This document shows, piece after piece, positions 1 through 64,000 of a stretch of 64,000 nucleotides of DNA. Source of the DNA: Jeotgalibacillus malaysiensis (GTDB lineage: Bacteria > Bacillota > Bacilli > Bacillales > Jeotgalibacillaceae); the NCBI GenBank assembly GCA_000818095.1, contig CP009416.1, forward strand, positions 2,278,501-2,342,500. Reading direction: 5' to 3'. The notes beneath the pieces are model-generated. The model was not told the DNA's origin. It did not search any database and was given only the letters and a program-made list of their open reading frames with translations. Both the position numbers and the translations under genes were made by a program. How positions within the stretch are numbered: the first letter of the stretch is position 1; each line of letters opens with the position of its first letter.

Positions 1-883
1 TTGATTGCATATAAAGTTTGGCATTCTCAAGTGCATGTCCGGCAGTTGTTGAAAGTACTTTAATAAATTCAATTTCATGCTTTTTCAGCGCTTTATCTGT
101 TTTTCCTTCCGTCTTGAGCAGACCGTACACTCCCTGCTTCCCTTTTAAAGGAGAGTACATGATCGTCTCGCTCCCCTGATCGTCAATCGTTACTTCAGAG
201 GAAACAAACGCATGTAATAATGCTTCATTATCTGATTGATAATCCAGATATTCGATCGGCAGTCCTTTTTCAACTCCCTGGTCATCCGATAAGATTAAAG
301 TAAATGTATAATGAGAGAACGTGTTTTTCAGTGAAAGGATAATCTTCGCCAGCACCTGCGTCACATTCATATGCGAGTTGAACGCTTTTGTCACATCAAA
401 CAATTCATGATATCTTTTTCTTTCCTCAGCTGTAATCAGCATTTTTCTGACATTCTGATAAAGAACTGCAGTATCGCACGCTAAAACAGAAACCATTACT
501 TCATCCTGTGCCCACATTGCCCCTGGGAGCGGTCTGATGACGATAAAACCCATAAGGTCTGTTTTTTCATAGCACGGGATTAGCAGATCCCCCTGCTTTA
601 GAAATAACTGATCTTCTTTTAACACTTGATAAGGCTCATGATGAAAATCTTTCATGATTGGCAGCTCAAGCGGCTCTTGCTTATTCAAAGATTCATCATA
701 TTGATACAGATGTACCCCATCCTTATATAAATAGAAGGTTTCCTCCACATTAAAGTGTTCTTTTAAAAGGATAGATAACTGACGATACCAGTGCCTGATC
801 GAGCTTTCACCTGACATTGAATGTGCCAGAATATCAAATACCCCGGCTTTAAAACGGTCCATAAACGGTTTCAGCGAATCCAT
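1..883 (-). CDS. ytrP: GAF-domain sensor protein (YtrP-like), 3' part outside window
   Basis: The minus strand is open from an ATG at 881-883 to the left window edge, about 294 codons with no stop. The translation begins MDSLKPFMDRFKAGVFDIL and contains two GAF-like stretches. The second includes HELFDVTKAFNSHMNVTQVL and ends near TAGHALENAKLYMQ, a typical GAF helix end. In Bacillus subtilis the gene beside rpsD is ytrP, a GAF plus GGDEF diguanylate cyclase. The GGDEF part would lie to the left of the window and is not seen, so the cyclase assignment rests on synteny. The gene is divergent from rpsD, with a roughly 490 bp spacer. Confidence 0.8.
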   Translation of the reverse strand, partial: MDSLKPFMDRFKAGVFDILAHSMSGESSIRHWYRQLSILLKEHFNVEETFYLYKDGVHLYQYDESLNKQEPLELPIMKDFHHEPYQVLKEDQLFLKQGDLLIPCYEKTDLMGFIVIRPLPGAMWAQDEVMVSVLACDTAVLYQNVRKMLITAEERKRYHELFDVTKAFNSHMNVTQVLAKIILSLKNTFSHYTFTLILSDDQGVEKGLPIEYLDYQSDNEALLHAFVSSEVTIDDQGSETIMYSPLKGKQGVYGLLKTEGKTDKALKKHEIEFIKVLSTTAGHALENAKLYMQS

Positions 884-1160
884 TTTTTCACCTTCGTCTC
901 TTATGTATTAATATAACTGTTTCATTATATAATTTTCAGATATTTACAAATATTAATTATAGCATAATGCATCTTATTTACTATACTGAGAGCACCCTTT
1001 TCGTCACACATATTTCAGCAATTATTTCTGCAGGATATGTCATTTATAAAATTAGCTATGTAAAGACTGAGGTTGTTTTAGCACAGCTGTTGATTGTAGC
1101 GGATAGGGCGACTCAGCAGGAAAAGCGTGACAGATGTATAATCCATATTAGAAATAACGG

Positions 1161-1189
1161 TTGACAGAACACCTTATAAATTGTATGAT
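1161..1189 (+). promoter_or_regulatory. SigmaA promoter of rpsD
   Basis: A perfect -35 TTGACA (1161-1166) is followed by a 17-base spacer and -10 TATGAT (1184-1189). It would start transcription near 1196, giving a leader of about 180 nt before the rpsD start codon. Confidence 0.85.
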
Positions 1190-1230
1190 ATTCTTTGTGT
1201 AAAATAATGCAGCCTTTTGTGAACACATGA

Positions 1231-1345
1231 ATGTCTCATTTTGTTCCTATTGTTTGTAGGTGCATCGTGTAACCCCTGCTGCAGGGCGATGGTGCAAGAT
1301 AACAAAATGGGTGTTGATGGTTTATCACATGGTTTTTATTTTACA
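1231..1345 (+). promoter_or_regulatory. rpsD leader, putative S4 autoregulatory RNA
   Basis: Between promoter and ribosome-binding site the RNA can form a long-range helix: CATTTTGTT (1237-1245) pairs exactly with AACAAAATG (1301-1309). Inside it, TGCATCG pairs roughly with CGATGGTGCA, and a CCCTG/CAGGG hairpin lies at the centre. In Bacillus, ribosomal protein S4 represses its own rpsD mRNA through a structured leader of similar placement. The helix is seen; the S4-binding role is inferred from the family. Confidence 0.65.
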
Positions 1346-1376
1346 ACAAAATAAAAACACAAGGAGGAGTCAAATT

Positions 1377-1979
1377 ATGGCTCGTTATACAGGTCCATCT
1401 TGGAAACTGTCTCGTCGTCTTGGTGTTTCACTAAGCGGCACTGGTAAAGAATTAGAAAAGCGTCCTTACGCTCCGGGTCCACACGGTCCTACACAGCGTA
1501 AAAAACTATCTGAATATGGTCTTCAGCTTCAAGAGAAGCAGAAGCTTCGTCACACTTACGGCGTAACTGAGCGTCAGTTCCGTAACCTATTCGACAAAGC
1601 AGGTAAACTACCTGGACGTCACGGTGATAACTTCATGATCCTTCTTGAAGCTCGTCTTGACAACCTAGTATACCGTCTTGGTCTTGCTCGTACTCGTCGT
1701 CAGGCGCGTCAGCTTGTAAACCACGGCCACATTCTTGTTGATGGTTCACGCGTTGACATCCCGTCATACAGCGTAAAGCCAGGACAATCAATCAGCCTTC
1801 GTGAAAAGTCACAGAAGCTGAATATCGTTCAGGAAGCAGTTGAGCTTAACAGCTTCACTCCTGAGTATGTATCTTTTGATGCTGACAAGCTTGAAGGTAC
1901 TTTCACTCGTTTCCCTGAGCGTAATGAGCTTGCTGCTGATATCAATGAAGCATTGATCGTAGAATTCTACTCTCGTTAA
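1377..1979 (+). CDS. rpsD: 30S ribosomal protein S4
   Basis: This 200-residue protein begins [16 protein letters not shown] and has the S4 RNA-binding domain at about residues 90-155 ([19 protein letters not shown]...HILVDG). S4 is a primary 16S rRNA-binding protein that nucleates assembly of the small subunit. The ATG at 1377 is preceded by a strong ribosome-binding site AAGGAGG (1361-1367). An upstream in-frame ATG at 1260 lies inside the leader RNA and is not used. The gene is monocistronic, with its own promoter and a strong terminator, as in B. subtilis. The four-cysteine zinc motif of some S4 paralogues is absent, so this is the zinc-independent form. Confidence 0.97.
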
Positions 1980-2007
1980 TCTTTTTAGATGGCAGAGTAA
2001 TGCACAA

Positions 2008-2061
2008 ACATCCCTTGAAACGTTGTTACATCAACGTTTCAAGGGATGTTTTATTTTTATT
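2008..2061 (+). terminator. Rho-independent terminator of rpsD
   Basis: A near-perfect 18-bp stem (ACATCCCTTGAAACGTTG and its complement) with a 6-nt loop is followed by a T-rich run (TTTTATTTTTATTT). Confidence 0.95.
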
Positions 2062-2121
2062 TGCTTTGCAAAACAATACATTGATGCTGCCAACCCGATG
2101 TCCATACGATCGATTCAGCAC

Positions 2122-2265
2122 TAATTTGCTACAGAGTTCTCAAAACAAAACACAATGTACGAGCTGATTCGACAGCTGGGATACACCGTGATGGGTACGT
2201 CCACCCTTTATATAAATGCTGAGGAACAAGAAGCACAGAACACGATAGACCGAATGGATGAATAA
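2122..2265 (+). pseudogene. Possible gene remnant, 36 to 46 codons
   Basis: An open frame ending at 2263-2265 reads with protein-like composition: ATG at 2155, MYELIRQLGYTVMGTSTLYI, then an acidic tail ending TIDRMDE. No ribosome-binding site precedes the ATG. The frame continues 10 codons upstream to a stop at 2122-2124, and a different frame just upstream (QYIDAANPMSIRSI) also looks protein-like. This suggests the frameshifted tail of a lost gene. I do not recognise the family. It sits at the junction between rpsD and the sulfur operon, where insertion debris would be expected. It could also be chance. Confidence 0.25.
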
Positions 2266-2268
2266 TAA

Positions 2269-2307
2269 GAAGAAGCACCGAGAGATTATATTTCTCAGTG
2301 CTTCTTC
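2269..2307 (-). terminator. Hairpin ending the sulfur operon
   Basis: GAAGAAGCAC-GAGA pairs with TCTC-GTGCTTCTTC with an AT-rich loop (2269-2307). Read on the minus strand it lies about 95 nt after the stop of the SLC13 permease gene and is followed by TTATTATTC, so it probably ends the operon. Its T-run is imperfect. Confidence 0.6.
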
Positions 2308-2401
2308 ATTTAAGATTCGATAGACTGTTGTACGAAGGTTAAGAGCATGACAAGACATATCATTCGTTCAGTCCATTCTCCCCCTCATTAATACTAAAAA
2401 T

Positions 2402-4180
2402 TTACATAAATACCATATAAACCATTCCCACTGTTACAACCCCGGTAAGAAAAGTAAGTGGCATCCCAGCTCGCAGATAATCCCGGAAGCGGTAGCCTCC
2501 AGGGCCGTAAACAATCAGGTTCGTCTGGTAACCAATCGGTGACAAGAAGCTTGCAGAAGCTGCTATCGCTACAAGGATCGCCATGCCGATCGGTTCCATC
2601 CCGATCGGTCCGGAAATCTGATAGGCGACAGGGAACATGATGACAGCTGCCGCATTATTCGTCACAATTTCTGTTAGAAGAGCAATCATTCCAAATAAAA
2701 CGACAAGCAGAAGGATGACTCCGTAGGGTTCCATCGCTCCCATAAGCTCCTGCGCCATCCAATCCGCCGCTTTCGATTCGATGATGACGTTGCCTATTCC
2801 GAGGGCTCCCGCAATCAGGAGAAGCACCCGGAACTGGATCATATCTCGTGCCTCTTCAGGAGAAACGAGGCGAAAAGCGAGCATCAGACCCACAGCTAAG
2901 GCCATGGCTTTGAAAATACTAAGAAATCCGCTTACGACAAAAAGGATAGCTCCTATGAAAATGACCAGAGCACACCATCCAGTACGGTCATCTTCAAAAA
3001 ATTTCTCTTTTCCCTCAGGAGATGTAACGTAAAAGTCACGATGCCTTTTTACACGCTGATCGAACGAGTTGCCCGTGACCATCAGCAATACATCCCCCGC
3101 CCTTGGTTCGATGTCACCGATTTTCCCCTCTAACCGCTCTTCATTACGATGAATGGCTACAACAGCCGCATCATAAGCTTCACGGAACCGATTTTCTTTA
3201 ACGGTACGACCGAGCAGAGAGGATTGGTGAGAGACCACCCCTTCTCTCAGTTTATTCGTCCCTTTCTTCAGACCGACGATACTTAAATCAGTGCCTGTAT
3301 CAACGACCAGGCCCCGACGTTTTCCAAGTTCTGCAATCGATGAGATGACCCCTGTGAAAAAGAGCCGATCTCCGGTGAAAATCCGGGTATCCCCGGACAC
3401 AGGTGCGATGCTCTCTTTCCCCCGTCTGATTTCTATCAGGTATAACCTTTCCAGATTACGGAGGCCTGCTTCTCTTACTGTTTTCCCGGAGTGCGGAAAA
3501 TCCGCCTGGACCCGGAGTTCACTCAGGAAGTCTCTCGGGCGCTCTTCTTCCTCTTCTCCCTCTCCACTCCGGTGCCCAGGGAGCAGAGGCGGGGCAAAAA
3601 GAAGAAGATAAACAAGTCCGACCACCGTAACCGGAAGTCCTACAATCAGAAGGTCGAAGAAACGGAGTCCCTGTCCCTCAAAGTCAAGCAGCAGCCCGTG
3701 GATTACAAGGTTCGTCGATGTCCCCATCAATGTCATTGTTCCACCCAGAATGGTCGCATACGACAAGGGCAGGAGAAATTTGGAAGGGGCTATCTTGTGT
3801 ACTTCACACCATTTCCGGACGAGCGGAGTAAGCGTTACGACGAGCGGGGTATTGTTCAGAAATCCTGAAATGCCGGCCAAGGGAATCAGCAGACGTGCTC
3901 TGGCTTTTCCTTCCGATGCTGCACCTGAAAGGATTCGGGAAATGAACTTCTCCGCAAGTCCGCTTTTTTCGAACACTCCCCCAACAATGAACAACAGCCC
4001 GATCGTCAGCATTCCCTGGTTTGAAAAACCTGCAAGTCCCTCTTCCGGAGAAATGAAACCAAATACAATGAACACGAAGAGCGTCGTGAGTAATAGCAGC
4101 TCAGGTCGTACCACGTCCATAACAAGACAGATCAGCATCAGCCCGACAATCCCTAAAACCAATCCCATCTCCATCGTCAT
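2402..4180 (-). CDS. SLC13/DASS-family sulfate permease with two TrkA-C domains
   Basis: The 592-residue membrane protein has hydrophobic helices at both ends around a hydrophilic middle (about residues 205-385). That middle carries two TrkA-C/RCK-C-like segments (LYLIEIRRGKESI... and AYDAAVVAIHRNEER). Family motifs are visible: LNNTPLVVTLTP, GTSTNLVIHG, TNNAAAVIMFP and GYQTNLIVYGPGGY. SLC13 proteins co-transport sodium with sulfate or dicarboxylates. As the last gene of a sulfate-assimilation operon it is most likely the sulfate importer, replacing the PiT-type CysP found in the B. subtilis cysH operon. Substrate and ion coupling are inferred. The start ATG lies about 25 nt after the cysNC stop. 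Confidence 0.85.
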   Translation of the reverse strand: MTMEMGLVLGIVGLMLICLVMDVVRPELLLLTTLFVFIVFGFISPEEGLAGFSNQGMLTIGLLFIVGGVFEKSGLAEKFISRILSGAASEGKARARLLIPLAGISGFLNNTPLVVTLTPLVRKWCEVHKIAPSKFLLPLSYATILGGTMTLMGTSTNLVIHGLLLDFEGQGLRFFDLLIVGLPVTVVGLVYLLLFAPPLLPGHRSGEGEEEEERPRDFLSELRVQADFPHSGKTVREAGLRNLERLYLIEIRRGKESIAPVSGDTRIFTGDRLFFTGVISSIAELGKRRGLVVDTGTDLSIVGLKKGTNKLREGVVSHQSSLLGRTVKENRFREAYDAAVVAIHRNEERLEGKIGDIEPRAGDVLLMVTGNSFDQRVKRHRDFYVTSPEGKEKFFEDDRTGWCALVIFIGAILFVVSGFLSIFKAMALAVGLMLAFRLVSPEEARDMIQFRVLLLIAGALGIGNVIIESKAADWMAQELMGAMEPYGVILLLVVLFGMIALLTEIVTNNAAAVIMFPVAYQISGPIGMEPIGMAILVAIAASASFLSPIGYQTNLIVYGPGGYRFRDYLRAGMPLTFLTGVVTVGMVYMVFM

Positions 4181-4208
4181 ATATATCTCGGCCCCTTTTA
4201 CCTATTGA

Positions 4209-6038
4209 TTACGGCTGAACCAGATAATTTTTAATTTTTTTCAGCACGTAGTCTGTCGCTTCTTCAATCGTCAGATCGGTTGTATCGACTTGTATATCCG
4301 GATCCCCCGGTGCCTCATAAGGAGCAGACACGCCCGTGAATCCGGAGATCTTACCTTTTCTCGCTTTTTTGTATAATCCTTTTACGTCCCTCTCTTCGCA
4401 AACCTCCAGAGGTGTATTGACAAAAATTTCGATAAAACCTTCTCCAATGATCCTCTTCGCTTTCTCTCTGTCCGTTTGATACGGGGAAATGAAAGAGGTG
4501 AGCGTAATCAGACCGGCATCGTTCATAAGACGTGATACCTCCGCTATCCGGCGGATATTTTCGAAACGGTCTTCTGCATTAAAACCAAGATCACCGTTCA
4601 ATCCGTGGCGGACATTGTCTCCGTCCAGAAGCATAGTATGGTATCCTTCGTGGAAAAGTCTTGCTTCTATTTCACTAGCAAGAGTCGATTTCCCGGACCC
4701 CGACAAGCCGGTGAACCAGAGAGTGACCGGCTTCTGCCCTTTCTGACCGGCTCGGAATTCCCGGGTGATCGATGTATCTTCCCAAGTAGTATTCGGAGAA
4801 TTGTGCATCGTCTCCTCGATGACACCGCTTGCCGCCGTACTGTTCGTCACGCGGTCGATTAGAATAAATGCCCCCAACGTCTCATTATTTCGGAAGCTGT
4901 CAAACACACCTTTTTCCGCCGTAACAACCTCCACAGTAAGCAGCTCATTCTTCTCTCCTCGAGATACATCCACCTGGTCCCCGGTGTTGATATCCGTTTT
5001 ATGATGAATAGCGGTTACTGTACCTGGAATCGTCTTGGTACCAGCTTTCACGAGAAAGTTTTTCCCTTCTGTCAGCGGTTCATCGTCCATCCAGAGGAGA
5101 CTTGAGGTGAAACGATCCGTAACTGGAAGATCTACATCAGTAATCACGTTGCCTCTCGATATATCCAATTCCCTGTCCAGCTGCACAGTTACCGGCTGTC
5201 CGGTATCCCCCCGGCCCACTTCCTGATCAGTGATGAGAATGTTTTTAACTATTGCCCGTTCTCTGCTTGGTAATATCAGAACTTCATCTCCCAGGTGGAT
5301 TCGACCGGACTCAATCTGCCCCTGAAATCCCCGGAAGTGGTACCCCGGACGGGAGACCCGTTGTACCGGCATGATGAAAGGCGCTTCCTCTTCTTCTTTT
5401 GTAACGTCGGCATTCTCAAGATATGTAAGCAGTGGCGGTCCATTATACCAGCGTGTATTCGTAGAGTTCGACGTAATATTGTCCCCTTCCGTGGCGGATA
5501 CGGGGATCACCGTTGTATTTATGTCCGCAAAAGAAGAGATGAATGTGTCGAAGTCACGATTAATTTTCCTGAACGTTTCTTCGTCATATTTGATAAGGTC
5601 CATTTTATTCACGGCCAAAACCATATGACGGATCCCCATAAGGTAGCAGATTCTCGCATGACGTTTCGTCTGGGTGATGACCCCTTTCGTCGCATCGACG
5701 AGGATGACTGCGAGATCCGCAAAAGAAGCTCCTACCGCCATGTTTCTCGTATACTGTTCATGTCCCGGCGTATCGGCTACGATAAATGAACGGGCATCCG
5801 TCGTAAAGTATCGGTAAGCCACATCGATCGTTATCCCCTGCTCCCGTTCAGCCATCAGCCCGTCAAGAAGCAGCGAATAATCGATTTCTCCGCCCCGGCT
5901 TCCGACTTTGCTGTCGAGTTCGAGTGCCTTCTCCTGATCGGCAAATAGTAGCTTCGCATCATATAACATGTGACCGATGAGCGTGGACTTGCCGTCATCC
6001 ACGCTCCCGCACGTAATGAATTTCAACAGACTTTCCAT
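4209..6038 (-). CDS. cysNC: Bifunctional sulfate adenylyltransferase subunit 1 / APS kinase (CysNC)
   Basis: Of 609 residues, the first 420 or so are an EF-Tu-like GTPase: P-loop GSVDDGKST (about 11-19), DTPGHEQY and NKMD. The last 188 or so are an APS kinase with P-loop GLSGSGKS (about 444-451) and DGDNVRHGLNGDLGF. With CysD the GTPase part drives formation of APS from sulfate and ATP; the kinase makes PAPS. The start is taken as the ATG at 6038 (MESLLKFITCGSVDDGKST), one base after the cysD stop, because the conserved N-terminus begins there. The open frame extends 19 codons further into cysD. This CysNC architecture is typical of proteobacteria and some Gram-positives and unlike the Sat plus CysC of B. 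subtilis. Confidence 0.95.
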   Translation of the reverse strand: MESLLKFITCGSVDDGKSTLIGHMLYDAKLLFADQEKALELDSKVGSRGGEIDYSLLLDGLMAEREQGITIDVAYRYFTTDARSFIVADTPGHEQYTRNMAVGASFADLAVILVDATKGVITQTKRHARICYLMGIRHMVLAVNKMDLIKYDEETFRKINRDFDTFISSFADINTTVIPVSATEGDNITSNSTNTRWYNGPPLLTYLENADVTKEEEEAPFIMPVQRVSRPGYHFRGFQGQIESGRIHLGDEVLILPSRERAIVKNILITDQEVGRGDTGQPVTVQLDRELDISRGNVITDVDLPVTDRFTSSLLWMDDEPLTEGKNFLVKAGTKTIPGTVTAIHHKTDINTGDQVDVSRGEKNELLTVEVVTAEKGVFDSFRNNETLGAFILIDRVTNSTAASGVIEETMHNSPNTTWEDTSITREFRAGQKGQKPVTLWFTGLSGSGKSTLASEIEARLFHEGYHTMLLDGDNVRHGLNGDLGFNAEDRFENIRRIAEVSRLMNDAGLITLTSFISPYQTDREKAKRIIGEGFIEIFVNTPLEVCEERDVKGLYKKARKGKISGFTGVSAPYEAPGDPDIQVDTTDLTIEEATDYVLKKIKNYLVQP

Positions 6039-6039
6039 A

Positions 6040-6969
6040 CTAGAAGTACCCCTCTCTCTTCCGCCGCTCCATGCTTCCGGCCGCTTCCTGATCAATCACC
6101 CGGCTGGTCCGTTCCGACGATACTGCTCCGAGCGTTTCCTCGACGATTTCATCCAGCGTTTCCGCTTCCGATTCCACTCCACCGGTCAGTGGATAACACC
6201 CGAGCGTACGGAAGCGGACTTTGCGATGGACAATCTTCTCTCCCGGCTCGAAGCGCATCCGGTCATCATCGACCATTACTATATTGTTTTCGCGATAGAC
6301 GACTGGACGTTCTTTCGCATAATAGAGCGGAACGATATCGATATTTTCCTTTCGGATATACTGCCAGATATCCTTTTCCGTCCAATTGGACAAAGGAAAG
6401 ACACGCATGCTTTCTCCTTTGTCAATCCTCGTATTGTACAATTTCCACATCTCTGGCTTCTGATTCTTCGGGTCCCAGGCATGGTTCTTGTTACGGAACG
6501 AAAACACCCGCTCTTTGGCACGTGACTTCTCCTCGTCCCTGCGTCCTCCACCGAAAGCAGCATCGAACCCGTACTTATCAAGTCCTTCTTTCAGGGCCTG
6601 GGTTTTCATGATGTCTGTATAATTTGCTCCGTGATCGAACGGGTTGATCCCTTCCTTCGCTGCCTGTCCGTTGGTATGAACGATCATGTCGATGCCGAGC
6701 TCTCTTGCTTTCCTGTCCCGAAACTCTATCATTTCTTTGAATTTCCACGTCGTGTCGATATGCATGAACGGGAAGGGGGGCTTCTCGGGATAAAAAGCCT
6801 TCATCACCAGGTGAAGCATCACCGAGCTGTCTTTGCCGATCGAATACAGCATGACCGGATTCTCGCACTCCGCCGCCACTTCCCGGATAATATAGATGGC
6901 TTCTGCCTCGAGCCTATCCAAATGCGTAAGCCCGGATCCCTGTTTTTTCTCTTCCGTGTTCACCTTCAT
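6040..6969 (-). CDS. cysD: Sulfate adenylyltransferase subunit 2
   Basis: The 309-residue protein has the PP-loop ATP-pyrophosphatase motif ([14 protein letters not shown], about residues 41-54) and the CysD signatures HIDTTWKF and [16 protein letters not shown]. It adenylylates sulfate, with the GTPase subunit encoded by the next gene. The start ATG overlaps the cysI stop by four bases (ATGA), which suggests translational coupling. The C-terminal [10 protein letters not shown] is the usual CysD ending. Length is normal for the family. Confidence 0.96.
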
Positions 6970-8681
6970 ACTTTCACCTCCGAATGAAAATCAAGACCTG
7001 ACTGCACAGCTTTTACGTGCCCGGCCCGAATGACGAAATCACCGAAATGTTCCCCTTCTTCTCTCTCCGTCGCATATTCGATGAAAAGAGGACGGAGAGT
7101 ATCTAGAATCTCTTCTTCTCCGATATTTTCTCGGTATAGCCGATTCAGTCTGTTTCCTGTAAACCCTCCGCCAAGGTACATGTTGTATTTGCCCGGCGCT
7201 TTGCCGATGAACGCGATTTCCGCCAGGGCCGGCCTGGAGCAGCCGTTCGGGCAGCCGGACATCCGGATGACGATTTCTTCCTCCCGGAGACCCGCTTCGT
7301 CCAGAATATCTTCGAGTTTATCGACGAGCGTTGGAAGATATCTCTCTGACTCCGCCATCGCAAGCCCACATGTCGGCATTGCGACACAGGCCATCGAATT
7401 CCTTCTGAGCGCCGAATGGGACCTGCCATCTGTCAAACCGTACTTTTCAATTAGTGTCTCAATCTCTTCTCTTTTCGCATCCGTTACCCTTGCAATAATG
7501 AGATTCTGGTTCGGACTCAGCCGGAACTCCCCTTCATGGACTTTGGCAATTTTTCGGAGACCTGTCATAAGTGGATAATTGTCTTCATCTTTAATCCGGC
7601 CGTTCTGGACAAATAAAGTGAAGTGCCATTCACCTTTCCCCTCGGTCCATCCATACCGGTCTCCGTTATGATCAAAGTGGAAGTCACGCTCTTGCTCGAG
7701 TCTGTAACCGAGGCGCTGTTCGAGCTCTTCTTTTACCCACGGGAGACCACGCTTATCGATTGTATATTTGAATCTTGCATTTTTCCGATCAGAGCGGTTT
7801 CCGTAATCGCGCTGGATGGTGATGATCTTCTCTGCCACGTCTAAAATGTTTTCAGGCTTGCAGAATCCGATGACGCGGGCGAGCTGAGGGTACGTGTTCG
7901 TGTCACCATGCGTCATGCCCATTCCGCCTCCGACGGCAACGTTGAATCCGAGCAGCTTTCCATTTTCTACGATGGCGATGAATCCGAGGTCCTGGGAATA
8001 GACATCCACGTCATTCGACGGAGGCACGGCGATCCCAATTTTGAACTTCCTCGGAAGGCAGAATTTCCCGTACATCGGTTCGATCTCTTCTTCCGACCTG
8101 GTGTCGACAATCTTTTCTTCATCCAGCCATATTTCATGATAAGCACTGGTACGAGGAGATAAGTAATCACTTAATTCTTTAGACCATTCGTACACTTCTC
8201 CATGTACCTCCGACTGGTAAGGATTAGCACCGGCCATCACGTTCCGGTTCACATCTCCACAGGCAGCGAGTGTATCCATAAGCGCCTCATTAATCTCTTG
8301 GATTTGAGGCTTCATGTCCCATTTCAGTACCCCATGTGTCTGAAAAGCCTGTCGAGTTGTAAGCTTGAGCGTCTTATTTCCATATTTATTCGCTATGTCA
8401 TCCATAACGAGCCACTGCTCTGGTGTCGCCACCCCTCCCGGGGCCCGAACTCTCGTCATGAACTGATAGGCAGGCTCGAGTTTCTGCTGTTTCCTTTCCA
8501 GACGCAGATCACGGTCATCCTGCATATAGCTGCCATGGAACTTCAGAATTTTGGCATCCCCTTCCGGAATACTCGCTGTCAACGGTTCCTGAAAGCTCTT
8601 TACGAGGGAGCCTCTCAAGTAATCACTTTTTTCCTTCAGTTTTTCCATTTCACTTGGTGGTCCCGGCTGTTTATCGGTCAT
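6966..8681 (-). CDS. cysI: Assimilatory sulfite reductase hemoprotein subunit (CysI)
   Basis: The 571-residue protein reduces sulfite to sulfide using siroheme and a [4Fe-4S] cluster. The cluster cysteines are visible as CVAMPTC and, about 40 residues later, CPNGC. Other signatures are [10 protein letters not shown] and GGGMGMTH. It works with the flavoprotein CysJ encoded immediately upstream (28-base gap). The [21 protein letters not shown]-terminus precedes the conserved SDYLRG motif. Its siroheme can be made by the four siroheme-branch genes earlier in the same operon. Confidence 0.96.
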
Positions 8682-8709
8682 TTCTCTCTCCCTTTCTCAC
8701 TGCAGCGGT

Positions 8710-10524
8710 TCAGTACACGTCCCGCTGGTATCGTTTTTCTGTTCGAAGTGCTTTCAAATAATCAAACGCTTCCTCAGAAGAAAGGTTCCCTTCCGATTCC
8801 ACGATAGCTGTAAGTGTCCGCTCCACATCCTTCGCCATTCGGGATTCATCGCCGCATACGTATACATACGCTCCTTCTTGTAGCCAGCGGAACACTTCCT
8901 GTCGCTGATCCCACAAACGGTGCTGCACATAAATTTTCTCCGAAGTGTCCCTCGAGAAAGCGACATCCATCCGGGTGAGCAGACCCTCTTTTTTCCAGCG
9001 CTGCCACTCCGTCTGATAAAGGAAATCGGTAACGAAGTGTTGCTCTCCAAAAAAGAGCCAGTTCTCTCCCTCGTCCTCCCTTTCTGCGCGTTCTTCGAGA
9101 AATGCACGGTACGGAGCTACGCCGGTTCCGGCTCCGATCATGATGATCTTTGAATCTCCTGATTCCGGCAGGCGGAAATTACGGTTTTTTTGGACAAAGA
9201 CTGGTAGCGTATCCCCTGCGTCTGCCCGCTCTGCACATTGTACCGAGCAGACCCCGTTGCGCTGACGACCGTTCGCTTCATAGCGCAGAGCTCCGATTGT
9301 CAGGTGGACTTCATTCGGATTCGCTGCACTGCTGCTGGCAATGGAATACAGACGGGCCGGTAATTTACGAAGGATTGAAAGGAATTCTTCAGCCGGTACG
9401 TCCCACGGTCCGAAATCACGGACAAAATCCAGTAAGTCGCGGCCGTATATATAGGATTTCAATGCCTCTGTGTCTTTGATGAGCGCTTTCAGGTCCTCGT
9501 TATCCGTCAAGGTAGAGGATTTTTCAAGCAGCGACTTCGTCAGCACCGTCGTTTCGTAGACGGACAGGAGCGCTTCACGCACCGAACGGATTTCTCCATC
9601 TTTGGTTATAGTGACCGACGCTTTCCCGTCCCAGCCCATTTCCTGGATCAGTTCATCCGTAAGCTTCTCCTCATTTTCCGGTAAAATGCCGATACTGTCG
9701 CCCGGCTCATAGTCAAGTCCCGATCCTTCTAGATCCAGCTCGATGTGGCGGGTTTCCTTGTTGGATCCACGCCCGTTCAGGTTGATATTCTGGAGTATCT
9801 CCGCCCGGAACGGATTCACTTTCGAGTAGACGGGCCAGACCGCTGTTTCCTTCGCCTTCGCCACACCTTCAGCCTGAGCGGAGGGACTCTGTTCCTCGAG
9901 CTTTTCCAGCACCCCTTCCTTCCATGTTTCTGCCGCTTCTTCAAAGTCGAGATCGCAGTCTATCCTTTCATATAAGCGCTCTGCGCCGAGCTCTTCTAGC
10001 CTCGCATCGATGTCTTTTCCTGTCTGGCAGAAGAACTCATACGAACTATCTCCAAGAGCAAGTACGGAGTAGCGCATGTTTTTCAATTCCGGGGCGCGTT
10101 TACTGAAGAGAAATTCATAAAAGGTCATTGCATTATCCGGCGGGTCTCCGTCTCCGTGCGTACTCGTCACCAAGAGCAGATCCTCCGTTTTCTTCAGGTT
10201 CTTCGGTTTGAAATCATCCATGGAAGAGACTGTGACCTGGAAGTCTTTTTCCTTCAGGTTCTTTGATAATTGCGCTGCAAGTTCTTCACAGTTCCCGGTA
10301 TGGGAGCCGTACAGAACTGTGATCGACCGCTGCGCTGCTTCTGCTTTCGTTTTTTCGACTTCTCCTCCTGATTGCGTGGGCAATGTCTTCGGTGCAAATG
10401 CCGGGGCACTCGCCAGGTAACCACTCAGCCAGATTTTCTGATTTTCCGTCATCGAAGACAGCAGCTGATTAAGAAGATCTGCCTGCTTTTCATTGAACGG
10501 GCTGTTCATCACTTCCAGTTGCAC
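8710..10524 (-). CDS. cysJ: Assimilatory sulfite reductase flavoprotein subunit (CysJ)
   Basis: This roughly 604-residue diflavin reductase moves electrons from NADPH through FAD and FMN to CysI. In order it has an N-terminal flavodoxin domain (VLYGSHTGNCEELAAQL, STHGDGDPPDNA), an FAD-binding part (RLYSIASS) and an NADPH-binding part (GAGTGVAPYRAFLEER), ending KRYQRDVY. I chose the GTG at 10524 because AGGAGG lies 8 bases before it and the resulting start (MQLEVMNSPFN) matches my recollection of the B. subtilis protein. In-frame ATGs at 10551 and 10572 would give longer versions; the one at 10551 also has a GGGGGA motif. The gene overlaps the end of hemD. Confidence 0.93.
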   Translation of the reverse strand: MQLEVMNSPFNEKQADLLNQLLSSMTENQKIWLSGYLASAPAFAPKTLPTQSGGEVEKTKAEAAQRSITVLYGSHTGNCEELAAQLSKNLKEKDFQVTVSSMDDFKPKNLKKTEDLLLVTSTHGDGDPPDNAMTFYEFLFSKRAPELKNMRYSVLALGDSSYEFFCQTGKDIDARLEELGAERLYERIDCDLDFEEAAETWKEGVLEKLEEQSPSAQAEGVAKAKETAVWPVYSKVNPFRAEILQNINLNGRGSNKETRHIELDLEGSGLDYEPGDSIGILPENEEKLTDELIQEMGWDGKASVTITKDGEIRSVREALLSVYETTVLTKSLLEKSSTLTDNEDLKALIKDTEALKSYIYGRDLLDFVRDFGPWDVPAEEFLSILRKLPARLYSIASSSAANPNEVHLTIGALRYEANGRQRNGVCSVQCAERADAGDTLPVFVQKNRNFRLPESGDSKIIMIGAGTGVAPYRAFLEERAEREDEGENWLFFGEQHFVTDFLYQTEWQRWKKEGLLTRMDVAFSRDTSEKIYVQHRLWDQRQEVFRWLQEGAYVYVCGDESRMAKDVERTLTAIVESEGNLSSEEAFDYLKALRTEKRYQRDVY

Positions 10525-11356
10525 CGTCTCCACCTCCTGTTTGTCCTGCATGTTTTTCTTCCCCCTTGTCATTTATCGCATCAAAGTAGCGGGCCATATC
10601 TACAACCATCGCTCCCATTTTCTGATTTTCCGGGTACAGTATTTCCTGTACACCGAAATTTCTGAGTTCCTCTGCCGTGACCTTTCCTGTGGCGACCGCT
10701 TTCACTCTATTATTCAGTGAATGGATAAGCCGGTCGTCCGCTTCTTCTTCGAACAAATTTCTTACCTGCGTTTTGCTGGTGAACAGGACAGCCTGGACTT
10801 CAGCATTCGTTACTCTTTCGACTAACGTTTTCCTGACATCTTTTGATGGTCGTTTGTATTCATAAGGACGGGAAAGGTACACGCAGGAAAAAAACTTCCC
10901 GAATGATTCTTTCCATGAGGCATCATCAACACTGTATGCCTGTAGAAAGGCTCTTCCCTGTTCTTTTTCAAGCTTCTCAACCAGCCCTTTCATCGTCCCA
11001 TCTTCAGAGACGACTTCAGCTGTAAGTTCATGTTCAATGAGCCACCGGAGCGCCTTTTTACCTCGGATCGCGAGCTTCGCATTCTGCAATTTTGCAAGGA
11101 AGGCATCAAGTATCCCTTCTTGCTGTGCTGCATTTTCGAGAGTTCGCACACCGATTCCTGTCGTTAGAATGATCCATTCGAAATCTTCTTCCAACAAAAT
11201 GTGCACGTCTCTGCTACTTCGCTTTTCATGCAGCTGCTGTTCTCCCTGGATGGGCGTATATACAGGAGTGCCACCGAAATTTTTAATGAGCGCTCCCAAT
11301 TCTTTGCTACGCCTGTCAGCAGCTATTGCTATTCTTTTTCCATTCAAGCTGTTCAC
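10490..11356 (-). CDS. hemD: Uroporphyrinogen-III synthase
   Basis: The 288-residue protein has HemD-family features: an N-terminal LNGKRIAIAADRR, LTTGIGVRTL and the late AVLFTSKTQVRNLFEE...VKAVATGKVTAEELRNFGV segment. HemD cyclises hydroxymethylbilane to uroporphyrinogen III, the substrate of the SUMT encoded three genes upstream. The GTG start (11354-11356) overlaps the sirC stop in a GTGA. The last 12 or so codons overlap the cysJ start region, and this tail is low in complexity. A second hemD in the usual hemAXCDBL operon is expected elsewhere, so this is probably a siroheme-dedicated paralogue. That cannot be checked here. Confidence 0.85.
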   Translation of the reverse strand: MNSLNGKRIAIAADRRSKELGALIKNFGGTPVYTPIQGEQQLHEKRSSRDVHILLEEDFEWIILTTGIGVRTLENAAQQEGILDAFLAKLQNAKLAIRGKKALRWLIEHELTAEVVSEDGTMKGLVEKLEKEQGRAFLQAYSVDDASWKESFGKFFSCVYLSRPYEYKRPSKDVRKTLVERVTNAEVQAVLFTSKTQVRNLFEEEADDRLIHSLNNRVKAVATGKVTAEELRNFGVQEILYPENQKMGAMVVDMARYFDAINDKGEEKHAGQTGGGDGATGSDEQPVQ

Positions 11357-11964
11357 TCGATCCCCTCCAACCTTGCGACTATAAGAGCCTGCTCTTTTTC
11401 CTCTCCACAGTCTTCATCGAGCAGTTTTTTTATTGCTTCTTTCTTCTTTTCCTCTGAGAGACCTGATGTTTTAATTTTCGTTCGGCAATCGTGCAAATAG
11501 TCGAGGTAAGCCGCATAATCTTCGTCATACTCTTCTTCGAGACGGGACTTGATACGCGCGGCAAGAGCCGGACTCGCTCCGCCGGTAGATACGGCAACGG
11601 ACAGTCGACCGCGGGAAAAGTGAGCAGGGAAGTGTATATTCCCGGCATCTGCCTCTCCGGCAATATTTACTAGCGGCACGTTGTCTCCGGCTTTCTTCAC
11701 TTCTTCATCCACATGCCGGATACCGGTAGCGGCTATTAAGAGAAATGCCCCTTCTATATCACTTCGCTCAAACGTTCTTCGTTTCCAATGAAAACGTTCT
11801 TCTCCTGCCAGATGGCCCAGGCCCGGCGTTATTTCAGGACTCACTATCGTAATCGAAGCATCTGCTTCCAGAAGTTTTTTCACTCGTTTTTCAGCGACAT
11901 TACCTCCTCCGACAATGACGACCCGCTTCCCCTTCATGTTAACGGTGAGCGGCAAATGACTCAT
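11353..11964 (-). CDS. sirC: Precorrin-2 dehydrogenase (SirC/YlnF type)
   Basis: About 203 residues with an N-terminal Rossmann motif (GKRVVIVGGGNVAEKRVKKL) and the CysG-N signatures NIAGEADAGNIHFPA and LSVAVSTGGASPALA. It oxidises precorrin-2 to sirohydrochlorin with NAD. The start is taken as the ATG at 11964, nine bases after AAGGAGG. The ATG at 11973 touches the Shine-Dalgarno and is unlikely. The gene overlaps sirB by 26 bases. In B. subtilis the equivalent ylnF also follows ylnD and ylnE in the cysH operon. Confidence 0.9.
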   Translation of the reverse strand: MSHLPLTVNMKGKRVVIVGGGNVAEKRVKKLLEADASITIVSPEITPGLGHLAGEERFHWKRRTFERSDIEGAFLLIAATGIRHVDEEVKKAGDNVPLVNIAGEADAGNIHFPAHFSRGRLSVAVSTGGASPALAARIKSRLEEEYDEDYAAYLDYLHDCRTKIKTSGLSEEKKKEAIKKLLDEDCGEEKEQALIVARLEGIE

Positions 11965-12721
11965 GGTCTGCATCCTCCTTTATCAAGGGAGTGTACGGTT
12001 CTTTTTCCAAAGATTCCTGAACCCGTTGCCGCAGGAGTTCGATGATGAAGTGGTGGTTATCGAGGTAATGAGCTGTGTGGACATTACAACCTTTCTCTTT
12101 CAAAATCCCCACTTCCTTTTCGATGTGCCGGATCAGTCTGCCGGTAAACCAGAGACAGGGAAGTACAATGAGACCTTCTGGATGCTTTTTAACTGCGTCC
12201 GCCAGTCCCTGTTCAAACGTCGGTTCCAGAACAGCAAGGTAGCAAACCTCTCCATGCCTGCTTCCGGTTTTCGCTACAAGGTGTTCCCTAATCGTTTCCA
12301 TCACCTGTTCCGTTGCCGGATTCGTGCTTCCTCTTGCTACAAGGAGAAATGCATCCGTTGATCCTTTTTCGCAAAGCCTGTCGGAGAGTGCATCAATTAA
12401 AGCCCCCTGTACACCTAGAGGTTCTCCGTATGTAAAAGTGACATCCGGATATTTCATCTGAAGGTTCTCCAGTTCATCCGGAATATCTGAATAATAGTGA
12501 CCGGCACTGAACAGAAGCAGCGGAACAATAGCTATCCGCTTTGCACCTTCCGCTATCAGTTTTCCTGCCCCTTCTTCTATGCCTGGAGAAGCGATTTCCA
12601 AGTAGCACAGCTTGTGAAGCGCAACATCAATACCCTTGTGCGCTTCTTCCACTACCCGCTCCACTTCAGCTTTCGTCTCCTCGATCCTACTTCCGTGACT
12701 GACATAGAGTACTCCCTGCAT
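11939..12721 (-). CDS. sirB: Sirohydrochlorin ferrochelatase (SirB/YlnE, CbiX family)
   Basis: About 260 residues starting MQGVLYVSHGSRIEETKAEV, the CbiX N-terminal motif with the metal-binding histidine in SHGSR. An internal second half (DAFLLVARGSTNPATEQV) repeats the fold and GHYYSDIPDEL follows the first half. It inserts Fe2+ into sirohydrochlorin to finish siroheme. The ATG at 12721, just after the SUMT stop, is preferred because conserved sequence begins there; the open frame continues 29 codons upstream inside the SUMT gene. CbiX relatives that insert cobalt look alike, but the siroheme context favours iron. Confidence 0.88.
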   Translation of the reverse strand: MQGVLYVSHGSRIEETKAEVERVVEEAHKGIDVALHKLCYLEIASPGIEEGAGKLIAEGAKRIAIVPLLLFSAGHYYSDIPDELENLQMKYPDVTFTYGEPLGVQGALIDALSDRLCEKGSTDAFLLVARGSTNPATEQVMETIREHLVAKTGSRHGEVCYLAVLEPTFEQGLADAVKKHPEGLIVLPCLWFTGRLIRHIEKEVGILKEKGCNVHTAHYLDNHHFIIELLRQRVQESLEKEPYTPLIKEDADHESFAAHR

Positions 12722-12722
12722 C

Positions 12723-13490
12723 TTATCCTGAGACCTCCATTTCTTTCGCTTCTGTGGGCTTTTCGAACCACTGGATGGATTCCCTGCAGCGGACCACCTC
12801 TCCGACAATAATAATAGCCGGATTTTTTATGTGTCCTGCCTTTTCTACAATCGTGTCGACGTCTCCTGTAACCGTCTCCTGCCATTCCGTCGTTCCCCAA
12901 CCGATCAGAGCAATCGGCGTCGTTCCTTGTTTTCCATGACGGATGAGCCTTTCACAGATATCCGGCAGTTTTCTCACGCCCATGTATATGCAGAGAGTAT
13001 CCATACTTTTCACGACATGCTCCCAATACACTTCATCCTCCATACCGAGTTTGCTTACGCCTGAGATAAATGCAACAGAAGAACTGTGTTCTCTATGAGT
13101 TACTGGAATTCCCGCGTAAGCCGGAGCTGCAATACCTGCGGTGATGCCTGGTACGACTTCAAAAGGGATACCGCGTGCAGCAAGCACTTCCGCTTCTTCC
13201 CCGCCACGTCCAAATATGAATGGATCGCCGCCTTTCAGCCTGGTGACTGTCAGACCCTGCGCCTGGAAATCGCAAAGCAGTGTGTTAATCTCTTCCTGGG
13301 TTAATGAATGGTGATCCGGACTCTTACCGCAGTAGACAAGACGGGTGTCGCTACCTGCTTCTTCCAGCAGATCCTGATTCACGAGCCGATCGTACAAAAT
13401 CACGTCTGCCTGCCGGATCGCCTTTAATCCTTTAATAGTGATAAGGTCCGCATCTCCTGGACCTGCACCTACGATATAGACTTTACTCAT
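12723..13490 (-). CDS. sumT: Uroporphyrinogen-III C-methyltransferase (SUMT/YlnD)
   Basis: About 255 residues beginning MSKVYIVGAGPGDADLITIKG, with VILYDRLV, the glycine-rich FGRGGEE and the later VVPGITAGIAAPAYAGIPVTHR typical of SUMT enzymes. It methylates uroporphyrinogen III twice with SAM, giving precorrin-2. The start at 13490 has AAGGAGG at the right distance; the longer open frame (from 13562) runs back into cysH. It corresponds to ylnD of the B. subtilis cysH operon. SAM is both its substrate and the expected ligand class of the operon leader. Confidence 0.94.
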   Translation of the reverse strand: MSKVYIVGAGPGDADLITIKGLKAIRQADVILYDRLVNQDLLEEAGSDTRLVYCGKSPDHHSLTQEEINTLLCDFQAQGLTVTRLKGGDPFIFGRGGEEAEVLAARGIPFEVVPGITAGIAAPAYAGIPVTHREHSSSVAFISGVSKLGMEDEVYWEHVVKSMDTLCIYMGVRKLPDICERLIRHGKQGTTPIALIGWGTTEWQETVTGDVDTIVEKAGHIKNPAIIIVGEVVRCRESIQWFEKPTEAKEMEVSG

Positions 13491-13507
13491 TTCTCCACCC
13501 TCCTTTA

Positions 13508-14227
13508 TCACGATTGACCACCTGTATGGAGTCCACACTCCGTTTTCTCCATCCCTTTCCATCTGCCATCACGACCACCACTTTCTGCTTTAAATGTACA
13601 TGGAATGCATCCGATACTCGGATACCCTTCATCATGCAAATCATTGTAATTCAACCCATTTAGTCGGATATAAGACCAGACGTCATCCCATGTCCAGTAA
13701 ATAAGGGGGCATACCTTTATCGATTGGAAACGTTCATCTTTGTTTACGAAATTTGTGTTGCTTCGACTGAGCGACTGCTCCCGTCTCAGCCCTGAAACCC
13801 ACGCCTCTGCTCCTTCAAGCGCTTCTTCTAGTGGTTTGATTTTACGGATGAAGCAGCACTGATCTGGATTTCTTCCCCAAAGAGCAGAACCGTGTTCCTC
13901 CGCTTGTTCCTCCAGTGTCAGTGCCGGCTTTTTCATTTCGATTTGAAGCGCCGGATATCTCTCCTTCACTTTTTCAATAAGGTCATATGTCTCCTGAAAA
14001 TGGATGCCGGTATCGAGAAATACGATTTTTGCATCCTTTTTCACTTTTGCAATCAGATCGATGAGCACGATTCCCTCCGCTCCAAAACTGCAGGCATACG
14101 TGATAGAGTCATATCCTTCGTAAGCCCATCTGAGAACCTTTAAAGCTCCTTTCGTCTGATCATCAGCAGGTAGGTCGCTTAACGGATCTCCGGTGAAATT
14201 GTCATAGGTAACGGCTGTATTAGTCAT
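13508..14227 (-). CDS. cysH: Phosphoadenylyl/adenylyl-sulfate reductase (CysH)
   Basis: The 239-residue protein has the PP-loop-like [15 protein letters not shown] and the cysteine pattern of the [4Fe-4S] group: CC in DQCCFIRK and CIPC in SIGCIPCTF, followed by the catalytic ECGLH near the C-terminus. It reduces APS or PAPS to sulfite with thioredoxin. Cluster-containing CysH enzymes commonly use APS, and the B. subtilis one accepts both; the operon also encodes an APS kinase domain, so the substrate is open. It is the first gene of the operon, with its start about 25 bases after the leader terminator. Confidence 0.95.
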
Positions 14228-14250
14228 AGTCGACTCCTTTCAATAGATAT

Positions 14251-14405
14251 AGAAAAACCTCTCTTCCAAGTAAAAAGAAAGGTTTAAATATCATTCATTT
14301 CACTCTTTTACCTTTCCTTTAATTGGAAGACCCTCTTCATAAACCGCTGTCAAAGCTTCGTCGGGACAAGTCCCTCTACCTCTCTTGATAAGATAAAGCG
14401 ACAAA
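14251..14405 (-). promoter_or_regulatory. S-box-like (SAM-I family) leader with attenuator upstream of cysH
   Basis: On the minus strand the leader starts with the S-box 5' signature CTTATCAAGAGAGG then GAGGGAC (14370-14392), continuing TTGTCCCGACGAAGC. A terminator follows: AAACCTTTCTT pairs with AAGAGAGGTTT and precedes a T-run (14251-14285). A competing antiterminator is visible: TCTTCCAA (14323-14330 in plus coordinates) pairs perfectly with TTGGAAGA in the terminator stem (14262-14269). The aptamer core downstream of the kink-turn is not canonical; I cannot find the usual GCAACC and GGTGCTAA segments. SAM binding is therefore uncertain, although S-box-like leaders are known before cysH in B. 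subtilis. Confidence 0.75.
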
Positions 14406-15047
14406 AATATACAAAACCGATAATTCTTAGTGTTTTAGTATGTTTTAACTACGATATCATGAGTCACCTATATATACAACTTAAAATTTGAAAAATTCTA
14501 AATTAAGAAAAAACGTAATAAAATCGTTTTCTAGCCTTAGACTTTTCAATGACTTTAAAGGTGGATCTTTTAGAAATTCTTCTTCTAAAAATTGTTTAAA
14601 CATTGAAAAGCGTTTGCTAAGGGTATCAACATCAACTATAAAAACCCTTCACTTACAGTTGATCAATACTCTCTTGACATATTGCTTAATTGTGTTGATA
14701 TAAAGCTCCAACTTCACGTTCGTTTGTGAAATCAACTTTTTACCTTTTTCAAATAGTTAGTTTTATTGTGCAAGTCTTTCTGTCAAACAGCATAATACTT
14801 CCATTTTTTATATTTTTGAATAGCTTTTCTGCGACTCAGGTTAAAAAATCTTATCTATGCTTCTGGGATATTTACAATTCACTTTGGAACTATGTTTTTT
14901 AACTGCTGTACAGAAGGGAAGAGAGTAATTATAACTAAGTCAAAGATTGTTTCAGAGGTGCAATGATAATAATGGTCCTTCAAACATTTCCAAGCGACTT
15001 ATGTTAATATGATGTAGCGTAAAATATCACGCTTAGGAGTGAACAGA
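14406..15047. other. AT-rich intergenic region with nested inverted repeats
   Basis: About 640 bases lie between the cys leader and the DUF4317 gene, much richer in A+T than the operon to the left. A 71-codon open frame (14488-14703) has no coding character. A three-tier stem-loop spans 14535-14622: CCTTAG/CTAAGG, CTTTTCAATG/CATTGAAAAG and TTTTAGAA/TTCTAAAA. TTGACA at 14674-14679 is followed 17 bases later by GATATA, a possible weak rightward promoter. TATGAT at 15008-15013 could be a -10 for the DUF4317 gene, though no good -35 precedes it. The cys operon promoter must lie near 14405-14440, with a possible -10 TATATT but no clear -35. Confidence 0.5.
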
Positions 15048-16211
15048 GTGGATAAGAAAGATGTAGCAAATATCCGTAAACAATTAAAAACTGATAATGA
15101 CCTGCTCAGGATTGCAGATATCTTTAATGTGTATATTATGAAGGAATCGACAGATATGTATCACTATCAAAGGCAACCTTTTGAAATGCTCGATATTGAT
15201 CAGCAGGAGCTATTTATGAATAATTTTAAAAAAGTACTGACTGGTCAAATGAATGAAAAGCTTTTCGAACTAAAGTTCAAGCGTGATGCAGAAAATAGCA
15301 GCCAGCTGATTTTACATAAAGGATTACTTGGAGAAGGTGAAGACTGGCAGGAACAGATGCTTCAGATGACTGAGAAAATGATTCAGAACCCTTTTGAAAA
15401 GGATATTGTCATTACTTTTATCCGCGGTGAATACATGAAACCGACTAAAAAAAGAAGTGAAGAATCTGATGAAAGCAGTCGTGATACAGTCTATTCCCAT
15501 CCATTCACACTATGTACTGTAAATAAAACGGAAGAACCAAAAAAAGAAATTCAGTTTGATTATATTGAAAAAGAATTCAAATATAAGGTCGAAGTCGATC
15601 CGGTTATCGATTTGAAAAACCCAATGACCGGATTTCTATTTCCGTGTATTACAAATCATGCTTCTGATGTGAATCATGTATTATACGCAGCGCCAAAAGC
15701 AAATGAACCGGATTTTCATTTTATCGAGGAGGTACTGAACGGAGAAGAAATCATGACTGCGCAGGAAGATAAAGCAGTATTTGAAGAAGTAATTAAGAGC
15801 GTCGTCGGTGACCGCCTTTCTCCTTCTACGCTTGCAAAAGTATATAGTGAAATCAATACAACAATTGAAGAGAACGAAGAAGACGAACCGCCAAAGCTTG
15901 ATTATAAGGATGTTGAACGTGTACTGACAAACAGTGGTGAAAAAGTGGAAACAGATAAGGTAAAAGAAGCCTTCCAACTAATCACTGATGATGAATCATA
16001 CGAGCTAAAAGCCGGTAGCATTGTACCGAAATATAAATCGAAGTCGATTAAAATCCAGACGATGATCGCAAATATTTCCATCAGCCCTCAGGATCTGCAA
16101 TACGTCAGACAGGTCAATTATAAAGGAAAGCGATGTATTATGATTGAGATTGAGGAAGATGCAGAGATTGACGGCTTTAAGATGCTTCCTGAAGCGTTCG
16201 GGGAAGAATAA
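15048..16211 (+). CDS. DUF4317 family protein
   Basis: About 387 residues. The N-terminal KKDVANIRKQLK and the overall charged, soluble character match the DUF4317 family of Firmicutes, whose function is unknown. No signal peptide, membrane segment or known catalytic motif is visible. The middle (about 255-300) is acidic and probably linker-like. I chose the GTG at 15048 because AGGAG (15035-15039) lies 8 bases before it and family members start with M-x-K-K; the GTG at 15039 overlaps the Shine-Dalgarno. A short hairpin AGCGT/ACGCT (about 15016-15033) sits just before the ribosome-binding site. The gene stands alone, without operon partners. Confidence 0.75.
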   Translation: MDKKDVANIRKQLKTDNDLLRIADIFNVYIMKESTDMYHYQRQPFEMLDIDQQELFMNNFKKVLTGQMNEKLFELKFKRDAENSSQLILHKGLLGEGEDWQEQMLQMTEKMIQNPFEKDIVITFIRGEYMKPTKKRSEESDESSRDTVYSHPFTLCTVNKTEEPKKEIQFDYIEKEFKYKVEVDPVIDLKNPMTGFLFPCITNHASDVNHVLYAAPKANEPDFHFIEEVLNGEEIMTAQEDKAVFEEVIKSVVGDRLSPSTLAKVYSEINTTIEENEEDEPPKLDYKDVERVLTNSGEKVETDKVKEAFQLITDDESYELKAGSIVPKYKSKSIKIQTMIANISISPQDLQYVRQVNYKGKRCIMIEIEEDAEIDGFKMLPEAFGEE

Positions 16212-16233
16212 ACATAGCGTTTTTATTAATAAT

Positions 16234-16360
16234 CGTTCCGCTGCGCTTCAGGCGGACGCTTTCCCCGGAACGGCGGTGAGCCTCCTCAGCTTCGCTTGCG
16301 GGGTCTCACCTGTCCGTTATATCCCGGTGGAGTCGCCGCCTTACGCTCCGCTACACTTAA
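16234..16360 (+). repeat. GC-rich dispersed element, copy 1
   Basis: This has the shared core (GGTGAGCCTCCTC, TTCGC, GGGGTCTCACCTGTC) and partly complementary ends (GCTTCAGGCGGAC against GTCGCCGCCTTACGC). It lies just after the DUF4317 gene, facing copy 2 in the opposite orientation. Its ends match copy 5 (41073-41200) closely. Confidence 0.85.
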
Positions 16361-16432
16361 CTTACTATTTGAGATAAAAATGTTTACTATGTAATCACCT
16401 TTTCATGATAAAAAACTGTTATAAAAATGATA

Positions 16433-16561
16433 GCTGTCTCTTGGAGTGTAGGGCGTAGACTCCTGCGGCATAGAAGCGACAGGTGAGACCCCGGAGAGCG
16501 AAGCTCGAGGAGGCTCACCGCGCGGCCGCGGAAAGCGCAGCCCTCCACGGAAAGAGACAGC
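16433..16561 (-). repeat. GC-rich dispersed element, copy 2
   Basis: This is inverted relative to copy 1. It has the same core and a perfect 10-bp terminal inverted repeat, GCTGTCTCTT (16433-16442) with AAGAGACAGC (16552-16561), plus further inner pairing (GGGC/GCCC). Confidence 0.88.
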
Positions 16562-16587
16562 GGTTCTCTTAAAAGTTGCAAATTATT

Positions 16588-18108
16588 TCACTTTTTCTTT
16601 AATGGTGTCACTGCAGGTCCTTCCAGTACTGCACCGTCAAATGAAAATCTCGAACCGTGACACGGGCAGTCCCATGAACGTTCATCCTGATTCCAGGCGC
16701 ACTCACAGCCCATATGCGTACATGTAATATCGACTTTATGAAGGTTGCCTTCCTCATCCCGATAAGCGCCGGTTTTACCACTGTGATCTTTAATGATTCC
16801 GCCTTCCCCGCTTAGAATATCTTCCTCAGTTTTGCCAGGGCTTTTCAGCTTTCCTTTTACAAGCTCTGCTCCTACATTGGCATTCTCACTGACAAAGGTA
16901 CCGATAGATGATGAAACATCGTGATCAGCCGGATTGAAGAGTTCCTGAAAACGATTATGTTTATGTGTAATTAAATCTTTAATAATATGTGCAGCTGCAG
17001 TTCCGCCTGTCATGCCCCATTTTCTAAAACCGGTCGCAATATAAATGTGGTCATGATGACCTGTCACAAGTCCGGCATAAGGGATTCCGCTAACTGTATA
17101 TAAATCCTGTGAGGACCACCTGTATTTAAAGTCAGTTACACCGAATTTTGCTTTAGCGAATGACTCCAACCGCTGATATCTGCTGCCTTCAATATCATTC
17201 TGACCTGTCTTATGCCCTTCCCCTCCGATGATAAGAAGCTTTTTACCATCTTTATAGGGAGTCATTCTGATCGATTTCGTCGGGTTTTCCGCACTGATAT
17301 ACATGCCTTCTGCAAAGGAACCATCTACGATCGCAGCTGATGTATAAGATCGTTCAGGTTTGAGCCTTGAGAAATAGAGCCCTTTAAAATCAACAAAAGG
17401 AAAGTGAGTCGCTGCAATCAATTTTTTTGCTTTGATGACATATCCATCTTCAGTTTTAGCTTCTACCCCATTACTGTGTTCATCAGCATCAAGTAATCTG
17501 GTTTTTTCATAAATTTCCCCGCCGTGCTTGATATATTCATCCAGCAGCGCTTTTAAATACTTGACCGGATGGAATTGAAACTGATTCGGCATTTTTAATA
17601 CTGCCGCTGCCCCGATATCATAAGGCATTTCATCTGTGAATTCACCGGCAATACCAAGCGTCTGATAAGCTTTCCATTCTTTTTCAAGCTGTTCCGGCTG
17701 ATCAATTGTGTAGATGCCTGCTTCCTGCACACTAAAATCACAGTCAATCTCATGCTCACTGATTTGCTGCTTCATCCAGTTCATTGCTTCCGTATTAGCA
17801 TCGTAATAAAGCTTTGCCTTTTCTTTTCCGTGCTGAGAAATAAATTGATCATATACCATTCCGTGCTGTGCAGTTACTTTTGCGGTCGTATAGCCTGTCG
17901 TGCCCTGAAAGACCCGGTTTGCGTCTGCAATGGTTACTTTAAATCCTTCTTTAATGAGTAACAGTCCTGCTGTGATCCCGGCGATTCCTGCTCCTGCAAT
18001 CAGAATATCTGTCTCATGGTTATCAGTCAGTTTTTCTGCGTCAGGTACTCCGTCTTCAAGCCAGTATGACTGGTTGATTATATATTGATCGATAAATGAT
18101 TCTCCCAT
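16588..18108 (-). CDS. FAD-dependent oxidoreductase with C-terminal Rieske domain (YhfW-like)
   Basis: The 506-residue protein has an N-terminal dinucleotide-binding motif (DILIAGAGIAGITAGLLL, about residues 34-51) in a DAO-type FAD fold. At the C-terminus is a Rieske [2Fe-2S] site with CTHMGC and CPCHGSRF. B. subtilis YhfW has this arrangement. Its physiological substrate is not established; a redox role coupling an amine or hydroxy-acid oxidation to the iron-sulfur centre is inference. It is monocistronic, between dispersed elements on both sides, and not in its B. subtilis location. Confidence 0.88.
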   Translation of the reverse strand: MGESFIDQYIINQSYWLEDGVPDAEKLTDNHETDILIAGAGIAGITAGLLLIKEGFKVTIADANRVFQGTTGYTTAKVTAQHGMVYDQFISQHGKEKAKLYYDANTEAMNWMKQQISEHEIDCDFSVQEAGIYTIDQPEQLEKEWKAYQTLGIAGEFTDEMPYDIGAAAVLKMPNQFQFHPVKYLKALLDEYIKHGGEIYEKTRLLDADEHSNGVEAKTEDGYVIKAKKLIAATHFPFVDFKGLYFSRLKPERSYTSAAIVDGSFAEGMYISAENPTKSIRMTPYKDGKKLLIIGGEGHKTGQNDIEGSRYQRLESFAKAKFGVTDFKYRWSSQDLYTVSGIPYAGLVTGHHDHIYIATGFRKWGMTGGTAAAHIIKDLITHKHNRFQELFNPADHDVSSSIGTFVSENANVGAELVKGKLKSPGKTEEDILSGEGGIIKDHSGKTGAYRDEEGNLHKVDITCTHMGCECAWNQDERSWDCPCHGSRFSFDGAVLEGPAVTPLKKK

Positions 18109-18183
18109 TTTAGAAACCTCCTTTACTCAATAGTACTAACATTTCCTTCAACTGGATTTTTTAAACAAAGGTTCTATCAAATA

Positions 18184-18316
18184 CTGGCTGCAGATTTCCG
18201 CTTCAGGGGGACGCTTTCCGTGGCCGGGCGGTGAGCCCGCAGGCTTCGCCATGCCTAGTCTCACACGTCCCTTCCTGCCACAGGAGTCGCCCCCTTCCGC
18301 TCCAATCAGCAGCTGT
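18184..18316 (+). repeat. GC-rich dispersed element, copy 3
   Basis: The core is slightly diverged (GGTGAGCCCGCAGGCTTCGC). The ends GGCTGCAGATT and AATCAGCAGC are complementary apart from one position, and the inner AGGGGGACGC faces GTCGCCCCC. It lies in the gap between the YhfW-like gene and the tyrS terminator. Confidence 0.85.
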
Positions 18317-18354
18317 GCGAATATTAAATTTTCAATTCATATTTATATTAATTA

Positions 18355-18387
18355 AAATAAAAAGCACCCGATTAATCGGATGCTTTT
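18355..18387 (-). terminator. Terminator of tyrS
   Basis: AAAAGCATCCGATT and its near-complement flank a tight loop; on the minus strand the hairpin is followed by TTTTTATTTT. Confidence 0.88.
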
Positions 18388-18392
18388 AAGGA

Positions 18393-19935
<1,543 letters not shown>

Positions 19936-19954
19936 ATGTGCTTTAATAAAGATA

Positions 19955-19984
19955 GTTTTAGCACAAACAAATTTCATCTGTCAA
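19955..19984 (-). promoter_or_regulatory. Promoter of the tyrS leader
   Basis: TTGACA (19979-19984) and TAAAAC (19955-19960) are separated by 18 bases on the minus strand, upstream of the T-box. The -35 is perfect; the -10 is weak. Confidence 0.6.
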
Positions 19985-20079
19985 GTCATTGTTTCACTCT
20001 CTTAACCTCTTTAAATTTACATTTCAGCTGTATAAAATATGTTATAATCGTAAGGATGCTGCAAGGAGGATGATCTATA

Positions 20080-23000
20080 TTGTCAGACCAAAATAAATCA
20101 TTTCGTGAGCGGATCGCCGGATGGAGCGAGGCTTCAAACCGGATCGGATTGCCACGAAAGCTGCATACGTCGTACCAGGTTTTTTGGAATTTACTATTAT
20201 TACTCTTAATTTTTATTGTAATAGGTGCCGCATTTGCCGGTGGCGTCGGTGCAGGATACTTTGCTTCTCTTGTAAAAGATGAAGAAGTCCATTCACAAGA
20301 GTCACTTGAACAAAATATTTATAATTATACCGAAACATCAGACTTATATTTTGCCAACGATGTCTATCTCGGTAAGATCAGAACAGATCTTGAGAGAGAT
20401 GAAGTTGCACTTGAAGATGTTTCACCACTGCTGATTGATGCAGTCATTGCAACAGAAGATGAATACTTTATGGAGCACGACGGGGTTGTACCAAAAGCAA
20501 TCATGCGTGCAATTTTTCAGGAAGTCACAAACGCTGCCAACCAGACCGGTGGTAGTACACTCACACAACAGCTGATTAAAAATCAGGTGCTGACGAACGA
20601 AGTATCTTTTGACCGTAAAGCAAAAGAAATTCTGCTCGCACTAAGAGTTGAGCGATTCTTTGAAAAAGATGAGATTTTAGAAGCTTATTTGAATGTTGCT
20701 GATATGGGTAGAAATGCTTCCGGACGTAATATTGCCGGCGTCCAAACGGCTGCCATGGGACTGTTTGGTGTGAACGCTAGTGAATTAACATTACCGCAGG
20801 CCGCCTTTATCGCAGGACTTCCTCAGGCTCCGTTTGGTTATACACCTTTTACTAATGGCGGTGAGCTGAAGGAAGACGCCGGTTTACAGCCTGGGCGCGA
20901 GCGTAAAAATGAAGTACTTTCACGTATGCTGAGAGATGGCTCAATCACACAGGAAGAACATGATGAAGCCGTAGCATACGACTTAACACAGGATTTCGTT
21001 GAGCCGAGCTCTGGTGCATTAGAGCGTTACCCATATGTGACTGAGGAACTTGAGCGCCGTGCACAGGATATTCTAATGTATATGCTTGCTGAAAAAGATG
21101 GCTATTCTGAAGCGCAGGTAGATGCAAGTCAGACGCTTTTCGAGAAATATGCTGTACTAGCAGCAAGAGATATGCGTCAGAATGGTTATCAGATTCACTC
21201 AACGATCGATAAAGAAGTTTATGACAAGATGGAAGAAGTCAAAAATAATTACACACGTTTTGACGTCGAAAGAGAAGGCGAAGAATGGGACGCTGAAGAA
21301 GGCCGATTTGTACCTATCATGGAACAGGAACAGGTTGGAACAGTTCTGATGGAAAACGCGACTGGAAAGATTATCAGCTTTACAGGGGGGCGTGATCATG
21401 AGAGGAACAGTATTAATCACGCTACAATGTCATATAGATCTAGTGGTTCAACCATTAAACCACTTGCAGTTTATGCACCAGCCGTCGAATATGGTTTGAT
21501 CGGCGCAGGCTCACCATTAGCCGATGTTGCATTCACAGGTCCAGGTGGATGGCAGCCAGCAAACTATGTTGTTGGAAGAGAATATGGATTGATCCCTGCA
21601 AGAACCGCTCTTGCTGCTTCTCATAACCTTTCAGCCGCTCGCCTTTATGGAAGAATGCTGCAATCAGGTTATACCCCGGGAGAATTTTTGGAAGTAATTG
21701 ATCCACAGGGAATTGAAGATGTTGAATATAGTTACCCTGCATTCTCTCTTGGCGGGATGGAAAAAGGAATAACAGTTGAAGAAAACGTATCTGCTTATGC
21801 AGCAATTGCTAACTACGGTCAATATAACGAACCTTATATGATCGAAAAAATTATCGATAGAGATGGAAATGTAGTGTTTGAACATGAATCTGAGTCAAAA
21901 GAGATGTTCTCTCCTGCTGCCTCATACGTAACACTTGATATGATGAGAGACACTTTAACATCCATTGGTTCTGGACGAACTGCACCAGGCTACCTGAACT
22001 TCTCTACTGACTGGGCAGGTAAATCCGGAACATCCCAGGAAACAAGAGATAACTGGTTTATTGCTTCTAATCCTGAAGTAACATTCGGATTATGGCTTGG
22101 TTATGACACACCTAAAACGTTAAGAGATCAGAGCTCTGTACGTGCAATTAACCTCTGGGCGTTCATGATGAATGGTGTCAACGAAATCAGAACAGACTTG
22201 ATCGACCCGGAATACAGCTTCCAGCAGCCTGAAGGGGTTGTAAGCCGTTCGTTCTGTACATTTACAGGATTACCAGCGGGTCAGGCTTGTTCTGCTGCAG
22301 GTCTAGTAACGTCTGATCTATTTACAACTGCGTGGAGCCCTTCCGGTGAAGAAGCCGGTCTTGAGACTTCCAAATATGTGACAAGAAATGGTCAGCGGTA
22401 TATTGCACTTGATTCAACTCCGGATGAGTTTTCATCAACCGGTGCAATCTTAAGCCCTGACTTTGCAGAAACAATGTTATATCCATATGGCGGAGATGCT
22501 TCAAAACTATTCCCTGAGAATAATAGCTTCTTTGACAATATGCTTGTTGCAGATAACACATTGAATGACGATGGATCTAACCCATCGCCTGTTACAGCAA
22601 GCGTATCCGGCACAACACTCAGCTGGACCAACTCAGGCAGTGGTGATGTGATCGGATATCGCATTTACTCAGGATCAAGAGTCGTTACCATCAGTCAATT
22701 TGATGATGATAATTCTACTACGCTTCCTGCCGGCACTTATGAAGTGGTCGCAGTTGATGTAGCAGGTAAGGAATCTGCAAGATCAAATGAAGTAAGAATC
22801 GGCGCTGAGCCTGATCCTGAGCCTGCAGAACCGGAAGAAAACAATAACGGTAACAGCGGAAATGCGGGCAATGGTAATGGCAGTGGAAATGGTAACGGAA
22901 ACGGAAATGGAGGCGGCAGCACTCCTCCGGCTGAGGAAGACCCTCCAGCTGAAGAAGAACCACCTGCTGAAGAAGAGCCTCCTGCTGAAGAAGAGCCTCC

Positions 23001-23082
23001 TGCTGAGGAGGAACCTCCAGCCGAAGAAGAACCACCTGCTGACGAAGACCCTGAAGAACCAGGTGAAGGTGACGAAGCATAA
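20080..23082 (+). CDS. Class A penicillin-binding protein (transglycosylase/transpeptidase)
   Basis: The 1000-residue membrane-anchored enzyme polymerises and cross-links peptidoglycan. A short cytoplasmic N-terminus is followed by one transmembrane helix (about residues 36-63). The glycosyltransferase 51 domain has ATEDEYFMEHDG, GGSTLTQQLIKN and KEILEAYLN-type motifs (residues about 120-250). The transpeptidase domain has STIK (SxxK), SHN (SxN) and KSGT. A fibronectin-III-like region (about 835-905), an Asn/Gly-rich spacer and repeated PPAEEE motifs finish the protein. The start is TTG at 20080, with AAGGAGGA ten bases before. It lies beside tyrS as in many Bacillales and has its own terminator. 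Confidence 0.93.
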   Translation: MSDQNKSFRERIAGWSEASNRIGLPRKLHTSYQVFWNLLLLLLIFIVIGAAFAGGVGAGYFASLVKDEEVHSQESLEQNIYNYTETSDLYFANDVYLGKIRTDLERDEVALEDVSPLLIDAVIATEDEYFMEHDGVVPKAIMRAIFQEVTNAANQTGGSTLTQQLIKNQVLTNEVSFDRKAKEILLALRVERFFEKDEILEAYLNVADMGRNASGRNIAGVQTAAMGLFGVNASELTLPQAAFIAGLPQAPFGYTPFTNGGELKEDAGLQPGRERKNEVLSRMLRDGSITQEEHDEAVAYDLTQDFVEPSSGALERYPYVTEELERRAQDILMYMLAEKDGYSEAQVDASQTLFEKYAVLAARDMRQNGYQIHSTIDKEVYDKMEEVKNNYTRFDVEREGEEWDAEEGRFVPIMEQEQVGTVLMENATGKIISFTGGRDHERNSINHATMSYRSSGSTIKPLAVYAPAVEYGLIGAGSPLADVAFTGPGGWQPANYVVGREYGLIPARTALAASHNLSAARLYGRMLQSGYTPGEFLEVIDPQGIEDVEYSYPAFSLGGMEKGITVEENVSAYAAIANYGQYNEPYMIEKIIDRDGNVVFEHESESKEMFSPAASYVTLDMMRDTLTSIGSGRTAPGYLNFSTDWAGKSGTSQETRDNWFIASNPEVTFGLWLGYDTPKTLRDQSSVRAINLWAFMMNGVNEIRTDLIDPEYSFQQPEGVVSRSFCTFTGLPAGQACSAAGLVTSDLFTTAWSPSGEEAGLETSKYVTRNGQRYIALDSTPDEFSSTGAILSPDFAETMLYPYGGDASKLFPENNSFFDNMLVADNTLNDDGSNPSPVTASVSGTTLSWTNSGSGDVIGYRIYSGSRVVTISQFDDDNSTTLPAGTYEVVAVDVAGKESARSNEVRIGAEPDPEPAEPEENNNGNSGNAGNGNGSGNGNGNGNGGGSTPPAEEDPPAEEEPPAEEEPPAEEEPPAEEEPPAEEEPPADEDPEEPGEGDEA
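22918..23060 (+). repeat. Tandem 18-bp coding repeats in PBP tail (PPAEEE)
   Basis: Six or so 18-base units encode PPAEEE or close variants (PPAEED, PPADED) at the extreme C-terminus of the PBP. They follow a GNGNGNGN tract encoded by GGAAATGGTAACG-type repeats. Such Pro/Glu tails are length-variable wall-spanning linkers. Confidence 0.85.
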
Positions 23083-23091
23083 CACTAAAGG

Positions 23092-23123
23092 AACCAGGAT
23101 TGCTGATGCAATCCTGGTTTTTT
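23092..23123 (+). terminator. Terminator of the PBP gene
   Basis: AACCAGGATTG pairs with CAATCCTGGTT around a short loop and is followed by TTTT. Confidence 0.9.
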
Positions 23124-23154
23124 ATATAAATGGATTATTTAACATTTACCATTT

Positions 23155-23187
23155 TAAAAATCCGTCCTGATTTCAGAACGGATTTTT
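23155..23187 (-). terminator. Terminator of acsA
   Basis: AAAATCCGTTCTGA pairs with TCAGGACGGATTTT (one G-T pair), with T-runs on both sides. Confidence 0.88.
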
Positions 23188-23194
23188 CACACGA

Positions 23195-24913
23195 TTAATC
23201 TTCCATTGTAGATAAATCACCAGTTGGCAGATCAAGCTCCCACGCTTTCAATACGCGTCTCATAATCTTACCGCTTCTTGTTTTAGGCAGCTTATCTTTA
23301 AATTCAATCTCTCTAGGCGCCGCGTGCGCTGAAAGACCTTTTTTAACATGCTGTCTGATTTCTTCCTTCAGTTCATCACTTGCCTCGTATCCTTCACGAA
23401 GTGCGATGAACGCTTTAATAATTTCACCGCGAACAGGGTCAGGCTTTCCGATCACGCCGGCTTCAGCGATCGCGGGGTGTTCGACAAGCTTACTTTCTAC
23501 TTCGAACGGTCCTACACGCTCACCTGAAGTCATAATGACATCATCAATTCTACCCTGGAACCAGAAGTATCCATCTTCATCCTGGTAAGCAGAGTCACCG
23601 GACACATACCAGTCACCCGGCATAAAATAAGATTCGTATTTTTCTTTATTATTCCAGATCGTATGCATCATGGATGGCCAGCCCTTTTTAAGTGCAAGAT
23701 TACCCATCCGGTTAGCCGGCAGTTCATTCCCCTGATCATCCACAATGGCTGCTTCAACGCCCGGCACCGGTTTACCCATTGAGCCTGGACGGATTTCCAT
23801 TGCAGGGTAATTACAGATCATCTGTCCGCCAGTTTCAGTCATCCACCACGTATCATGAATACGATGATTAAATACCTTCATCCCCCATCTGATCACTTCC
23901 GGGTTGAGCGGCTCTCCTACACTCAGTACGTGACGAAGGTTGGAAAGGTCATATTTTTTAACAAGGTCATCCCCTGCTCCCATTAACATACGGAATGCTG
24001 TCGGAGCACTGTACCACACTGTTACTTCATAGTCTTCAAGTGTCTGATACCATGCCTCCGGGCTGAAGCGTCCTCCCACAATGACAGAAGTTGTCCCGGT
24101 GAGCCACGGTCCAAAAATACCGTATGATGTTCCTGTTACCCAGCCCGGGTCAGCAGTACACCAGTAAATATCATTATCTTTCAGATCAAGCACCCATCTT
24201 GCAGTCTGATAATGCTGCAGCATCGCTCGCTGTACATGCAGCACACCTTTTGGCTTACCTGTTGAACCTGATGTGTAATGCAGAATCAGTCCATCATCCT
24301 GTTCTAACCACTCAATCTCAAATGAGCGGGAAGCTTCACTGAAATGCTGATTAAAATCGATATATTTGCCTTCTTCAGTCACGTTATCGCCAACGACGAT
24401 TACATGCTTCAGGTTAGGCAGTTCATCCACCGGAATTCTCTCAAGCAGCTCAGGTGTTGTAATAATTGCTTTAGCATCGCTGTCTTCGAGGCGATCTCTT
24501 ACTGCGCCTTCCATGAATGCTTCAAAAAGCGGTCCGACAATGGCACCGATTTTTAATGCGCCAAGGAGTGCAAAATACAGTTCAGGAGATCTTGGCATAA
24601 AAATAAATACTCTATCTCCTTTTTCTATATCTGCCTGACTCTTCAGCACGTTTGCTGCTTTATTCGTCATTTCTTTCATTTCTCTGAATGTGTACTTTTC
24701 GTTGCGGTTCGCATCGCGGTAATACAATGCGATCTTGTTCTTTTTATCCCCTTCAGCATGACGGTCGATTGCTTCATACGCCATATTAATCTTGCCTGTA
24801 TGATGCCATGAAAATTCCTTTTCTACCTCACTCCAGTCAAATGAATCAACTGCAGCTTCATAGTTTTGAAGATTATAGTCCCCTTTAACTGCTGGTAGCG
24901 CTTCCAATTTCAT
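23195..24913 (-). CDS. acsA: Acetyl-CoA synthetase
   Basis: The 572-residue AMP-forming acyl-CoA synthetase has the AMP-binding motif YTSGSTGKPKG, the WWMTETGG substrate region, the hinge FQGRIDDVIMTSGERVG and the C-terminal PKTRSGKIMRR, whose final-motif lysine is the classic acetylation site. It activates acetate to acetyl-CoA. Family length matches B. subtilis AcsA. AcuA (acetyltransferase) and AcuC (deacetylase), encoded divergently just upstream, are the known regulators of this lysine. The start ATG follows GGGGGAAG. The divergent spacer carries a near-consensus cre. Confidence 0.96.
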   Translation of the reverse strand: MKLEALPAVKGDYNLQNYEAAVDSFDWSEVEKEFSWHHTGKINMAYEAIDRHAEGDKKNKIALYYRDANRNEKYTFREMKEMTNKAANVLKSQADIEKGDRVFIFMPRSPELYFALLGALKIGAIVGPLFEAFMEGAVRDRLEDSDAKAIITTPELLERIPVDELPNLKHVIVVGDNVTEEGKYIDFNQHFSEASRSFEIEWLEQDDGLILHYTSGSTGKPKGVLHVQRAMLQHYQTARWVLDLKDNDIYWCTADPGWVTGTSYGIFGPWLTGTTSVIVGGRFSPEAWYQTLEDYEVTVWYSAPTAFRMLMGAGDDLVKKYDLSNLRHVLSVGEPLNPEVIRWGMKVFNHRIHDTWWMTETGGQMICNYPAMEIRPGSMGKPVPGVEAAIVDDQGNELPANRMGNLALKKGWPSMMHTIWNNKEKYESYFMPGDWYVSGDSAYQDEDGYFWFQGRIDDVIMTSGERVGPFEVESKLVEHPAIAEAGVIGKPDPVRGEIIKAFIALREGYEASDELKEEIRQHVKKGLSAHAAPREIEFKDKLPKTRSGKIMRRVLKAWELDLPTGDLSTMED

Positions 24914-25011
24914 ATTATCTTCCCCCTATGTACAAGTTCTTTTACAGTATAGTACACTTCCAATATTATCTCAATTTTTTTAATATTCCGTTTGACAAAT
25001 TCTGCTTTAAA

Positions 25012-25036
25012 ACTGGCTGTTGATTTCCGCTGTGCA
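25012..25036. repeat. Remnant of dispersed-element ends
   Basis: CTGGCTGTTGATTTCCGCT joined directly to GTGCAAG resembles the left end of copies 3 and 4 fused to their right-end TGTGC, without the core. Probably an internally deleted copy. Confidence 0.45.
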
Positions 25037-25101
25037 AGAATAAGGTTTGACTTTTATATACCCTTTCAAAAAAGCAATCGCCATTTCTATTCTCCTTTTT
25101 G

Positions 25102-25116
25102 TTGAAAGCGCTTTTA
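25102..25116 (+). promoter_or_regulatory. Candidate CcpA-binding site (cre) between acsA and acuA
   Basis: TTGAAAGCGCTTTTA fits the cre consensus WTGNAANCGNWWNCA with one mismatch. It sits 52 bases before the acuA start and about 190 bases before acsA. In B. subtilis both acsA and acuABC are CcpA-repressed. Confidence 0.75.
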
Positions 25117-25167
25117 TAATTAGGGTATGCTGTATAGTAGGACTACTATGAAATGTAGGTGACAGTG

Positions 25168-25800
25168 ATGGACCATCCAAAATTATATAATGCGAAAGAA
25201 CTGAAAACAGCAAAAGGTGCAATCATGATCGAAGGGCCAGTATCAAAAGATCAGCTTGCATCAATGGAATTTCACGAAGACCTTGTTGCTTTCCGGGTGC
25301 CTGAGCAGCAGCATAAAGCACTAATTGAGATTGCGGGACTACCTGAAGGAAGAATCATTATTGCAAGAGACCATAATACAATTGTCGGTTATGTCACATA
25401 CCTCTACCCTGATCCGCTTGAAAGATGGTCACAGGGGAAAATGGATAATCTCATTGAACTTGGCGCAATTGAAGTCATTCCTAAATATCGCGGGGCATCT
25501 GTAGGTAAAAATCTTCTGAGGGTTTCAATGATGGATGATGCAATGGAAGATTATATCGTCATTACTACTGAGTACTACTGGCACTGGGACTTAAAAGGAA
25601 CCGGTCTTAATGTATGGGATTACAGAAAAGTAATGGAGAAAATGATGAACGCCGGCGGACTTGAATATTATGCGACAGATGACCCTGAGATCAGCTCTCA
25701 TCCTGCCAACTGTCTGATGGCACGGATCGGGAATCGTGTGGATCCGGAATCTATTCAGAAGTTCGATCAGCTCAGATTCATGAATCGATTTATGTACTAG
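25168..25800 (+). CDS. acuA: Acetoin utilization acetyltransferase AcuA
   Basis: The 210-residue GNAT-fold enzyme has IIARDHNTIVGYVTYLYPDPLERW and GAIEVIPKYRGASVGKNLL, the latter being the acetyl-CoA-binding loop. It acetylates and inactivates AcsA. The ATG at 25168 (MDHPKLYNAKELKTAKG) has AGGTGA upstream and gives the start seen in the B. subtilis protein; the GTG at 25159 overlaps that ribosome-binding site. First gene of acuABC; AcuB begins 12 bases after it. Confidence 0.95.
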   Translation: MDHPKLYNAKELKTAKGAIMIEGPVSKDQLASMEFHEDLVAFRVPEQQHKALIEIAGLPEGRIIIARDHNTIVGYVTYLYPDPLERWSQGKMDNLIELGAIEVIPKYRGASVGKNLLRVSMMDDAMEDYIVITTEYYWHWDLKGTGLNVWDYRKVMEKMMNAGGLEYYATDDPEISSHPANCLMARIGNRVDPESIQKFDQLRFMNRFMY

Positions 25801-25812
25801 GAGGAATGTCCA

Positions 25813-26460
25813 GTGATCATTGAAGATATGATGGTGCGTGATGTACATACACTTGCGCCTGATGCGACCTTAAATGAAGCGATTGAATTAATGAGCAGTG
25901 AAAAAGTCCGCCATCTGCCTGTAACAGATGTAACCGGAAAGGTTGTCGGTATTATTACTGACAGGGACATAAAAGAGTTTTCCCCCTCTCCCTTTCAGAC
26001 AGCTGACAGTAAAGCGCTGTATGAGACGAAGCTGCTTGATATCATGACAACACCCGTGATAACGGGGCATCCACTTGACTTTGTGGAAGAAGTGGCTGTT
26101 ACTTTCATGGAAGAGAGAATCGGCTGTCTCCCTATTGTCAGTGAAGATAAATTAGTTGGGATGATTACTGAGACTGATATTTTGCATACGCTCGTTCAGC
26201 TGACCGGAGCCACTCAGCCCGGTTCACAGATTGAAGTAAAAGTGCCGAATAAACAGGGTATGCTGTACGAAGTGGCAGGCATCATCAGAAAAAATCACTC
26301 TAACATTCATTCAGTGCTCGTCTATCCGGACCGGCACGATGAAAAATATAAAGTGTTAGTATTCCGCGTACAAACAATGAATCCGATGTCCGTCATTGAA
26401 GACTTACGCGAAGAAGGGCATGAAGTATTATGGCCAAACCTTCCAAGTTCCCCACTGTAG
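25813..26460 (+). CDS. acuB: AcuB, CBS-pair and ACT-domain protein
   Basis: The 215-residue protein has two CBS motifs (MMVRDVHTLAPDATLNEAIE...; IMTTPVITGHPLDFVEEVAV) and a C-terminal ACT-like domain beginning IEVKVPNKQGMLYEVAGIIR. It is presumed to sense adenylates or an amino-acid-like ligand and modulate the acu system; the biochemical role is not established. The start is a GTG at 25813, with GGAGGA overlapping the acuA stop. Its 3' end overlaps acuC by 31 bases, indicating coupled translation. Confidence 0.93.
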   Translation: MIIEDMMVRDVHTLAPDATLNEAIELMSSEKVRHLPVTDVTGKVVGIITDRDIKEFSPSPFQTADSKALYETKLLDIMTTPVITGHPLDFVEEVAVTFMEERIGCLPIVSEDKLVGMITETDILHTLVQLTGATQPGSQIEVKVPNKQGMLYEVAGIIRKNHSNIHSVLVYPDRHDEKYKVLVFRVQTMNPMSVIEDLREEGHEVLWPNLPSSPL

Positions 26461-27623
26461 AAAAAGATGCAGTCTTTATCTATTCAGATGATCTATTAAA
26501 CTATCGTTTTTCAGAGGATCATCCCTTTAATCAAAAAAGACTGCAGCTGACACTTGATCTATTAAAGTTTTCAGGGGCAATTACTGATTCGGACATTATC
26601 CCGCCCCGCTTAGCAACTGATGAAGAGCTGGCACTTGTACATGACACATCTTATATTGAAGCGGTTAAGCTCGCAGGAATTGGTCAGCTGCCAAGGGAAA
26701 AAGCTGAAAATTTCGGACTTGGCACAGAAGACACACCTATTTTTAAGGATATGCACGAAGCAAGCGCCAGACTTGTAGGGGGGACTTTAACCGCAGTCGA
26801 CCTGGTGATGGAAGGTAAAGCTTTACATGCGCTAAATCTAGGTGGCGGTCTGCATCATGGCTTTAGAGGAAAGGCTTCCGGATTTTGTATCTATAATGAC
26901 AGCTCAGTTGCGATCCGTTATATGCAGGAGAAATATAACGCAAAGGTGCTTTATGTTGATACAGATGCACACCATGGTGATGGAGTGCAGTGGTCTTTTT
27001 ATGATGATCCTACCTCATGCACGCTTTCATTACACGAAACAGGCCGCTACCTGTTCCCTGGTACAGGAGCTGTAAATGAGCGTGGTCATGGTAAAGGATA
27101 TGGATGTGCTTTTAATATTCCGCTGGATGCATTTACAGAGGACGAGTCTTTTCTTGCAGCGTATGAACGATCCTTCAGAGAAGTCATTGAGTTTTTTAAA
27201 CCGGATGTGATTTTAACACAAAACGGGGCTGATGCTCACTGCCTTGATCCGCTGACGCATTTATCTTCAACAATGAAGATCTATGAGGAAATTCCAAAGC
27301 TTGCACATGAACTGGCTCATGAGTATTGCGGTGGTAAATGGATCGCAGTCGGTGGCGGAGGATATGATATCTGGCGTGTTGTACCGAGAGCCTGGTCCCG
27401 TGTGTGGATGGAGATGAGTGGTTATCAGCCAGAGTCAGAGAACCTGCCTGAGGAATGGATTGAGAAATGGCAGCCAGCTTCACCGGTTCCGTTAATTAAA
27501 ACCTGGCATGACCCAAATGGTATCTATAAACCCATTCCACGAAAAAAAGAAATTACTGAAAAAAATGCTCAGACAGTAGAAAAAGCATTATACCCGCTCC
27601 AGAAATCAAAAAGCCAGGAATAG
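26430..27623 (+). CDS. acuC: AcuC, histone-deacetylase-family protein
   Basis: The 397-residue class I/II HDAC-like metal hydrolase deacetylates acetyl-CoA synthetase. Motifs visible: LGGGLHHGFRGKASGFCIYND, VDTDAHHGDGVQ (zinc ligands), LSLHETGRYLFPGTG and GGGGYD. The N-terminus up to DAVFIYSDDLLNYRF is slightly longer than in B. subtilis because the only in-frame start is the ATG at 26430 inside acuB. A strong hairpin shared with motS follows. Confidence 0.95.
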   Translation: MAKPSKFPTVEKDAVFIYSDDLLNYRFSEDHPFNQKRLQLTLDLLKFSGAITDSDIIPPRLATDEELALVHDTSYIEAVKLAGIGQLPREKAENFGLGTEDTPIFKDMHEASARLVGGTLTAVDLVMEGKALHALNLGGGLHHGFRGKASGFCIYNDSSVAIRYMQEKYNAKVLYVDTDAHHGDGVQWSFYDDPTSCTLSLHETGRYLFPGTGAVNERGHGKGYGCAFNIPLDAFTEDESFLAAYERSFREVIEFFKPDVILTQNGADAHCLDPLTHLSSTMKIYEEIPKLAHELAHEYCGGKWIAVGGGGYDIWRVVPRAWSRVWMEMSGYQPESENLPEEWIEKWQPASPVPLIKTWHDPNGIYKPIPRKKEITEKNAQTVEKALYPLQKSKSQE

Positions 27624-27638
27624 CTCCCTGGCTTTTCA
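27608..27638. terminator. Bidirectional terminator between acuC and motS
   Basis: AAAAGCCAGG and CCTGGCTTTT flank a short loop; the hairpin overlaps the end of acuC and serves both convergent operons. Confidence 0.85.
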
Positions 27639-28358
27639 TTGTGATTGATTTTCATTCAAGTACTGATTTAATATTACGATCTCCACTCTTCGATTCATCG
27701 CCCAGCCTTCCGGACCATTGTTCTCAGCTACCGGTCTTGTATCCCCGTATCCAACCGCCGCAAAACGTTCTGAGCTGATCTCATAACGTTCCTGCAAATA
27801 CCTGACAACACTGCTTGCACGTGCGCCTGAGAGCTCCCAGTTTGAAGGATAGACAGCTGTCTGAATCGGACGGTTATCTGTATGACCTTCAATGCGGACA
27901 AAATTAGGAATATCTTCAAGAAGATTTCCTATCTCTTCAAGCACCGGCTCAGCCTCAGACAGAAGCTCTGCCTGACCGGAATCAAACAGCACCTGTTCCT
28001 GAAGGGTAATGACAACGCCCCTGTCCGTCTGTGACGCAGTGACCTGATCAGTCAGCCCGTTTTCAAGAAGGAAAGAATTGATATCCTGATAGAGCGTCTG
28101 TAGCTCCTGATCTTCTCTAATCTCTTCTTCAAGCCACTCTTCATCAAATGGTATAACTGAATCCGACTCTTCAAAAACACCCTGATTTCTAAATGCCTGT
28201 GTAATGGAGTCGAATTTATCCTGATCGACCTGTGAAATTGAAAATAATAAAATAAAAAATACCAAAATCAGCATCATGAAATCTGCAAAAGTGACCATCC
28301 ATTTCGGCGTATTATTTTCAGGTGGACTGACAGTTGTAAATCGTTTACGCTTTGCCAT
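27636..28358 (-). CDS. motS: Flagellar stator protein MotS (MotB family)
   Basis: The 240-residue protein has one N-terminal transmembrane helix containing the ion-binding aspartate in FADFMMLILVFFILLFS. An OmpA-like peptidoglycan-binding domain (about residues 120-230) has VRIEGHTDNRPI and NWELSGARASSVVRYL. It partners MotP in a stator. In Bacillus, MotPS at this locus, beside ccpA, is Na+-coupled. The gene overlaps motP by 14 bases. Confidence 0.93.
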   Translation of the reverse strand: MAKRKRFTTVSPPENNTPKWMVTFADFMMLILVFFILLFSISQVDQDKFDSITQAFRNQGVFEESDSVIPFDEEWLEEEIREDQELQTLYQDINSFLLENGLTDQVTASQTDRGVVITLQEQVLFDSGQAELLSEAEPVLEEIGNLLEDIPNFVRIEGHTDNRPIQTAVYPSNWELSGARASSVVRYLQERYEISSERFAAVGYGDTRPVAENNGPEGWAMNRRVEIVILNQYLNENQSQ

Positions 28359-29157
28359 TAGACTTTGCCTCTGTCAGATTCGGAATCATACGGTCAGATG
28401 CAGACAGGTAAACCGATAACTGCTCTTCTAGCACTCTTGGATTCTGACCGTGATGAACACCGATCACCCCGTCGATCATGGCCTGCTTCATAAAAATTTC
28501 TTTTTCCGTTTTCTGAGCGAGCTTACTTGCAATCGGATGAAAAACAAGGTTGGCAAGAAGCACACCATAAAAGGTTGTCAGTAAGGCAATGGCCATATTC
28601 GGTCCAATCGCAGCAGGGTCATTTAGTTCCTGAAGCATCAGGACAAGCCCAATAAGCGTGCCAAGCATTCCCCATGCCGGCGCATAATCTGCAGCCTTTT
28701 CAACCATTCTTCTGTTACGCTTGTGTCTTTCTTCTAGAGACTGGATTTCAGCTTCAAGAATCTCAGTGATTGTATCACTCTCTACTCCGTCAATGGCAAG
28801 GTATACCCCTTTTTTCATAAAAGGATCCCTGATCTCTTCAAGTTCTCTCTCGAGTGAGAGCAGTCCTTCTCTCCTGGCAATTTCAGCAAGCCTGATAAAA
28901 AGACTGACCACTTCTTTCATGTCAGAAGGCTGTTGTTTAAAAGCCTGAGACATCACGATCAGCACCCGCTTTAATTCGCTTACAGGAAAAGTGACTGTCA
29001 GAGCTGCAAGTACACCCCCAAGGACAATCATGAGTGAAGGCAGATGAAAGAAAAATGAAAAGCCTCCTGATCCGCTGTTCCAAAGGATTGCACCGGCAAT
29101 TAATAATACCCCCGCTATAACGCCAATCGGTGTTAAAGCATCAAAACGTTTCATCAT
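28345..29157 (-). CDS. motP: Flagellar stator protein MotP (MotA family)
   Basis: The 270-residue four-helix protein has an N-terminal pair of transmembrane helices, a charged cytoplasmic loop (residues about 80-150) and the C-terminal pair with YAPAWGMLGTLIGLVLMLQ, the MotA/TolQ/ExbB signature including the stator proline/threonine region. It forms the torque-generating stator with MotS. The start follows GGGGAG. Sodium coupling is inferred from the MotPS family and locus. Confidence 0.93.
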   Translation of the reverse strand: MMKRFDALTPIGVIAGVLLIAGAILWNSGSGGFSFFFHLPSLMIVLGGVLAALTVTFPVSELKRVLIVMSQAFKQQPSDMKEVVSLFIRLAEIARREGLLSLERELEEIRDPFMKKGVYLAIDGVESDTITEILEAEIQSLEERHKRNRRMVEKAADYAPAWGMLGTLIGLVLMLQELNDPAAIGPNMAIALLTTFYGVLLANLVFHPIASKLAQKTEKEIFMKQAMIDGVIGVHHGQNPRVLEEQLSVYLSASDRMIPNLTEAKSNGKA

Positions 29158-29274
29158 TTGAACTCCCCATCATTTTAATAAAAGCCAGCCAGGAAACCCC
29201 GACCGGCTCATATGCATTATTCTCTATCTGTTATATCGGCTGAAAGCCAATGGATGTTAAGACAGAAATCAACA

Positions 29275-30273
29275 TTATTTCGTTGATTGTCTCTCCTCTA
29301 TTCTGTGAGGCAGTACGACAGTCTGGTCGTCGATTGACTCTTTATTCATCAGCTTTGTCAGCAGGCGCATTGCAACGGCTCCGATATCGTAAAGAGGCTG
29401 CACAACTGATGTCAGCTGCGGACGAACCATTAGTGCAAGCTTCGTATTATCAAAGCTCATTACTTCTACATCATCCGGAATGTTCAGCCCTTCATCCTGG
29501 GCACCGTGCACGACTCCTAATGCCATCTCATCATTGCCAACAAAAATGGCTGTCGGCTTGTCATCGAGCTCGCGCAGCTTTGCCCATGCATCAAGACCGG
29601 AGTCATACGTATAGTCTCCTTCAAATACGAAATCTTCATTATAAGTCAAACCGTTATTTTCAAGAGCAGCTTTATACCCTTCAAGCTTCATCGAACGGTT
29701 AATCGTATCGTGGAAAGGTCCACTCACAAAGGCTACATTCTTGTGTCCCTTCTCAATCAGAGAAGTCACAGCATCAATAGACGCCTGGTAATAATCAATG
29801 TTAACTGAAGGTGTCTGGTTTGTTTCTTCAACTGAACCTGCAATGACAATCGGGACAGGTGAGCGCTGGAATTCAGCTACGTGCTCTTCTGTAATCCTGC
29901 CACCCATGAAGACAATTCCGTCAACCTGTTTTCCGAGCATGGTATTTAAAAGATGTAATTCCTTTTCTTCATTTTGATCTGAGTTACTCAAAATGATGTT
30001 GTATTTATACATCGTTGCAATATCTTCAATTCCGCGTGCAAGCTCTGCAAAAAAGATATTTGAAATATCGGGAATGATTACGCCGACTGTTGTTGTCTTC
30101 TTACTTGCAAGACCACGCGCTACAGCATTCGGGCGATATCCAAGACGTTCAATTACTTCAAGTACCTTTTTTCTTGTTGCGGGTTTTACATTTGGGTTTC
30201 CGTTCACTACACGGGAAACGGTCGCCATTGAGACGTTCGCTTCACGTGCTACATCATAAATTGTAATATTCAT
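29275..30273 (-). CDS. ccpA: Catabolite control protein A
   Basis: The 332-residue LacI-family regulator has an N-terminal helix-turn-helix ([22 protein letters not shown]) whose hinge helix follows at [12 protein letters not shown] periplasmic-binding-like effector domain carries the CcpA residues for HPr-Ser-P contact. It represses or activates carbon-catabolite genes at cre sites. The ATG at 30273 is 8 bases after AAAGGAG; the upstream in-frame codons are not conserved. A possible cre lies at 30382-30398 (TTTGAAAGCGCCTTATC, two mismatches), so autoregulation is possible. Confidence 0.96.
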
Positions 30274-30408
30274 CGACAGCACTCCTTTGATCCATTTTCA
30301 TTTATTTTCATTTTACACGAAAAATCCTTTAAAACGAACTAATAACTCAGTATTGCTCAATTACACTATCATACTCGACTGATAAGGCGCTTTCAAATAA
30401 AATCAAAA

Positions 30409-30443
30409 AAATCTGAAGCTTTGTGACAAAGCTTCAGATTTTG
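30409..30443 (-). terminator. Terminator of the DAHP synthase gene
   Basis: AAATCTGAAGCTTTG pairs with CAAAGCTTCAGATTT; T-runs flank it on both strands. Confidence 0.92.
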
Positions 30444-30448
30444 TTCAA

Positions 30449-31528
30449 TTATTTAGCATGAACACCCAGGTATTCCTGAATTGCATTCCAAAAATGATCA
30501 AACTGCTCGAAGTTCATCTGCTGAGCAGAATCTGACAGCGCAACCGCCGGATCTGGATGCACTTCAGCCATCACACCGTCAGCTCCTACCGCAAGTGCTG
30601 CTTTTGCAGTCGGCAGTAACAGGTCACGACGACCGGTAGAGTGAGTAACATCTACAAATACAGGTAAGTGCGTTTCCTGCTTCAGGATTGGCACTGCTGA
30701 AATATCAAGCGTGTTTCTTGTCGCTTTTTCATACGTACGGATACCGCGTTCACAAAGGATAATCTTATCGTTACCCTGTGCCATAATATATTCAGCTGCA
30801 TTGACAAATTCATCAATCGTTGCTGATAGACCACGTTTTAGGAGTACAGGCTTTTTAGATGCTCCTGCTGCTTTTAACAGTTCAAAGTTCTGCATATTAC
30901 GAGCGCCGATCTGAATCACATCAATGTAATCTGCTGCTTCTTCAATATGCGCCGGGTTTACAATTTCACTGATGACTGCAAGATCGTGCTTATCTGCCAC
31001 CTGCTTCAGAATCTGTAGACCTTCAAGGCCAAGCCCCTGGAAGTCGTATGGAGATGTTCTAGGCTTGTACGCTCCACCGCGAAGCAGCTTCAGTCCTTTT
31101 GCTTTCATTTGTTCAGCTACAGCGTCCACCTGCTCAAATGATTCTACCGCACATGGTCCGAAGATAAATTGAGGCGCACCATTACCAATGCTCTCACCTT
31201 TCAGCGTTACGACTGTATCCTCATTTTTCTTCTTACGGGATACAAGCAGCGCTTTACGGTGATCATCTTTTTGTAATTCAAGTCCTGCCTTAAAGATCTC
31301 TTTAAAAATATGCTCAATGGTAGAATTCAAAAACGGACCTTTGTTATGTTCCTTCAAAAGATCAAGCATTGCCCGCTCACGAACAGGTTCAAAGCGGTTC
31401 ATACCCTGCTTTTCTTTCACACGTCCAATTTCCTGTACCGTCTCTGCGCGCTGATTAATCAGTTCTAGCAGCTGAAGGTTCATCTCATCTACTTTCTTTC
31501 TAAGCTGGTCTAATTCAACATTCGTCAT
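30449..31528 (-). CDS. aroA: Bifunctional DAHP synthase / chorismate mutase
   Basis: Of 359 residues, the first 90 or so form an AroQ-type chorismate mutase ([20 protein letters not shown]). The remainder is a KDO8P-type DAHP synthase ([51 protein letters not shown]). It catalyses the first step of the shikimate pathway; the mutase domain makes the enzyme sensitive to chorismate and prephenate. This fusion is the Bacillus aroA arrangement beside ccpA and ytxGHJ. Confidence 0.95.
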
Positions 31529-31731
31529 AACAAAACATTCCTTTCATTTGAAAATACCATTGATTGTCTAGCTGCCTTTTCCATCTTTCTGAATTGTGAT
31601 ACATTTTGATAGAAGGTTTCAGCTGATCAATTGTAGATCATTATATATGATGTTTTTTAAAAAGTCACGCAAAATATTTTATTAATTAAACGCTTTTAAG
31701 CGGTAAAGCGTAAAAGGACAGGTGTGCATTT

Positions 31732-33861
31732 GTGAAAAAACTATTTGCATTGGATATCGGAACCCGCTCAATCGTTGGTCTGATCATGACTGTAGATCAG
31801 TCAGGCTACGAGCTGATCGATTACATACAGAAGGAACATCAGGAGCGGGCAATGCTCGATGGACAGATCCATCATGTACCGGCTGTTGCTTCTCTTATTA
31901 CAGAAATTAAGCAGGAACTTGAAGAAACGCACGGACCGTTAAAAGAAGTATCCGTTGCAGCAGCCGGACGGGCTCTAAAGACAAAGCGTGCCTCTTTTTC
32001 TAAGGAAATGTCAGCAGATAAAGCGTTAACTAAACAGGATATTTTACATATGGAATTAAGTGCCGTTCAATCTGCTCAGGAAGCTGCAGCTGCAAGTGAA
32101 GACAGCCAGGCTTATCACTGTGTCGGTTATTCAGTCGTGCACTACTTGCTTGACCATCAGGAAATTGGCAGCCTTGAAGATCAATTGGGTGATCATGTAG
32201 GTGTTGAGATCATTGCAACGTTTCTCCCACGTGTCGTTGTGGAATCACTGCTAGCCTCTTTAAACAGGGCTGGGCTGAAAATGAGTGCCTTAACACTTGA
32301 ACCAATTGCTGCTATTAATGTATTAATCCCTCCTTCTATGCGCAGGCTGAACGTCGCGCTTGTCGATATTGGAGCGGGGACTTCTGATATTGCAATCACC
32401 AATGAAGGAACTGTAACTGCCTATGGGATGGTTCCAGTTGCCGGAGATGAGATTTCAGAAGCTTTAAGCGATGAGTTTCTGCTGGATTTTAACGATGCAG
32501 AAACGCTGAAGAGAAAATTATTCAGCTCTGATGATGAAATTGAATTTACAGATATATTAGGCTTCACCCAAAAGCTTTCAAAGGAATCCATAATTGAAAA
32601 GATCCTGCCTGCTGTTGATAAGCTGGCTGACGCTATTTCAAAAGAGATTTCTATACTAAATAATGAGTTGTCACCTAAAGCCGTTATGCTGGTTGGAGGT
32701 GGCAGCCTGACACCAAAACTGACGGTGAAACTGGCTGAAAAGTTGGAGCTGCCTGAAAATCGGGTTGCGGTTCGTGGAATTGAAGCTATTCAGGGGTTAA
32801 AGCTGAATCATAAAGCTGCCGGTCCTGAACTTGTAACCCCTGCAGGCATCGCTATCGCAGCGAATCAGATGCCTATCAGCTATATGCCTGTTAAGGTGAA
32901 TGGTCACGACGTCAGATTATTTGAGATCAGAGAACTGACGGCAGGAGATGCAATCCTCGCTTCCGGGTTGAGCGTACCAAAACTTTATGGAAAACCAGGT
33001 CTTGCTAAAATGGTGAAAGTGAACGGCAGCCATGTTACTTTGCCCGGCTCGCATGGTCTTCCACCAGTTCTGACGATCAACGGTAACATCAGTGAATTGA
33101 ATTCACCTCTTCAGGCACACGATGAACTAAGCATTGTCCCTGGGAAAGACGGAGAAGAAGCCTGTGTCCAGGTTAAAGACCTGCTTGAGGAATCACTGGT
33201 GATCAGTGTGAGCTTGAATGAAAGACCTCTTCAGATTAAACGAAAAGTCTTTGTAAATGGGGTTGAGCGTGATGTCGATTCACCTGTACATGATCGTGAT
33301 GACATCTTGATCGAGCATAAAATGACTGCTGGGGAAGCATTTATAAAAGCTGGTATGATTGTTCCAGATCCTGAAAACACTTTTTACCTGAATATAGACG
33401 GTAAAGGCACCTATTTTCCGCAGTGGGATCAGATATTTATTCATAACCGGCAGCCTTTTCCACTTAAAAAGCTGGATCGTGTCATTCATCATGGGGATCA
33501 GTTATCACTGCCTCCTGCGCCAAAGCGGACAATCGCAGAACTGAAAAAGACACTTCATGTAAACAGTCTTCATGCTACAGTTTCATTCAACGGGCAGAAT
33601 ATCAATGTGTCGTCTGCTTCAGTTCAGATTTTAAAAGATGGAGCGGTACTTGAAGATAACTTTGAATTAAAAAATGGCGATTCGATCGATGTTATAAAGA
33701 AATCAGGTGAAATGATTTTTCAGGATATATTCAATTATGTGGATTGGAAGCCACCTGCTTCAGCCAAAAAGATTGAAATCAAGAAAAATGGGGAAGACTG
33801 CGAGCTCTCATCTGCTATTATTGCAGGGGATTCGCTTGAGGTCATCATACATGAAAAATAA
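31732..33861 (+). CDS. Long FtsA-like actin-fold ATPase
   Basis: The 709-residue protein has a FtsA/PilM-like actin fold in the first 380 residues or so: FALDIGTRSIVGLI (phosphate 1), VALVDIGAGTSDIAI (phosphate 2) and VMLVGGGSLTPKL (adenosine). About 320 further residues appear to contain several small beta-rich units (VKVNGHDVRLFEIRELTAGD, FVNGVERDVDSP, SFNGQNINVSSA). Homologues are annotated FtsA-domain proteins in Bacillales, function undefined. No C-terminal membrane-targeting helix is obvious. Start GTG at 31732. B. subtilis 168 does not have this gene between aroA and ytxJ, so this looks like an insertion in the conserved order. Confidence 0.75.
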   Translation: MKKLFALDIGTRSIVGLIMTVDQSGYELIDYIQKEHQERAMLDGQIHHVPAVASLITEIKQELEETHGPLKEVSVAAAGRALKTKRASFSKEMSADKALTKQDILHMELSAVQSAQEAAAASEDSQAYHCVGYSVVHYLLDHQEIGSLEDQLGDHVGVEIIATFLPRVVVESLLASLNRAGLKMSALTLEPIAAINVLIPPSMRRLNVALVDIGAGTSDIAITNEGTVTAYGMVPVAGDEISEALSDEFLLDFNDAETLKRKLFSSDDEIEFTDILGFTQKLSKESIIEKILPAVDKLADAISKEISILNNELSPKAVMLVGGGSLTPKLTVKLAEKLELPENRVAVRGIEAIQGLKLNHKAAGPELVTPAGIAIAANQMPISYMPVKVNGHDVRLFEIRELTAGDAILASGLSVPKLYGKPGLAKMVKVNGSHVTLPGSHGLPPVLTINGNISELNSPLQAHDELSIVPGKDGEEACVQVKDLLEESLVISVSLNERPLQIKRKVFVNGVERDVDSPVHDRDDILIEHKMTAGEAFIKAGMIVPDPENTFYLNIDGKGTYFPQWDQIFIHNRQPFPLKKLDRVIHHGDQLSLPPAPKRTIAELKKTLHVNSLHATVSFNGQNINVSSASVQILKDGAVLEDNFELKNGDSIDVIKKSGEMIFQDIFNYVDWKPPASAKKIEIKKNGEDCELSSAIIAGDSLEVIIHEK

Positions 33862-33890
33862 AAAGCTGGCCGCAATGGCCAGCTTTTTAT
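33858..33890. terminator. Bidirectional terminator between FtsA-like gene and ytxJ
   Basis: AAAAAGCTGGCC and GGCCAGCTTTTT flank a 4-nt loop, with T-runs on both sides. Confidence 0.95.
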
Positions 33891-34207
33891 TTTGTGCTTG
33901 CTTCCTTCAGTGCTTTTTCAGTAATACGTGAGTGCGAAGTATTCCATACCGGTTCTCCGTCTTTCACATGAAAGATCTGCGGAGACTCATGACGGGTGTT
34001 GAATGCTTCTGCAATATGCGTTGAAGTTTCACGTGCTTCCTGAATTGGTACATATACAACCTTCGCAGTGCTATGATCAGCAAAAGATTTACATGCCTGA
34101 TATGCAGCTGATGAGATTGGACACGTCAGACTATGCTTTAAAATGAAAAAGTCTTTTTCATTCTGGAGTACTTGATTAAATGCTTCTACACTTGAGATCT
34201 TCTCCAT
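33887..34207 (-). CDS. ytxJ: Bacillithiol-system redox protein YtxJ
   Basis: The 106-residue thioredoxin-fold protein has a monothiol active site CPIS in ILKHSLTCPISSAA and the cis-proline region ESPQIFHVKDGE. YtxJ homologues are linked to bacillithiol redox chemistry, with a monothiol-bacilliredoxin-like activity proposed. The ATG at 34207 follows AAAGGAG by about 8 bases; the GTG at 34216 overlaps the Shine-Dalgarno. Last gene of ytxGHJ. Confidence 0.88.
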   Translation of the reverse strand: MEKISSVEAFNQVLQNEKDFFILKHSLTCPISSAAYQACKSFADHSTAKVVYVPIQEARETSTHIAEAFNTRHESPQIFHVKDGEPVWNTSHSRITEKALKEASTK

Positions 34208-34224
34208 CAGGCTCACTCCTTTAC

Positions 34225-34638
34225 TTATCGATTTGTTCTGAGTGGCTCACTTGAAGTTGGTGGTGTTAATGGATCTACCGGATGAACAGTAGGAAGTGAA
34301 GGATCTTTTGCCGTTACAAGCGTTGGTGCCTGCTCGTCAGCCTTATCTTTCGAACGGAAAGATTTCACTTTTTCCATTACACCACTTGATTGATCCTGAA
34401 CGTTTTTAGAAATAGCCGATGACTTTTCTTTTGCCAGTGCCGCCATCTCAGAGCTCTTTGTTACAGCCTGGTCCTTCCATTCATAAGAACGGTCCTTCAG
34501 TCTTCCGGCCTGTGTATTTAAGTCCTGACGGAACTCCCCGCCGGATTTAGGTGCTAAAATCAAAGCAGTTACCGCTCCTGCAATACTGCCGATTAATGCA
34601 CCGAGTACAAAATCTCTTGAGTTTGTGTTCTTTTCCAT
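34225..34638 (-). CDS. ytxH: General stress protein YtxH
   Basis: The 137-residue protein has an N-terminal glycine-rich hydrophobic segment (FVLGALIGSIAGAVTALILA) with the YtxH-family motif APKSGGEFRQDL, then a charged coiled-coil-like region and a Pro/Thr-rich tail. It is a membrane-associated stress protein of unknown biochemical role. It lies 21 bases after ytxG and shares its SigB-type promoter. Confidence 0.88.
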   Translation of the reverse strand: MEKNTNSRDFVLGALIGSIAGAVTALILAPKSGGEFRQDLNTQAGRLKDRSYEWKDQAVTKSSEMAALAKEKSSAISKNVQDQSSGVMEKVKSFRSKDKADEQAPTLVTAKDPSLPTVHPVDPLTPPTSSEPLRTNR

Positions 34639-34659
34639 AACTGATCCTCCTGCATTGTT

Positions 34660-35151
34660 TTATTTTTGATTTTCATCAACTGGGGGCAATGCGCGCTGAG
34701 GTTCAGGATATTGCTGTTCACGCGTAGCGTATTCCTTTTTACGCGTCTTCCACTTATTACGGATTTCCATTGCCACATTACTCCACTGAACGACCTGAGC
34801 GATCTTATCCTCATTTTGTTCTGCAGTTTGCGTAACAGAGTGAGTAATTTTACCAATTGAATTATTCAGCTGCTGTACGTTTGTTCCTACACCTTTAACT
34901 GCGTCAACAACAGAGTTCAGCTTAGCCGATTTACCCTGGATATCTTCAGCCAATCCATTTGTTTTATGTAGAAGTTCAGTCGTTTCTGTTGTAATTCCGT
35001 CAAGCTGCTTCTGAAGTGCAGCAACTGTGTCTGCCAGACTGTTCAACGTCTTCTTCACAGCATTCAGTGTCACTGCCAGACTGATACATAAAATTAAAAA
35101 GCCTCCTGCTGCAAGCAGCGCACTAATATAAAGTAACATTTCCATAATCAC
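34660..35151 (-). CDS. ytxG: DUF948 stress protein YtxG
   Basis: The 163-residue protein has one N-terminal transmembrane helix (LLYISALLAAGGFLILCISL) and a long coiled-coil with TVAALQKQLDGITTETTELLHKTN, then a basic Pro-rich tail. DUF948 members are general stress proteins. The GTG at 35151 is about 6 bases after AGGAG; ATG codons at 35145 and 35139 are alternatives. First gene of ytxGHJ, behind a SigB-type promoter. Confidence 0.88.
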   Translation of the reverse strand: MIMEMLLYISALLAAGGFLILCISLAVTLNAVKKTLNSLADTVAALQKQLDGITTETTELLHKTNGLAEDIQGKSAKLNSVVDAVKGVGTNVQQLNNSIGKITHSVTQTAEQNEDKIAQVVQWSNVAMEIRNKWKTRKKEYATREQQYPEPQRALPPVDENQK

Positions 35152-35181
35152 TTTCAGCTCCTTTCTATTTATAATTTGGTA

Positions 35182-35207
35182 TTACCCTTGCCCCCTGATA
35201 CCTAAAC
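35182..35207 (-). promoter_or_regulatory. SigB-type promoter of ytxGHJ
   Basis: On the minus strand GTTTAG (35202-35207), 14 bases, then GGGTAA (35182-35187) match the SigB consensus GTTTAA-N12-15-GGGWAW. It is 31 bases before ytxG. The B. subtilis ytxGHJ operon is a known SigB regulon member. Confidence 0.8.
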
Positions 35208-35268
35208 GCTCACAATCCCTATTCTACAAAGATCTCATGATTTCCTTCATAAAATTCAAATTCAGCTT

Positions 35269-35298
35269 AAAAAAAGAAGCCTGATTGAATCAGGCTTC
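35269..35298 (-). terminator. Terminator of murC
   Basis: AAGCCTGATT and AATCAGGCTT form the stem; eight T follow on the minus strand. Confidence 0.92.
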
Positions 35299-35318
35299 CA
35301 TATATAAACGTTTCGCTG

Positions 35319-36629
35319 TTATTCAGATTGCTGAGAAATCCAGTCTTCAAAAGCTTCCTGGAATTTTTGTACGTCTCCTGCACCCATAAAGAGGAATACG
35401 CCGTCTTCATGTTTGCCGAGTACAGATGGATCTTCTACAGTGAGGATCTCTGCACCTTCGATTTTGTTTTGCAGATCTGAAATGGACAGCTTGCCGTGAT
35501 TTTCACGTGCCGAGCCGAAGATTTCACAAAGATATACATGATCTGCGCCTTTTAAGCAATCTGCAAACTCTTCAAGGAACGTCTGTGTTCTTGTAAAAGT
35601 ATGCGGCTGGAAGATCGCAACAATTTCTCTATCAGGATATTTCTTTGAAGCAGAGTCAAGCGTTGCTCTGATCTCTGTCGGGTGGTGTGCATAGTCATCG
35701 ATCAGCGTTCTGCCGCCGATATGTTTTTCAGTAAAACGTCTTTTCACACCGCCGAATGTCTTCAGCTGCTCCTGTACAACTTCAGTAGAAATGCCTTCAT
35801 AGTGACAAAGCGCAATTACTGAAAGTGCGTTAAGAATTGTATGATCTCCATACATCGGAATCTCAAAAGATGCGAAGTATTCGTTTCTGACGAACACATC
35901 AAAAGAAGTACCTGATGGCGACGTTTCTACATTACGCGCCTGGAAATCATTCTCTTCGTTAAATCCGTAAAACAATACAGGTACGTTTGCAACCAGGCTC
36001 TGAAGGTGTTCATCATCACCGCAAGCAATGATGCCCTTGTTTACCTGCTTAGCCATATCCTGAAATGCTGAGAACACGTCATCAATATCAGCAAAGTAAT
36101 CCGGATGGTCAAAATCAATGTTTGTCATGATCATATAATCAGGGGAGTATGAAAGAAAATGTCTGCGGTATTCGCAGGCTTCAAAAACAAAATATTTGCT
36201 GTCTTCATATCCTTTTCCTGACCCGTCACCAATCAGATACGAAGTCTGATCCGCACCCTGCATCACGTGAGCAAGCAGTCCGGTTGTTGATGTTTTACCG
36301 TGTGCACCTGAAACGCCGACAGAAATGTATTTGTTCATAAAATCACCAAGGAATTTATGATATCTGATGAGTTCAATTCCCTGATCTTTTGCTGCCTGAA
36401 TTTCTTCATGGTCATCAGGAAATGCATTTCCGGCAATGACAGTCATATCCGGCTTAATATTTTCTTTATTAAAAGGCAGTATTTCAATCCCTCTGTCTTC
36501 AAGAGGCTTTTGTGTAAAGAAGCGCTTATCAATATCCGATCCCTGTACGTCGTGATTCATATCGTGAAGAATTTGAGCAAGGGGACTCATCCCCGATCCT
36601 TTAATTCCTACAAAGTGAAAACTTGTCAT
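35319..36629 (-). CDS. murC: UDP-N-acetylmuramate--L-alanine ligase
   Basis: The 436-residue Mur ligase has an N-terminal UDP-binding loop ([19 protein letters not shown]), the ATP P-loop [14 protein letters not shown] (about residues 105-118), [11 protein letters not shown] and [10 protein letters not shown]. It adds the first residue of the stem peptide in the cytoplasm. Family length is normal. It lies just downstream of sftA, as in B. subtilis. Confidence 0.96.
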
Positions 36630-36743
36630 GGTTGAACCTCCAACAGTCAGCTGATCAAGCAGTCTGACAGTATATAATTATCTTTATGATTTGCACATAT
36701 TTTGTTATTATAACATGTTTTAAATTGCACACAAATAAACAGT

Positions 36744-39095
36744 TTATTTTCCCGATCTTACTGTATCCTGAAGCTCTGATAGATCTTCATAAGCCATCAG
36801 TACATCACGCGGCTTACTGCCTTTTGCTTCTGAAATCCACCCGTTTTTCTCCATCATATCAATCAGTCTGGCAGCACGGTTGTAACCGATACGGAATTGC
36901 CTCTGCAGAAGTGACGTTGAAGCGCCACCCTGTTCAATTACGAACTCACAAGCCTCAGTCAGCAGCTCATCTTCGTCATCCTGCAGGTCCACTTTGGCAA
37001 GCAGCTCTTCCTGTTCAAACAGGTAGCTCGCCTTCCGCTCATTTCTGACGTGATCTGCTACTTCATCAATCTCATCATCTGAGACAAACGTGCCCTGCAG
37101 CCGGACAGGCTTTGATGCCCCGTTTTCAAGGAACAGCATATCTCCGCGGCCCAGCAGTCGCTCAGCACCTGAACTGTCAATAATCGTTCTTGAGTCTATC
37201 TGTGAACTCACTGAAAAGGCAATTCTCGTTGGAACGTTCGCTTTAATCAGGCCTGTGATTACATCTACTGAAGGACGCTGCGTTGCGATCAGCAAGTGAA
37301 TCCCGCATGCTCTTGCCTTTTGTGCAATACGGCAGATTGCTTCCTCTACATCAGCAGGTGCCATCATCATCAGATCAGCAAGCTCATCAATCACAACAAC
37401 AAGATAAGGCAGCTTTTGTGAATAGTTCCCTTCATTTTTAACCTTTTGATTATAGCGGTTAATATCTCTTACGCCTGCATGAGCGAAGAGCTGATAGCGT
37501 CTTTCCATCTCTTCTACTGCCCATTTAAGTGCTGCAGTTGCTGCTTTTACATCTGTAATGACAGGACTGACGAGGTGCGGAATATGATTATAAGGTGCAA
37601 GTTCAACTACTTTAGGATCAATCAGCAGCATTTTCACATCGTCAGGTGAAGAATGATACATCAGACTGATTAAAATAGAGTTGATGCATACACTCTTACC
37701 CGAACCTGTTGCACCGGCAATTAAACCGTGCGGCATTTTGCTGATATCTGTCACTACAGGCTTTCCTTCAATATCAAGACCAAGCGCGACAGGTAACGCA
37801 GCATTGCTATTTTGAAATGCCTCATCTGCCAGAATTTCTTTTATGGCTACGGGTCTGCTGTGGGGGTTTGGAATCTCAATTCCGACTGCCATCTTACCTG
37901 GAATCGGCGCTTCCATTCTGATATCCCTTGCAGCGAGCCCAAGCTTGATATCATCTGTCAGACTCGTGATTTTACTGACCTTAACCCCTTTTTCAGGGAA
38001 TAGTTCAAACCGTGTGACTGAAGGTCCCTGAGTAACATTTTTTACAGTTGCACTGACATTGAAATGGAACAGTGTCTCATTCAACAGTTCAGCCTGATAA
38101 TCCAGCCAGTCCTGATCAGGCTCAGCGTGAACTGGTGGTGCAAGCAAATCAAGAGAAGGCTTCATAAAATGAGGAAGATCTTCCGCAACTGGTGCTTCTG
38201 TCTTTTTCAGTTCTTCCTTTACAGCTTTTTCTCCCGGCTGCTGATGATCATTATTATATGCCCGGTCCGGACGTTTGCGTTTATCCTGCTTCAGCATCAT
38301 TACATTGAACGGTACTCTTGGACCTCTTCGTTTTTCCTGCTCTTTTTGTTCAGCTTCAGCTGACGGTTTTATTTCATCCGTCATTCCGGCATCTTTTTCG
38401 ACAGGTTCTGTTTCAACTGCTTCTGCCTCAGTAGAATCGTCAACCGGTTGATCCGCTTCATGGATTTCAAGTTCAGGTTCCTGGACTTCAACCTGCTCTT
38501 CACTGTCTGCCTTTTCCTTATCTTCAGGTTCAGCCTCTTCAACTGAAACGGTCGCCTCTTCAGCTTTTAATTCTGGCTCAGCTGTCGTATCAGACTGATC
38601 CTTTCTGTGCTCCTGCAGATCTGCTATCTGATCCTGCTGATCTTCTGATTGAGTTTTCTTTTCTTCAATCGAATCGACTTCAACAGGCTCCGGCTGCTTT
38701 TTCTCTTCAGCAATTTTCCTCTTTAACTCACTGAAAGATGAAATTTCATATTCTACAGGCTCGGTGTTATGTACAGGCTTTAATTTTTTCGGCCTCTCTC
38801 TGAAACCATAAACAGGTGATGGAACATCCGTCGGTTTAAAGGGTCCTGCATGAGGACTCTTCTCTATCATCCTGGATTTCTCTTTTTCGGGCTCCGGTTC
38901 TTTTTTAGGTTCGCGTTCTTTTTTCTGTGAAGATTCATCAGGAATCAAGGGAAACCTGAATTCTCCTTTTGGATATTGATAAGACACCCTCGTCTGCAAA
39001 TCTTTTCTGACTTCCTGCTTTTTTGGTGTATTTTCTTCTATATAGTCATCCTCCTGCCGCTGAACGAAGGACAAGAGTTTTTGAATCCAGTTCAT
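36744..39095 (-). CDS. sftA: DNA translocase SftA (FtsK/SpoIIIE family)
   Basis: About 783 residues. An N-terminal roughly 300-residue acidic, Glu/Pro-rich linker without transmembrane helices precedes the FtsK motor: GATGSGKSVCINSI (Walker A), VVIDELADLMMMA (Walker B) and IATQRPSVDVITGLIKANVP. A gamma winged-helix domain with RQFRIGYNRAARLIDMM closes the protein. Absence of membrane helices marks it as SftA rather than SpoIIIE. It moves DNA away from the closing septum. I took the ATG at 39095 (MNWIQKLLSF); ATGs at 39101 and further upstream are alternatives. Confidence 0.94.
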   Translation of the reverse strand: MNWIQKLLSFVQRQEDDYIEENTPKKQEVRKDLQTRVSYQYPKGEFRFPLIPDESSQKKEREPKKEPEPEKEKSRMIEKSPHAGPFKPTDVPSPVYGFRERPKKLKPVHNTEPVEYEISSFSELKRKIAEEKKQPEPVEVDSIEEKKTQSEDQQDQIADLQEHRKDQSDTTAEPELKAEEATVSVEEAEPEDKEKADSEEQVEVQEPELEIHEADQPVDDSTEAEAVETEPVEKDAGMTDEIKPSAEAEQKEQEKRRGPRVPFNVMMLKQDKRKRPDRAYNNDHQQPGEKAVKEELKKTEAPVAEDLPHFMKPSLDLLAPPVHAEPDQDWLDYQAELLNETLFHFNVSATVKNVTQGPSVTRFELFPEKGVKVSKITSLTDDIKLGLAARDIRMEAPIPGKMAVGIEIPNPHSRPVAIKEILADEAFQNSNAALPVALGLDIEGKPVVTDISKMPHGLIAGATGSGKSVCINSILISLMYHSSPDDVKMLLIDPKVVELAPYNHIPHLVSPVITDVKAATAALKWAVEEMERRYQLFAHAGVRDINRYNQKVKNEGNYSQKLPYLVVVIDELADLMMMAPADVEEAICRIAQKARACGIHLLIATQRPSVDVITGLIKANVPTRIAFSVSSQIDSRTIIDSSGAERLLGRGDMLFLENGASKPVRLQGTFVSDDEIDEVADHVRNERKASYLFEQEELLAKVDLQDDEDELLTEACEFVIEQGGASTSLLQRQFRIGYNRAARLIDMMEKNGWISEAKGSKPRDVLMAYEDLSELQDTVRSGK

Positions 39096-39194
39096 TAACA
39101 TCACTCTTTCTATTATGTTCTCATTCATTCTAGCAGGTTTTATCCCTTTTTCGCTTAGTTTAAACAAAATTGGTCATATTGGTTTATGATGTGG

Positions 39195-39231
39195 AAAAAA
39201 TCCGCTCTGTCATATAAACAGAGCGGATTTC
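39195..39231 (-). terminator. Terminator of ytpQR
   Basis: AAATCCGCTCTGT and ACAGAGCGGATTT form a perfect stem, followed on the minus strand by TTTTTT. Confidence 0.93.
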
Positions 39232-39233
39232 AA

Positions 39234-39833
39234 TTACAGGTTGAATGGTTCTCCTGCATGTCCATCTTCTAAAACAAGAATTCCTTTTTTCTCAGGTGCA
39301 TTTGGCAGTCCAAGTTCCTTCGCTGAACAGATCATGCCACTTGAAGGTACCCCTCTCAGCTCAGCATCTTTAATCACCATTCCGCTCGGCATGACTGCGC
39401 CGACCTTAGCTACAACAACCTTTTGACCGGCATCCACATTCGGTGCACCGCAGACGATCTGAAGGCGCTCTTCTCCAACATTTACCTGACAGATATTCAG
39501 CTTATCTGCATTCGGGTGCTTATCCATTTCCTCAATGTATCCCACTACAAACTTAGGTGAAAAATCTGCATCAATCTGATGATCAAAGCCGCTCTTCTGA
39601 ATCATTTGATTCACTTTGTGAAGCTTCTTTTCATCCATTTCTACCGGTCCTTCAGAACGAAATTCCTGATCCGGCTGCCCGAAAACGTTATAGCCGGTTA
39701 CTTCTCCGGTTTCATTATTTTTAATTTGTACCACATCGCCTTTTTTCTCAAAAGACTTTGAATGACGCGGCGTGTCCTTTAACTTAATAATCAGTACTTC
39801 TCCAATACCACTTTCGTTGTAAAATACGTTCAT
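39234..39833 (-). CDS. ytpR: YtpR, tRNA-binding-domain protein
   Basis: The 199-residue protein has a C-terminal EMAP/tRBD OB-fold like the N-terminus of PheT ([42 protein letters not shown]). The first 90 residues are the YtpR-specific part. It probably binds RNA; no enzymatic role is known. The start overlaps the ytpQ stop (ATGA). Confidence 0.92.
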
Positions 39834-40657
39834 TCTTTTGAATCTCCTTCATTTTTACTTTTGTTTTTACCTAAGATAAAGACCGGCTCAAGCTCCCCAT
39901 CTTCATAGAGGAAGGATAATGCTGTAATCGGTACATGACCTGCAGCGAAAAATGACATCGCCATTTGCGCAAGCACGTCATAACCCGTTTCATTTCTCAT
40001 GTCACCAATAATGAGTACATCCTGGTGAGGCACAGCAATCGTCATCTCACCTTCCATTTTAGCAGACATGTCTTTTAGGAAGGATTCATTCAGGATCCGG
40101 CTTGCGTCATATCCATCGTTAGAGTTCAGGAAGTAAAACACATTTCCTGCTACTTCATCTCTCTTCATCTCTGTATCAAGAGAGCGTACGTTAAACATTG
40201 CAATTTCTTTGACCTGTTCTCTTGTCCAGGACTGCTTTTCAAGAAATTGCTCGTCAATCATCCGGTATGTCTTACCGAGATCTACCGCATAATAAATACG
40301 TGTTTCAGCTGTATGCTCGTCAAACACGAATGGCACACCTTCAGAAGATTCACCCGGAAATGACGTTGAGCGGATAACAGGAAAGATCTGTTTCTCAGCT
40401 TCTTCAACAATCGTTTCCTTTCCCATCACAGCTAAAGCCTCGTTTATATAATACACAGTTTCTGCGATTGCTTCATCCTTCTTTTCATTCCACTTTCCGA
40501 CTACACTTGGAAGTGAGACTTCAATCCCCTTTTTTGTATCGGCATTTTCAACGCGAAGCTGATCTTTTTCACGGTTATAGCGGATATTCCGACCGGGTTT
40601 TTCAAGCTTCTCTGTCAAAATCTTTTTCATTTTTATCGAGTCCATCTTCTCAGCCAT
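39830..40657 (-). CDS. ytpQ: DUF1444 protein YtpQ
   Basis: The 275-residue cytoplasmic protein matches the DUF1444/YtpQ family ([11 protein letters not shown]-like [35 protein letters not shown]). Function unknown. AAGGAGG lies directly before the ATG at 40657. It forms an operon with ytpR. Confidence 0.9.
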
Positions 40658-40695
40658 GGTACCCCTCCTTATATAATTTAGACTTTCTGAAAGCG

Positions 40696-40829
40696 GGCTG
40701 GTGATTTCCGCTTCAGGGGAACGCTTTCCGCAGGGCCGGCGGTGAGCCTCCTCAGGCTAAGCCTTGCGGGGCCTCACCTGTCCGACTTCTCCTGCTGGAG
40801 TCGTCCTCTTCCGCTCCAATCATCAGCTG
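40696..40829 (+). repeat. GC-rich dispersed element, copy 4
   Basis: Same core as the other copies. Its ends GCTGGTGATT and AATCATCAGC are complementary with one mismatch, and the closing stem resembles copy 3. Confidence 0.88.
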
Positions 40830-40997
40830 TGCTAAACAACAGGTCACTTTAACAAAGCTTATGATTTAAAAGTAGGTATTGAAAAAGGCAGTAGACTTAC
40901 ATTAAGTCATCTGACGTGCAAATTAAACAATATGCTTATTTATAACCAATTCAAATGTTCCAATTTACTATTTTTTCTCCGCATTTCATTGTACACG

Positions 40998-41045
40998 AAA
41001 AAGCCCTGCTCCTAAAGCAATTCAATTTAGGAACAGGGCTTTTTA
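40998..41045. terminator. Bidirectional terminator in ytpP-ytpQ gap
   Basis: AAAAAGCCCTG, CTCCTAAA and their complements form a long stem (one mismatch) with T-runs on both strands. On the minus strand it would end a ytpP transcript after copy 5, so copy 5 may lie in the ytpP 3' untranslated RNA. Confidence 0.85.
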
Positions 41046-41072
41046 TAAAACAATATCTATATTGAATTTTTA

Positions 41073-41200
41073 GTGTAGCGAAGCGTAAGGCGGCGACTCC
41101 ACCGGGATATGACCGACAGCTGAGACCCCACAGGGCGAAGCCCGAGGAGGCTCAGCACGGTCCCCGGGGAAAGCGTCCGCCTGAAGCGCAGCGAAACGGT
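41073..41200 (-). repeat. GC-rich dispersed element, copy 5
   Basis: Inverted copy. Reverse-complemented, its outer part is nearly the same as copy 1 (GCTGCGCTTCAGGCGGACGC; GGTGGAGTCGCCGCCTTACG). Confidence 0.87.
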
Positions 41201-41233
41201 TAAGACTCTGAAACAACTTGTTCAGAGTCAAAT

Positions 41234-41554
41234 TTATGAAACTTTCAGACCTTCTACAAACTGTTCGATTTCTTCCTGTGTCTTGCGGTCTTTGCTGACA
41301 AATCTGCCTGTTTCTGTTCCACCTTCAAATGCAACAAAGCTTGGAATACCAAAAACGCTCAGGTCAGCACAAATATCAATAAACTCATCGCGATCAACAT
41401 AAATGAACTGATAATCAGGATACTTACTTTCAACTTCCGGTAAAATCGGTTCAATTACCCGGCAATCCGGGCACCAGTCTGCTGAAAACATAAAGATATG
41501 CTTCCCGTTGTTTTTCATTTCATTAAACTGTTCAATTGATTCAAGCTTTTTCAT
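41234..41554 (-). CDS. ytpP: Thioredoxin-family protein YtpP
   Basis: The 106-residue thioredoxin-fold protein has the active site FSADWCPDCRVIEP (CPDC) and cis-proline FGIPSFVAF. It is a thiol-disulfide reductase homologue whose substrate is unknown. The ATG at 41554 is placed after AGGAGGAG. The open frame upstream overlaps the end of the membrane-protein gene; with this start the two genes overlap by 14 bases and are probably co-translated. Confidence 0.92.
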   Translation of the reverse strand: MKKLESIEQFNEMKNNGKHIFMFSADWCPDCRVIEPILPEVESKYPDYQFIYVDRDEFIDICADLSVFGIPSFVAFEGGTETGRFVSKDRKTQEEIEQFVEGLKVS

Positions 41555-42569
41555 GTTTAACTCCTCCTGTAGCAATTCTCATCTGGCCGGGCTTAATCAT
41601 CCCTGCCTTTAGCATGTAATGAGATAGTAACAGGCTGATCACTGCCGGTCCAATAATATGCAACAATCCGACTTTTAATAAAACATCAGTTGTAAAGCCC
41701 ATCGTTTCAAAAGTCATGATCTGACCGACAAAGCCGCTCGTTCCCATACCTGCTCCTGAAGCGTTATTCTCCATTTGAAACCAAATCGTACCGATCGGCG
41801 CAAGGAGTACTCCTGCTACTGTGGGCGGAATCAGGATAAGCGGGTTCCTGACGATATTAGGGACCTGAAGCATTGAAGTACCAATTGCCTGAGCAATAGA
41901 GCCTCCCCACTTATTATCACGATAGCTCGCCACTGCAAATCCAATCATCTGCGCACTGCATCCGATTGCTGCCGCTCCCGCTGCAAGCCCATCCAGCTCA
42001 AGCATGAGCGCAATCGCTGCACTTGAGATCGGTGCAGTAAGGGCAAGTCCCATCAGCCCTGCTACCAGCATCCCCATGATAAGCGGGCGTTGTTCTGTCG
42101 CCCAGCCAATCGTTTCTCCTGTTGCCTGCATAAATGACTGTATTTCAGGACCTACAAGTGCGGAAATACCGTATCCTGCTGCAATCGTGACAAATGGCGT
42201 GATAATAATATCGATTTTAGTGGACCCGCTGACCAGTTTCCCAATCTCAGTCGAGAATACCGCTGCCACATAAGCCCCCGCTGGACCACCAAGCGCATAA
42301 CCTGCTGCTCCAGTGATCACTCCTGCAAACAAGACAAGCGGCGGTGCTTTTAAACCGTAGGCTACAGCTGCTCCAATCGCAGGGCCGGCAAGACCCATTG
42401 CGAGTACACCCATTTCTGTCAGGAATGAAATACCCAGTTCGTTCCCGGCGGTCTGCATAATCAGCCCGATAATTAACGAACTGAAAAGTCCGAGCGCCAT
42501 AAAGCTTAATCCATCAATTAAATAAGTCTTAAAAGAAATATGTATGCCTTTTTTCTTCAAAAATCCCAT
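41541..42569 (-). CDS. PTS-IIC-like membrane protein
   Basis: The 342-residue, very hydrophobic protein has about eight to ten membrane segments. It starts MGFLKKKGIHISFKTYLIDG, the N-terminus of the PTS_EIIC_2 family, and contains VPNIVRNPLILIPPTVAG. It lacks IIA and IIB domains and no PTS partner is nearby, so sugar phosphotransfer is doubtful. Its stop lies inside ytpP, suggesting a functional pairing with that thioredoxin-like protein. Substrate unknown. Confidence 0.7.
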   Translation of the reverse strand: MGFLKKKGIHISFKTYLIDGLSFMALGLFSSLIIGLIMQTAGNELGISFLTEMGVLAMGLAGPAIGAAVAYGLKAPPLVLFAGVITGAAGYALGGPAGAYVAAVFSTEIGKLVSGSTKIDIIITPFVTIAAGYGISALVGPEIQSFMQATGETIGWATEQRPLIMGMLVAGLMGLALTAPISSAAIALMLELDGLAAGAAAIGCSAQMIGFAVASYRDNKWGGSIAQAIGTSMLQVPNIVRNPLILIPPTVAGVLLAPIGTIWFQMENNASGAGMGTSGFVGQIMTFETMGFTTDVLLKVGLLHIIGPAVISLLLSHYMLKAGMIKPGQMRIATGGVKHEKA

Positions 42570-42665
42570 GCTGTCCTCTCCTTCCTATAACAGTGTAATG
42601 ACAAGTGTAAATGTTGTAAAGTTCATTTTGCTGAACCGTTGATTTATTTAAAATAAAATTGAATA

Positions 42666-42702
42666 CCAAAAAACCCGAAAGATTATTCTTCCGGGTTTTC
42701 TT
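42666..42702 (-). terminator. Terminator of lipoprotein gene
   Basis: AAAACCCGGAAGA and TCTTTCGGGTTTT form the stem; it overlaps the last codons of the gene and is followed by TTTTTTGG on the minus strand. Confidence 0.75.
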
Positions 42703-43207
42703 GAGTCCATTGTATCGATCTGACTGTTTCCATCATCCATTTTGCATTACTGCTAATGTCTTCAAGATTAGTGATCGTGGTCATTTTTGTGTAATCCATG
42801 CCTGTCGTCAGCTCATAGCTTTCTTCATCAACCTGTCTGAGCAGAACATAACCAAATCGGTCTTTTTCTTCAAACGTCTCATTGACGAGCCACTCTTCTT
42901 CAGCAGCTTCAGTCATTGTATAAATCACATCATTACCTGCTTCTTCATTTAGATGATGAAAAAGAACAAATGTCTCATTGCTTTTTTCAATAACTGCATT
43001 GTGGTCAGACGTTTCAGCGATTTCCGCATTGTAAGGAAGGTGAACTTCCAGATCATCTAATTCAGTATTCGGTCTTTCCGCTTCATCAAGGAAAATCTCT
43101 TCGACTTCCTCTAATGATTTTTCTCTTTCCTGCTCTATGGTTGTATTACAAGCTGCAAGTACAGCGGACGTGAAAATAATAAATAAAATAAACAGATGTT
43201 TCTTCAA
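42683..43207 (-). CDS. Putative lipoprotein of unknown function
   Basis: The 174-residue protein starts with a lipoprotein signal peptide: KKHLFILFIIFTSAVLAAC, lipobox LAAC with the lipidated cysteine near residue 20. The mature part is acidic (DEAERPNTELDDLEVHLP...), consistent with an extracellular protein. I do not recognise a catalytic motif. The start is TTG at 43207 with a strong AAAGGAGG. It is monocistronic. Confidence 0.75.
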   Translation of the reverse strand: MKKHLFILFIIFTSAVLAACNTTIEQEREKSLEEVEEIFLDEAERPNTELDDLEVHLPYNAEIAETSDHNAVIEKSNETFVLFHHLNEEAGNDVIYTMTEAAEEEWLVNETFEEKDRFGYVLLRQVDEESYELTTGMDYTKMTTITNLEDISSNAKWMMETVRSIQWTQENPEE

Positions 43208-43347
43208 TGGTTTTCCTCCTTTTGAACACGTTCGCTACTCATCATACTAATCGACTGACATTTTGACAACCCTTTGAAGCGGCAAATTATTTCCAGCCCG
43301 ATTTTAGCCATGTTATACTTTAGCTATTACATATGGCTTTGTTATTG

Positions 43348-43371
43348 CTGGCTGTTGATTGCAGCTGTGCA
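43348..43371. repeat. Remnant of dispersed-element ends
   Basis: GCTGGCTGTTGATT joined to GCAGCTGTGC recalls the two ends of copies 3 and 4 without the core. It lies 48 bases before ytoQ. Confidence 0.4.
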
Positions 43372-43418
43372 AAAAACGTTAAGTTTTAACAGAGCCTATA
43401 TTATAAAGGGGCGATTTG

Positions 43419-43865
43419 ATGGAACTGACGATTTATTTAGCAGGAGAAATTCACAGCGACTGGCGTGCAAAGTTGAAAGAACAGGCTGAATCACTTCCGT
43501 ACAAGCTTCAATTTACTGGCCCAATGGAAAATCATAGCCGCTCTGATGATATCGGCGAGGAAATTCTTGGTGAGCAGCCAAATGCTATTTTTAAAGACGA
43601 TGCTGCTTCTGCCTTTAATAATTTGCGTACGCAGGTGCTGCTGCAAAAATCAGATTTAGTCATCGCATTATTTGGAGAACAGTATAAGCAGTGGAATACA
43701 GCTATGGATGCTTCTGCAGCACTGACAATGAATAAACCGCTTATTCTGATCAGACCGGAAAAACTGCACCATGCATTAAAAGAGCTTTCACGAAAAGCAA
43801 CTGTTACTGTTGAAACGCCCGATCAGGCATTAAAAGCAGTCTCATACATTTTTGAAACAGAGTAA
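43419..43865 (+). CDS. ytoQ: YtoQ family protein
   Basis: The 148-residue protein starts MELTIYLAGEIHSDWR, the YtoQ signature, with LVIALFGEQYKQWNTAMDA later. It resembles nucleoside 2-deoxyribosyltransferase-like folds, but no activity is established. The ATG at 43419 follows GGGG; the in-frame TTG three bases earlier is less likely. Bidirectional terminator downstream. Confidence 0.88.
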   Translation: MELTIYLAGEIHSDWRAKLKEQAESLPYKLQFTGPMENHSRSDDIGEEILGEQPNAIFKDDAASAFNNLRTQVLLQKSDLVIALFGEQYKQWNTAMDASAALTMNKPLILIRPEKLHHALKELSRKATVTVETPDQALKAVSYIFETE

Positions 43866-43866
43866 G

Positions 43867-43899
43867 AAAAAAGGGATCGCCTGAACGATCCCTTTTTTT
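43867..43899. terminator. Bidirectional terminator, ytoQ / DUF84 gene
   Basis: AAAAAAGGGATCG and CGATCCCTTTTTT form a perfect stem with T-runs in both directions. Confidence 0.95.
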
Positions 43900-44407
43900 A
43901 TTTGTTCTTTTCGTATTCCCACTGACCGATTAAAAGCTCGACAATATGTTCAAACATCTGTGCTCTCGTTATTCTTCCATTCGTGAAGAAGCCGACTGCA
44001 CCATCATGCTGTCTGATATTCTGCTGCTTACTGTATTCCTCCATCAACGGACCCAGTTCCTGCCCTTTTCTTAGTGGCTCTGCAAGTTCTTCAGGCAGCC
44101 TGATACTCGCTCCTGAGGCTGTAAATGGTTCTTTAAAGCCAGGCACAAAAAGCGCACCCCAGTTGCATATATAAAGACCATCTTCCATCTCAGCAACGCC
44201 ACCTTCAAGACCCAGACCGGCTGCATTTTCATAGCAGGCTGCTGCATTCATTGCACGATTGACCGCTCCCTGTCTGGTCTCATCATGACCAAAAGGCTGA
44301 TCACTCACACCTGATTCCGTTTTGAAGCCTTTTACCTCACCAAAGGTCCAGCAGCTTTCTGCCGCTGATACCTTTGCTTTATTCTTTGTACCTATTGCCA
44401 AATTCAC
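43898..44407 (-). CDS. DUF84 inosine/xanthosine triphosphatase-like protein
   Basis: The 169-residue protein begins MNLAIGTKNKAKVSAAE (conserved GTKNKAK) and has LGLEGGVAEMEDGLYICNW. DUF84/YjjX proteins hydrolyse non-canonical purine nucleotides such as ITP and XTP. It starts with a GTG two bases after the M42-peptidase stop, so both genes share a transcript. Activity is inferred from the family. Confidence 0.85.
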   Translation of the reverse strand: MNLAIGTKNKAKVSAAESCWTFGEVKGFKTESGVSDQPFGHDETRQGAVNRAMNAAACYENAAGLGLEGGVAEMEDGLYICNWGALFVPGFKEPFTASGASIRLPEELAEPLRKGQELGPLMEEYSKQQNIRQHDGAVGFFTNGRITRAQMFEHIVELLIGQWEYEKNK

Positions 44408-44409
44408 GA

Positions 44410-45483
44410 TTATGACCCCTGTCTGATCGTCTCAACAGTTGATTGATCACAAGACTTGACCAGCTTCACCAGTAATTCTTTCGCTGCTGCATAGTCATCG
44501 ATGTGAATCATTGAAGCAGACGTATGAATGTATCTTGAGCAGATACCGACAACGGCACTTGGTACACCTTCATTTGAAATGTGCACGCGGCCTGCATCTG
44601 TACCACCTGCCGATACAAAATACTGATATGGAATGTTATTAGTCTCAGCTGTATCGAGCACAAATTCTCTCATACCGCGGTGTGTAACCATACTGCGGTC
44701 AAGAATACGGAGCAGTGTCCCTTTTCCAAGCTGACCAAATTCATTTTTATCACCTGTCATATCGTTTGCAGGACTCGCATCCATAGCAAAGAAGATATCA
44801 GGCTTGATCAGATTAGCGGCAGTCTGTGCACCTCTTAAGCCGACTTCCTCCTGAACTGTTGCTCCACTGTAAAGTGTGTTAGGAAGAGATTCATTTTGAA
44901 GCTCTTTTAACAGTTCAATTGAAATTCCGCAGCCGTAACGGTTATCCCACGCTTTAGCAAGAATCTTTTTCTTATTTTCCATCGGGGTGAATTCACATAC
45001 AGGCACGATTTGCTGACCAGGTAAAATACCCATTGATTCAGCATCTGCTTTATCATCTGCACCTACATCGATCAGCATATTTTTAATATCCATCGGTTTC
45101 GCACGCTTTTCTTCACTTAGCAGATGAGGCGGGATTGATCCGATGACACCTGTAATTTTCTTATCGTTCGTGACAATCTCAACGCGTTGAGCGAGTAATA
45201 CCTGGCTCCACCATCCGCCAAGTGTCTGGAAGCGAATCATCCCATTATCCGTAATACCTGTTACCATAAATCCTACTTCATCCATATGGCCTGCTGCCAT
45301 AACGACTGGTGCATCTTCAGGACCCTTTTTCAGTCCAAAAATACTGCCAAGTCCATCCTGTACAATTTCATCTGAGTATTTTGAGAGCTCCTGCTTCATT
45401 AATTTTCTGATTGCATGTTCATTACCCGGAGCGCCAGGCAGTTCTGTTAATTGCTTAAATAACGCAAGTGTATCCTGATTCAT
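44410..45483 (-). CDS. ytoP: M42-family aminopeptidase (YtoP)
   Basis: The 357-residue dinuclear-zinc peptidase has [12 protein letters not shown] (metal-binding His-x-Asp), the bridging-aspartate region [14 protein letters not shown], the catalytic-glutamate region [14 protein letters not shown] and [12 protein letters not shown]42 enzymes remove N-terminal residues from peptides and form large cytoplasmic assemblies. It precedes the DUF84 gene and corresponds to ytoP. Confidence 0.93.
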
Positions 45484-45648
45484 TATGTATACTTCCTTTC
45501 GTAATTACATTCCATTCTATTTTACAGAACTTTCTTTCAGCTTTCCACTTGGAGTGATGAAATTGGAAGAACCTGCTCTTTTTTTAAGTGCATAGACGGA
45601 TAGAATCCGCTATACTGAATGTTAGTTGAATGTCCGGAGGTGAAACAT

Positions 45649-45966
45649 ATGAATTGGAAAGATGCAGCGCTTGGTGCAGCAGTAGGCTTAGCAGCCGGTG
45701 TTGCCATTAGCCAGAGTGCAAGTGCAGTACAGTCAAATCAGGTTTCTGCTGAAAAGGTGCTTCAGAATGTAAAAGATCAGTTCAAACAGGATGGCCCGAT
45801 TGATGGCTCATGGATTCAAATGAACCCAGAAGATCATCAGGTACTGGCTGTGAAAAACAAAGTATACCGCGGAGGCATTTCACGCCACCACGGCAGTGAA
45901 CTGGAACAATTCGAATTTATCGCTGATGCGAAAACAGGCACAGTGATGGATGTGTATAAGATATAA
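45649..45966 (+). CDS. ytzB: YtzB, small PepSY-type protein
   Basis: The 105-residue protein starts MNWKDAALGAAVGLAAGVAI, a hydrophobic N-terminal helix, with a PepSY-like C-terminal part (SAEKVLQNVKDQF...FEFIADAKTGTVMDVYKI). It is probably membrane-anchored. Function unknown; PepSY domains are often protease-inhibitory. The ATG at 45649 is nine bases after GGAGG. Confidence 0.85.
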   Translation: MNWKDAALGAAVGLAAGVAISQSASAVQSNQVSAEKVLQNVKDQFKQDGPIDGSWIQMNPEDHQVLAVKNKVYRGGISRHHGSELEQFEFIADAKTGTVMDVYKI

Positions 45967-45970
45967 TGGG

Positions 45971-46019
45971 TAAGGCTGAGCGAATCACGGGAATGTGATT
46001 TACTCAGCCTAATTTTTTA
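45971..46019 (+). terminator. Terminator of ytzB
   Basis: AAGGCTGAGCGAATCAC pairs with GTGATTTACTCAGCCT (few mismatches) and is followed by TTTTTT. Confidence 0.88.
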
Positions 46020-46036
46020 ACCGTTCCGCTGCGTTT
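46018..46036. repeat. Truncated dispersed-element end
   Basis: TTAACCGTTCCGCTGCG matches the outer end of copies 1 and 5 and stops abruptly. It is adjacent to the ytzB terminator. Confidence 0.45.
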
Positions 46037-46090
46037 AAAGACATATCAAAACCTTTTCTATACTTCCAAATTGTTTTTAGAACTTACTCT

Positions 46091-46945
46091 TCAATCTTCA
46101 AAAGGTGTTCTCTTAAGCTCTCCGGTTACTTCTTTGCCTGTTTCGTTCCATTTGATCATGCGGACCTGTGCGTCGTGGTAAAAACTGAACCAGTATCCGT
46201 TATTCAGGCCGTCTTTAACCCACTTCTCTTTTGCAAACACTGACGTCATTGGATAATCATCGTAAGCAAGCACCCACAGTGGATTCTGATGGGCATGCGT
46301 CGGCATCAGGTCTGCCATATGCAAAATTACTTCGCCGTCCTGCTCCATTTTTACAATACAGTGCCCGTCACTATGTCCGCCTGTATGGATCATCGTCAAG
46401 CCCGGAAGTACTTCAAGCTCCTCTGTAAAAGTCTTCACCTGATCCTGTACCGCTACCCAGTTTTCTTTCCAGTATGTATTTCTCGATCTGATATTCGGGT
46501 TTCTGATTTCGTTCCATTCAGTCTCGCTTGCATAAATCGTTGCATTAGGAAATACAGATTTCATATTTTCTCCATCAGGCGCTGTTAAACCGCCAATATG
46601 GTCAAAGTGCATGTGAGTCATGACGACTGTATCAATGTCATCCACTGTCAGATTCAGTTCGCTGAGCGAGCGTTCAATCGACGCTTCGCGTGTAATCCCG
46701 TAATTTCGCTTCTTTTTCTCATCATATTTACCGGTTCCGACACCTGCATCGATCAGAATATTTCGATCTTCTGTTCTGATCAGAAGCGGCTCTGTGACCA
46801 GTTCGATCTGATTTTTTTCATTCACAGGATATTTTTTTGACCAGAGCGGTTTTGGTACGACGCCGAACATCGCGCCGCCATCCATATTTGTAATACCGCC
46901 GTCCAGCCAGTAAAGTTCCCATTTCCCAAATTTAAATGAATCCAT
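46091..46945 (-). CDS. ytnP: YtnP, metallo-beta-lactamase-fold lactonase
   Basis: About 284 residues with [10 protein letters not shown] (HxHxDH zinc site), [10 protein letters not shown] and [11 protein letters not shown] motifs. B. subtilis YtnP is a quorum-quenching lactonase; the fold also covers other hydrolases. The ATG at 46945 ([17 protein letters not shown]) follows AAGGAGG. Monocistronic. Confidence 0.9.
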
Positions 46946-47037
46946 TTCATTCGCCTCCTTATGTATACGCTTACATATTATCACAGTAGGATCGGGTTTG
47001 CGAAAGAAGGATTGGAGTTACAGTGGTTTTTGTGAAA

Positions 47038-47137
47038 TTTGTATGTGTCTACCTTTGATTTGTAGCGATACACCCGTGTGTTTGTAGCAATCCTATCTCG
47101 TTTTGTATGTATTCAGCCGCTACCTGTACCAATCCCC
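47038..47137. repeat. Degenerate 21-22 bp periodic array
   Basis: TTTGTA-led units start at 47038, 47059, 47081, 47102 and, weakly, 47123. They read TTTGTATGTGTC, TTTGTAGCGATAC, TTTGTAGCAATCC, TTTGTATGTATTC and CCTGTACCAATCC. No gene overlaps it. Confidence 0.6.
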
Positions 47138-47158
47138 CTCTCATCACTGCTTACAAAA

Positions 47159-47202
47159 TAAAAAATCCACCCTCTCTGCGACACAGAAAGAATGGATTTA
47201 AA
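47159..47202 (-). terminator. Terminator of trmB
   Basis: AAATCCA-TCTTTCTGTG and its partly complementary GCAGAGAGGGTGGATTT form an imperfect stem followed by TTTTTATTTT. Confidence 0.7.
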
Positions 47203-47203
47203 C

Positions 47204-47845
47204 TTATTGATAGCGCACTTCGCAGCGATAGATCGGCTGGCCGAGTGAAGAAAACTTCTCTTCGTATTCAGTCATGACATTGCCTTCAAAATCACTGTTG
47301 TGAAGATCAAGACTTACGTATGTTAATAGCAGTCCATACGCTGAGAAGCTCTGGAGTGAATACTCAAACAGTCCTCTGTTATCTGTTTTGAAATGGATCT
47401 CACCATTTTCAGGAAGAACAGTCTTATACAGGTCCAGGAACTTTTTAAATGTCAGGCGGCGTTTTTCGTGACGTGTCTTTGGCCATGGATCTGAGAAGTT
47501 CAGATACACGCGGTCCACTTCGCCTCTTTCGAATACATCACCGAGAATTTCAGCGTTGATTGTCAGCAGCCTTACATTTGGGATATCAGCTTCAAGCATC
47601 AGGTCAAGCGCTGAAATCGCAATGCTTTCTGACAGTTCAATGGCGATATAATTCACTTCAGGATGCATTTTAGCCATTTCAGTAATGAACCTGCCTTTAC
47701 CTGACCCGACTTCAATGTGAAGTTCATTGGCGTTACCGAATACTTCTTTTTTCCAATTACCTTTATGTGATGCGGGCTCTGCAGGTACATATTGTGGGTG
47801 AGCTTTTAAGTGATCTTCAGCCCACGGCTTATTCCTTGCTCTCAT
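47204..47845 (-). CDS. trmB: tRNA (guanine-N7-)-methyltransferase
   Basis: The 213-residue Rossmann-fold methyltransferase has the SAM loop [15 protein letters not shown] and the TrmB signature [18 protein letters not shown], with the catalytic-side [10 protein letters not shown]. It methylates G46 of tRNA. The ATG at 47845 ([13 protein letters not shown]) is nine bases after AAAGGAG; the ATG at 47851 is too close to it. Confidence 0.94.
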
Positions 47846-47903
47846 AATCATATACTCCTTTATTTTGTTTTAATATTTTCGTAATAGTAGATTTTCATAT
47901 GTT

Positions 47904-48030
47904 CAGCTGACCCTTGGAATGCAGGACGAAGACTCCTGCGGCAGGAAGGGACAGGTGAGACAGAGCATGGCGAAGCCTGCTGGCTCACCGCCCGGCCGCA
48001 GAAAGCGAAGTCCTGCATGGAAAGGGGCAG
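47904..48030 (-). repeat. GC-rich dispersed element, copy 6
   Basis: Reverse orientation. Its ends GCTGACCCTTGGAATGCAGGAC and GTCCTGCATGGAAAGGGGCAGC pair over about 22 positions with few mismatches. The core is present (CGGTGAGCCAGCAGGCTTCGCC on the minus strand). Confidence 0.87.
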
Positions 48031-48052
48031 CGGTTGTTATAATCTGAAATCA

Positions 48053-48099
48053 AAAATAGCCTGTACTCTTCTGTTGTTGCCAGAAAAGGATCAGGCTAC
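48053..48099 (-). terminator. Probable terminator of ytmP
   Basis: AGCCTG and CAGGCT with partial inner pairing lie after the ytmP stop, followed by TTTTTG on the minus strand. Confidence 0.6.
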
Positions 48100-48899
48100 T
48101 TCGGGTTTTCTTTCTTTTGGGTGCGCTGGAGGAAGTTCATCCACTTGGTCACATCGTGCAGGCGGCCTTTGTCTTTTTGCCATTGCAGCATGACAAGTGC
48201 CTGACAGACGACATACCATTTCATGCGCAGTCTGAAGTCATCGGTCAGTTCTTCACCGTAGTGAGACATCCAGCTGCTCCATTCCTGCTCAGGTACGTAC
48301 CAGTATAAAAGCATACCTACATCAACCGCTGGATCTGCGAGCATGGCGCCATCCCAGTCTATTAAAAATAATTCATTCACATCTGATAAAAGCCAGTTAT
48401 TATGATTCACATCTCCATGGCAGACGACATAGCTTTCCGCCGAAATGTCATCAAGGTGATAACGTAAAAAAGACAGTGCTTCTCTTACAGGCGGCAGATA
48501 CTTCAGATCCATATCAAGCGTATCGGCAACTTCTTCATACATAAGAGAAGGGTCGTATGGTTCTTTTCCCAGTCTTCGCAGCATAGAAGTTAATGGCCTG
48601 GAGCTATGAATTTTTTTCAGCATTTTCGCGATTCGGGGACCGTTCATTTCATCGGCATGAAGCTCACGACCGTTCAGCCAGTGCTGTGCTGTAATGACAT
48701 CACCGTTTTCAAGTCGTTTCGTCCACTTTAACCTTGGCACAATCCCTTCTGCTGACAGTACAGCTAAAAAAGGTGATGAGTTGCGCTTAAGAAAAAGCTT
48801 CTGTTCATGATATCTTGCAAAAAAGGCTTCACCTGAAGCGCCTCCTGCAGATATGATCTCCCAGTCCTGGTCATCAAATAAATGTTCCAATTCATTCAC
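48096..48899 (-). CDS. ytmP: YtmP, aminoglycoside-phosphotransferase/choline-kinase-fold protein
   Basis: The 267-residue kinase-fold protein has the catalytic loop VVCHGDVNHNNWLLSD and the metal-binding LFLIDWDGAMLADPA. Such proteins phosphorylate small hydroxyl-bearing molecules; the substrate of YtmP is not defined, and thiamine- or choline-like compounds are possible. It lies upstream of trmB as in B. subtilis, although the small ytzH gene found between them there is absent and copy 6 occupies the gap. Confidence 0.88.
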   Translation of the reverse strand: MNELEHLFDDQDWEIISAGGASGEAFFARYHEQKLFLKRNSSPFLAVLSAEGIVPRLKWTKRLENGDVITAQHWLNGRELHADEMNGPRIAKMLKKIHSSRPLTSMLRRLGKEPYDPSLMYEEVADTLDMDLKYLPPVREALSFLRYHLDDISAESYVVCHGDVNHNNWLLSDVNELFLIDWDGAMLADPAVDVGMLLYWYVPEQEWSSWMSHYGEELTDDFRLRMKWYVVCQALVMLQWQKDKGRLHDVTKWMNFLQRTQKKENPK

Positions 48900-48942
48900 C
48901 TTCTATAGCGGAGTGGTTTAAGATCTACATTCATAGAATAGA

Positions 48943-48985
48943 AAAAGATAGCAGCTAGACAAAGCGCTATCCTTTTAAAATTTTA
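48943..48985 (-). terminator. Terminator after ytlR
   Basis: GGATAGCGC...GCTATC forms a hairpin followed by TTTTT on the minus strand, between ytlR and ytmP. Confidence 0.65.
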
Positions 48986-48998
48986 TCGTTTTCCCCTA

Positions 48999-49934
48999 TC
49001 ATTCGTCAAGAGCCAACTTGGATGCTACCCGGATTTTACGGGTTGAAGCGGCTGCTTTCAGTTCGTGACCTGCTTTTAACAGACCGTTGTCCTCACCATC
49101 TGCATGCACCCTGACAGCACGATCTGACCGGCAGCTTACTGCACCTGATCGGATCAGACTTACTTCTTTAAATTTCGTATGTGTTCCCTTAAATACACTG
49201 ACAAACACGAGCAGAAATTTAAGACGCGAGAGCCCGTGAACAACTGTAATATCAAGCTCGCCGTCCTTGCTGTCAGCCGTTGGTGCAATGATCATGCCCC
49301 CGCCGAAATAAGGCTGGTTTGAAATGGTCATAAACCATACGCGGTCAAAGCTGTATGACTTATTATCCGCAGTCAGCTCCAGCTTGAAAGGCTTAAAACT
49401 CATCAGCTGACGTATCAGAAAGACCACATAGACAACCTTACCGATCGACAATTTATTTAAAAGCTTTTTTAATTTTGACTGATTGGCAGAGTAAGCGACT
49501 TCTGCATCAAATCCCGCTCCCATATTACTGACCGCAGTGCGTACTGCAGGCATTCCATAGCTGATCACATCATGTTGCTTAATGACTGAGCTATTCAATC
49601 GTTCAGGAAGCTTTTCATCCAGCTCAAAGCCGCCGAAATATCGTGCGAAATCATTCCCGGAACCTGTTGGAATTGATGCAAATACAGCGTGAGGATGGTC
49701 AGCTGCTCCATTTATAGCCTCATGCATCGTGCCGTCACCACCTGATACAATAAAACATACTCGTTCTGAAGGATGAATTCGGCACCATTCTCTGATTCTA
49801 TTTTCCGCATCATGCTTTGAAGCTGTGAACCATATGTCAAATCCGGCATCTTTTAAGACAGGAAGCACCTCAGAAAGTTGCCGCTGATTCATGCCTTTGC
49901 CTGCATTCGGGTTAAAAACTGCAATCTTTCTCAT
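48999..49934 (-). CDS. ytlR: YtlR, diacylglycerol kinase-like lipid kinase
   Basis: The 311-residue protein has the DAGK catalytic motif IVSGGDGTMHEAINGAADHP and FASIPTGSGNDFARYFGG. B. subtilis YtlR is related to YerQ/DgkB and may phosphorylate lipids. The start ATG overlaps the ytlQ stop by four bases; the operon is ytlPQR. Confidence 0.88.
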   Translation of the reverse strand: MRKIAVFNPNAGKGMNQRQLSEVLPVLKDAGFDIWFTASKHDAENRIREWCRIHPSERVCFIVSGGDGTMHEAINGAADHPHAVFASIPTGSGNDFARYFGGFELDEKLPERLNSSVIKQHDVISYGMPAVRTAVSNMGAGFDAEVAYSANQSKLKKLLNKLSIGKVVYVVFLIRQLMSFKPFKLELTADNKSYSFDRVWFMTISNQPYFGGGMIIAPTADSKDGELDITVVHGLSRLKFLLVFVSVFKGTHTKFKEVSLIRSGAVSCRSDRAVRVHADGEDNGLLKAGHELKAAASTRKIRVASKLALDE

Positions 49935-50887
49935 TCTTCCGGATCCTGCATTTCTTCACTCCATTGCATACGTCCGACTGATGTAGTTTGTGTATAATCA
50001 ATCACCGACCTTGCAGCCTTCATCTGCATATGTTTAAACGGTGAAGACATATTCCGCTGGTGCTGATGCCATTTTTCTATGTTTCTTTTATCAATGATTT
50101 TATAGCCGTATGGAATATCAGGAAAATCCACATAGCCATTTCTAGTTATAACGGCCTTATGTATTGCAAAATCAACCTCATTTTTATCAAAAATCTGCTG
50201 AATGATGGAAGCTGTCCTGTCAAGAGAGATGAGCGGATTCAATAATGTATGCTCACTCTCGCCCTGCTTGACCTTCCAGAAACGTTCAGTAGTACCGACA
50301 AATACTGTGCCTTCTCCTTCTTCAAGCATTGAAATACACCACAGTCCGGTCGGTGTGAAAAGAAGGATTTCAAGCTCTACAGGCGCTTTCTTAAGTAACA
50401 GAATCGGCTCATACATTAATAAAAAAGTGTCAGGAAAGCGCTGAAGGAAAAATTTCAGATGGTCATCACGATAATACTTCGGGTCTACATAGGATTTCTC
50501 CGTCAGCGTTGAGCTTGCCCATTTCAGCTGAAATTGCAGGAGCTGATCGAGATAAAGATGCTTCAGATCATCAAGCGTCTCAGGCTTATAGTACACAGAG
50601 GGTTCAAATGATAAATCATCTGTTTCTTCCTCTTCCATTTCTGCTTCAGTTTCTTTCTGTTGCTTGACAAGTATTTTTTTAAAGCGCTTCAATAGACCTT
50701 CTTTTCCTTCAACCTCTTCTTTAAAACGTTCAATTTCTTCTTCATTTAAAAAAATGCCGCCATCTTCCCACTGCTGTCTGATTTTTGTCCACTGCTGCTT
50801 TTTCAGCCTGACATATTGTGATGGATAGCGGATCATATCTTTCTCATAACGTGACACATAATCCTGGAGCTTAATCAGCTGTGCCAT
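49931..50887 (-). CDS. ytlQ: YtlQ, hypothetical protein
   Basis: About 318 residues. Soluble, starting MAQLIKLQDYVSRYEKDMIR; a charged helical middle (about 80-110) precedes a beta-rich part that ends near VDFPDIPYGYKIIDKRN. It shows weak resemblance to NERD-like nuclease-related proteins, but no catalytic motif is identified. The ATG at 50887 is preferred; the GTG at 50896 extends it by three codons. The gene overlaps the end of ytlP. Confidence 0.75.
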   Translation of the reverse strand: MAQLIKLQDYVSRYEKDMIRYPSQYVRLKKQQWTKIRQQWEDGGIFLNEEEIERFKEEVEGKEGLLKRFKKILVKQQKETEAEMEEEETDDLSFEPSVYYKPETLDDLKHLYLDQLLQFQLKWASSTLTEKSYVDPKYYRDDHLKFFLQRFPDTFLLMYEPILLLKKAPVELEILLFTPTGLWCISMLEEGEGTVFVGTTERFWKVKQGESEHTLLNPLISLDRTASIIQQIFDKNEVDFAIHKAVITRNGYVDFPDIPYGYKIIDKRNIEKWHQHQRNMSSPFKHMQMKAARSVIDYTQTTSVGRMQWSEEMQDPEE

Positions 50888-51437
50888 TACTTTCACCGCT
50901 TTCTTTTAACTGAAATGATTGATAAACCGTATACATAGGCGATCTGCCTGGATGAATTTCATAGATCGAAATTTTTTCAATGGTTTCTATTACCGGATCA
51001 ATTGGCCCTATATAAATATGAGCCGGCTCACCCTTCCACTTTTTTGCCAGTGTCACATGCGGACGGAAAGGTCTTTTTTCATCTTTATGAATCAGCCTGA
51101 CTGCATCCTGAATGGATTCATACAGTGCCTGCAGTTCATCTGACGGCTCAGGTCCTGCCCACCAGACTCTTGGCGTCTCTTCTTTTCCAAATGTATCGAG
51201 ATGGCTGTATGTTAATGAAAAAGGCTGATAGGCTTTCATTCTTTTATCGATCGCTTCAGTCACAATTTTTAGCTGATCATCAGATACACTGCCTAAAAAT
51301 GACAATGTCAGATGCAGATCCGACTTGTGTGGTATTTTCTTAAAACGATCTTCATGTAAATAAGACTGGCGTACGTTATGTAAGACTTCTTTCGTCTGAT
51401 CAGAAAGTGTACAGGCAATAAAATAATGGTTTTCCAT
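50871..51437 (-). CDS. ytlP: RNA 2',3'-cyclic phosphodiesterase (YtlP, ThpR family)
   Basis: The 188-residue 2H-phosphoesterase has two HxTx motifs, HLTLSFLG (about residues 42-49) and HVTLAKKW. It hydrolyses 2',3'-cyclic phosphates. First gene of ytlPQR. Confidence 0.88.
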   Translation of the reverse strand: MENHYFIACTLSDQTKEVLHNVRQSYLHEDRFKKIPHKSDLHLTLSFLGSVSDDQLKIVTEAIDKRMKAYQPFSLTYSHLDTFGKEETPRVWWAGPEPSDELQALYESIQDAVRLIHKDEKRPFRPHVTLAKKWKGEPAHIYIGPIDPVIETIEKISIYEIHPGRSPMYTVYQSFQLKESGESNGTAD

Positions 51438-51565
51438 AACAGACCTCCATCATTTGGTATTGGCTTCATTATAACGTTTTTTACTCGGCTGGACAGTCTA
51501 AATTGAATCCTTGCTGGTGAAAAGGTAGAATGAAAACACGTAATTGTCTTGAAAGGATGATAATC

Positions 51566-52498
51566 ATGAAAGTTGTTAATAACATTGCAGAACTGATCGG
51601 GGATACTCCATTTGTAAAATTGAACCGTCTGCAGCCTGAAAAAGGCGCTAAGGTATACGCAAAGCTTGAGTATTACAATCCGAGTAAAAGTGTAAAAGAC
51701 CGCGCTGCTTTTAATATGATTCTAGAAGCTGAAAAAGCAGGCTATCTAAAAGCAGGTTCTACGATTATTGAACCTACAAGCGGAAATACAGGTATCGGCA
51801 TTGCCATGAACGCTTCAGCAAGAGGATACCGTTCAATCCTTGTGATGCCGGATACAATGACAGCCGAAAGAATCAACCTGTTAAAAGCATATGGTGCTGA
51901 AGTTGTACTGACGCCTGGTGATGAAAAAATGCCTGGTGCGATCAGAAAGGCAAATGAACTTTCAAAAGAAATTGAAGGCAGCTTTGTGCCGATGCAGTTT
52001 GAAAACTTTGCAAATCCTGATGCGCACAGAAAATCAACTGCACTTGAAATTATCCAGGCAGCTGATCAGCTGGGCATGCCGCTCAGCGCTTTTGTTGCGA
52101 CTGCGGGAACTGGCGGTACGATTACAGGTACTGGTGAAGTGTTAAAAGAAAAATATAAAGATCTTCAGGTGCACGTCGTTGAACCTGCGGGATCTCCTGT
52201 CCTTTCTGGCGGAAAGCCAGGTAAACACAAGCTTGTGGGGACAAGCCCCGGGTTTATCCCTGATATTTTAAATCAGGAAGTGTATGATAAAATTCATAAA
52301 ATTGAAGATGAACAGGCGTATGATATTACAAGACGTTTGGCGCGCGAGGAAGGTATTCTTGTAGGACCTTCATCCGGTGCAGCCTGCTATGCAGCACTTG
52401 AAGTTGCTAAGACACTGCCTGAGGATTCATTTGTCGTGTTTATTGCGTGCGATACAGGCGAGAGATACCTGTCTAGTGATGTTTTCAGATATGAGTAA
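51566..52498 (+). CDS. Cysteine synthase
   Basis: The 310-residue PLP enzyme has the lysine-bearing NPSKSVKDRAAFNMI, the phosphate-binding TSGNTGIGIA and TAGTGGTITGTGEVLK. It makes cysteine from O-acetylserine and sulfide. It corresponds to ytkP, a CysK paralogue. The ATG at 51566 (MKVVNNIAELIGDTPFV) follows GAAAGGA by eight bases; two upstream in-frame starts are not conserved. It gives this window a path from the sulfide made by the cys operon to cysteine. It differs from the usual cysK located near ftsH. Confidence 0.9.
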   Translation: MKVVNNIAELIGDTPFVKLNRLQPEKGAKVYAKLEYYNPSKSVKDRAAFNMILEAEKAGYLKAGSTIIEPTSGNTGIGIAMNASARGYRSILVMPDTMTAERINLLKAYGAEVVLTPGDEKMPGAIRKANELSKEIEGSFVPMQFENFANPDAHRKSTALEIIQAADQLGMPLSAFVATAGTGGTITGTGEVLKEKYKDLQVHVVEPAGSPVLSGGKPGKHKLVGTSPGFIPDILNQEVYDKIHKIEDEQAYDITRRLAREEGILVGPSSGAACYAALEVAKTLPEDSFVVFIACDTGERYLSSDVFRYE

Positions 52499-52515
52499 GT
52501 TTTAACCTTCAAACG

Positions 52516-52555
52516 CAAAAACCCTCCAATTCCTACGGTGGAATTGGAGGGTTTT
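52516..52555. terminator. Bidirectional terminator, cysteine synthase / dat
   Basis: AAAACCCTCCAATTC and GAATTGGAGGGTTTT form a perfect 15-bp stem around an 8-nt loop. Confidence 0.95.
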
Positions 52556-52578
52556 GTTATGATTGCTCATTGAAAAAA

Positions 52579-53448
52579 TTAAAGTGTAATTGTCTCAGTC
52601 AGTGCACCACACTGCTTTTCAACTGCTTCTTCGAACGCTTCCTGCAATTTGCGCGTCCAGCTGCCTGGTGTGCCGCCAGCGATTTGCTGATCGTTCACTA
52701 ATGTCAGTGGCATCACTTCAGCAGTTGTGCTTGCCATGAATACTTCTTCAGCATTGTATAACTCATCAAGTGTAAATGCTTTTTCTTCAACATTCAGTCC
52801 AATATTAGCACAAAGCTTAATGATTTCACGGCGCGTGATCCCATTTAGAATCAGATTGGTTGCAGGGTGTGTATACATCGTATCGTTCGCAATCATAAAC
52901 ACGTTTGATGATGACCCTTCTGTTACAGTCTCATCTCTGTGCAGAATTGCTTCAAAACCGCCCTTAGAGACTGCTTCCTGTTTTGCAAGCAGGTTGCCGA
53001 GTAAGTTCAGACTCTTAATATCACATCTGAGCCACCTCACATCCGGTGTAGTAATTGCTTTTACCCCTGCACTCATATCACCGACAGGACGTGCTACTTC
53101 TTTTGTATAAGCAGTCAGCACAGCATTTTGTTCCTCAGGGAAATGGTGCTGTCTTGATGATGCGCCTCTTGTTACCTGCAGATAGATAATGCCTGTATCC
53201 AGGTTGTTATCTGTCATGAGCTTTTCAAGTCTTGCTGTTAATTCCTCTAATGTAAAAGGCAGTGTAAGAAAGATTTTTTCTGCTGATTCGAATAATCTTG
53301 TCAGGTGCTCTTTTGCTGTAAACATCTTACCGCCATATACTCTGACTACTTCATATACGCCATCACCAAACTGATAGCCGCGATCCTCAATATCCACTGT
53401 GCCATTCACGCGGTCTAAAAACTGATCATTAACAAGAATTGTACCCAT
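52579..53448 (-). CDS. dat: D-alanine aminotransferase
   Basis: The 289-residue fold-type IV aminotransferase has GYQFGDGVYEVVRVYGG, the PLP lysine in DIKSLNLLGNLLAKQ and the tail VTEGSSSNVFMI. It makes D-glutamate and D-alanine for wall synthesis. It follows pepV after 14 bases, an operon as in B. subtilis. Confidence 0.94.
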   Translation of the reverse strand: MGTILVNDQFLDRVNGTVDIEDRGYQFGDGVYEVVRVYGGKMFTAKEHLTRLFESAEKIFLTLPFTLEELTARLEKLMTDNNLDTGIIYLQVTRGASSRQHHFPEEQNAVLTAYTKEVARPVGDMSAGVKAITTPDVRWLRCDIKSLNLLGNLLAKQEAVSKGGFEAILHRDETVTEGSSSNVFMIANDTMYTHPATNLILNGITRREIIKLCANIGLNVEEKAFTLDELYNAEEVFMASTTAEVMPLTLVNDQQIAGGTPGSWTRKLQEAFEEAVEKQCGALTETITL

Positions 53449-53462
53449 ACTGATCTCCCTCT

Positions 53463-54884
53463 CTATGATTGCTTCTCACATGCAAGCTGATAAATGGCTT
53501 CTGCATAGATTGCAGTCGCTTTTAATAAGTCTTCTATTTCAATATATTCATCTTTCTGATGCGCAACATCTTCTCTTCCAGGGAATAGCGCTCCAAATGC
53601 CACTCCATTTTCAAGTGAGCGTGCATAAGTGCCTCCGCCGATTGCGAGCAGCTCACCCTGCTTGCCTGTCTGCTTTTCATATACAGATAAAAGCGTCTGG
53701 ACAAAAGGATCATTTCCATCTACGTGATGCGGCTTTGAGTTATCTTTCACATTCACGCTGATATAATATTGCTCCATTTCACTGATCAGCCATTTAAGCT
53801 TATCATCCATGTCATACGTGACAGGATAACGGATGTTCAGTCCAAAAAATGCTTCATCTTCATCATAGCGGATCAGTCCAGTATTTAACGTGAGGTCACC
53901 GCTAATGTCATCTTTTCCGGCAATACCAAGCGCAATGCCTCTTGAATTATTATACAAATATTTGTCTGCAAATGCGGCAAACGTTCTGGCTCTTGCATCA
54001 AGCTCAAAACGCTTTAAAAATCTTAACAGCAGAATGCCGGCATTTACACCGTGATCGGGTTCCATTGCGTGTGCTGATTTGCCGTGCAGTTCCATTGTCA
54101 GAAGACCGCTTTTCACGTAAAAGTCTCCTTCTAATTCATGCTCTTTTAGAAACTCCTCATATTCCTGCAGGAGATAGGTCTGTTCAGCATGTACAGTCAG
54201 CTCTGCTTTAGCGTAATCAGGAACCATATTATAGCGCTCACCGGAATGATAGGTGTGCATTTCAATTTTCGGCGCATGCTCATCCGGTTCATAGTCGGTG
54301 AGATGAAAATCTGCGTCCATTATTCCTTTTTCAGCATGAATGACAGGAAAATCTGCGTCCGGTGCAAAACCGATCGTTGGCATTTCCTCTTTTTCAAAAT
54401 AATGATCGACACAGCGCCAGTCACTTTCTTCATCTGTACCAATAATCATCCGGACTCTTTTATTGAGTTTAAGTCCAAGTTCATCAATAATTTTCATCGC
54501 ATAATAAGCGGCGATCGTCGGCCCCTTATCATCAATGGCACCGCGTCCATAAAGTCTGCCATTTTCAATCGCGCCTTCAAACGGCTCGTATGTCCACCCA
54601 TTGCCGGCTGGTACAACGTCTACGTGACATAAAATCCCGAGCAGGTCATCTCCTTCACCCATTTCAAGGTGACCGGCAATATGACCGACATTTTTACTGG
54701 TAAATCCGGACGCTTCACCTGCATCCAGTAAGTACTCAAGTGCCCGCTTAACCTCTTTGCCAAGAGGCGCCTTTTCATCTGCGTCTGATTCATCAAGGAC
54801 GCTTGGAATGGCAATAAGCTGCTGCAGTTCTTTTAATATGTCGTCTTTTCTTTTATCAACTTCATCCATCCAGCTGATCGTCAC
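53463..54884 (-). CDS. pepV: Dipeptidase PepV (M20)
   Basis: About 473 residues with LLGILCHVDVVPAG, the bridging-aspartate region YGRGAIDDKGPTIAAYYAMK, TDEESDW and the late GGGTYAR motif. PepV is a zinc dipeptidase. The GTG at 54884 (MTISWMDEVDKRKDDIL) follows GGGGTG and fits the family start; longer in-frame sequence upstream is unlikely. Confidence 0.9.
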   Translation of the reverse strand: MTISWMDEVDKRKDDILKELQQLIAIPSVLDESDADEKAPLGKEVKRALEYLLDAGEASGFTSKNVGHIAGHLEMGEGDDLLGILCHVDVVPAGNGWTYEPFEGAIENGRLYGRGAIDDKGPTIAAYYAMKIIDELGLKLNKRVRMIIGTDEESDWRCVDHYFEKEEMPTIGFAPDADFPVIHAEKGIMDADFHLTDYEPDEHAPKIEMHTYHSGERYNMVPDYAKAELTVHAEQTYLLQEYEEFLKEHELEGDFYVKSGLLTMELHGKSAHAMEPDHGVNAGILLLRFLKRFELDARARTFAAFADKYLYNNSRGIALGIAGKDDISGDLTLNTGLIRYDEDEAFFGLNIRYPVTYDMDDKLKWLISEMEQYYISVNVKDNSKPHHVDGNDPFVQTLLSVYEKQTGKQGELLAIGGGTYARSLENGVAFGALFPGREDVAHQKDEYIEIEDLLKATAIYAEAIYQLACEKQS

Positions 54885-54957
54885 GGCATTCACCCCGTTC
54901 TTTGATAATGGTCCTATTATAGAACATTTCCACAGTGGAATCACCATGAAATTTGAT

Positions 54958-56088
54958 TCAGATGAAATAGAGGACGAGGAAAATAGTATATGGAATCACT
55001 GTAATCAGGTCCGTTTTACGCTTAATTTTAAAATAAGCGTCTATTGATTTATATTTCACTCCGATTGCATGCTGATCGATCAGTTGTGACCACATCTGCT
55101 GACTGACAGAAATCGTACCGAATGCCAAAAAGGCTACGATGATCACGTATGCCCAGCCTGATGGAACAAAAACAGCTGAAGCACCCGCTGCACCAATCAG
55201 CCTAAGGACGATATAAGTATACTCCCTATTCCTTGCATAATGCTTGATGAAGAGCTCAGCCATTGCTTTTTGAGGTCCGGGATTTTTAAAGATCCTGCCT
55301 GATTTTCTAAAAAACCATGGTTTTGTGCGGTTTCTCGCTTTAGGTGGTGTCTCTACTTCATAGGACATAGAAAACATCTTCTTAATAAATCTGGTTTTGT
55401 ACCCGCGTTCTTTTATTCCATGATCCAGAATTCTGCCTGGAGAAAGCAGACTGTTTTTCAGCAGAGCAGGCAGCACTGCAATGAAAATCATAAGTGGTAA
55501 AGCCGCAACTATTGGCATCGTCAGGCTGAGCCAGGTAATGAAAAATGTACTTAAAATGATCGCAAGCCCAATAGAAATCACAATCACCCTTAACCGCCAG
55601 CCTTTGAATCTCAGCCACGCAAAGTAAAACATTGATTTACCAAAGACTTTAATCGCAGTTGCTGAAAGCCAGAATGCAATGATATCAACCGGAGCTGCCA
55701 GTAAAAAGTCAATCAAAAATGGCAGTAATAGAAAAATGATCACACCAGTTTCTAAAAATGAAAATAACAGATTATAGATAAAACTTTTTTTCAAAAGCGA
55801 TGCAACCTGCTCTCTTTTTTTGACGAGAAAGACACTATCCGCTTCATACAAAAAAGTGCGCCATTTGGATGAAAGCATCGTCACAGCCATGACAAGTGCT
55901 GCCAATCTCCAGTCGAACCAACTGAACCAGACGGGTTGCTCCAGCCAGAGAGACCTGTAAAAAAGTCCGCTGAAAAAGATTGTTGGCAAAATTAAATAAA
56001 CAATAACCGTCCAGTCAATGGCCGTTTTAATAATGCCGTATTGATAGTTAAAATCTTTATGTATTCTTGTGCGCAAAAGTCCCTTCAT
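54958..56088 (-). CDS. ythQ: ABC transporter permease (YthQ/EcsB-like)
   Basis: About 376 residues with nine or more hydrophobic segments. It begins MKGLLRTRIHKDFNYQYG, one base after the stop of the ATPase gene, with GGAGG upstream. It contains no ATPase motif. EcsB-type permeases pair with an EcsA-type ATPase; the substrate is unknown. Confidence 0.85.
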   Translation of the reverse strand: MKGLLRTRIHKDFNYQYGIIKTAIDWTVIVYLILPTIFFSGLFYRSLWLEQPVWFSWFDWRLAALVMAVTMLSSKWRTFLYEADSVFLVKKREQVASLLKKSFIYNLLFSFLETGVIIFLLLPFLIDFLLAAPVDIIAFWLSATAIKVFGKSMFYFAWLRFKGWRLRVIVISIGLAIILSTFFITWLSLTMPIVAALPLMIFIAVLPALLKNSLLSPGRILDHGIKERGYKTRFIKKMFSMSYEVETPPKARNRTKPWFFRKSGRIFKNPGPQKAMAELFIKHYARNREYTYIVLRLIGAAGASAVFVPSGWAYVIIVAFLAFGTISVSQQMWSQLIDQHAIGVKYKSIDAYFKIKRKTDLITVIPYTIFLVLYFI

Positions 56089-56089
56089 A

Positions 56090-56773
56090 TTACTCAGCCT
56101 CCGGAATACAACCGTAAAGATCCTCCGCACCATAACCTTCAAGCACTTCCTGCAGCGTACCGTATGCTGAACTTGTCCCTTCAGAAATAATAATAAATCT
56201 ATCACCTATTTTCTCTGCTGTATCAAGAATATGTGTACACATCAAAATACCGGCACCTCTTTTACGCTCTTCCTGAATCAGTTTCATAAACAGCTTCACC
56301 GCTGACGGATCCAGCCCCATAAAAGGCTCATCAATAATCCACAATGACGGTTTTGTCAAAAGTGCGAGTAGCAGCATCGCTTTTTGCTGCATCCCTTTTG
56401 AAAATGTTCCCGGTAATTCATGAAGTACTTTTTTCAGCTGAAATTTTTCGAGCCATTCCTCTGCCCTCGGCTTCCATTCAGCTTCCGGCATTTCTTCAAT
56501 ATCAGCAATAAATTGCAGATGCTCCTGAAGCGTTAATTCATCATAAAAGACAGGCCGCTCCGGTATAAATGAATAGCGGATGTTTTTTTGAAATACTACT
56601 TCTCCTTCTAAAAATGGCAGCTGACCCATGATGGCTTTTAATGTCGTGCTTTTCCCTGCACCGTTAGATCCGATCATTATTAATAATTCTCCGGAAGTCA
56701 AATGGAAATCAATGTCCCTGATCACCGGTTGATTCGGCTGATAACTTCCTGATTGAATATGTACATGAAGCAT
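56090..56773 (-). CDS. ythP: ABC transporter ATP-binding protein (YthP)
   Basis: The 227-residue ATPase has Walker A GSNGAGKST, the signature FSKGMQQKAMLLLAL and Walker B LWIIDEPFMGLDP. It energises YthQ. The ATG at 56773 (MLHVHIQSGSYQPNQPV) has AAAGGATG at a good distance; the longer frame upstream is not conserved. Confidence 0.9.
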   Translation of the reverse strand: MLHVHIQSGSYQPNQPVIRDIDFHLTSGELLIMIGSNGAGKSTTLKAIMGQLPFLEGEVVFQKNIRYSFIPERPVFYDELTLQEHLQFIADIEEMPEAEWKPRAEEWLEKFQLKKVLHELPGTFSKGMQQKAMLLLALLTKPSLWIIDEPFMGLDPSAVKLFMKLIQEERKRGAGILMCTHILDTAEKIGDRFIIISEGTSSAYGTLQEVLEGYGAEDLYGCIPEAE

Positions 56774-57051
56774 TTTCTCACATCCTTTTAAATAATTACG
56801 AATGATCATGAGAAAAGTTTCCATTAACCTTAATAACGAACGATTTTGAAATAACTATGTTAATAGTTTGTAAATGGGTAGAAAAGGGTAGAAATTTATT
56901 TAAATGGGGTGTACAATGAAATTGTCAGACAATAACGATTGTCGAAAAAGAATGAAAAGGGGCTGTCGTCAGGCATCCAATTTTACTTCTATCAATAATT
57001 GAACTGTCAACCGTCGTCAATGCCATGGAAAAAAGATGAGGGAGTGGTTTT

Positions 57052-57270
57052 TTGAAACCAACTACGAACAGAATGCTGACGCGTATCAAATCTGTCTATA
57101 TGTTCATTAAAGAAAATGGAACAGTGACTACAAATGATTTGGTAGATGAATTCGGCATTACACCTCGCACCATTCAAAGGGATTTGAATGTGTTAGCCTA
57201 TAACGATTTAGTGACAAGTCCTAGTCGGGGCAAATGGACAACGACAGAAAAGAAAGTTAAAATTTCATAA
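57052..57270 (+). CDS. ytzE: YtzE, small DeoR-type helix-turn-helix protein
   Basis: The 72-residue protein consists almost wholly of a winged helix (VTTNDLVDEFGITPRTIQRDLNVL). DeoR-type HTH without an effector domain, as in YtzE. Start TTG at 57052 with GGGAG upstream. Probably a regulator; target unknown. Confidence 0.85.
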   Translation: MKPTTNRMLTRIKSVYMFIKENGTVTTNDLVDEFGITPRTIQRDLNVLAYNDLVTSPSRGKWTTTEKKVKIS

Positions 57271-57283
57271 ATTGAAAGTATAA

Positions 57284-57315
57284 AAGAGCAGCGTATGTAC
57301 GCTGCTCTTGTTTTG
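57284..57315 (+). terminator. Terminator of ytzE
   Basis: AAGAGCAGCGT and ACGCTGCTCTT with a 4-nt loop, followed by TGTTTTG. Confidence 0.9.
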
Positions 57316-57331
57316 TGTCTCAAATGAAAAC

Positions 57332-57454
57332 CGCGGTCACGGGAGAGGACTACGCTTTCCTGCCCCCGGGCGGTGAGCCTCCTCAGGCTTCGCCTTGCGG
57401 GGTCTCACCTGTCCCTTCCTGGGGCGGGAGTCTCCGTCCTCTCCCGTGACCGCT
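57332..57454 (+). repeat. GC-rich dispersed element, copy 7
   Basis: Its ends form a perfect 18-bp inverted repeat, GCGGTCACGGGAGAGGAC (57333-57350) with GTCCTCTCCCGTGACCGC (57436-57453). The core is GGTGAGCCTCCTCAGGCTTC then GCCTTGCGGGGTCTCACC. The clearest copy in the window. Confidence 0.93.
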
Positions 57455-57470
57455 CAGTTTGTCTTTGTAA

Positions 57471-58190
57471 CTACTTGCTTGACCGATTTTTCAATTGTGT
57501 AAGTTCTTCCACTGTTAATTCGCGGTACTCACCAGGGTCAAGGTTTTGATCCAGTTCCAGCGGGCCCATGGATCGTCTTTTGAGGAATGTGACTTCTTTG
57601 CCGACTGCCTGGAACATTCGTTTGACCTGATGGAATTTGCCTTCTGTGATCGTCAGTTCGATTTCTGAGGTTTCGCCTGCTGATAAGATGACAAGTTCAC
57701 CAGGCTTTGTTTTGTAGCCGTCGTCTAATGTGACGCCTTCTTTGAAAGCCTTGATATCGTCTTCTGTCACTGTGCCATTGATACGAGCAAAATACGTTTT
57801 GGCTACGTGTTTCTTTGGTGAAAGTAGGTCATGTGACAGGCCGCCGTCATTTGTCAGCAGCAGAAAGCCTTCTGTATCTTTATCAAGACGGCCGACCGGG
57901 AATGGTTCGAACAGGTGATATTCAGGATCAATCAGATCAATCACCGTTTCATGCATTCCGTCTTCAGTTGCAGAGATCACGCCCTGGGGTTTATTCATCA
58001 TCAGATAGATAAATTCACGGTAGTGAACCTCTTCCCCGTTCACACTCACTGTCTGTTTTTCAGGGTTCACCTGATGCTTTCCGTCTTTTACAGGCTTTCC
58101 GTCAACCGTTACGGACCCTGACTTCAGCCATTTCTTCATTTCTTTTCTGCTGCCATATCCCATATTGGAAAGCAGTTTGTCGAGTCTCAT
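57471..58190 (-). CDS. ytzG: 16S rRNA pseudouridine synthase (RsuA family)
   Basis: The 239-residue protein has an N-terminal S4 domain (RLDKLLSNMGYGSRKEMKKWL) and the catalytic PVGRLDKDTEGFLLLTNDG aspartate. RsuA-family enzymes make pseudouridine 516 in 16S rRNA. The ATG at 58190 has AAAGGA eight bases before it; the ATG at 58199 is an alternative. It lies directly after murJ, in the same direction. Confidence 0.92.
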   Translation of the reverse strand: MRLDKLLSNMGYGSRKEMKKWLKSGSVTVDGKPVKDGKHQVNPEKQTVSVNGEEVHYREFIYLMMNKPQGVISATEDGMHETVIDLIDPEYHLFEPFPVGRLDKDTEGFLLLTNDGGLSHDLLSPKKHVAKTYFARINGTVTEDDIKAFKEGVTLDDGYKTKPGELVILSAGETSEIELTITEGKFHQVKRMFQAVGKEVTFLKRRSMGPLELDQNLDPGEYRELTVEELTQLKNRSSK

Positions 58191-58205
58191 CAGAAACATC
58201 CTTTT

Positions 58206-59822
58206 TTAAGAAAATTTATTACGCAAACGCGTCACGCGATCCCCGAACAGGCGGTCGGCCAGACGGGATTTCATGCTTAATACTGCATAGACAAATGCGC
58301 CAATCAGGCCGCAGATTGCCAGAATGATAATCGCATGCAGTCTGTTTTCAGGGTTCAGTACCAAATCCAGTCCAAAGTAAACAAGCAGGACAGGAACAGC
58401 CATGACTACATTAAAAATAAGCATAAGTACCGTTCTTTTCACAACCATTTTATATTTATAAGCCGCGAAGTATTTAATGACTAGCAGATTGATCACAATC
58501 GCAGCGATATAACCAATACTTGTGGAAAGTACGGCTCCCTGCACTTCCATCATCTGTACGAGCGGGATATTGAGTGATAATTTTACAAGCAGGCCAACAA
58601 GTAAGCTCAGCACACTCCAGCGCTGCTCATTAATTCCCTGCATCATCGCAGCCGTTACAGTATATATCGCAAATAAAATTGCGACAGGCGCATACGTTCT
58701 GAGCACTTCTGTCCCAAGCTGATCAGCGCCGTAAAATACTGTATAAGCAGGTTCTGCAAGAAGTGACAGCCCGATTGCTGCAGGCATTGTCAGGAACAAT
58801 AGAATTTGAAACGTCTGGTCAATCTGTCTATTCAGATTGTTCCAGTTACCTTTTGAAAAGCTTGATGTAATAACCGGAATCAGCGTCATCGCAAATGCGG
58901 TTGCAAGAGATACCGGGATAATGACCAGCTTATGCGTCGTAAAGTTCAAGACTTCAAGCTGAATATCTGTTACAGCTGCCAGGCCGATCGAGACCATTGC
59001 TTTGTTAAATGTCAGTGAGTCAATTAATTGAAATAACGGGTTCGCTACACCAACAAGAACGAAAGGAATCGAATAAAGAATGATTTCTTTATACATATCT
59101 TTGATCGACACATTCATTTCGTTTTTACCTGTGGCACTCATTTTATCTAAATGGGGTTTGCGTTTCAGGTAATACACAATAAGTAGAACGAGACTCGCTA
59201 CACCTCCGACAAATGCTGCAAATGTTGCTACGCCAATTGCTTCTGTCATCGATCCATCCATGACAAACAGCACAACATACACACCTGCTAACAGGAAGAC
59301 GATCCGGACAATCTGCTCAATCACATTTGAAACAGCAGTTGGCCCCATGGACTCATAGCCCTGGAAGAATCCCCTGATCAGACTCATAACCGGTATAATA
59401 ATCAGCGCAAAGCTGACTGCCCTGATCACGGATATGACCTGTTCTACACTGACCTGCTGCTCGTTCGATTCAATAACCATACCGGCAAAAACCGGTGCGA
59501 ACAGATACATCATTAAAAAGGCGAAAATACCTGTTAGTGACATCAGAATCAGCCCGGACCGGAATAGCTTCCGCCCTACCTCATATTCACCAATGGCATT
59601 ATATTTGGATATAAATTTTGATACAGCAAGCGGAACACCCGCTGTTGCAATAGAGAGAAAAATTGTATAGGGAATATATCCGTACTGGTATAACGCAAGC
59701 GCACCAGGCTCATCGCGTACCAGTTCATTAAATGGAATCACATAAAAAAGTCCGAGAAACTTGGAAATAAAAGTACCTAACGTCAGAATAAATGTACCTC
59801 TGACAAGCGTGGATGTAGACAT
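58206..59822 (-). CDS. murJ: Lipid II flippase MurJ (YtgP)
   Basis: The 538-residue protein has about 14 hydrophobic segments of the MATE/MVF fold: GTFILTLGTFISKFLGLFYV, GYIPYTIFLSIATAGVPLAV and LIRGFFQGYESMGPTAVSNV. YtgP is the B. subtilis MurJ. It flips lipid II to the outside for the PBPs. No gene overlaps it. Confidence 0.92.
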   Translation of the reverse strand: MSTSTLVRGTFILTLGTFISKFLGLFYVIPFNELVRDEPGALALYQYGYIPYTIFLSIATAGVPLAVSKFISKYNAIGEYEVGRKLFRSGLILMSLTGIFAFLMMYLFAPVFAGMVIESNEQQVSVEQVISVIRAVSFALIIIPVMSLIRGFFQGYESMGPTAVSNVIEQIVRIVFLLAGVYVVLFVMDGSMTEAIGVATFAAFVGGVASLVLLIVYYLKRKPHLDKMSATGKNEMNVSIKDMYKEIILYSIPFVLVGVANPLFQLIDSLTFNKAMVSIGLAAVTDIQLEVLNFTTHKLVIIPVSLATAFAMTLIPVITSSFSKGNWNNLNRQIDQTFQILLFLTMPAAIGLSLLAEPAYTVFYGADQLGTEVLRTYAPVAILFAIYTVTAAMMQGINEQRWSVLSLLVGLLVKLSLNIPLVQMMEVQGAVLSTSIGYIAAIVINLLVIKYFAAYKYKMVVKRTVLMLIFNVVMAVPVLLVYFGLDLVLNPENRLHAIIILAICGLIGAFVYAVLSMKSRLADRLFGDRVTRLRNKFS

Positions 59823-59975
59823 CTATGAATTTTCACTTCCTAATCATCTGACAAGAATTTTGACACTATACTAGAGTGTACTACCCGAACGGTCGAATGA
59901 CAATGATTACTGCATTGAATTGTCTACTTTCACGCGTTAAAATGGAGGCATATTGCAGAAAAGAGTTGAAAACAA

Positions 59976-61238
59976 ATGAAATATGATGTAATTATCGTTG
60001 GCGGTGGTCCATCAGGTCTGATGGCCGCAATCGCAGCCGGCGAGAAAAAAGAACGCGTTCTTTTAATAGATAAAGGCACAAAGCTTGGACGTAAACTTGC
60101 GATCTCAGGCGGAGGACGCTGTAACGTAACGAACCGCCTTCCTGTAGATGAGATCATTAAGCATATCCCGGGTAATGGCCGATTTTTATACAGTGCTTTT
60201 TCTGTCTTTAATAATGAAGACATTATTGCATTTTTTGAAGGGCTTGGCGTTGCGTTAAAAGAAGAAGATCACGGCAGAATGTTCCCTGTGTCAAATAAAG
60301 CACAATCTGTAGTGGATGCACTTCTCAGAAGATTGGGTGAGCTGAATGTAGAAATAAGAACGAACGCACCAGTAGGGGATCTTTTAATTGAAGATGAAAA
60401 AGTGGTCGGGATAGAGACGAAAAACGGCGAAGAAATTCTTGCTGATGCTGTTGTACTCGCTGTCGGAGGAAAGTCCGTTCCCCAGACAGGCTCAGAAGGC
60501 GACGGCTATCCTTGGGTTGAGAAAGCGGGTCATACGGTTACTGACCTGTTCCCTACTGAAGTGCCGCTTCTTTCAAGTGAACCATTTATCAAAAACAAAT
60601 CGCTTCAGGGACTTGCCCTGCGTGATGCTGCAGTAAGTGTCCTCAAGAAAACCGGCAAACCTGTTGTTACTCATCAGATGGATATGCTGTTTACTCATTT
60701 TGGGTTATCAGGGCCCGCGATTCTGCGCTGCAGTCAATATGCTGTAAAAGAAATGAAAAAGCAAAAAGGTGCACCGGTTACAGTGAGGATCAATGTGATG
60801 CCTGGTCAAAATGCAGAAAACGTGTTCCAGCAGCTGAACCAGATGGCCAAAGATGATGCGAAGAAGGCTGTCAAAAATGTCTGGAAAGGCTTCGCACCGG
60901 AACGCTATATCTTGTTCCTGATGGAATTAAACGAAATCGACCCGGATCAGCAGGCAGGAACGATTTCCTCAGAGAAAATCCGTGGAATGGCTGGGCTGCT
61001 GACTGCATTTGAAATGAAAGTGGACGGAACACAGTCAATTGAAAAAGCTTTTGTAACCGGCGGTGGGGTGTCGATTAAGGAAATCGAGCCTAAAACGATG
61101 AAGTCGAAGAAATGTGAAGGACTGTTTTTATGCGGGGAACTGCTTGATATTCATGGTTATACGGGTGGCTATAATATTACGTCGGCGCTTGTGACGGGTA
61201 GACTGGCCGGGAGTAATGCGGCTGGTGAGCCGGTGTAG
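59976..61238 (+). CDS. ytfP: YtfP, BaiN-like FAD oxidoreductase
   Basis: The 420-residue protein has [20 protein letters not shown] at the N-terminus and GGRCNVTNR (about 45-55), and ends [20 protein letters not shown], typical of the YhiN/HI0933-like NAD(P)/FAD family. Its substrate is not established. The start ATG has GAAAAGAGTTG upstream, a weak ribosome-binding site. The array of 21-bp units follows it. Confidence 0.88.
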
Positions 61239-61283
61239 GTTTACTGGCAGCGCGGGCTACGTGTGTGATGATGTGAGGTGGGT

Positions 61284-61461
61284 GTGATTCGAGATTTTGT
61301 GGAGGTGACCTGAAAAATTGGGAAGCTGACCCGAAAATTGTTAAATCTGACCCGAAAATCGCGGTTCAAGCTGGATGTGACCTCAAAATATGAGAACCTG
61401 ACCTTAGATCGTCCGGGTGTGACCCGAAAATCACAGAACGTGACCTTAAATTCCACCATCT
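61284..61461. repeat. 21-bp periodic TGACC array
   Basis: TGACC units start at 61306, 61327, 61348, 61378, 61399, 61420 and 61441, spaced 21, 21, 30, 21, 21 and 21. A weaker TGATTCGAGATTTTG starts at 61284. The unit is TGACC(C/T)GAAAAT plus about nine variable bases. It lies between ytfP and the terminator shared with the rhodanese gene. Confidence 0.85.
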
Positions 61462-61478
61462 CATCCAAAGCCCAAAAT

Positions 61479-61517
61479 AAAAGCCTGGAATCTCTAAATA
61501 AGATTCCAGGCTTTTTT
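61479..61517. terminator. Bidirectional terminator, ytfP / rhodanese
   Basis: AAAAGCCTGGAATCT and AGATTCCAGGCTTTTTT form a perfect stem with T-runs. Confidence 0.93.
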
Positions 61518-61523
61518 CTATCC

Positions 61524-61838
61524 TTAAGCTTTCGGCTTCGTCTCGCCCTCATACTCAAGCATTCCGCCAGTCATGTTTGTTACCTTATAACCGTGGTCAT
61601 GCAGGAACCAGCCTACGTTCTCGCTGCGGCGGCCGGAGCGGCAGATCACGATGTATTCTTTATCCTGATCAAGCTCATCCATGTGCATTGAAATGTCACC
61701 CATTGGAATATGAGTTGCCTGAGGAATCATCCCTTCAGCGACTTCATCATTTTCACGTACATCAATCAGGTTTAATTCTTCCCCTGCTTCAAGCTTCTTT
61801 TGCACTTCACTTGCAGTAATTGTGTTAAGTTCTGACAT
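61524..61838 (-). CDS. ytwF: Rhodanese-domain protein (YtwF-like)
   Basis: The 104-residue single-domain rhodanese has the catalytic cysteine in the loop YIVICRSGRRSENVG and the LIDVRENDEVAEGMIPQATHIP motif. It handles sulfane sulfur; the partner is unknown. The ATG at 61838 (MSELNTITASE) follows AAAGGGTG. It lies downstream of leuS. Confidence 0.88.
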   Translation of the reverse strand: MSELNTITASEVQKKLEAGEELNLIDVRENDEVAEGMIPQATHIPMGDISMHMDELDQDKEYIVICRSGRRSENVGWFLHDHGYKVTNMTGGMLEYEGETKPKA

Positions 61839-61890
61839 GTTCTTCACCCTTTCCATTTTAAGCATAATTCGATTATAACAATCGAGACGG

Positions 61891-64000
61891 TCAGTTTGCT
61901 ACGATATTGACCAGTTTCCCCGGAACGGCGATCACTTTACGGACTGTTTTTCCTTCGATCGCAGACGTTACTTCTTCCTGCTCCATTGCAAGTGATTCCA
62001 TTTCTTCGCGTGTTGCTTCACGTGGAACCATTAGCTTCTTCTTCAGCTTACCGTTAATTTGAACAACGATTTCTACTTCGTTGCTGACAAGCTTAGACTC
62101 GTCAAATGATGGCCATTCTGAATAGCTGAGCTCGCCTTCCCCAACTTTTTCCCAAAGCTCTTCAGCAAGGTGAGGTGCAAATGGTGACAGCATTTGAACA
62201 AAGCCTTTGATATATTCTGAAGGAATGACATCAACTTTGTAGGCCTCATTCACAAATACCATCAGCTGTGAAATGGCTGTGTTGAAGCGGATACCTTCAA
62301 TGTCTTCTGTCACTTTTTTCACTGTCTGATGATACACTTTTTCAAGTGCTTCATTCGGCTGATCTTTTACTTTGTCTGTCAGTGTGCCCTGATCTGTTAC
62401 AAGCAGACGCCAAATACGCTCAAGGAATCTTCTTGCTCCGTCAAGACCGTTTTCAGACCATGCAACAGATGCTTCAAGCGGTCCCATGAACATTTCATAG
62501 ACGCGAAGTGTATCTGCACCGTGCGTGCGGATGATCTCATCAGGGTTTACTACGTTCCCTTTAGATTTACTCATCTTTTCGTTATTTTCACCAAGAATCA
62601 TTCCCTGGTTAAATAGCTTCTGGAACGGCTCTTTCGTTGGTACCACACCAATATCATAAAGTACTTTATGCCAGAAACGTGCGTACAGCAGGTGAAGGAC
62701 TGCGTGCTCTGCTCCGCCCACATAAATGTCTACAGGCAGCCAGTGCTTAATTTTCTCCGGATCAGCAAGTGCTTCACTGTTTGTCGGATCGATATAGCGC
62801 AGGTAGTACCAGCAGCTTCCCGCCCACTGAGGCATTGTGTTGGTCTCGCGGCGGCCTTTCATGCCTGTTTCAGGATGAACAACATTTACCCACTCATCGA
62901 TATTTGCAAGTGGTGATTCACCAGTTCCTGAAGGTTTAATGTTTTCTGTTTTTGGCAGTTCAAGCGGCAGCTCAGATTCAGGTACGCCTGACATTGTGCC
63001 GTCTTCCCAGTGAATAATCGGAATCGGCTCACCCCAGTAACGCTGACGGCTGAACAACCAGTCACGCAGACGGTAAGTGATTTTCTTCGTACCAAGATTC
63101 TTTTCTTCAAGCCATTCAATCGATTTTGCAATGGCTTCTTCTTTGCCAAGACCGTCAAGGAAGCCTGAGTTTACGTGTTTACCTTCTCCTGTGTATGCTT
63201 CTTTAGAAATGTCTCCGCCTTCAACGACTTCACGGATCGGCAGGTTGAACTCCTGTGCGAACTCATAGTCTCTCTCATCATGAGCAGGTACAGCCATAAT
63301 TGCTCCGCTTCCATAGCTCATCAGTACGTAATCTGCAATCCAGATCGGCATTTTCTCGTCATTTACAGGGTTAATGGCATAAGCGCCTGTGAATACGCCA
63401 GTCTTCTCTTTTGCAAGATCAGTACGCTCAAGGTCGCTCTTTGACTTGATTTGATTAATATAAGCATCAACTGCACCTTTTTGATCAGCTGTTGTGATTT
63501 TTTCAACGAGCGGATGCTCAGGTGCAAGCACTGCGTACGTAGCCCCGAAAAGTGTATCAGGACGCGTTGTAAATACGTCAAACTTTTCACCTGTATTTTC
63601 GATATTGAACGTAATTTCTGCACCTTCAGAACGGCCAACCCAGTTGCGCTGCATATCTTTAATGCTCTCAGGCCAGTCCAGCTCTTCAAGATCATCAATC
63701 AGACGGTCAGCGTAGGCAGTGATTTTCAATACCCACTGCTTCATCGGACGACGCTCTACAGGGTGTCCGCCGCGCTCACTTACACCATCAATGACTTCTT
63801 CGTTTGCAAGAACGGTTCCAAGTGCCGGGCACCAGTTCACCGCTACCTCGTCCACATAAGCAAGTCCCTGTTCATAAAGCTTCAGGAAGATCCACTGCGT
63901 CCACTTGTAGTACTCAGGATCCGTTGTGCTGACTTCACGGTCCCAGTCATACGAGAAGCCAAGCTCCTGGATCTGACGGCGGAATGTATCAATATTTTTC
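61891..64000 (-). CDS. leuS: Leucyl-tRNA synthetase, 5' part outside window
   Basis: The minus-strand frame is open from the stop near 61891 to the right edge; the first ATG lies further right, beyond the window. The visible part starts in [20 protein letters not shown] and includes the editing domain ([20 protein letters not shown]) and [14 protein letters not shown]. The HIGH motif lies outside. It attaches leucine to tRNA-Leu. Length in the window is about 703 of the usual 805 residues. Confidence 0.95.

Follow-up and report, generated by a model that had tools for sequence, protein, structure and literature searches.

A dispersed hairpin repeat of Jeotgalibacillus and related bacteria whose arms may be kept complementary at the DNA level

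The window, that is, the whole stretch of 64,000 nucleotides of Jeotgalibacillus malaysiensis DNA that was analysed, carries seven copies of a repeat that folds into a long hairpin. We interpret the family as an old, non-coding, dispersed repeat, MITE/REP-like in style, in which arm complementarity would be upheld largely at the DNA level, most likely by template switching between the arms; we give this joint reading a probability of about one half. The fold, the covariation of its paired positions, the coordinated rewriting of both arms at one site and the pairing that persists after loss of the core were observed directly. Conserved RNA structures are ordinarily recognised by covariation. 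The matching of the arms matters because complementarity of this kind is commonly taken to prove that a working RNA is present.

Copies and their distribution

All seven predicted copies were found, and the 150 covariance-model matches listed for this genome (G000) contained none further in the window. Strands are given relative to the strand reading GGTGAGCCTCCTC, called PLUS.

16234..16360, plus strand: copy 1, with type 3 arms; it forms the left side of an inverted pair, and its outer arms pair non-specifically
16433..16561, minus strand: copy 2, with type 1 arms; it forms the right side of that pair and has a 10-bp outer stem and a GGA/GGA mismatch loop
18184..18316, plus strand: copy 3, with type 2 arms and a variant apex
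40696..40829, plus strand: copy 4, with type 2 arms; it forms the left side of an inverted pair
41073..41200, minus strand: copy 5, with type 3 arms; it forms the right side of that pair, and its outer arms pair non-specifically
47904..48030, minus strand: copy 6, with type 1 arms and a variant apex
57332..57454, plus strand: copy 7, with perfect arms of 18 bp; four other species have an element at this spot, with different arms or lacking the core

As predicted, all seven copies are intergenic, and the arm at 57332 is indeed perfect over 18 bp. The core GGTGAGCCTCCTC, thought to be shared by all copies, is exact in four of the seven and has one mismatch in a fifth; the apex of those at 18184 and 47904 is a variant one.

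The covariance-model search gave at least 150 copies in G000; two genomes have at least 150 matches each. In the order-level genome set, 47 of 61 genomes, G000 included, contained matches. A coding repeat was ruled out, as 135 of the 150 copies listed are intergenic; the remaining 15 overlap an open reading frame (ORF) of 90 aa or longer. Of these 15 ORFs, nine measure 92-107 aa and may not be genes. The view of the family as dispersed, mostly intergenic, non-coding and structure-keeping was thus borne out, with strong covariation and matches in many related genomes.

The genes flanking the copies listed in G000 occur in all four orientations. An intrinsic terminator was dropped as a candidate, since no consistent T-run follows the elements (by eye) and all gene orientations are found; 18 of the 64 extracts used for this reading and for the unit length (~130 nt per copy) were redundant and were left out. 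Within 350 kb of the G000 terminus, 2 of the 150 matches listed were found versus 30 expected. A general depletion at the terminus was not retained: in G056, which belongs to another family, a single copy lies in one 250-kb bin, and the terminus was not placed.

None of the 150 matches listed lies on contig C2 of G000. Strict restriction to chromosomes was nevertheless dropped, as a relative's copy used as the query matched 16 of 72,556 plasmid records, the carriers including Priestia, Peribacillus, Niallia, Sporosarcina, Cytobacillus and Paenibacillus; one window copy matched 1 plasmid record. The plasmid copy was located within a zwf-gnd-pgi gene block in three of the four records opened, two of which also have a Tn3-family transposase gene near the copy. 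No match was obtained among 50,697 phage records (one query), and one pattern matched 1 viral contig.

Fold, covariation and arm pairing

A single copy folds into one imperfect hairpin of ~130 nt with covarying stems and a mismatched conserved core, in which GACTCC/GGAAAGC forms the internal loop and GAGACCCC/GGAGGCTC the apical helix. Folded as RNA, the copies gave z values of -3.2 to -8.7 (10 strands, all seven copies), and for each strand at most 1 of 200 shuffles folded as well. Folding as DNA gave -2.4 to -6.4 (6 strands, three copies), with no more than 2 of 200 shuffles equalling any strand. Covariation, which the original prediction had proposed to test, proved far above chance: both sides were changed in 137 cells against a shuffled mean of 49.7, none of 500 shuffles reached 137, and slid registers gave 14 to 63 such cells.

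The arms were then compared in 145 of the 150 listed copies, the 5 without both anchors being left out. The mean energy was -29.5 kcal/mol for a copy's own arms and -18.7 kcal/mol for swapped arms, the best of 2000 permutation means being -20.0 kcal/mol, and the own-arm advantage holds inside each arm type too. Chance pairing was ruled out by the arm exchanges, the covariation shuffles and these energies. Pairing of each copy with its own opposite end is true of five of the seven window copies. The exceptions are those at 16234 and 41073, whose type 3 outer arms gave equal or better pairing in 13 of 45 exchanges with other copies' arms, each.

The outer sequences are not wholly unrelated between copies, as had been thought, since three recurrent arm types cover 130 of the 145 copies. 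The third type is GTGCAGCGAAGCG. The type GTTGATTG... is also met in other genera: of the relatives' copies listed (31, from 41 matches), 12 carry it, a few of these being from Jeotgalibacillus itself. These types bear on the possibility that a conserved core inserts into existing palindromes such as terminators, the outer arms being those of the target. The outer arms are palindromic and differ between copies, and a 224-bp stretch with an element in G009, absent from G004 by gain or loss, borders a terminator palindrome; it is bounded by a 12-bp direct repeat inside the terminator and exceeds the element. However, most arms belong to recurrent types common to sites and genera, and the G004 terminator sequence differs from the G009 arms (one empty-site comparison). 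Target-supplied arms were rejected on the basis of the recurrent types in relatives and the G004/G009 comparison, and we consider core insertion highly improbable. No k-mer of 3-8 nt indicative of target duplication exceeded shuffles in 68 type 3 copies.

Mismatched positions are strongly asymmetric, with purine mismatches on one strand (A-G 619 vs C-T 31). For 89 of the 150 copies listed (p=0.03), the lagging-strand template was inferred to be the purine-mismatch strand. Unpaired bases of the fold are conserved in copies across genera, implying selection beyond pairing. GCGAAGC, a mini-hairpin that is very stable in DNA, is present in 90 of 145 copies, and all 20 close pairs among the matches listed have the same inverted orientation. 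These features are consistent with a substrate that a recombinase or transposase would act on as single-stranded DNA, selected for recognition of its fold as in IS200/IS605-REP elements and integron attC sites. In relatives, 5 of 8 close neighbours have that orientation, and the other 3 form one tandem array. On the other hand, close pairs are not enriched in G056, and the enzyme search of G000, made for the Y1 transposase (PF01797) only, gave 0 matches, the family being found in 5 of 14 control genomes. We regard selection as such a substrate as rather unlikely.

The base pairs of the fold bear on a functional structured RNA, either a cis-acting mRNA element or a small RNA, with its fold kept by selection on the transcript. 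Besides the strong covariation and the conserved internal loops, the MINUS (GACTCC...) strand coincides with the coding strand for 61 of the 95 copies between co-directional genes. The relatives' alignment has G-T 22 vs A-C 4, as in RNA, although it was fitted with an RNA model of the same strand; the inner helices of A2 likewise give G-T 17 vs A-C 7 (fixed columns). Against this, the arms have little G-U: 3449 aligned arm positions contained 80 G-T and 48 A-C, whereas 756 tRNA positions (two stems, 63 tRNAs) contained 73 and 10, so that G-U pairs amount to 2.3% in the arms and 9.7% in the tRNA stems. The gene contexts in all four orientations and the decay into core-less palindromes also speak against an RNA. 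No Rfam family matched the elements above gathering; the only such match in the window was a T-box outside them. A known Rfam RNA was rejected, as this T-box is unrelated and the matches of two copies at a relaxed threshold lay far below gathering, nearly all being microRNA hairpins. Taken together, a transcript-level function appears unlikely.

Arm rewriting and its possible cause

The element at 57332-57454 (site C) is present at the same spot in 5 of 12 Jeotgalibacillus genomes. In two sister genomes both of its arms were rewritten in step, with complementarity kept. The own-pair energies in the five species are -31.9 to -42.6, whereas rewritten arms cross-paired with ancestral-type arms at -10.9 to -19.2, and the two rewritten arm sets with each other at -18.7 and -21.8. 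The arms of G000 and G008 are ~4 nt shorter on both sides than those of G006, and the differences between G000 and G008 fall at mirrored positions. Meanwhile, the core is wholly or largely gone in G008, G007 and G011, and the arms still pair. In G008, arm rewriting and core loss may have come in either order. Coordinated arm rewriting is clear at this site only, and the elements there could in principle also stem from independent re-insertion.

Elements at matching positions were compared at other sites as well. At site A, the second element of G008 is also core-less with paired arms; G008 has an element at the position of copy 1 (16234..16360) and a core-less version at that of copy 2 (16433..16561). 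The same-site copy of copy 3 (18184..18316) in G006 has GTAGC/GCTAC for GTGGC/GCCAC. No model match was found at the position of copy 4 (40696..40829) in G008, G007, G011 or G006; a fragment in G007 resembles, by eye, the end of a type 2 element. For copy 5 (41073..41200), G008 has, following the same terminator, a weak match (32.9 bits) that belongs to another arm type, and G006 has a relic by eye. An overly strict script for core-less relics gave 7 candidates, 2 of them the known site C relics.

In two of the three arm types the GGA/GGA mismatch loop tends to be lost as a whole and not in steps; type 3 differs. In 45 in-register copies of types 1 and 2, 0, 1, 2 and 3 positions are paired in 30, 4, 2 and 9 copies; in 44 in-register type 3 copies, the numbers are 20, 20, 3 and 1 (41 of the 130 type 1-3 copies, being out of register, were left out).

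The rewritten yet complementary arms, the core loss and the scarcity of G-U indicate upkeep of a palindrome at the DNA level rather than a proven structured RNA. The original view, that paired arms of unrelated sequence by themselves mark a structured RNA or cruciform function, is not supported, because pairing outlives both arm rewriting and core loss. The conserved unpaired bases, the excess of G-T over A-C and the loop pattern of type 3 run counter to DNA-level upkeep.

We propose that the family is a non-autonomous dispersed element of the order of Jeotgalibacillus, of which a single-stranded copy would fold into a rod of ~130 nt, composed of outer arms with purine mismatch loops, the GACTCC/GGAAAGC internal loop, two covarying helices and an apical helix. 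Copies would have been spread by a putative mobilising activity, with the fold presumably under selection at that time, and would then have been inherited in place and decayed. During replication, the nascent strand may switch to the opposite arm and copy from there, which would pass changes, indels and mismatch loops from one arm to the other. Recopying of one arm from the other probably explains the arm matching in part. The accessible text of PMC8794818 describes template switching as able to create and mend stems, and its authors call their strongest evidence for a role in stem maintenance circumstantial.

More tentatively, template switching, and not selection on RNA, could be the main force that keeps such hairpins complementary across the order during sequence turnover. 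If so, covariation of the kind used to certify non-coding RNAs could arise by mutation alone. With pairing that outlasts the rewriting of both arms at one site and core loss at several places, the family is a natural data set for measuring how much compensatory change originates from template switching and how much from selection. A common element missing from Rfam could also be named and modelled.

Comparison with known systems

Literature searches by sequence gave no paper, and searches by topic, including the accessible text of PMC2267715, PMC3733652 and PMC2864571, gave no description that could be matched to the family. MITEs have sequence-conserved terminal inverted repeats, whereas the arms here are complementary but variable between copies. 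Like REP/REPIN sequences with their RAYT (Y1) transposases, the elements are high-copy, intergenic, palindromic and sometimes in inverted pairs. However, the unit is ~130 nt and not 20-40 as in REP, the Y1 transposase was not found in G000, and pair members are mostly of unlike subtypes with unlike sequence between them (13 pairs, by eye).

The bcr1 repeat of the Bacillus cereus group, a related group, is likewise dispersed, intergenic, of similar length and with mobile features; it is set apart by description rather than by sequence, being reported as specific to the B. cereus group. Bhal-1, a stem-loop family of Bacillus halodurans, is also intergenic and structured; the available part of PMC2267715 gives it 36 copies of 74 nt, and the comparison is by description only. 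For the STAXI motif, a candidate structure, single-stranded DNA was weighed against RNA, but as presented in the accessible text of PMC2864571 it is a tandem pseudoknot motif, structurally unrelated to this family. The template-switch-maintained hairpins in the accessible part of PMC8794818 resemble the elements in that reverse-complement copying yields perfect stems and multi-base compensatory change; those hairpins belong to microRNA and rRNA genes, whereas the element described here is a dispersed bacterial repeat.

Fold, covariation and arm pairing of the repeat

The seven copies of the repeat that the original prediction placed in the window (16234-16360, 16433-16561, 18184-18316, 40696-40829, 41073-41200, 47904-48030 and 57332-57454) are all present. 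The strand reading GGTGAGCCTCCTC is referred to as PLUS and its complement as MINUS. On MINUS, the copies follow a common layout from 5′ to 3′: the 5′ arm, GACTCC, the helices P2 and P3, GGTGAG, ACCCC, an apical hairpin (in many cases closed by a GAA loop), GAGGAGG, CTCACC, P3′, P2′, GGAAAGC and the 3′ arm. In a set of 46 non-identical copies, GACTCC never changes and GGAAAGC hardly does, in contrast to the variable helices between them. Conservation of the unpaired bases suggests that the copies were recognised by a factor while they spread.

Covariation was well above chance: 137 doubly changed cells were counted, a number reached by none of the 500 shuffles, versus 49.7 expected. Pairing cells made up 89.6% of the drawn structure versus 79.9% in column shuffles, and both sides had changed in 17 of its 34 pairs. 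The slid registers used as a control gave 14–63 doubly changed cells versus 137, a comparison biased towards the drawn structure because it was drawn from the same sequences. Folding was better than that of shuffles on both strands, as DNA and as RNA.

The covariance model of the repeat (R1) scored 150 of the 837 first-look candidates in the J. malaysiensis genome (G000). Since all 150 passed, the genome contains at least 150 copies. The pairing energy of a copy's own two arms was compared with the energy obtained after swapping arms among copies, first for 46 copies and later for 145 of the 150 genome-wide copies. In the larger set, the mean energy was -29.5 kcal/mol for own arms and -18.7 kcal/mol for exchanged arms, the best of 2000 permutation means being -20.0. 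Own and exchanged values were -36.4 and -21.7 kcal/mol for type 1 arms (n = 25), -34.7 and -27.4 for type 2 (n = 37), -25.0 and -19.8 for type 3 (n = 68), and -26.2 and -16.3 for other types (n = 15).

The claim that each copy pairs with its own other end held for five of the seven window copies. Own pairing was better than all 45 exchanges for 47904 and 57332, than all except one for 16433 and 18184, and than all except three for 40696. The claim failed for 16234 and 41073, for which 13 of the 45 exchanges paired equally well or better; both are of type 3, where chiefly the inner GGCGG/CCGCC part of the arms pairs.

Orthologous sites in Jeotgalibacillus

Orthologous sites were compared in other Jeotgalibacillus genomes: A (copies 16234 and 16433) and B (18184) in four, D (40696, left, and 41073, right) in four and C (57332) in eleven. 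R1 was also applied to the fetched loci of these genomes.

At site C (57332-57454), directly beyond one terminator, the element was found in 5 of 12 genomes. It is complete in G006, with the arms GCTGACCCTTTCC.../...CCAAGGGTCAGC; G011 and G007 keep G006-like arms and have mostly or wholly lost the core. The closest pair, G000 and G008 (84–88% identity in adjacent genes), have arms unlike those of G006, each self-complementary and without the TCC/TCC loop; on either side, the arm is some 4 nt shorter than in G006. Differences between the G000 and G008 arms fall at mirrored positions, and in G008 the arms are still nearly perfect with the core largely gone. In the 5 × 5 energy matrix of this site, own pairs ranged from -31.9 to -42.6. 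Combining a rewritten arm with one of the ancestral type gave -10.9 to -19.2, and the rewritten arms of G000 and G008 gave -18.7 and -21.8 crosswise. The similar arms of G011, G007 and G006 cross-paired at -23.4 to -37.8, and the 5′ arm of G011 paired more strongly with the 3′ arm of G007 than with its own.

Elsewhere in the same intergenic region, G009 carries an element whose arms pair perfectly over 15 bp and have yet another sequence; the element is absent from the closely related G004. The two genomes are identical at 762 of 820 aligned positions and differ by the presence or absence of 224 bp flanked by the 12-bp repeat GTCCGGTTTTTT within a terminator; these 224 bp exceed the element by about 100 bp and may reflect either an insertion or a deletion. 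In the site C region of the remaining five genomes, no element was found by the model or by eye. Beside the site C gene, a terminator CTTTCCG...CGGAAAG in G001 and G010 (L263, L264) resembles the element arms; the likeness may be fortuitous or the terminator may be what is left of a collapsed element.

At the left position of site A, G008 has the element (78.8 bits) with inner helices that differ and are still pairable by eye; at the right position, it has a core-less element, GCTGTCTCTTTCTGTGG...CCTACACGGAAAGAGACAGC, whose 5′ arm resembles the complement of its 3′ arm. At site B, GTGGC/GCCAC of the window is GTAGC/GCTAC in the G006 copy. The left position of site D gave no model match in G008, G007, G011 or G006; the right position gave a weak match in G008 (32.9 bits) and a relic by eye in G006, and the G004 locus has a match at another place (44.6 bits). 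From the comparisons at sites A–D, the elements appear to be long inherited in place, sometimes absent, and decaying.

The deletion junction CTTTCCTGCCCCnGGGCGGnAGTC is common to two core-less elements, L121:5713-5736 (= L129:1205-1228) and L255:1430-1453, which belong to two species and occupy different sites; either a deletion that recurred at a direct repeat of GGGCGG or the existence of a short subfamily would account for it.

Proposed template switching and the character of mismatches

Selection on a folded RNA explains poorly why pairing was kept through the rewriting of both arms and the loss of the core. Such persistent pairing agrees with the prediction of template switching between the arms, in which one arm would be copied as the reverse complement of the other, so that several bases and indels would be set together. 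The mechanism is described in PMC8794818, where the evidence for template switching maintaining stems is termed circumstantial. In 45 in-register copies of types 1 and 2, the central three mismatches were paired at 0, 1, 2 and 3 positions in 30, 4, 2 and 9 copies, respectively, and four of the nine fully paired copies have GGA in one arm and TCC in the other. In individual copies such as L027 and L015, part of one arm is identical to the complement of the arm that normally stands opposite. The mostly all-or-nothing loop of types 1 and 2 and these arms are signs that agree with template switching. The 44 in-register copies of type 3 (20, 20, 3 and 1 with 0, 1, 2 and 3 positions paired) lack the all-or-nothing pattern. 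No Y1 transposase was found in G000, and no target duplication was visible in 68 type 3 copies.

The mismatches of the MINUS arms are mainly purine–purine (A-G 619, G-G 66, A-A 20) as compared with pyrimidine–pyrimidine (C-T 31, T-T 15, C-C 4), an excess stemming largely from symmetric GGA/GGA-like loops. Among 3449 arm positions, there were 80 G-T and 48 A-C, compared with 73 and 10 among 756 positions in tRNAs; the latter cover the acceptor and T stems of 63 non-identical tRNAs of the fetched loci and were counted differently, at fixed positions. In the fixed columns of alignment A2, the inner helices had 17 G-T and 7 A-C and the innermost part of the arms 1 and 2. The 41 matches of relatives gave 22 G-T and 4 A-C among 1279 positions in an alignment fitted with an RNA model of the MINUS strand. 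G-U is rare everywhere in the repeat, leaning towards MINUS; this scarcity weakly supports a constraint at the DNA level and is compatible with RNA too.

Arrangement, distribution and comparison with known families

All 150 scored copies lie on contig C1 (3.5 Mb) and none on C2 (603 kb). C2, free of scored repeats, holds 42 of the genome's 108 tRNA matches in a cluster of about 11 kb (400718-411681) and may be a plasmid that carries an array of tRNAs. On C1, 20 pairs of neighbours are less than 600 bp apart versus 4.5 expected under uniform placement (maximum of 12 in 1000 trials), and all 20 have the same orientation, with the MINUS strands diverging. In 13 pairs inspected by eye, the partners were mostly of different subtypes, with no common element in between. 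The 29 loci examined in relatives contain eight close neighbours, of which five had this orientation (L091, L093, L097, L107, L113) and the other three form a tandem array in L097. That array (G010 C17, 2151-3099) has four copies spaced by about 290 bp, the last truncated by the locus end, and is unlike the dispersed arrangement elsewhere. G056, of another family, has two neighbours within 600 bp, one of them MINUS-diverging; with so few, close pairing is not general.

Of the 135 intergenic copies, 93 have their PLUS 5′ side as the one nearer to a gene, and the same holds for 63 of the 101 copies outside pairs (p = 0.012); the gene contexts were -- in 61, ++ in 34, -+ in 22 and +- in 18. The GC skew of sampled stretches puts the origin near the C1 start and the terminus at about 1.78 Mb; on this basis, 89 of the 150 copies have MINUS on the leading-sense strand (p = 0.027). 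Within 350 kb of this inferred terminus (C1 1.45–2.15 Mb), there are 2 of the 150 copies versus 30 expected, and the repeat-poor region is perhaps more recently acquired DNA. These biases in pairing, orientation and placement define no function. The window also contains an expected T-box leader (19722-19933, minus strand, 108 bits), located upstream of the gene for tyrosyl-tRNA synthetase (18393-19700).

Matches were found in 47 of 61 genomes of the relatives set, G000 included, and in 35 of 48 genera; relatives of the window known by name are Jeotgalibacillus alimentarius, J. salarius and J. terrae. An even phylum-wide sample searched with stricter filters gave matches in 2 of 249 genomes, one being G000. 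With one relative's copy as the query, 16 of 72,556 plasmid records matched, the carriers including Priestia, Peribacillus, Niallia, Sporosarcina, Cytobacillus and Paenibacillus. In three of the four plasmid records inspected, the copy lies in a zwf-gnd-pgi gene block:

L279, L280, L281: plasmids of Bacillus subtilis, Paenibacillus urinalis and Priestia megaterium; copy within the zwf-gnd-pgi block

A Tn3-family transposase gene is near the block in the P. urinalis and P. megaterium plasmids. We read the copies in these blocks as passive spread between genera.

The repeat matched no Rfam family, and searches by core sequence and by topic in a collection of 5.39 million open-access papers did not bring up this repeat family. 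The repeat family lacks the tested features of REP elements and the conserved terminal repeats of MITEs. Bhal-1, reported in PMC2267715 as a 74-nt element with 36 copies in B. halodurans, may be a relative.
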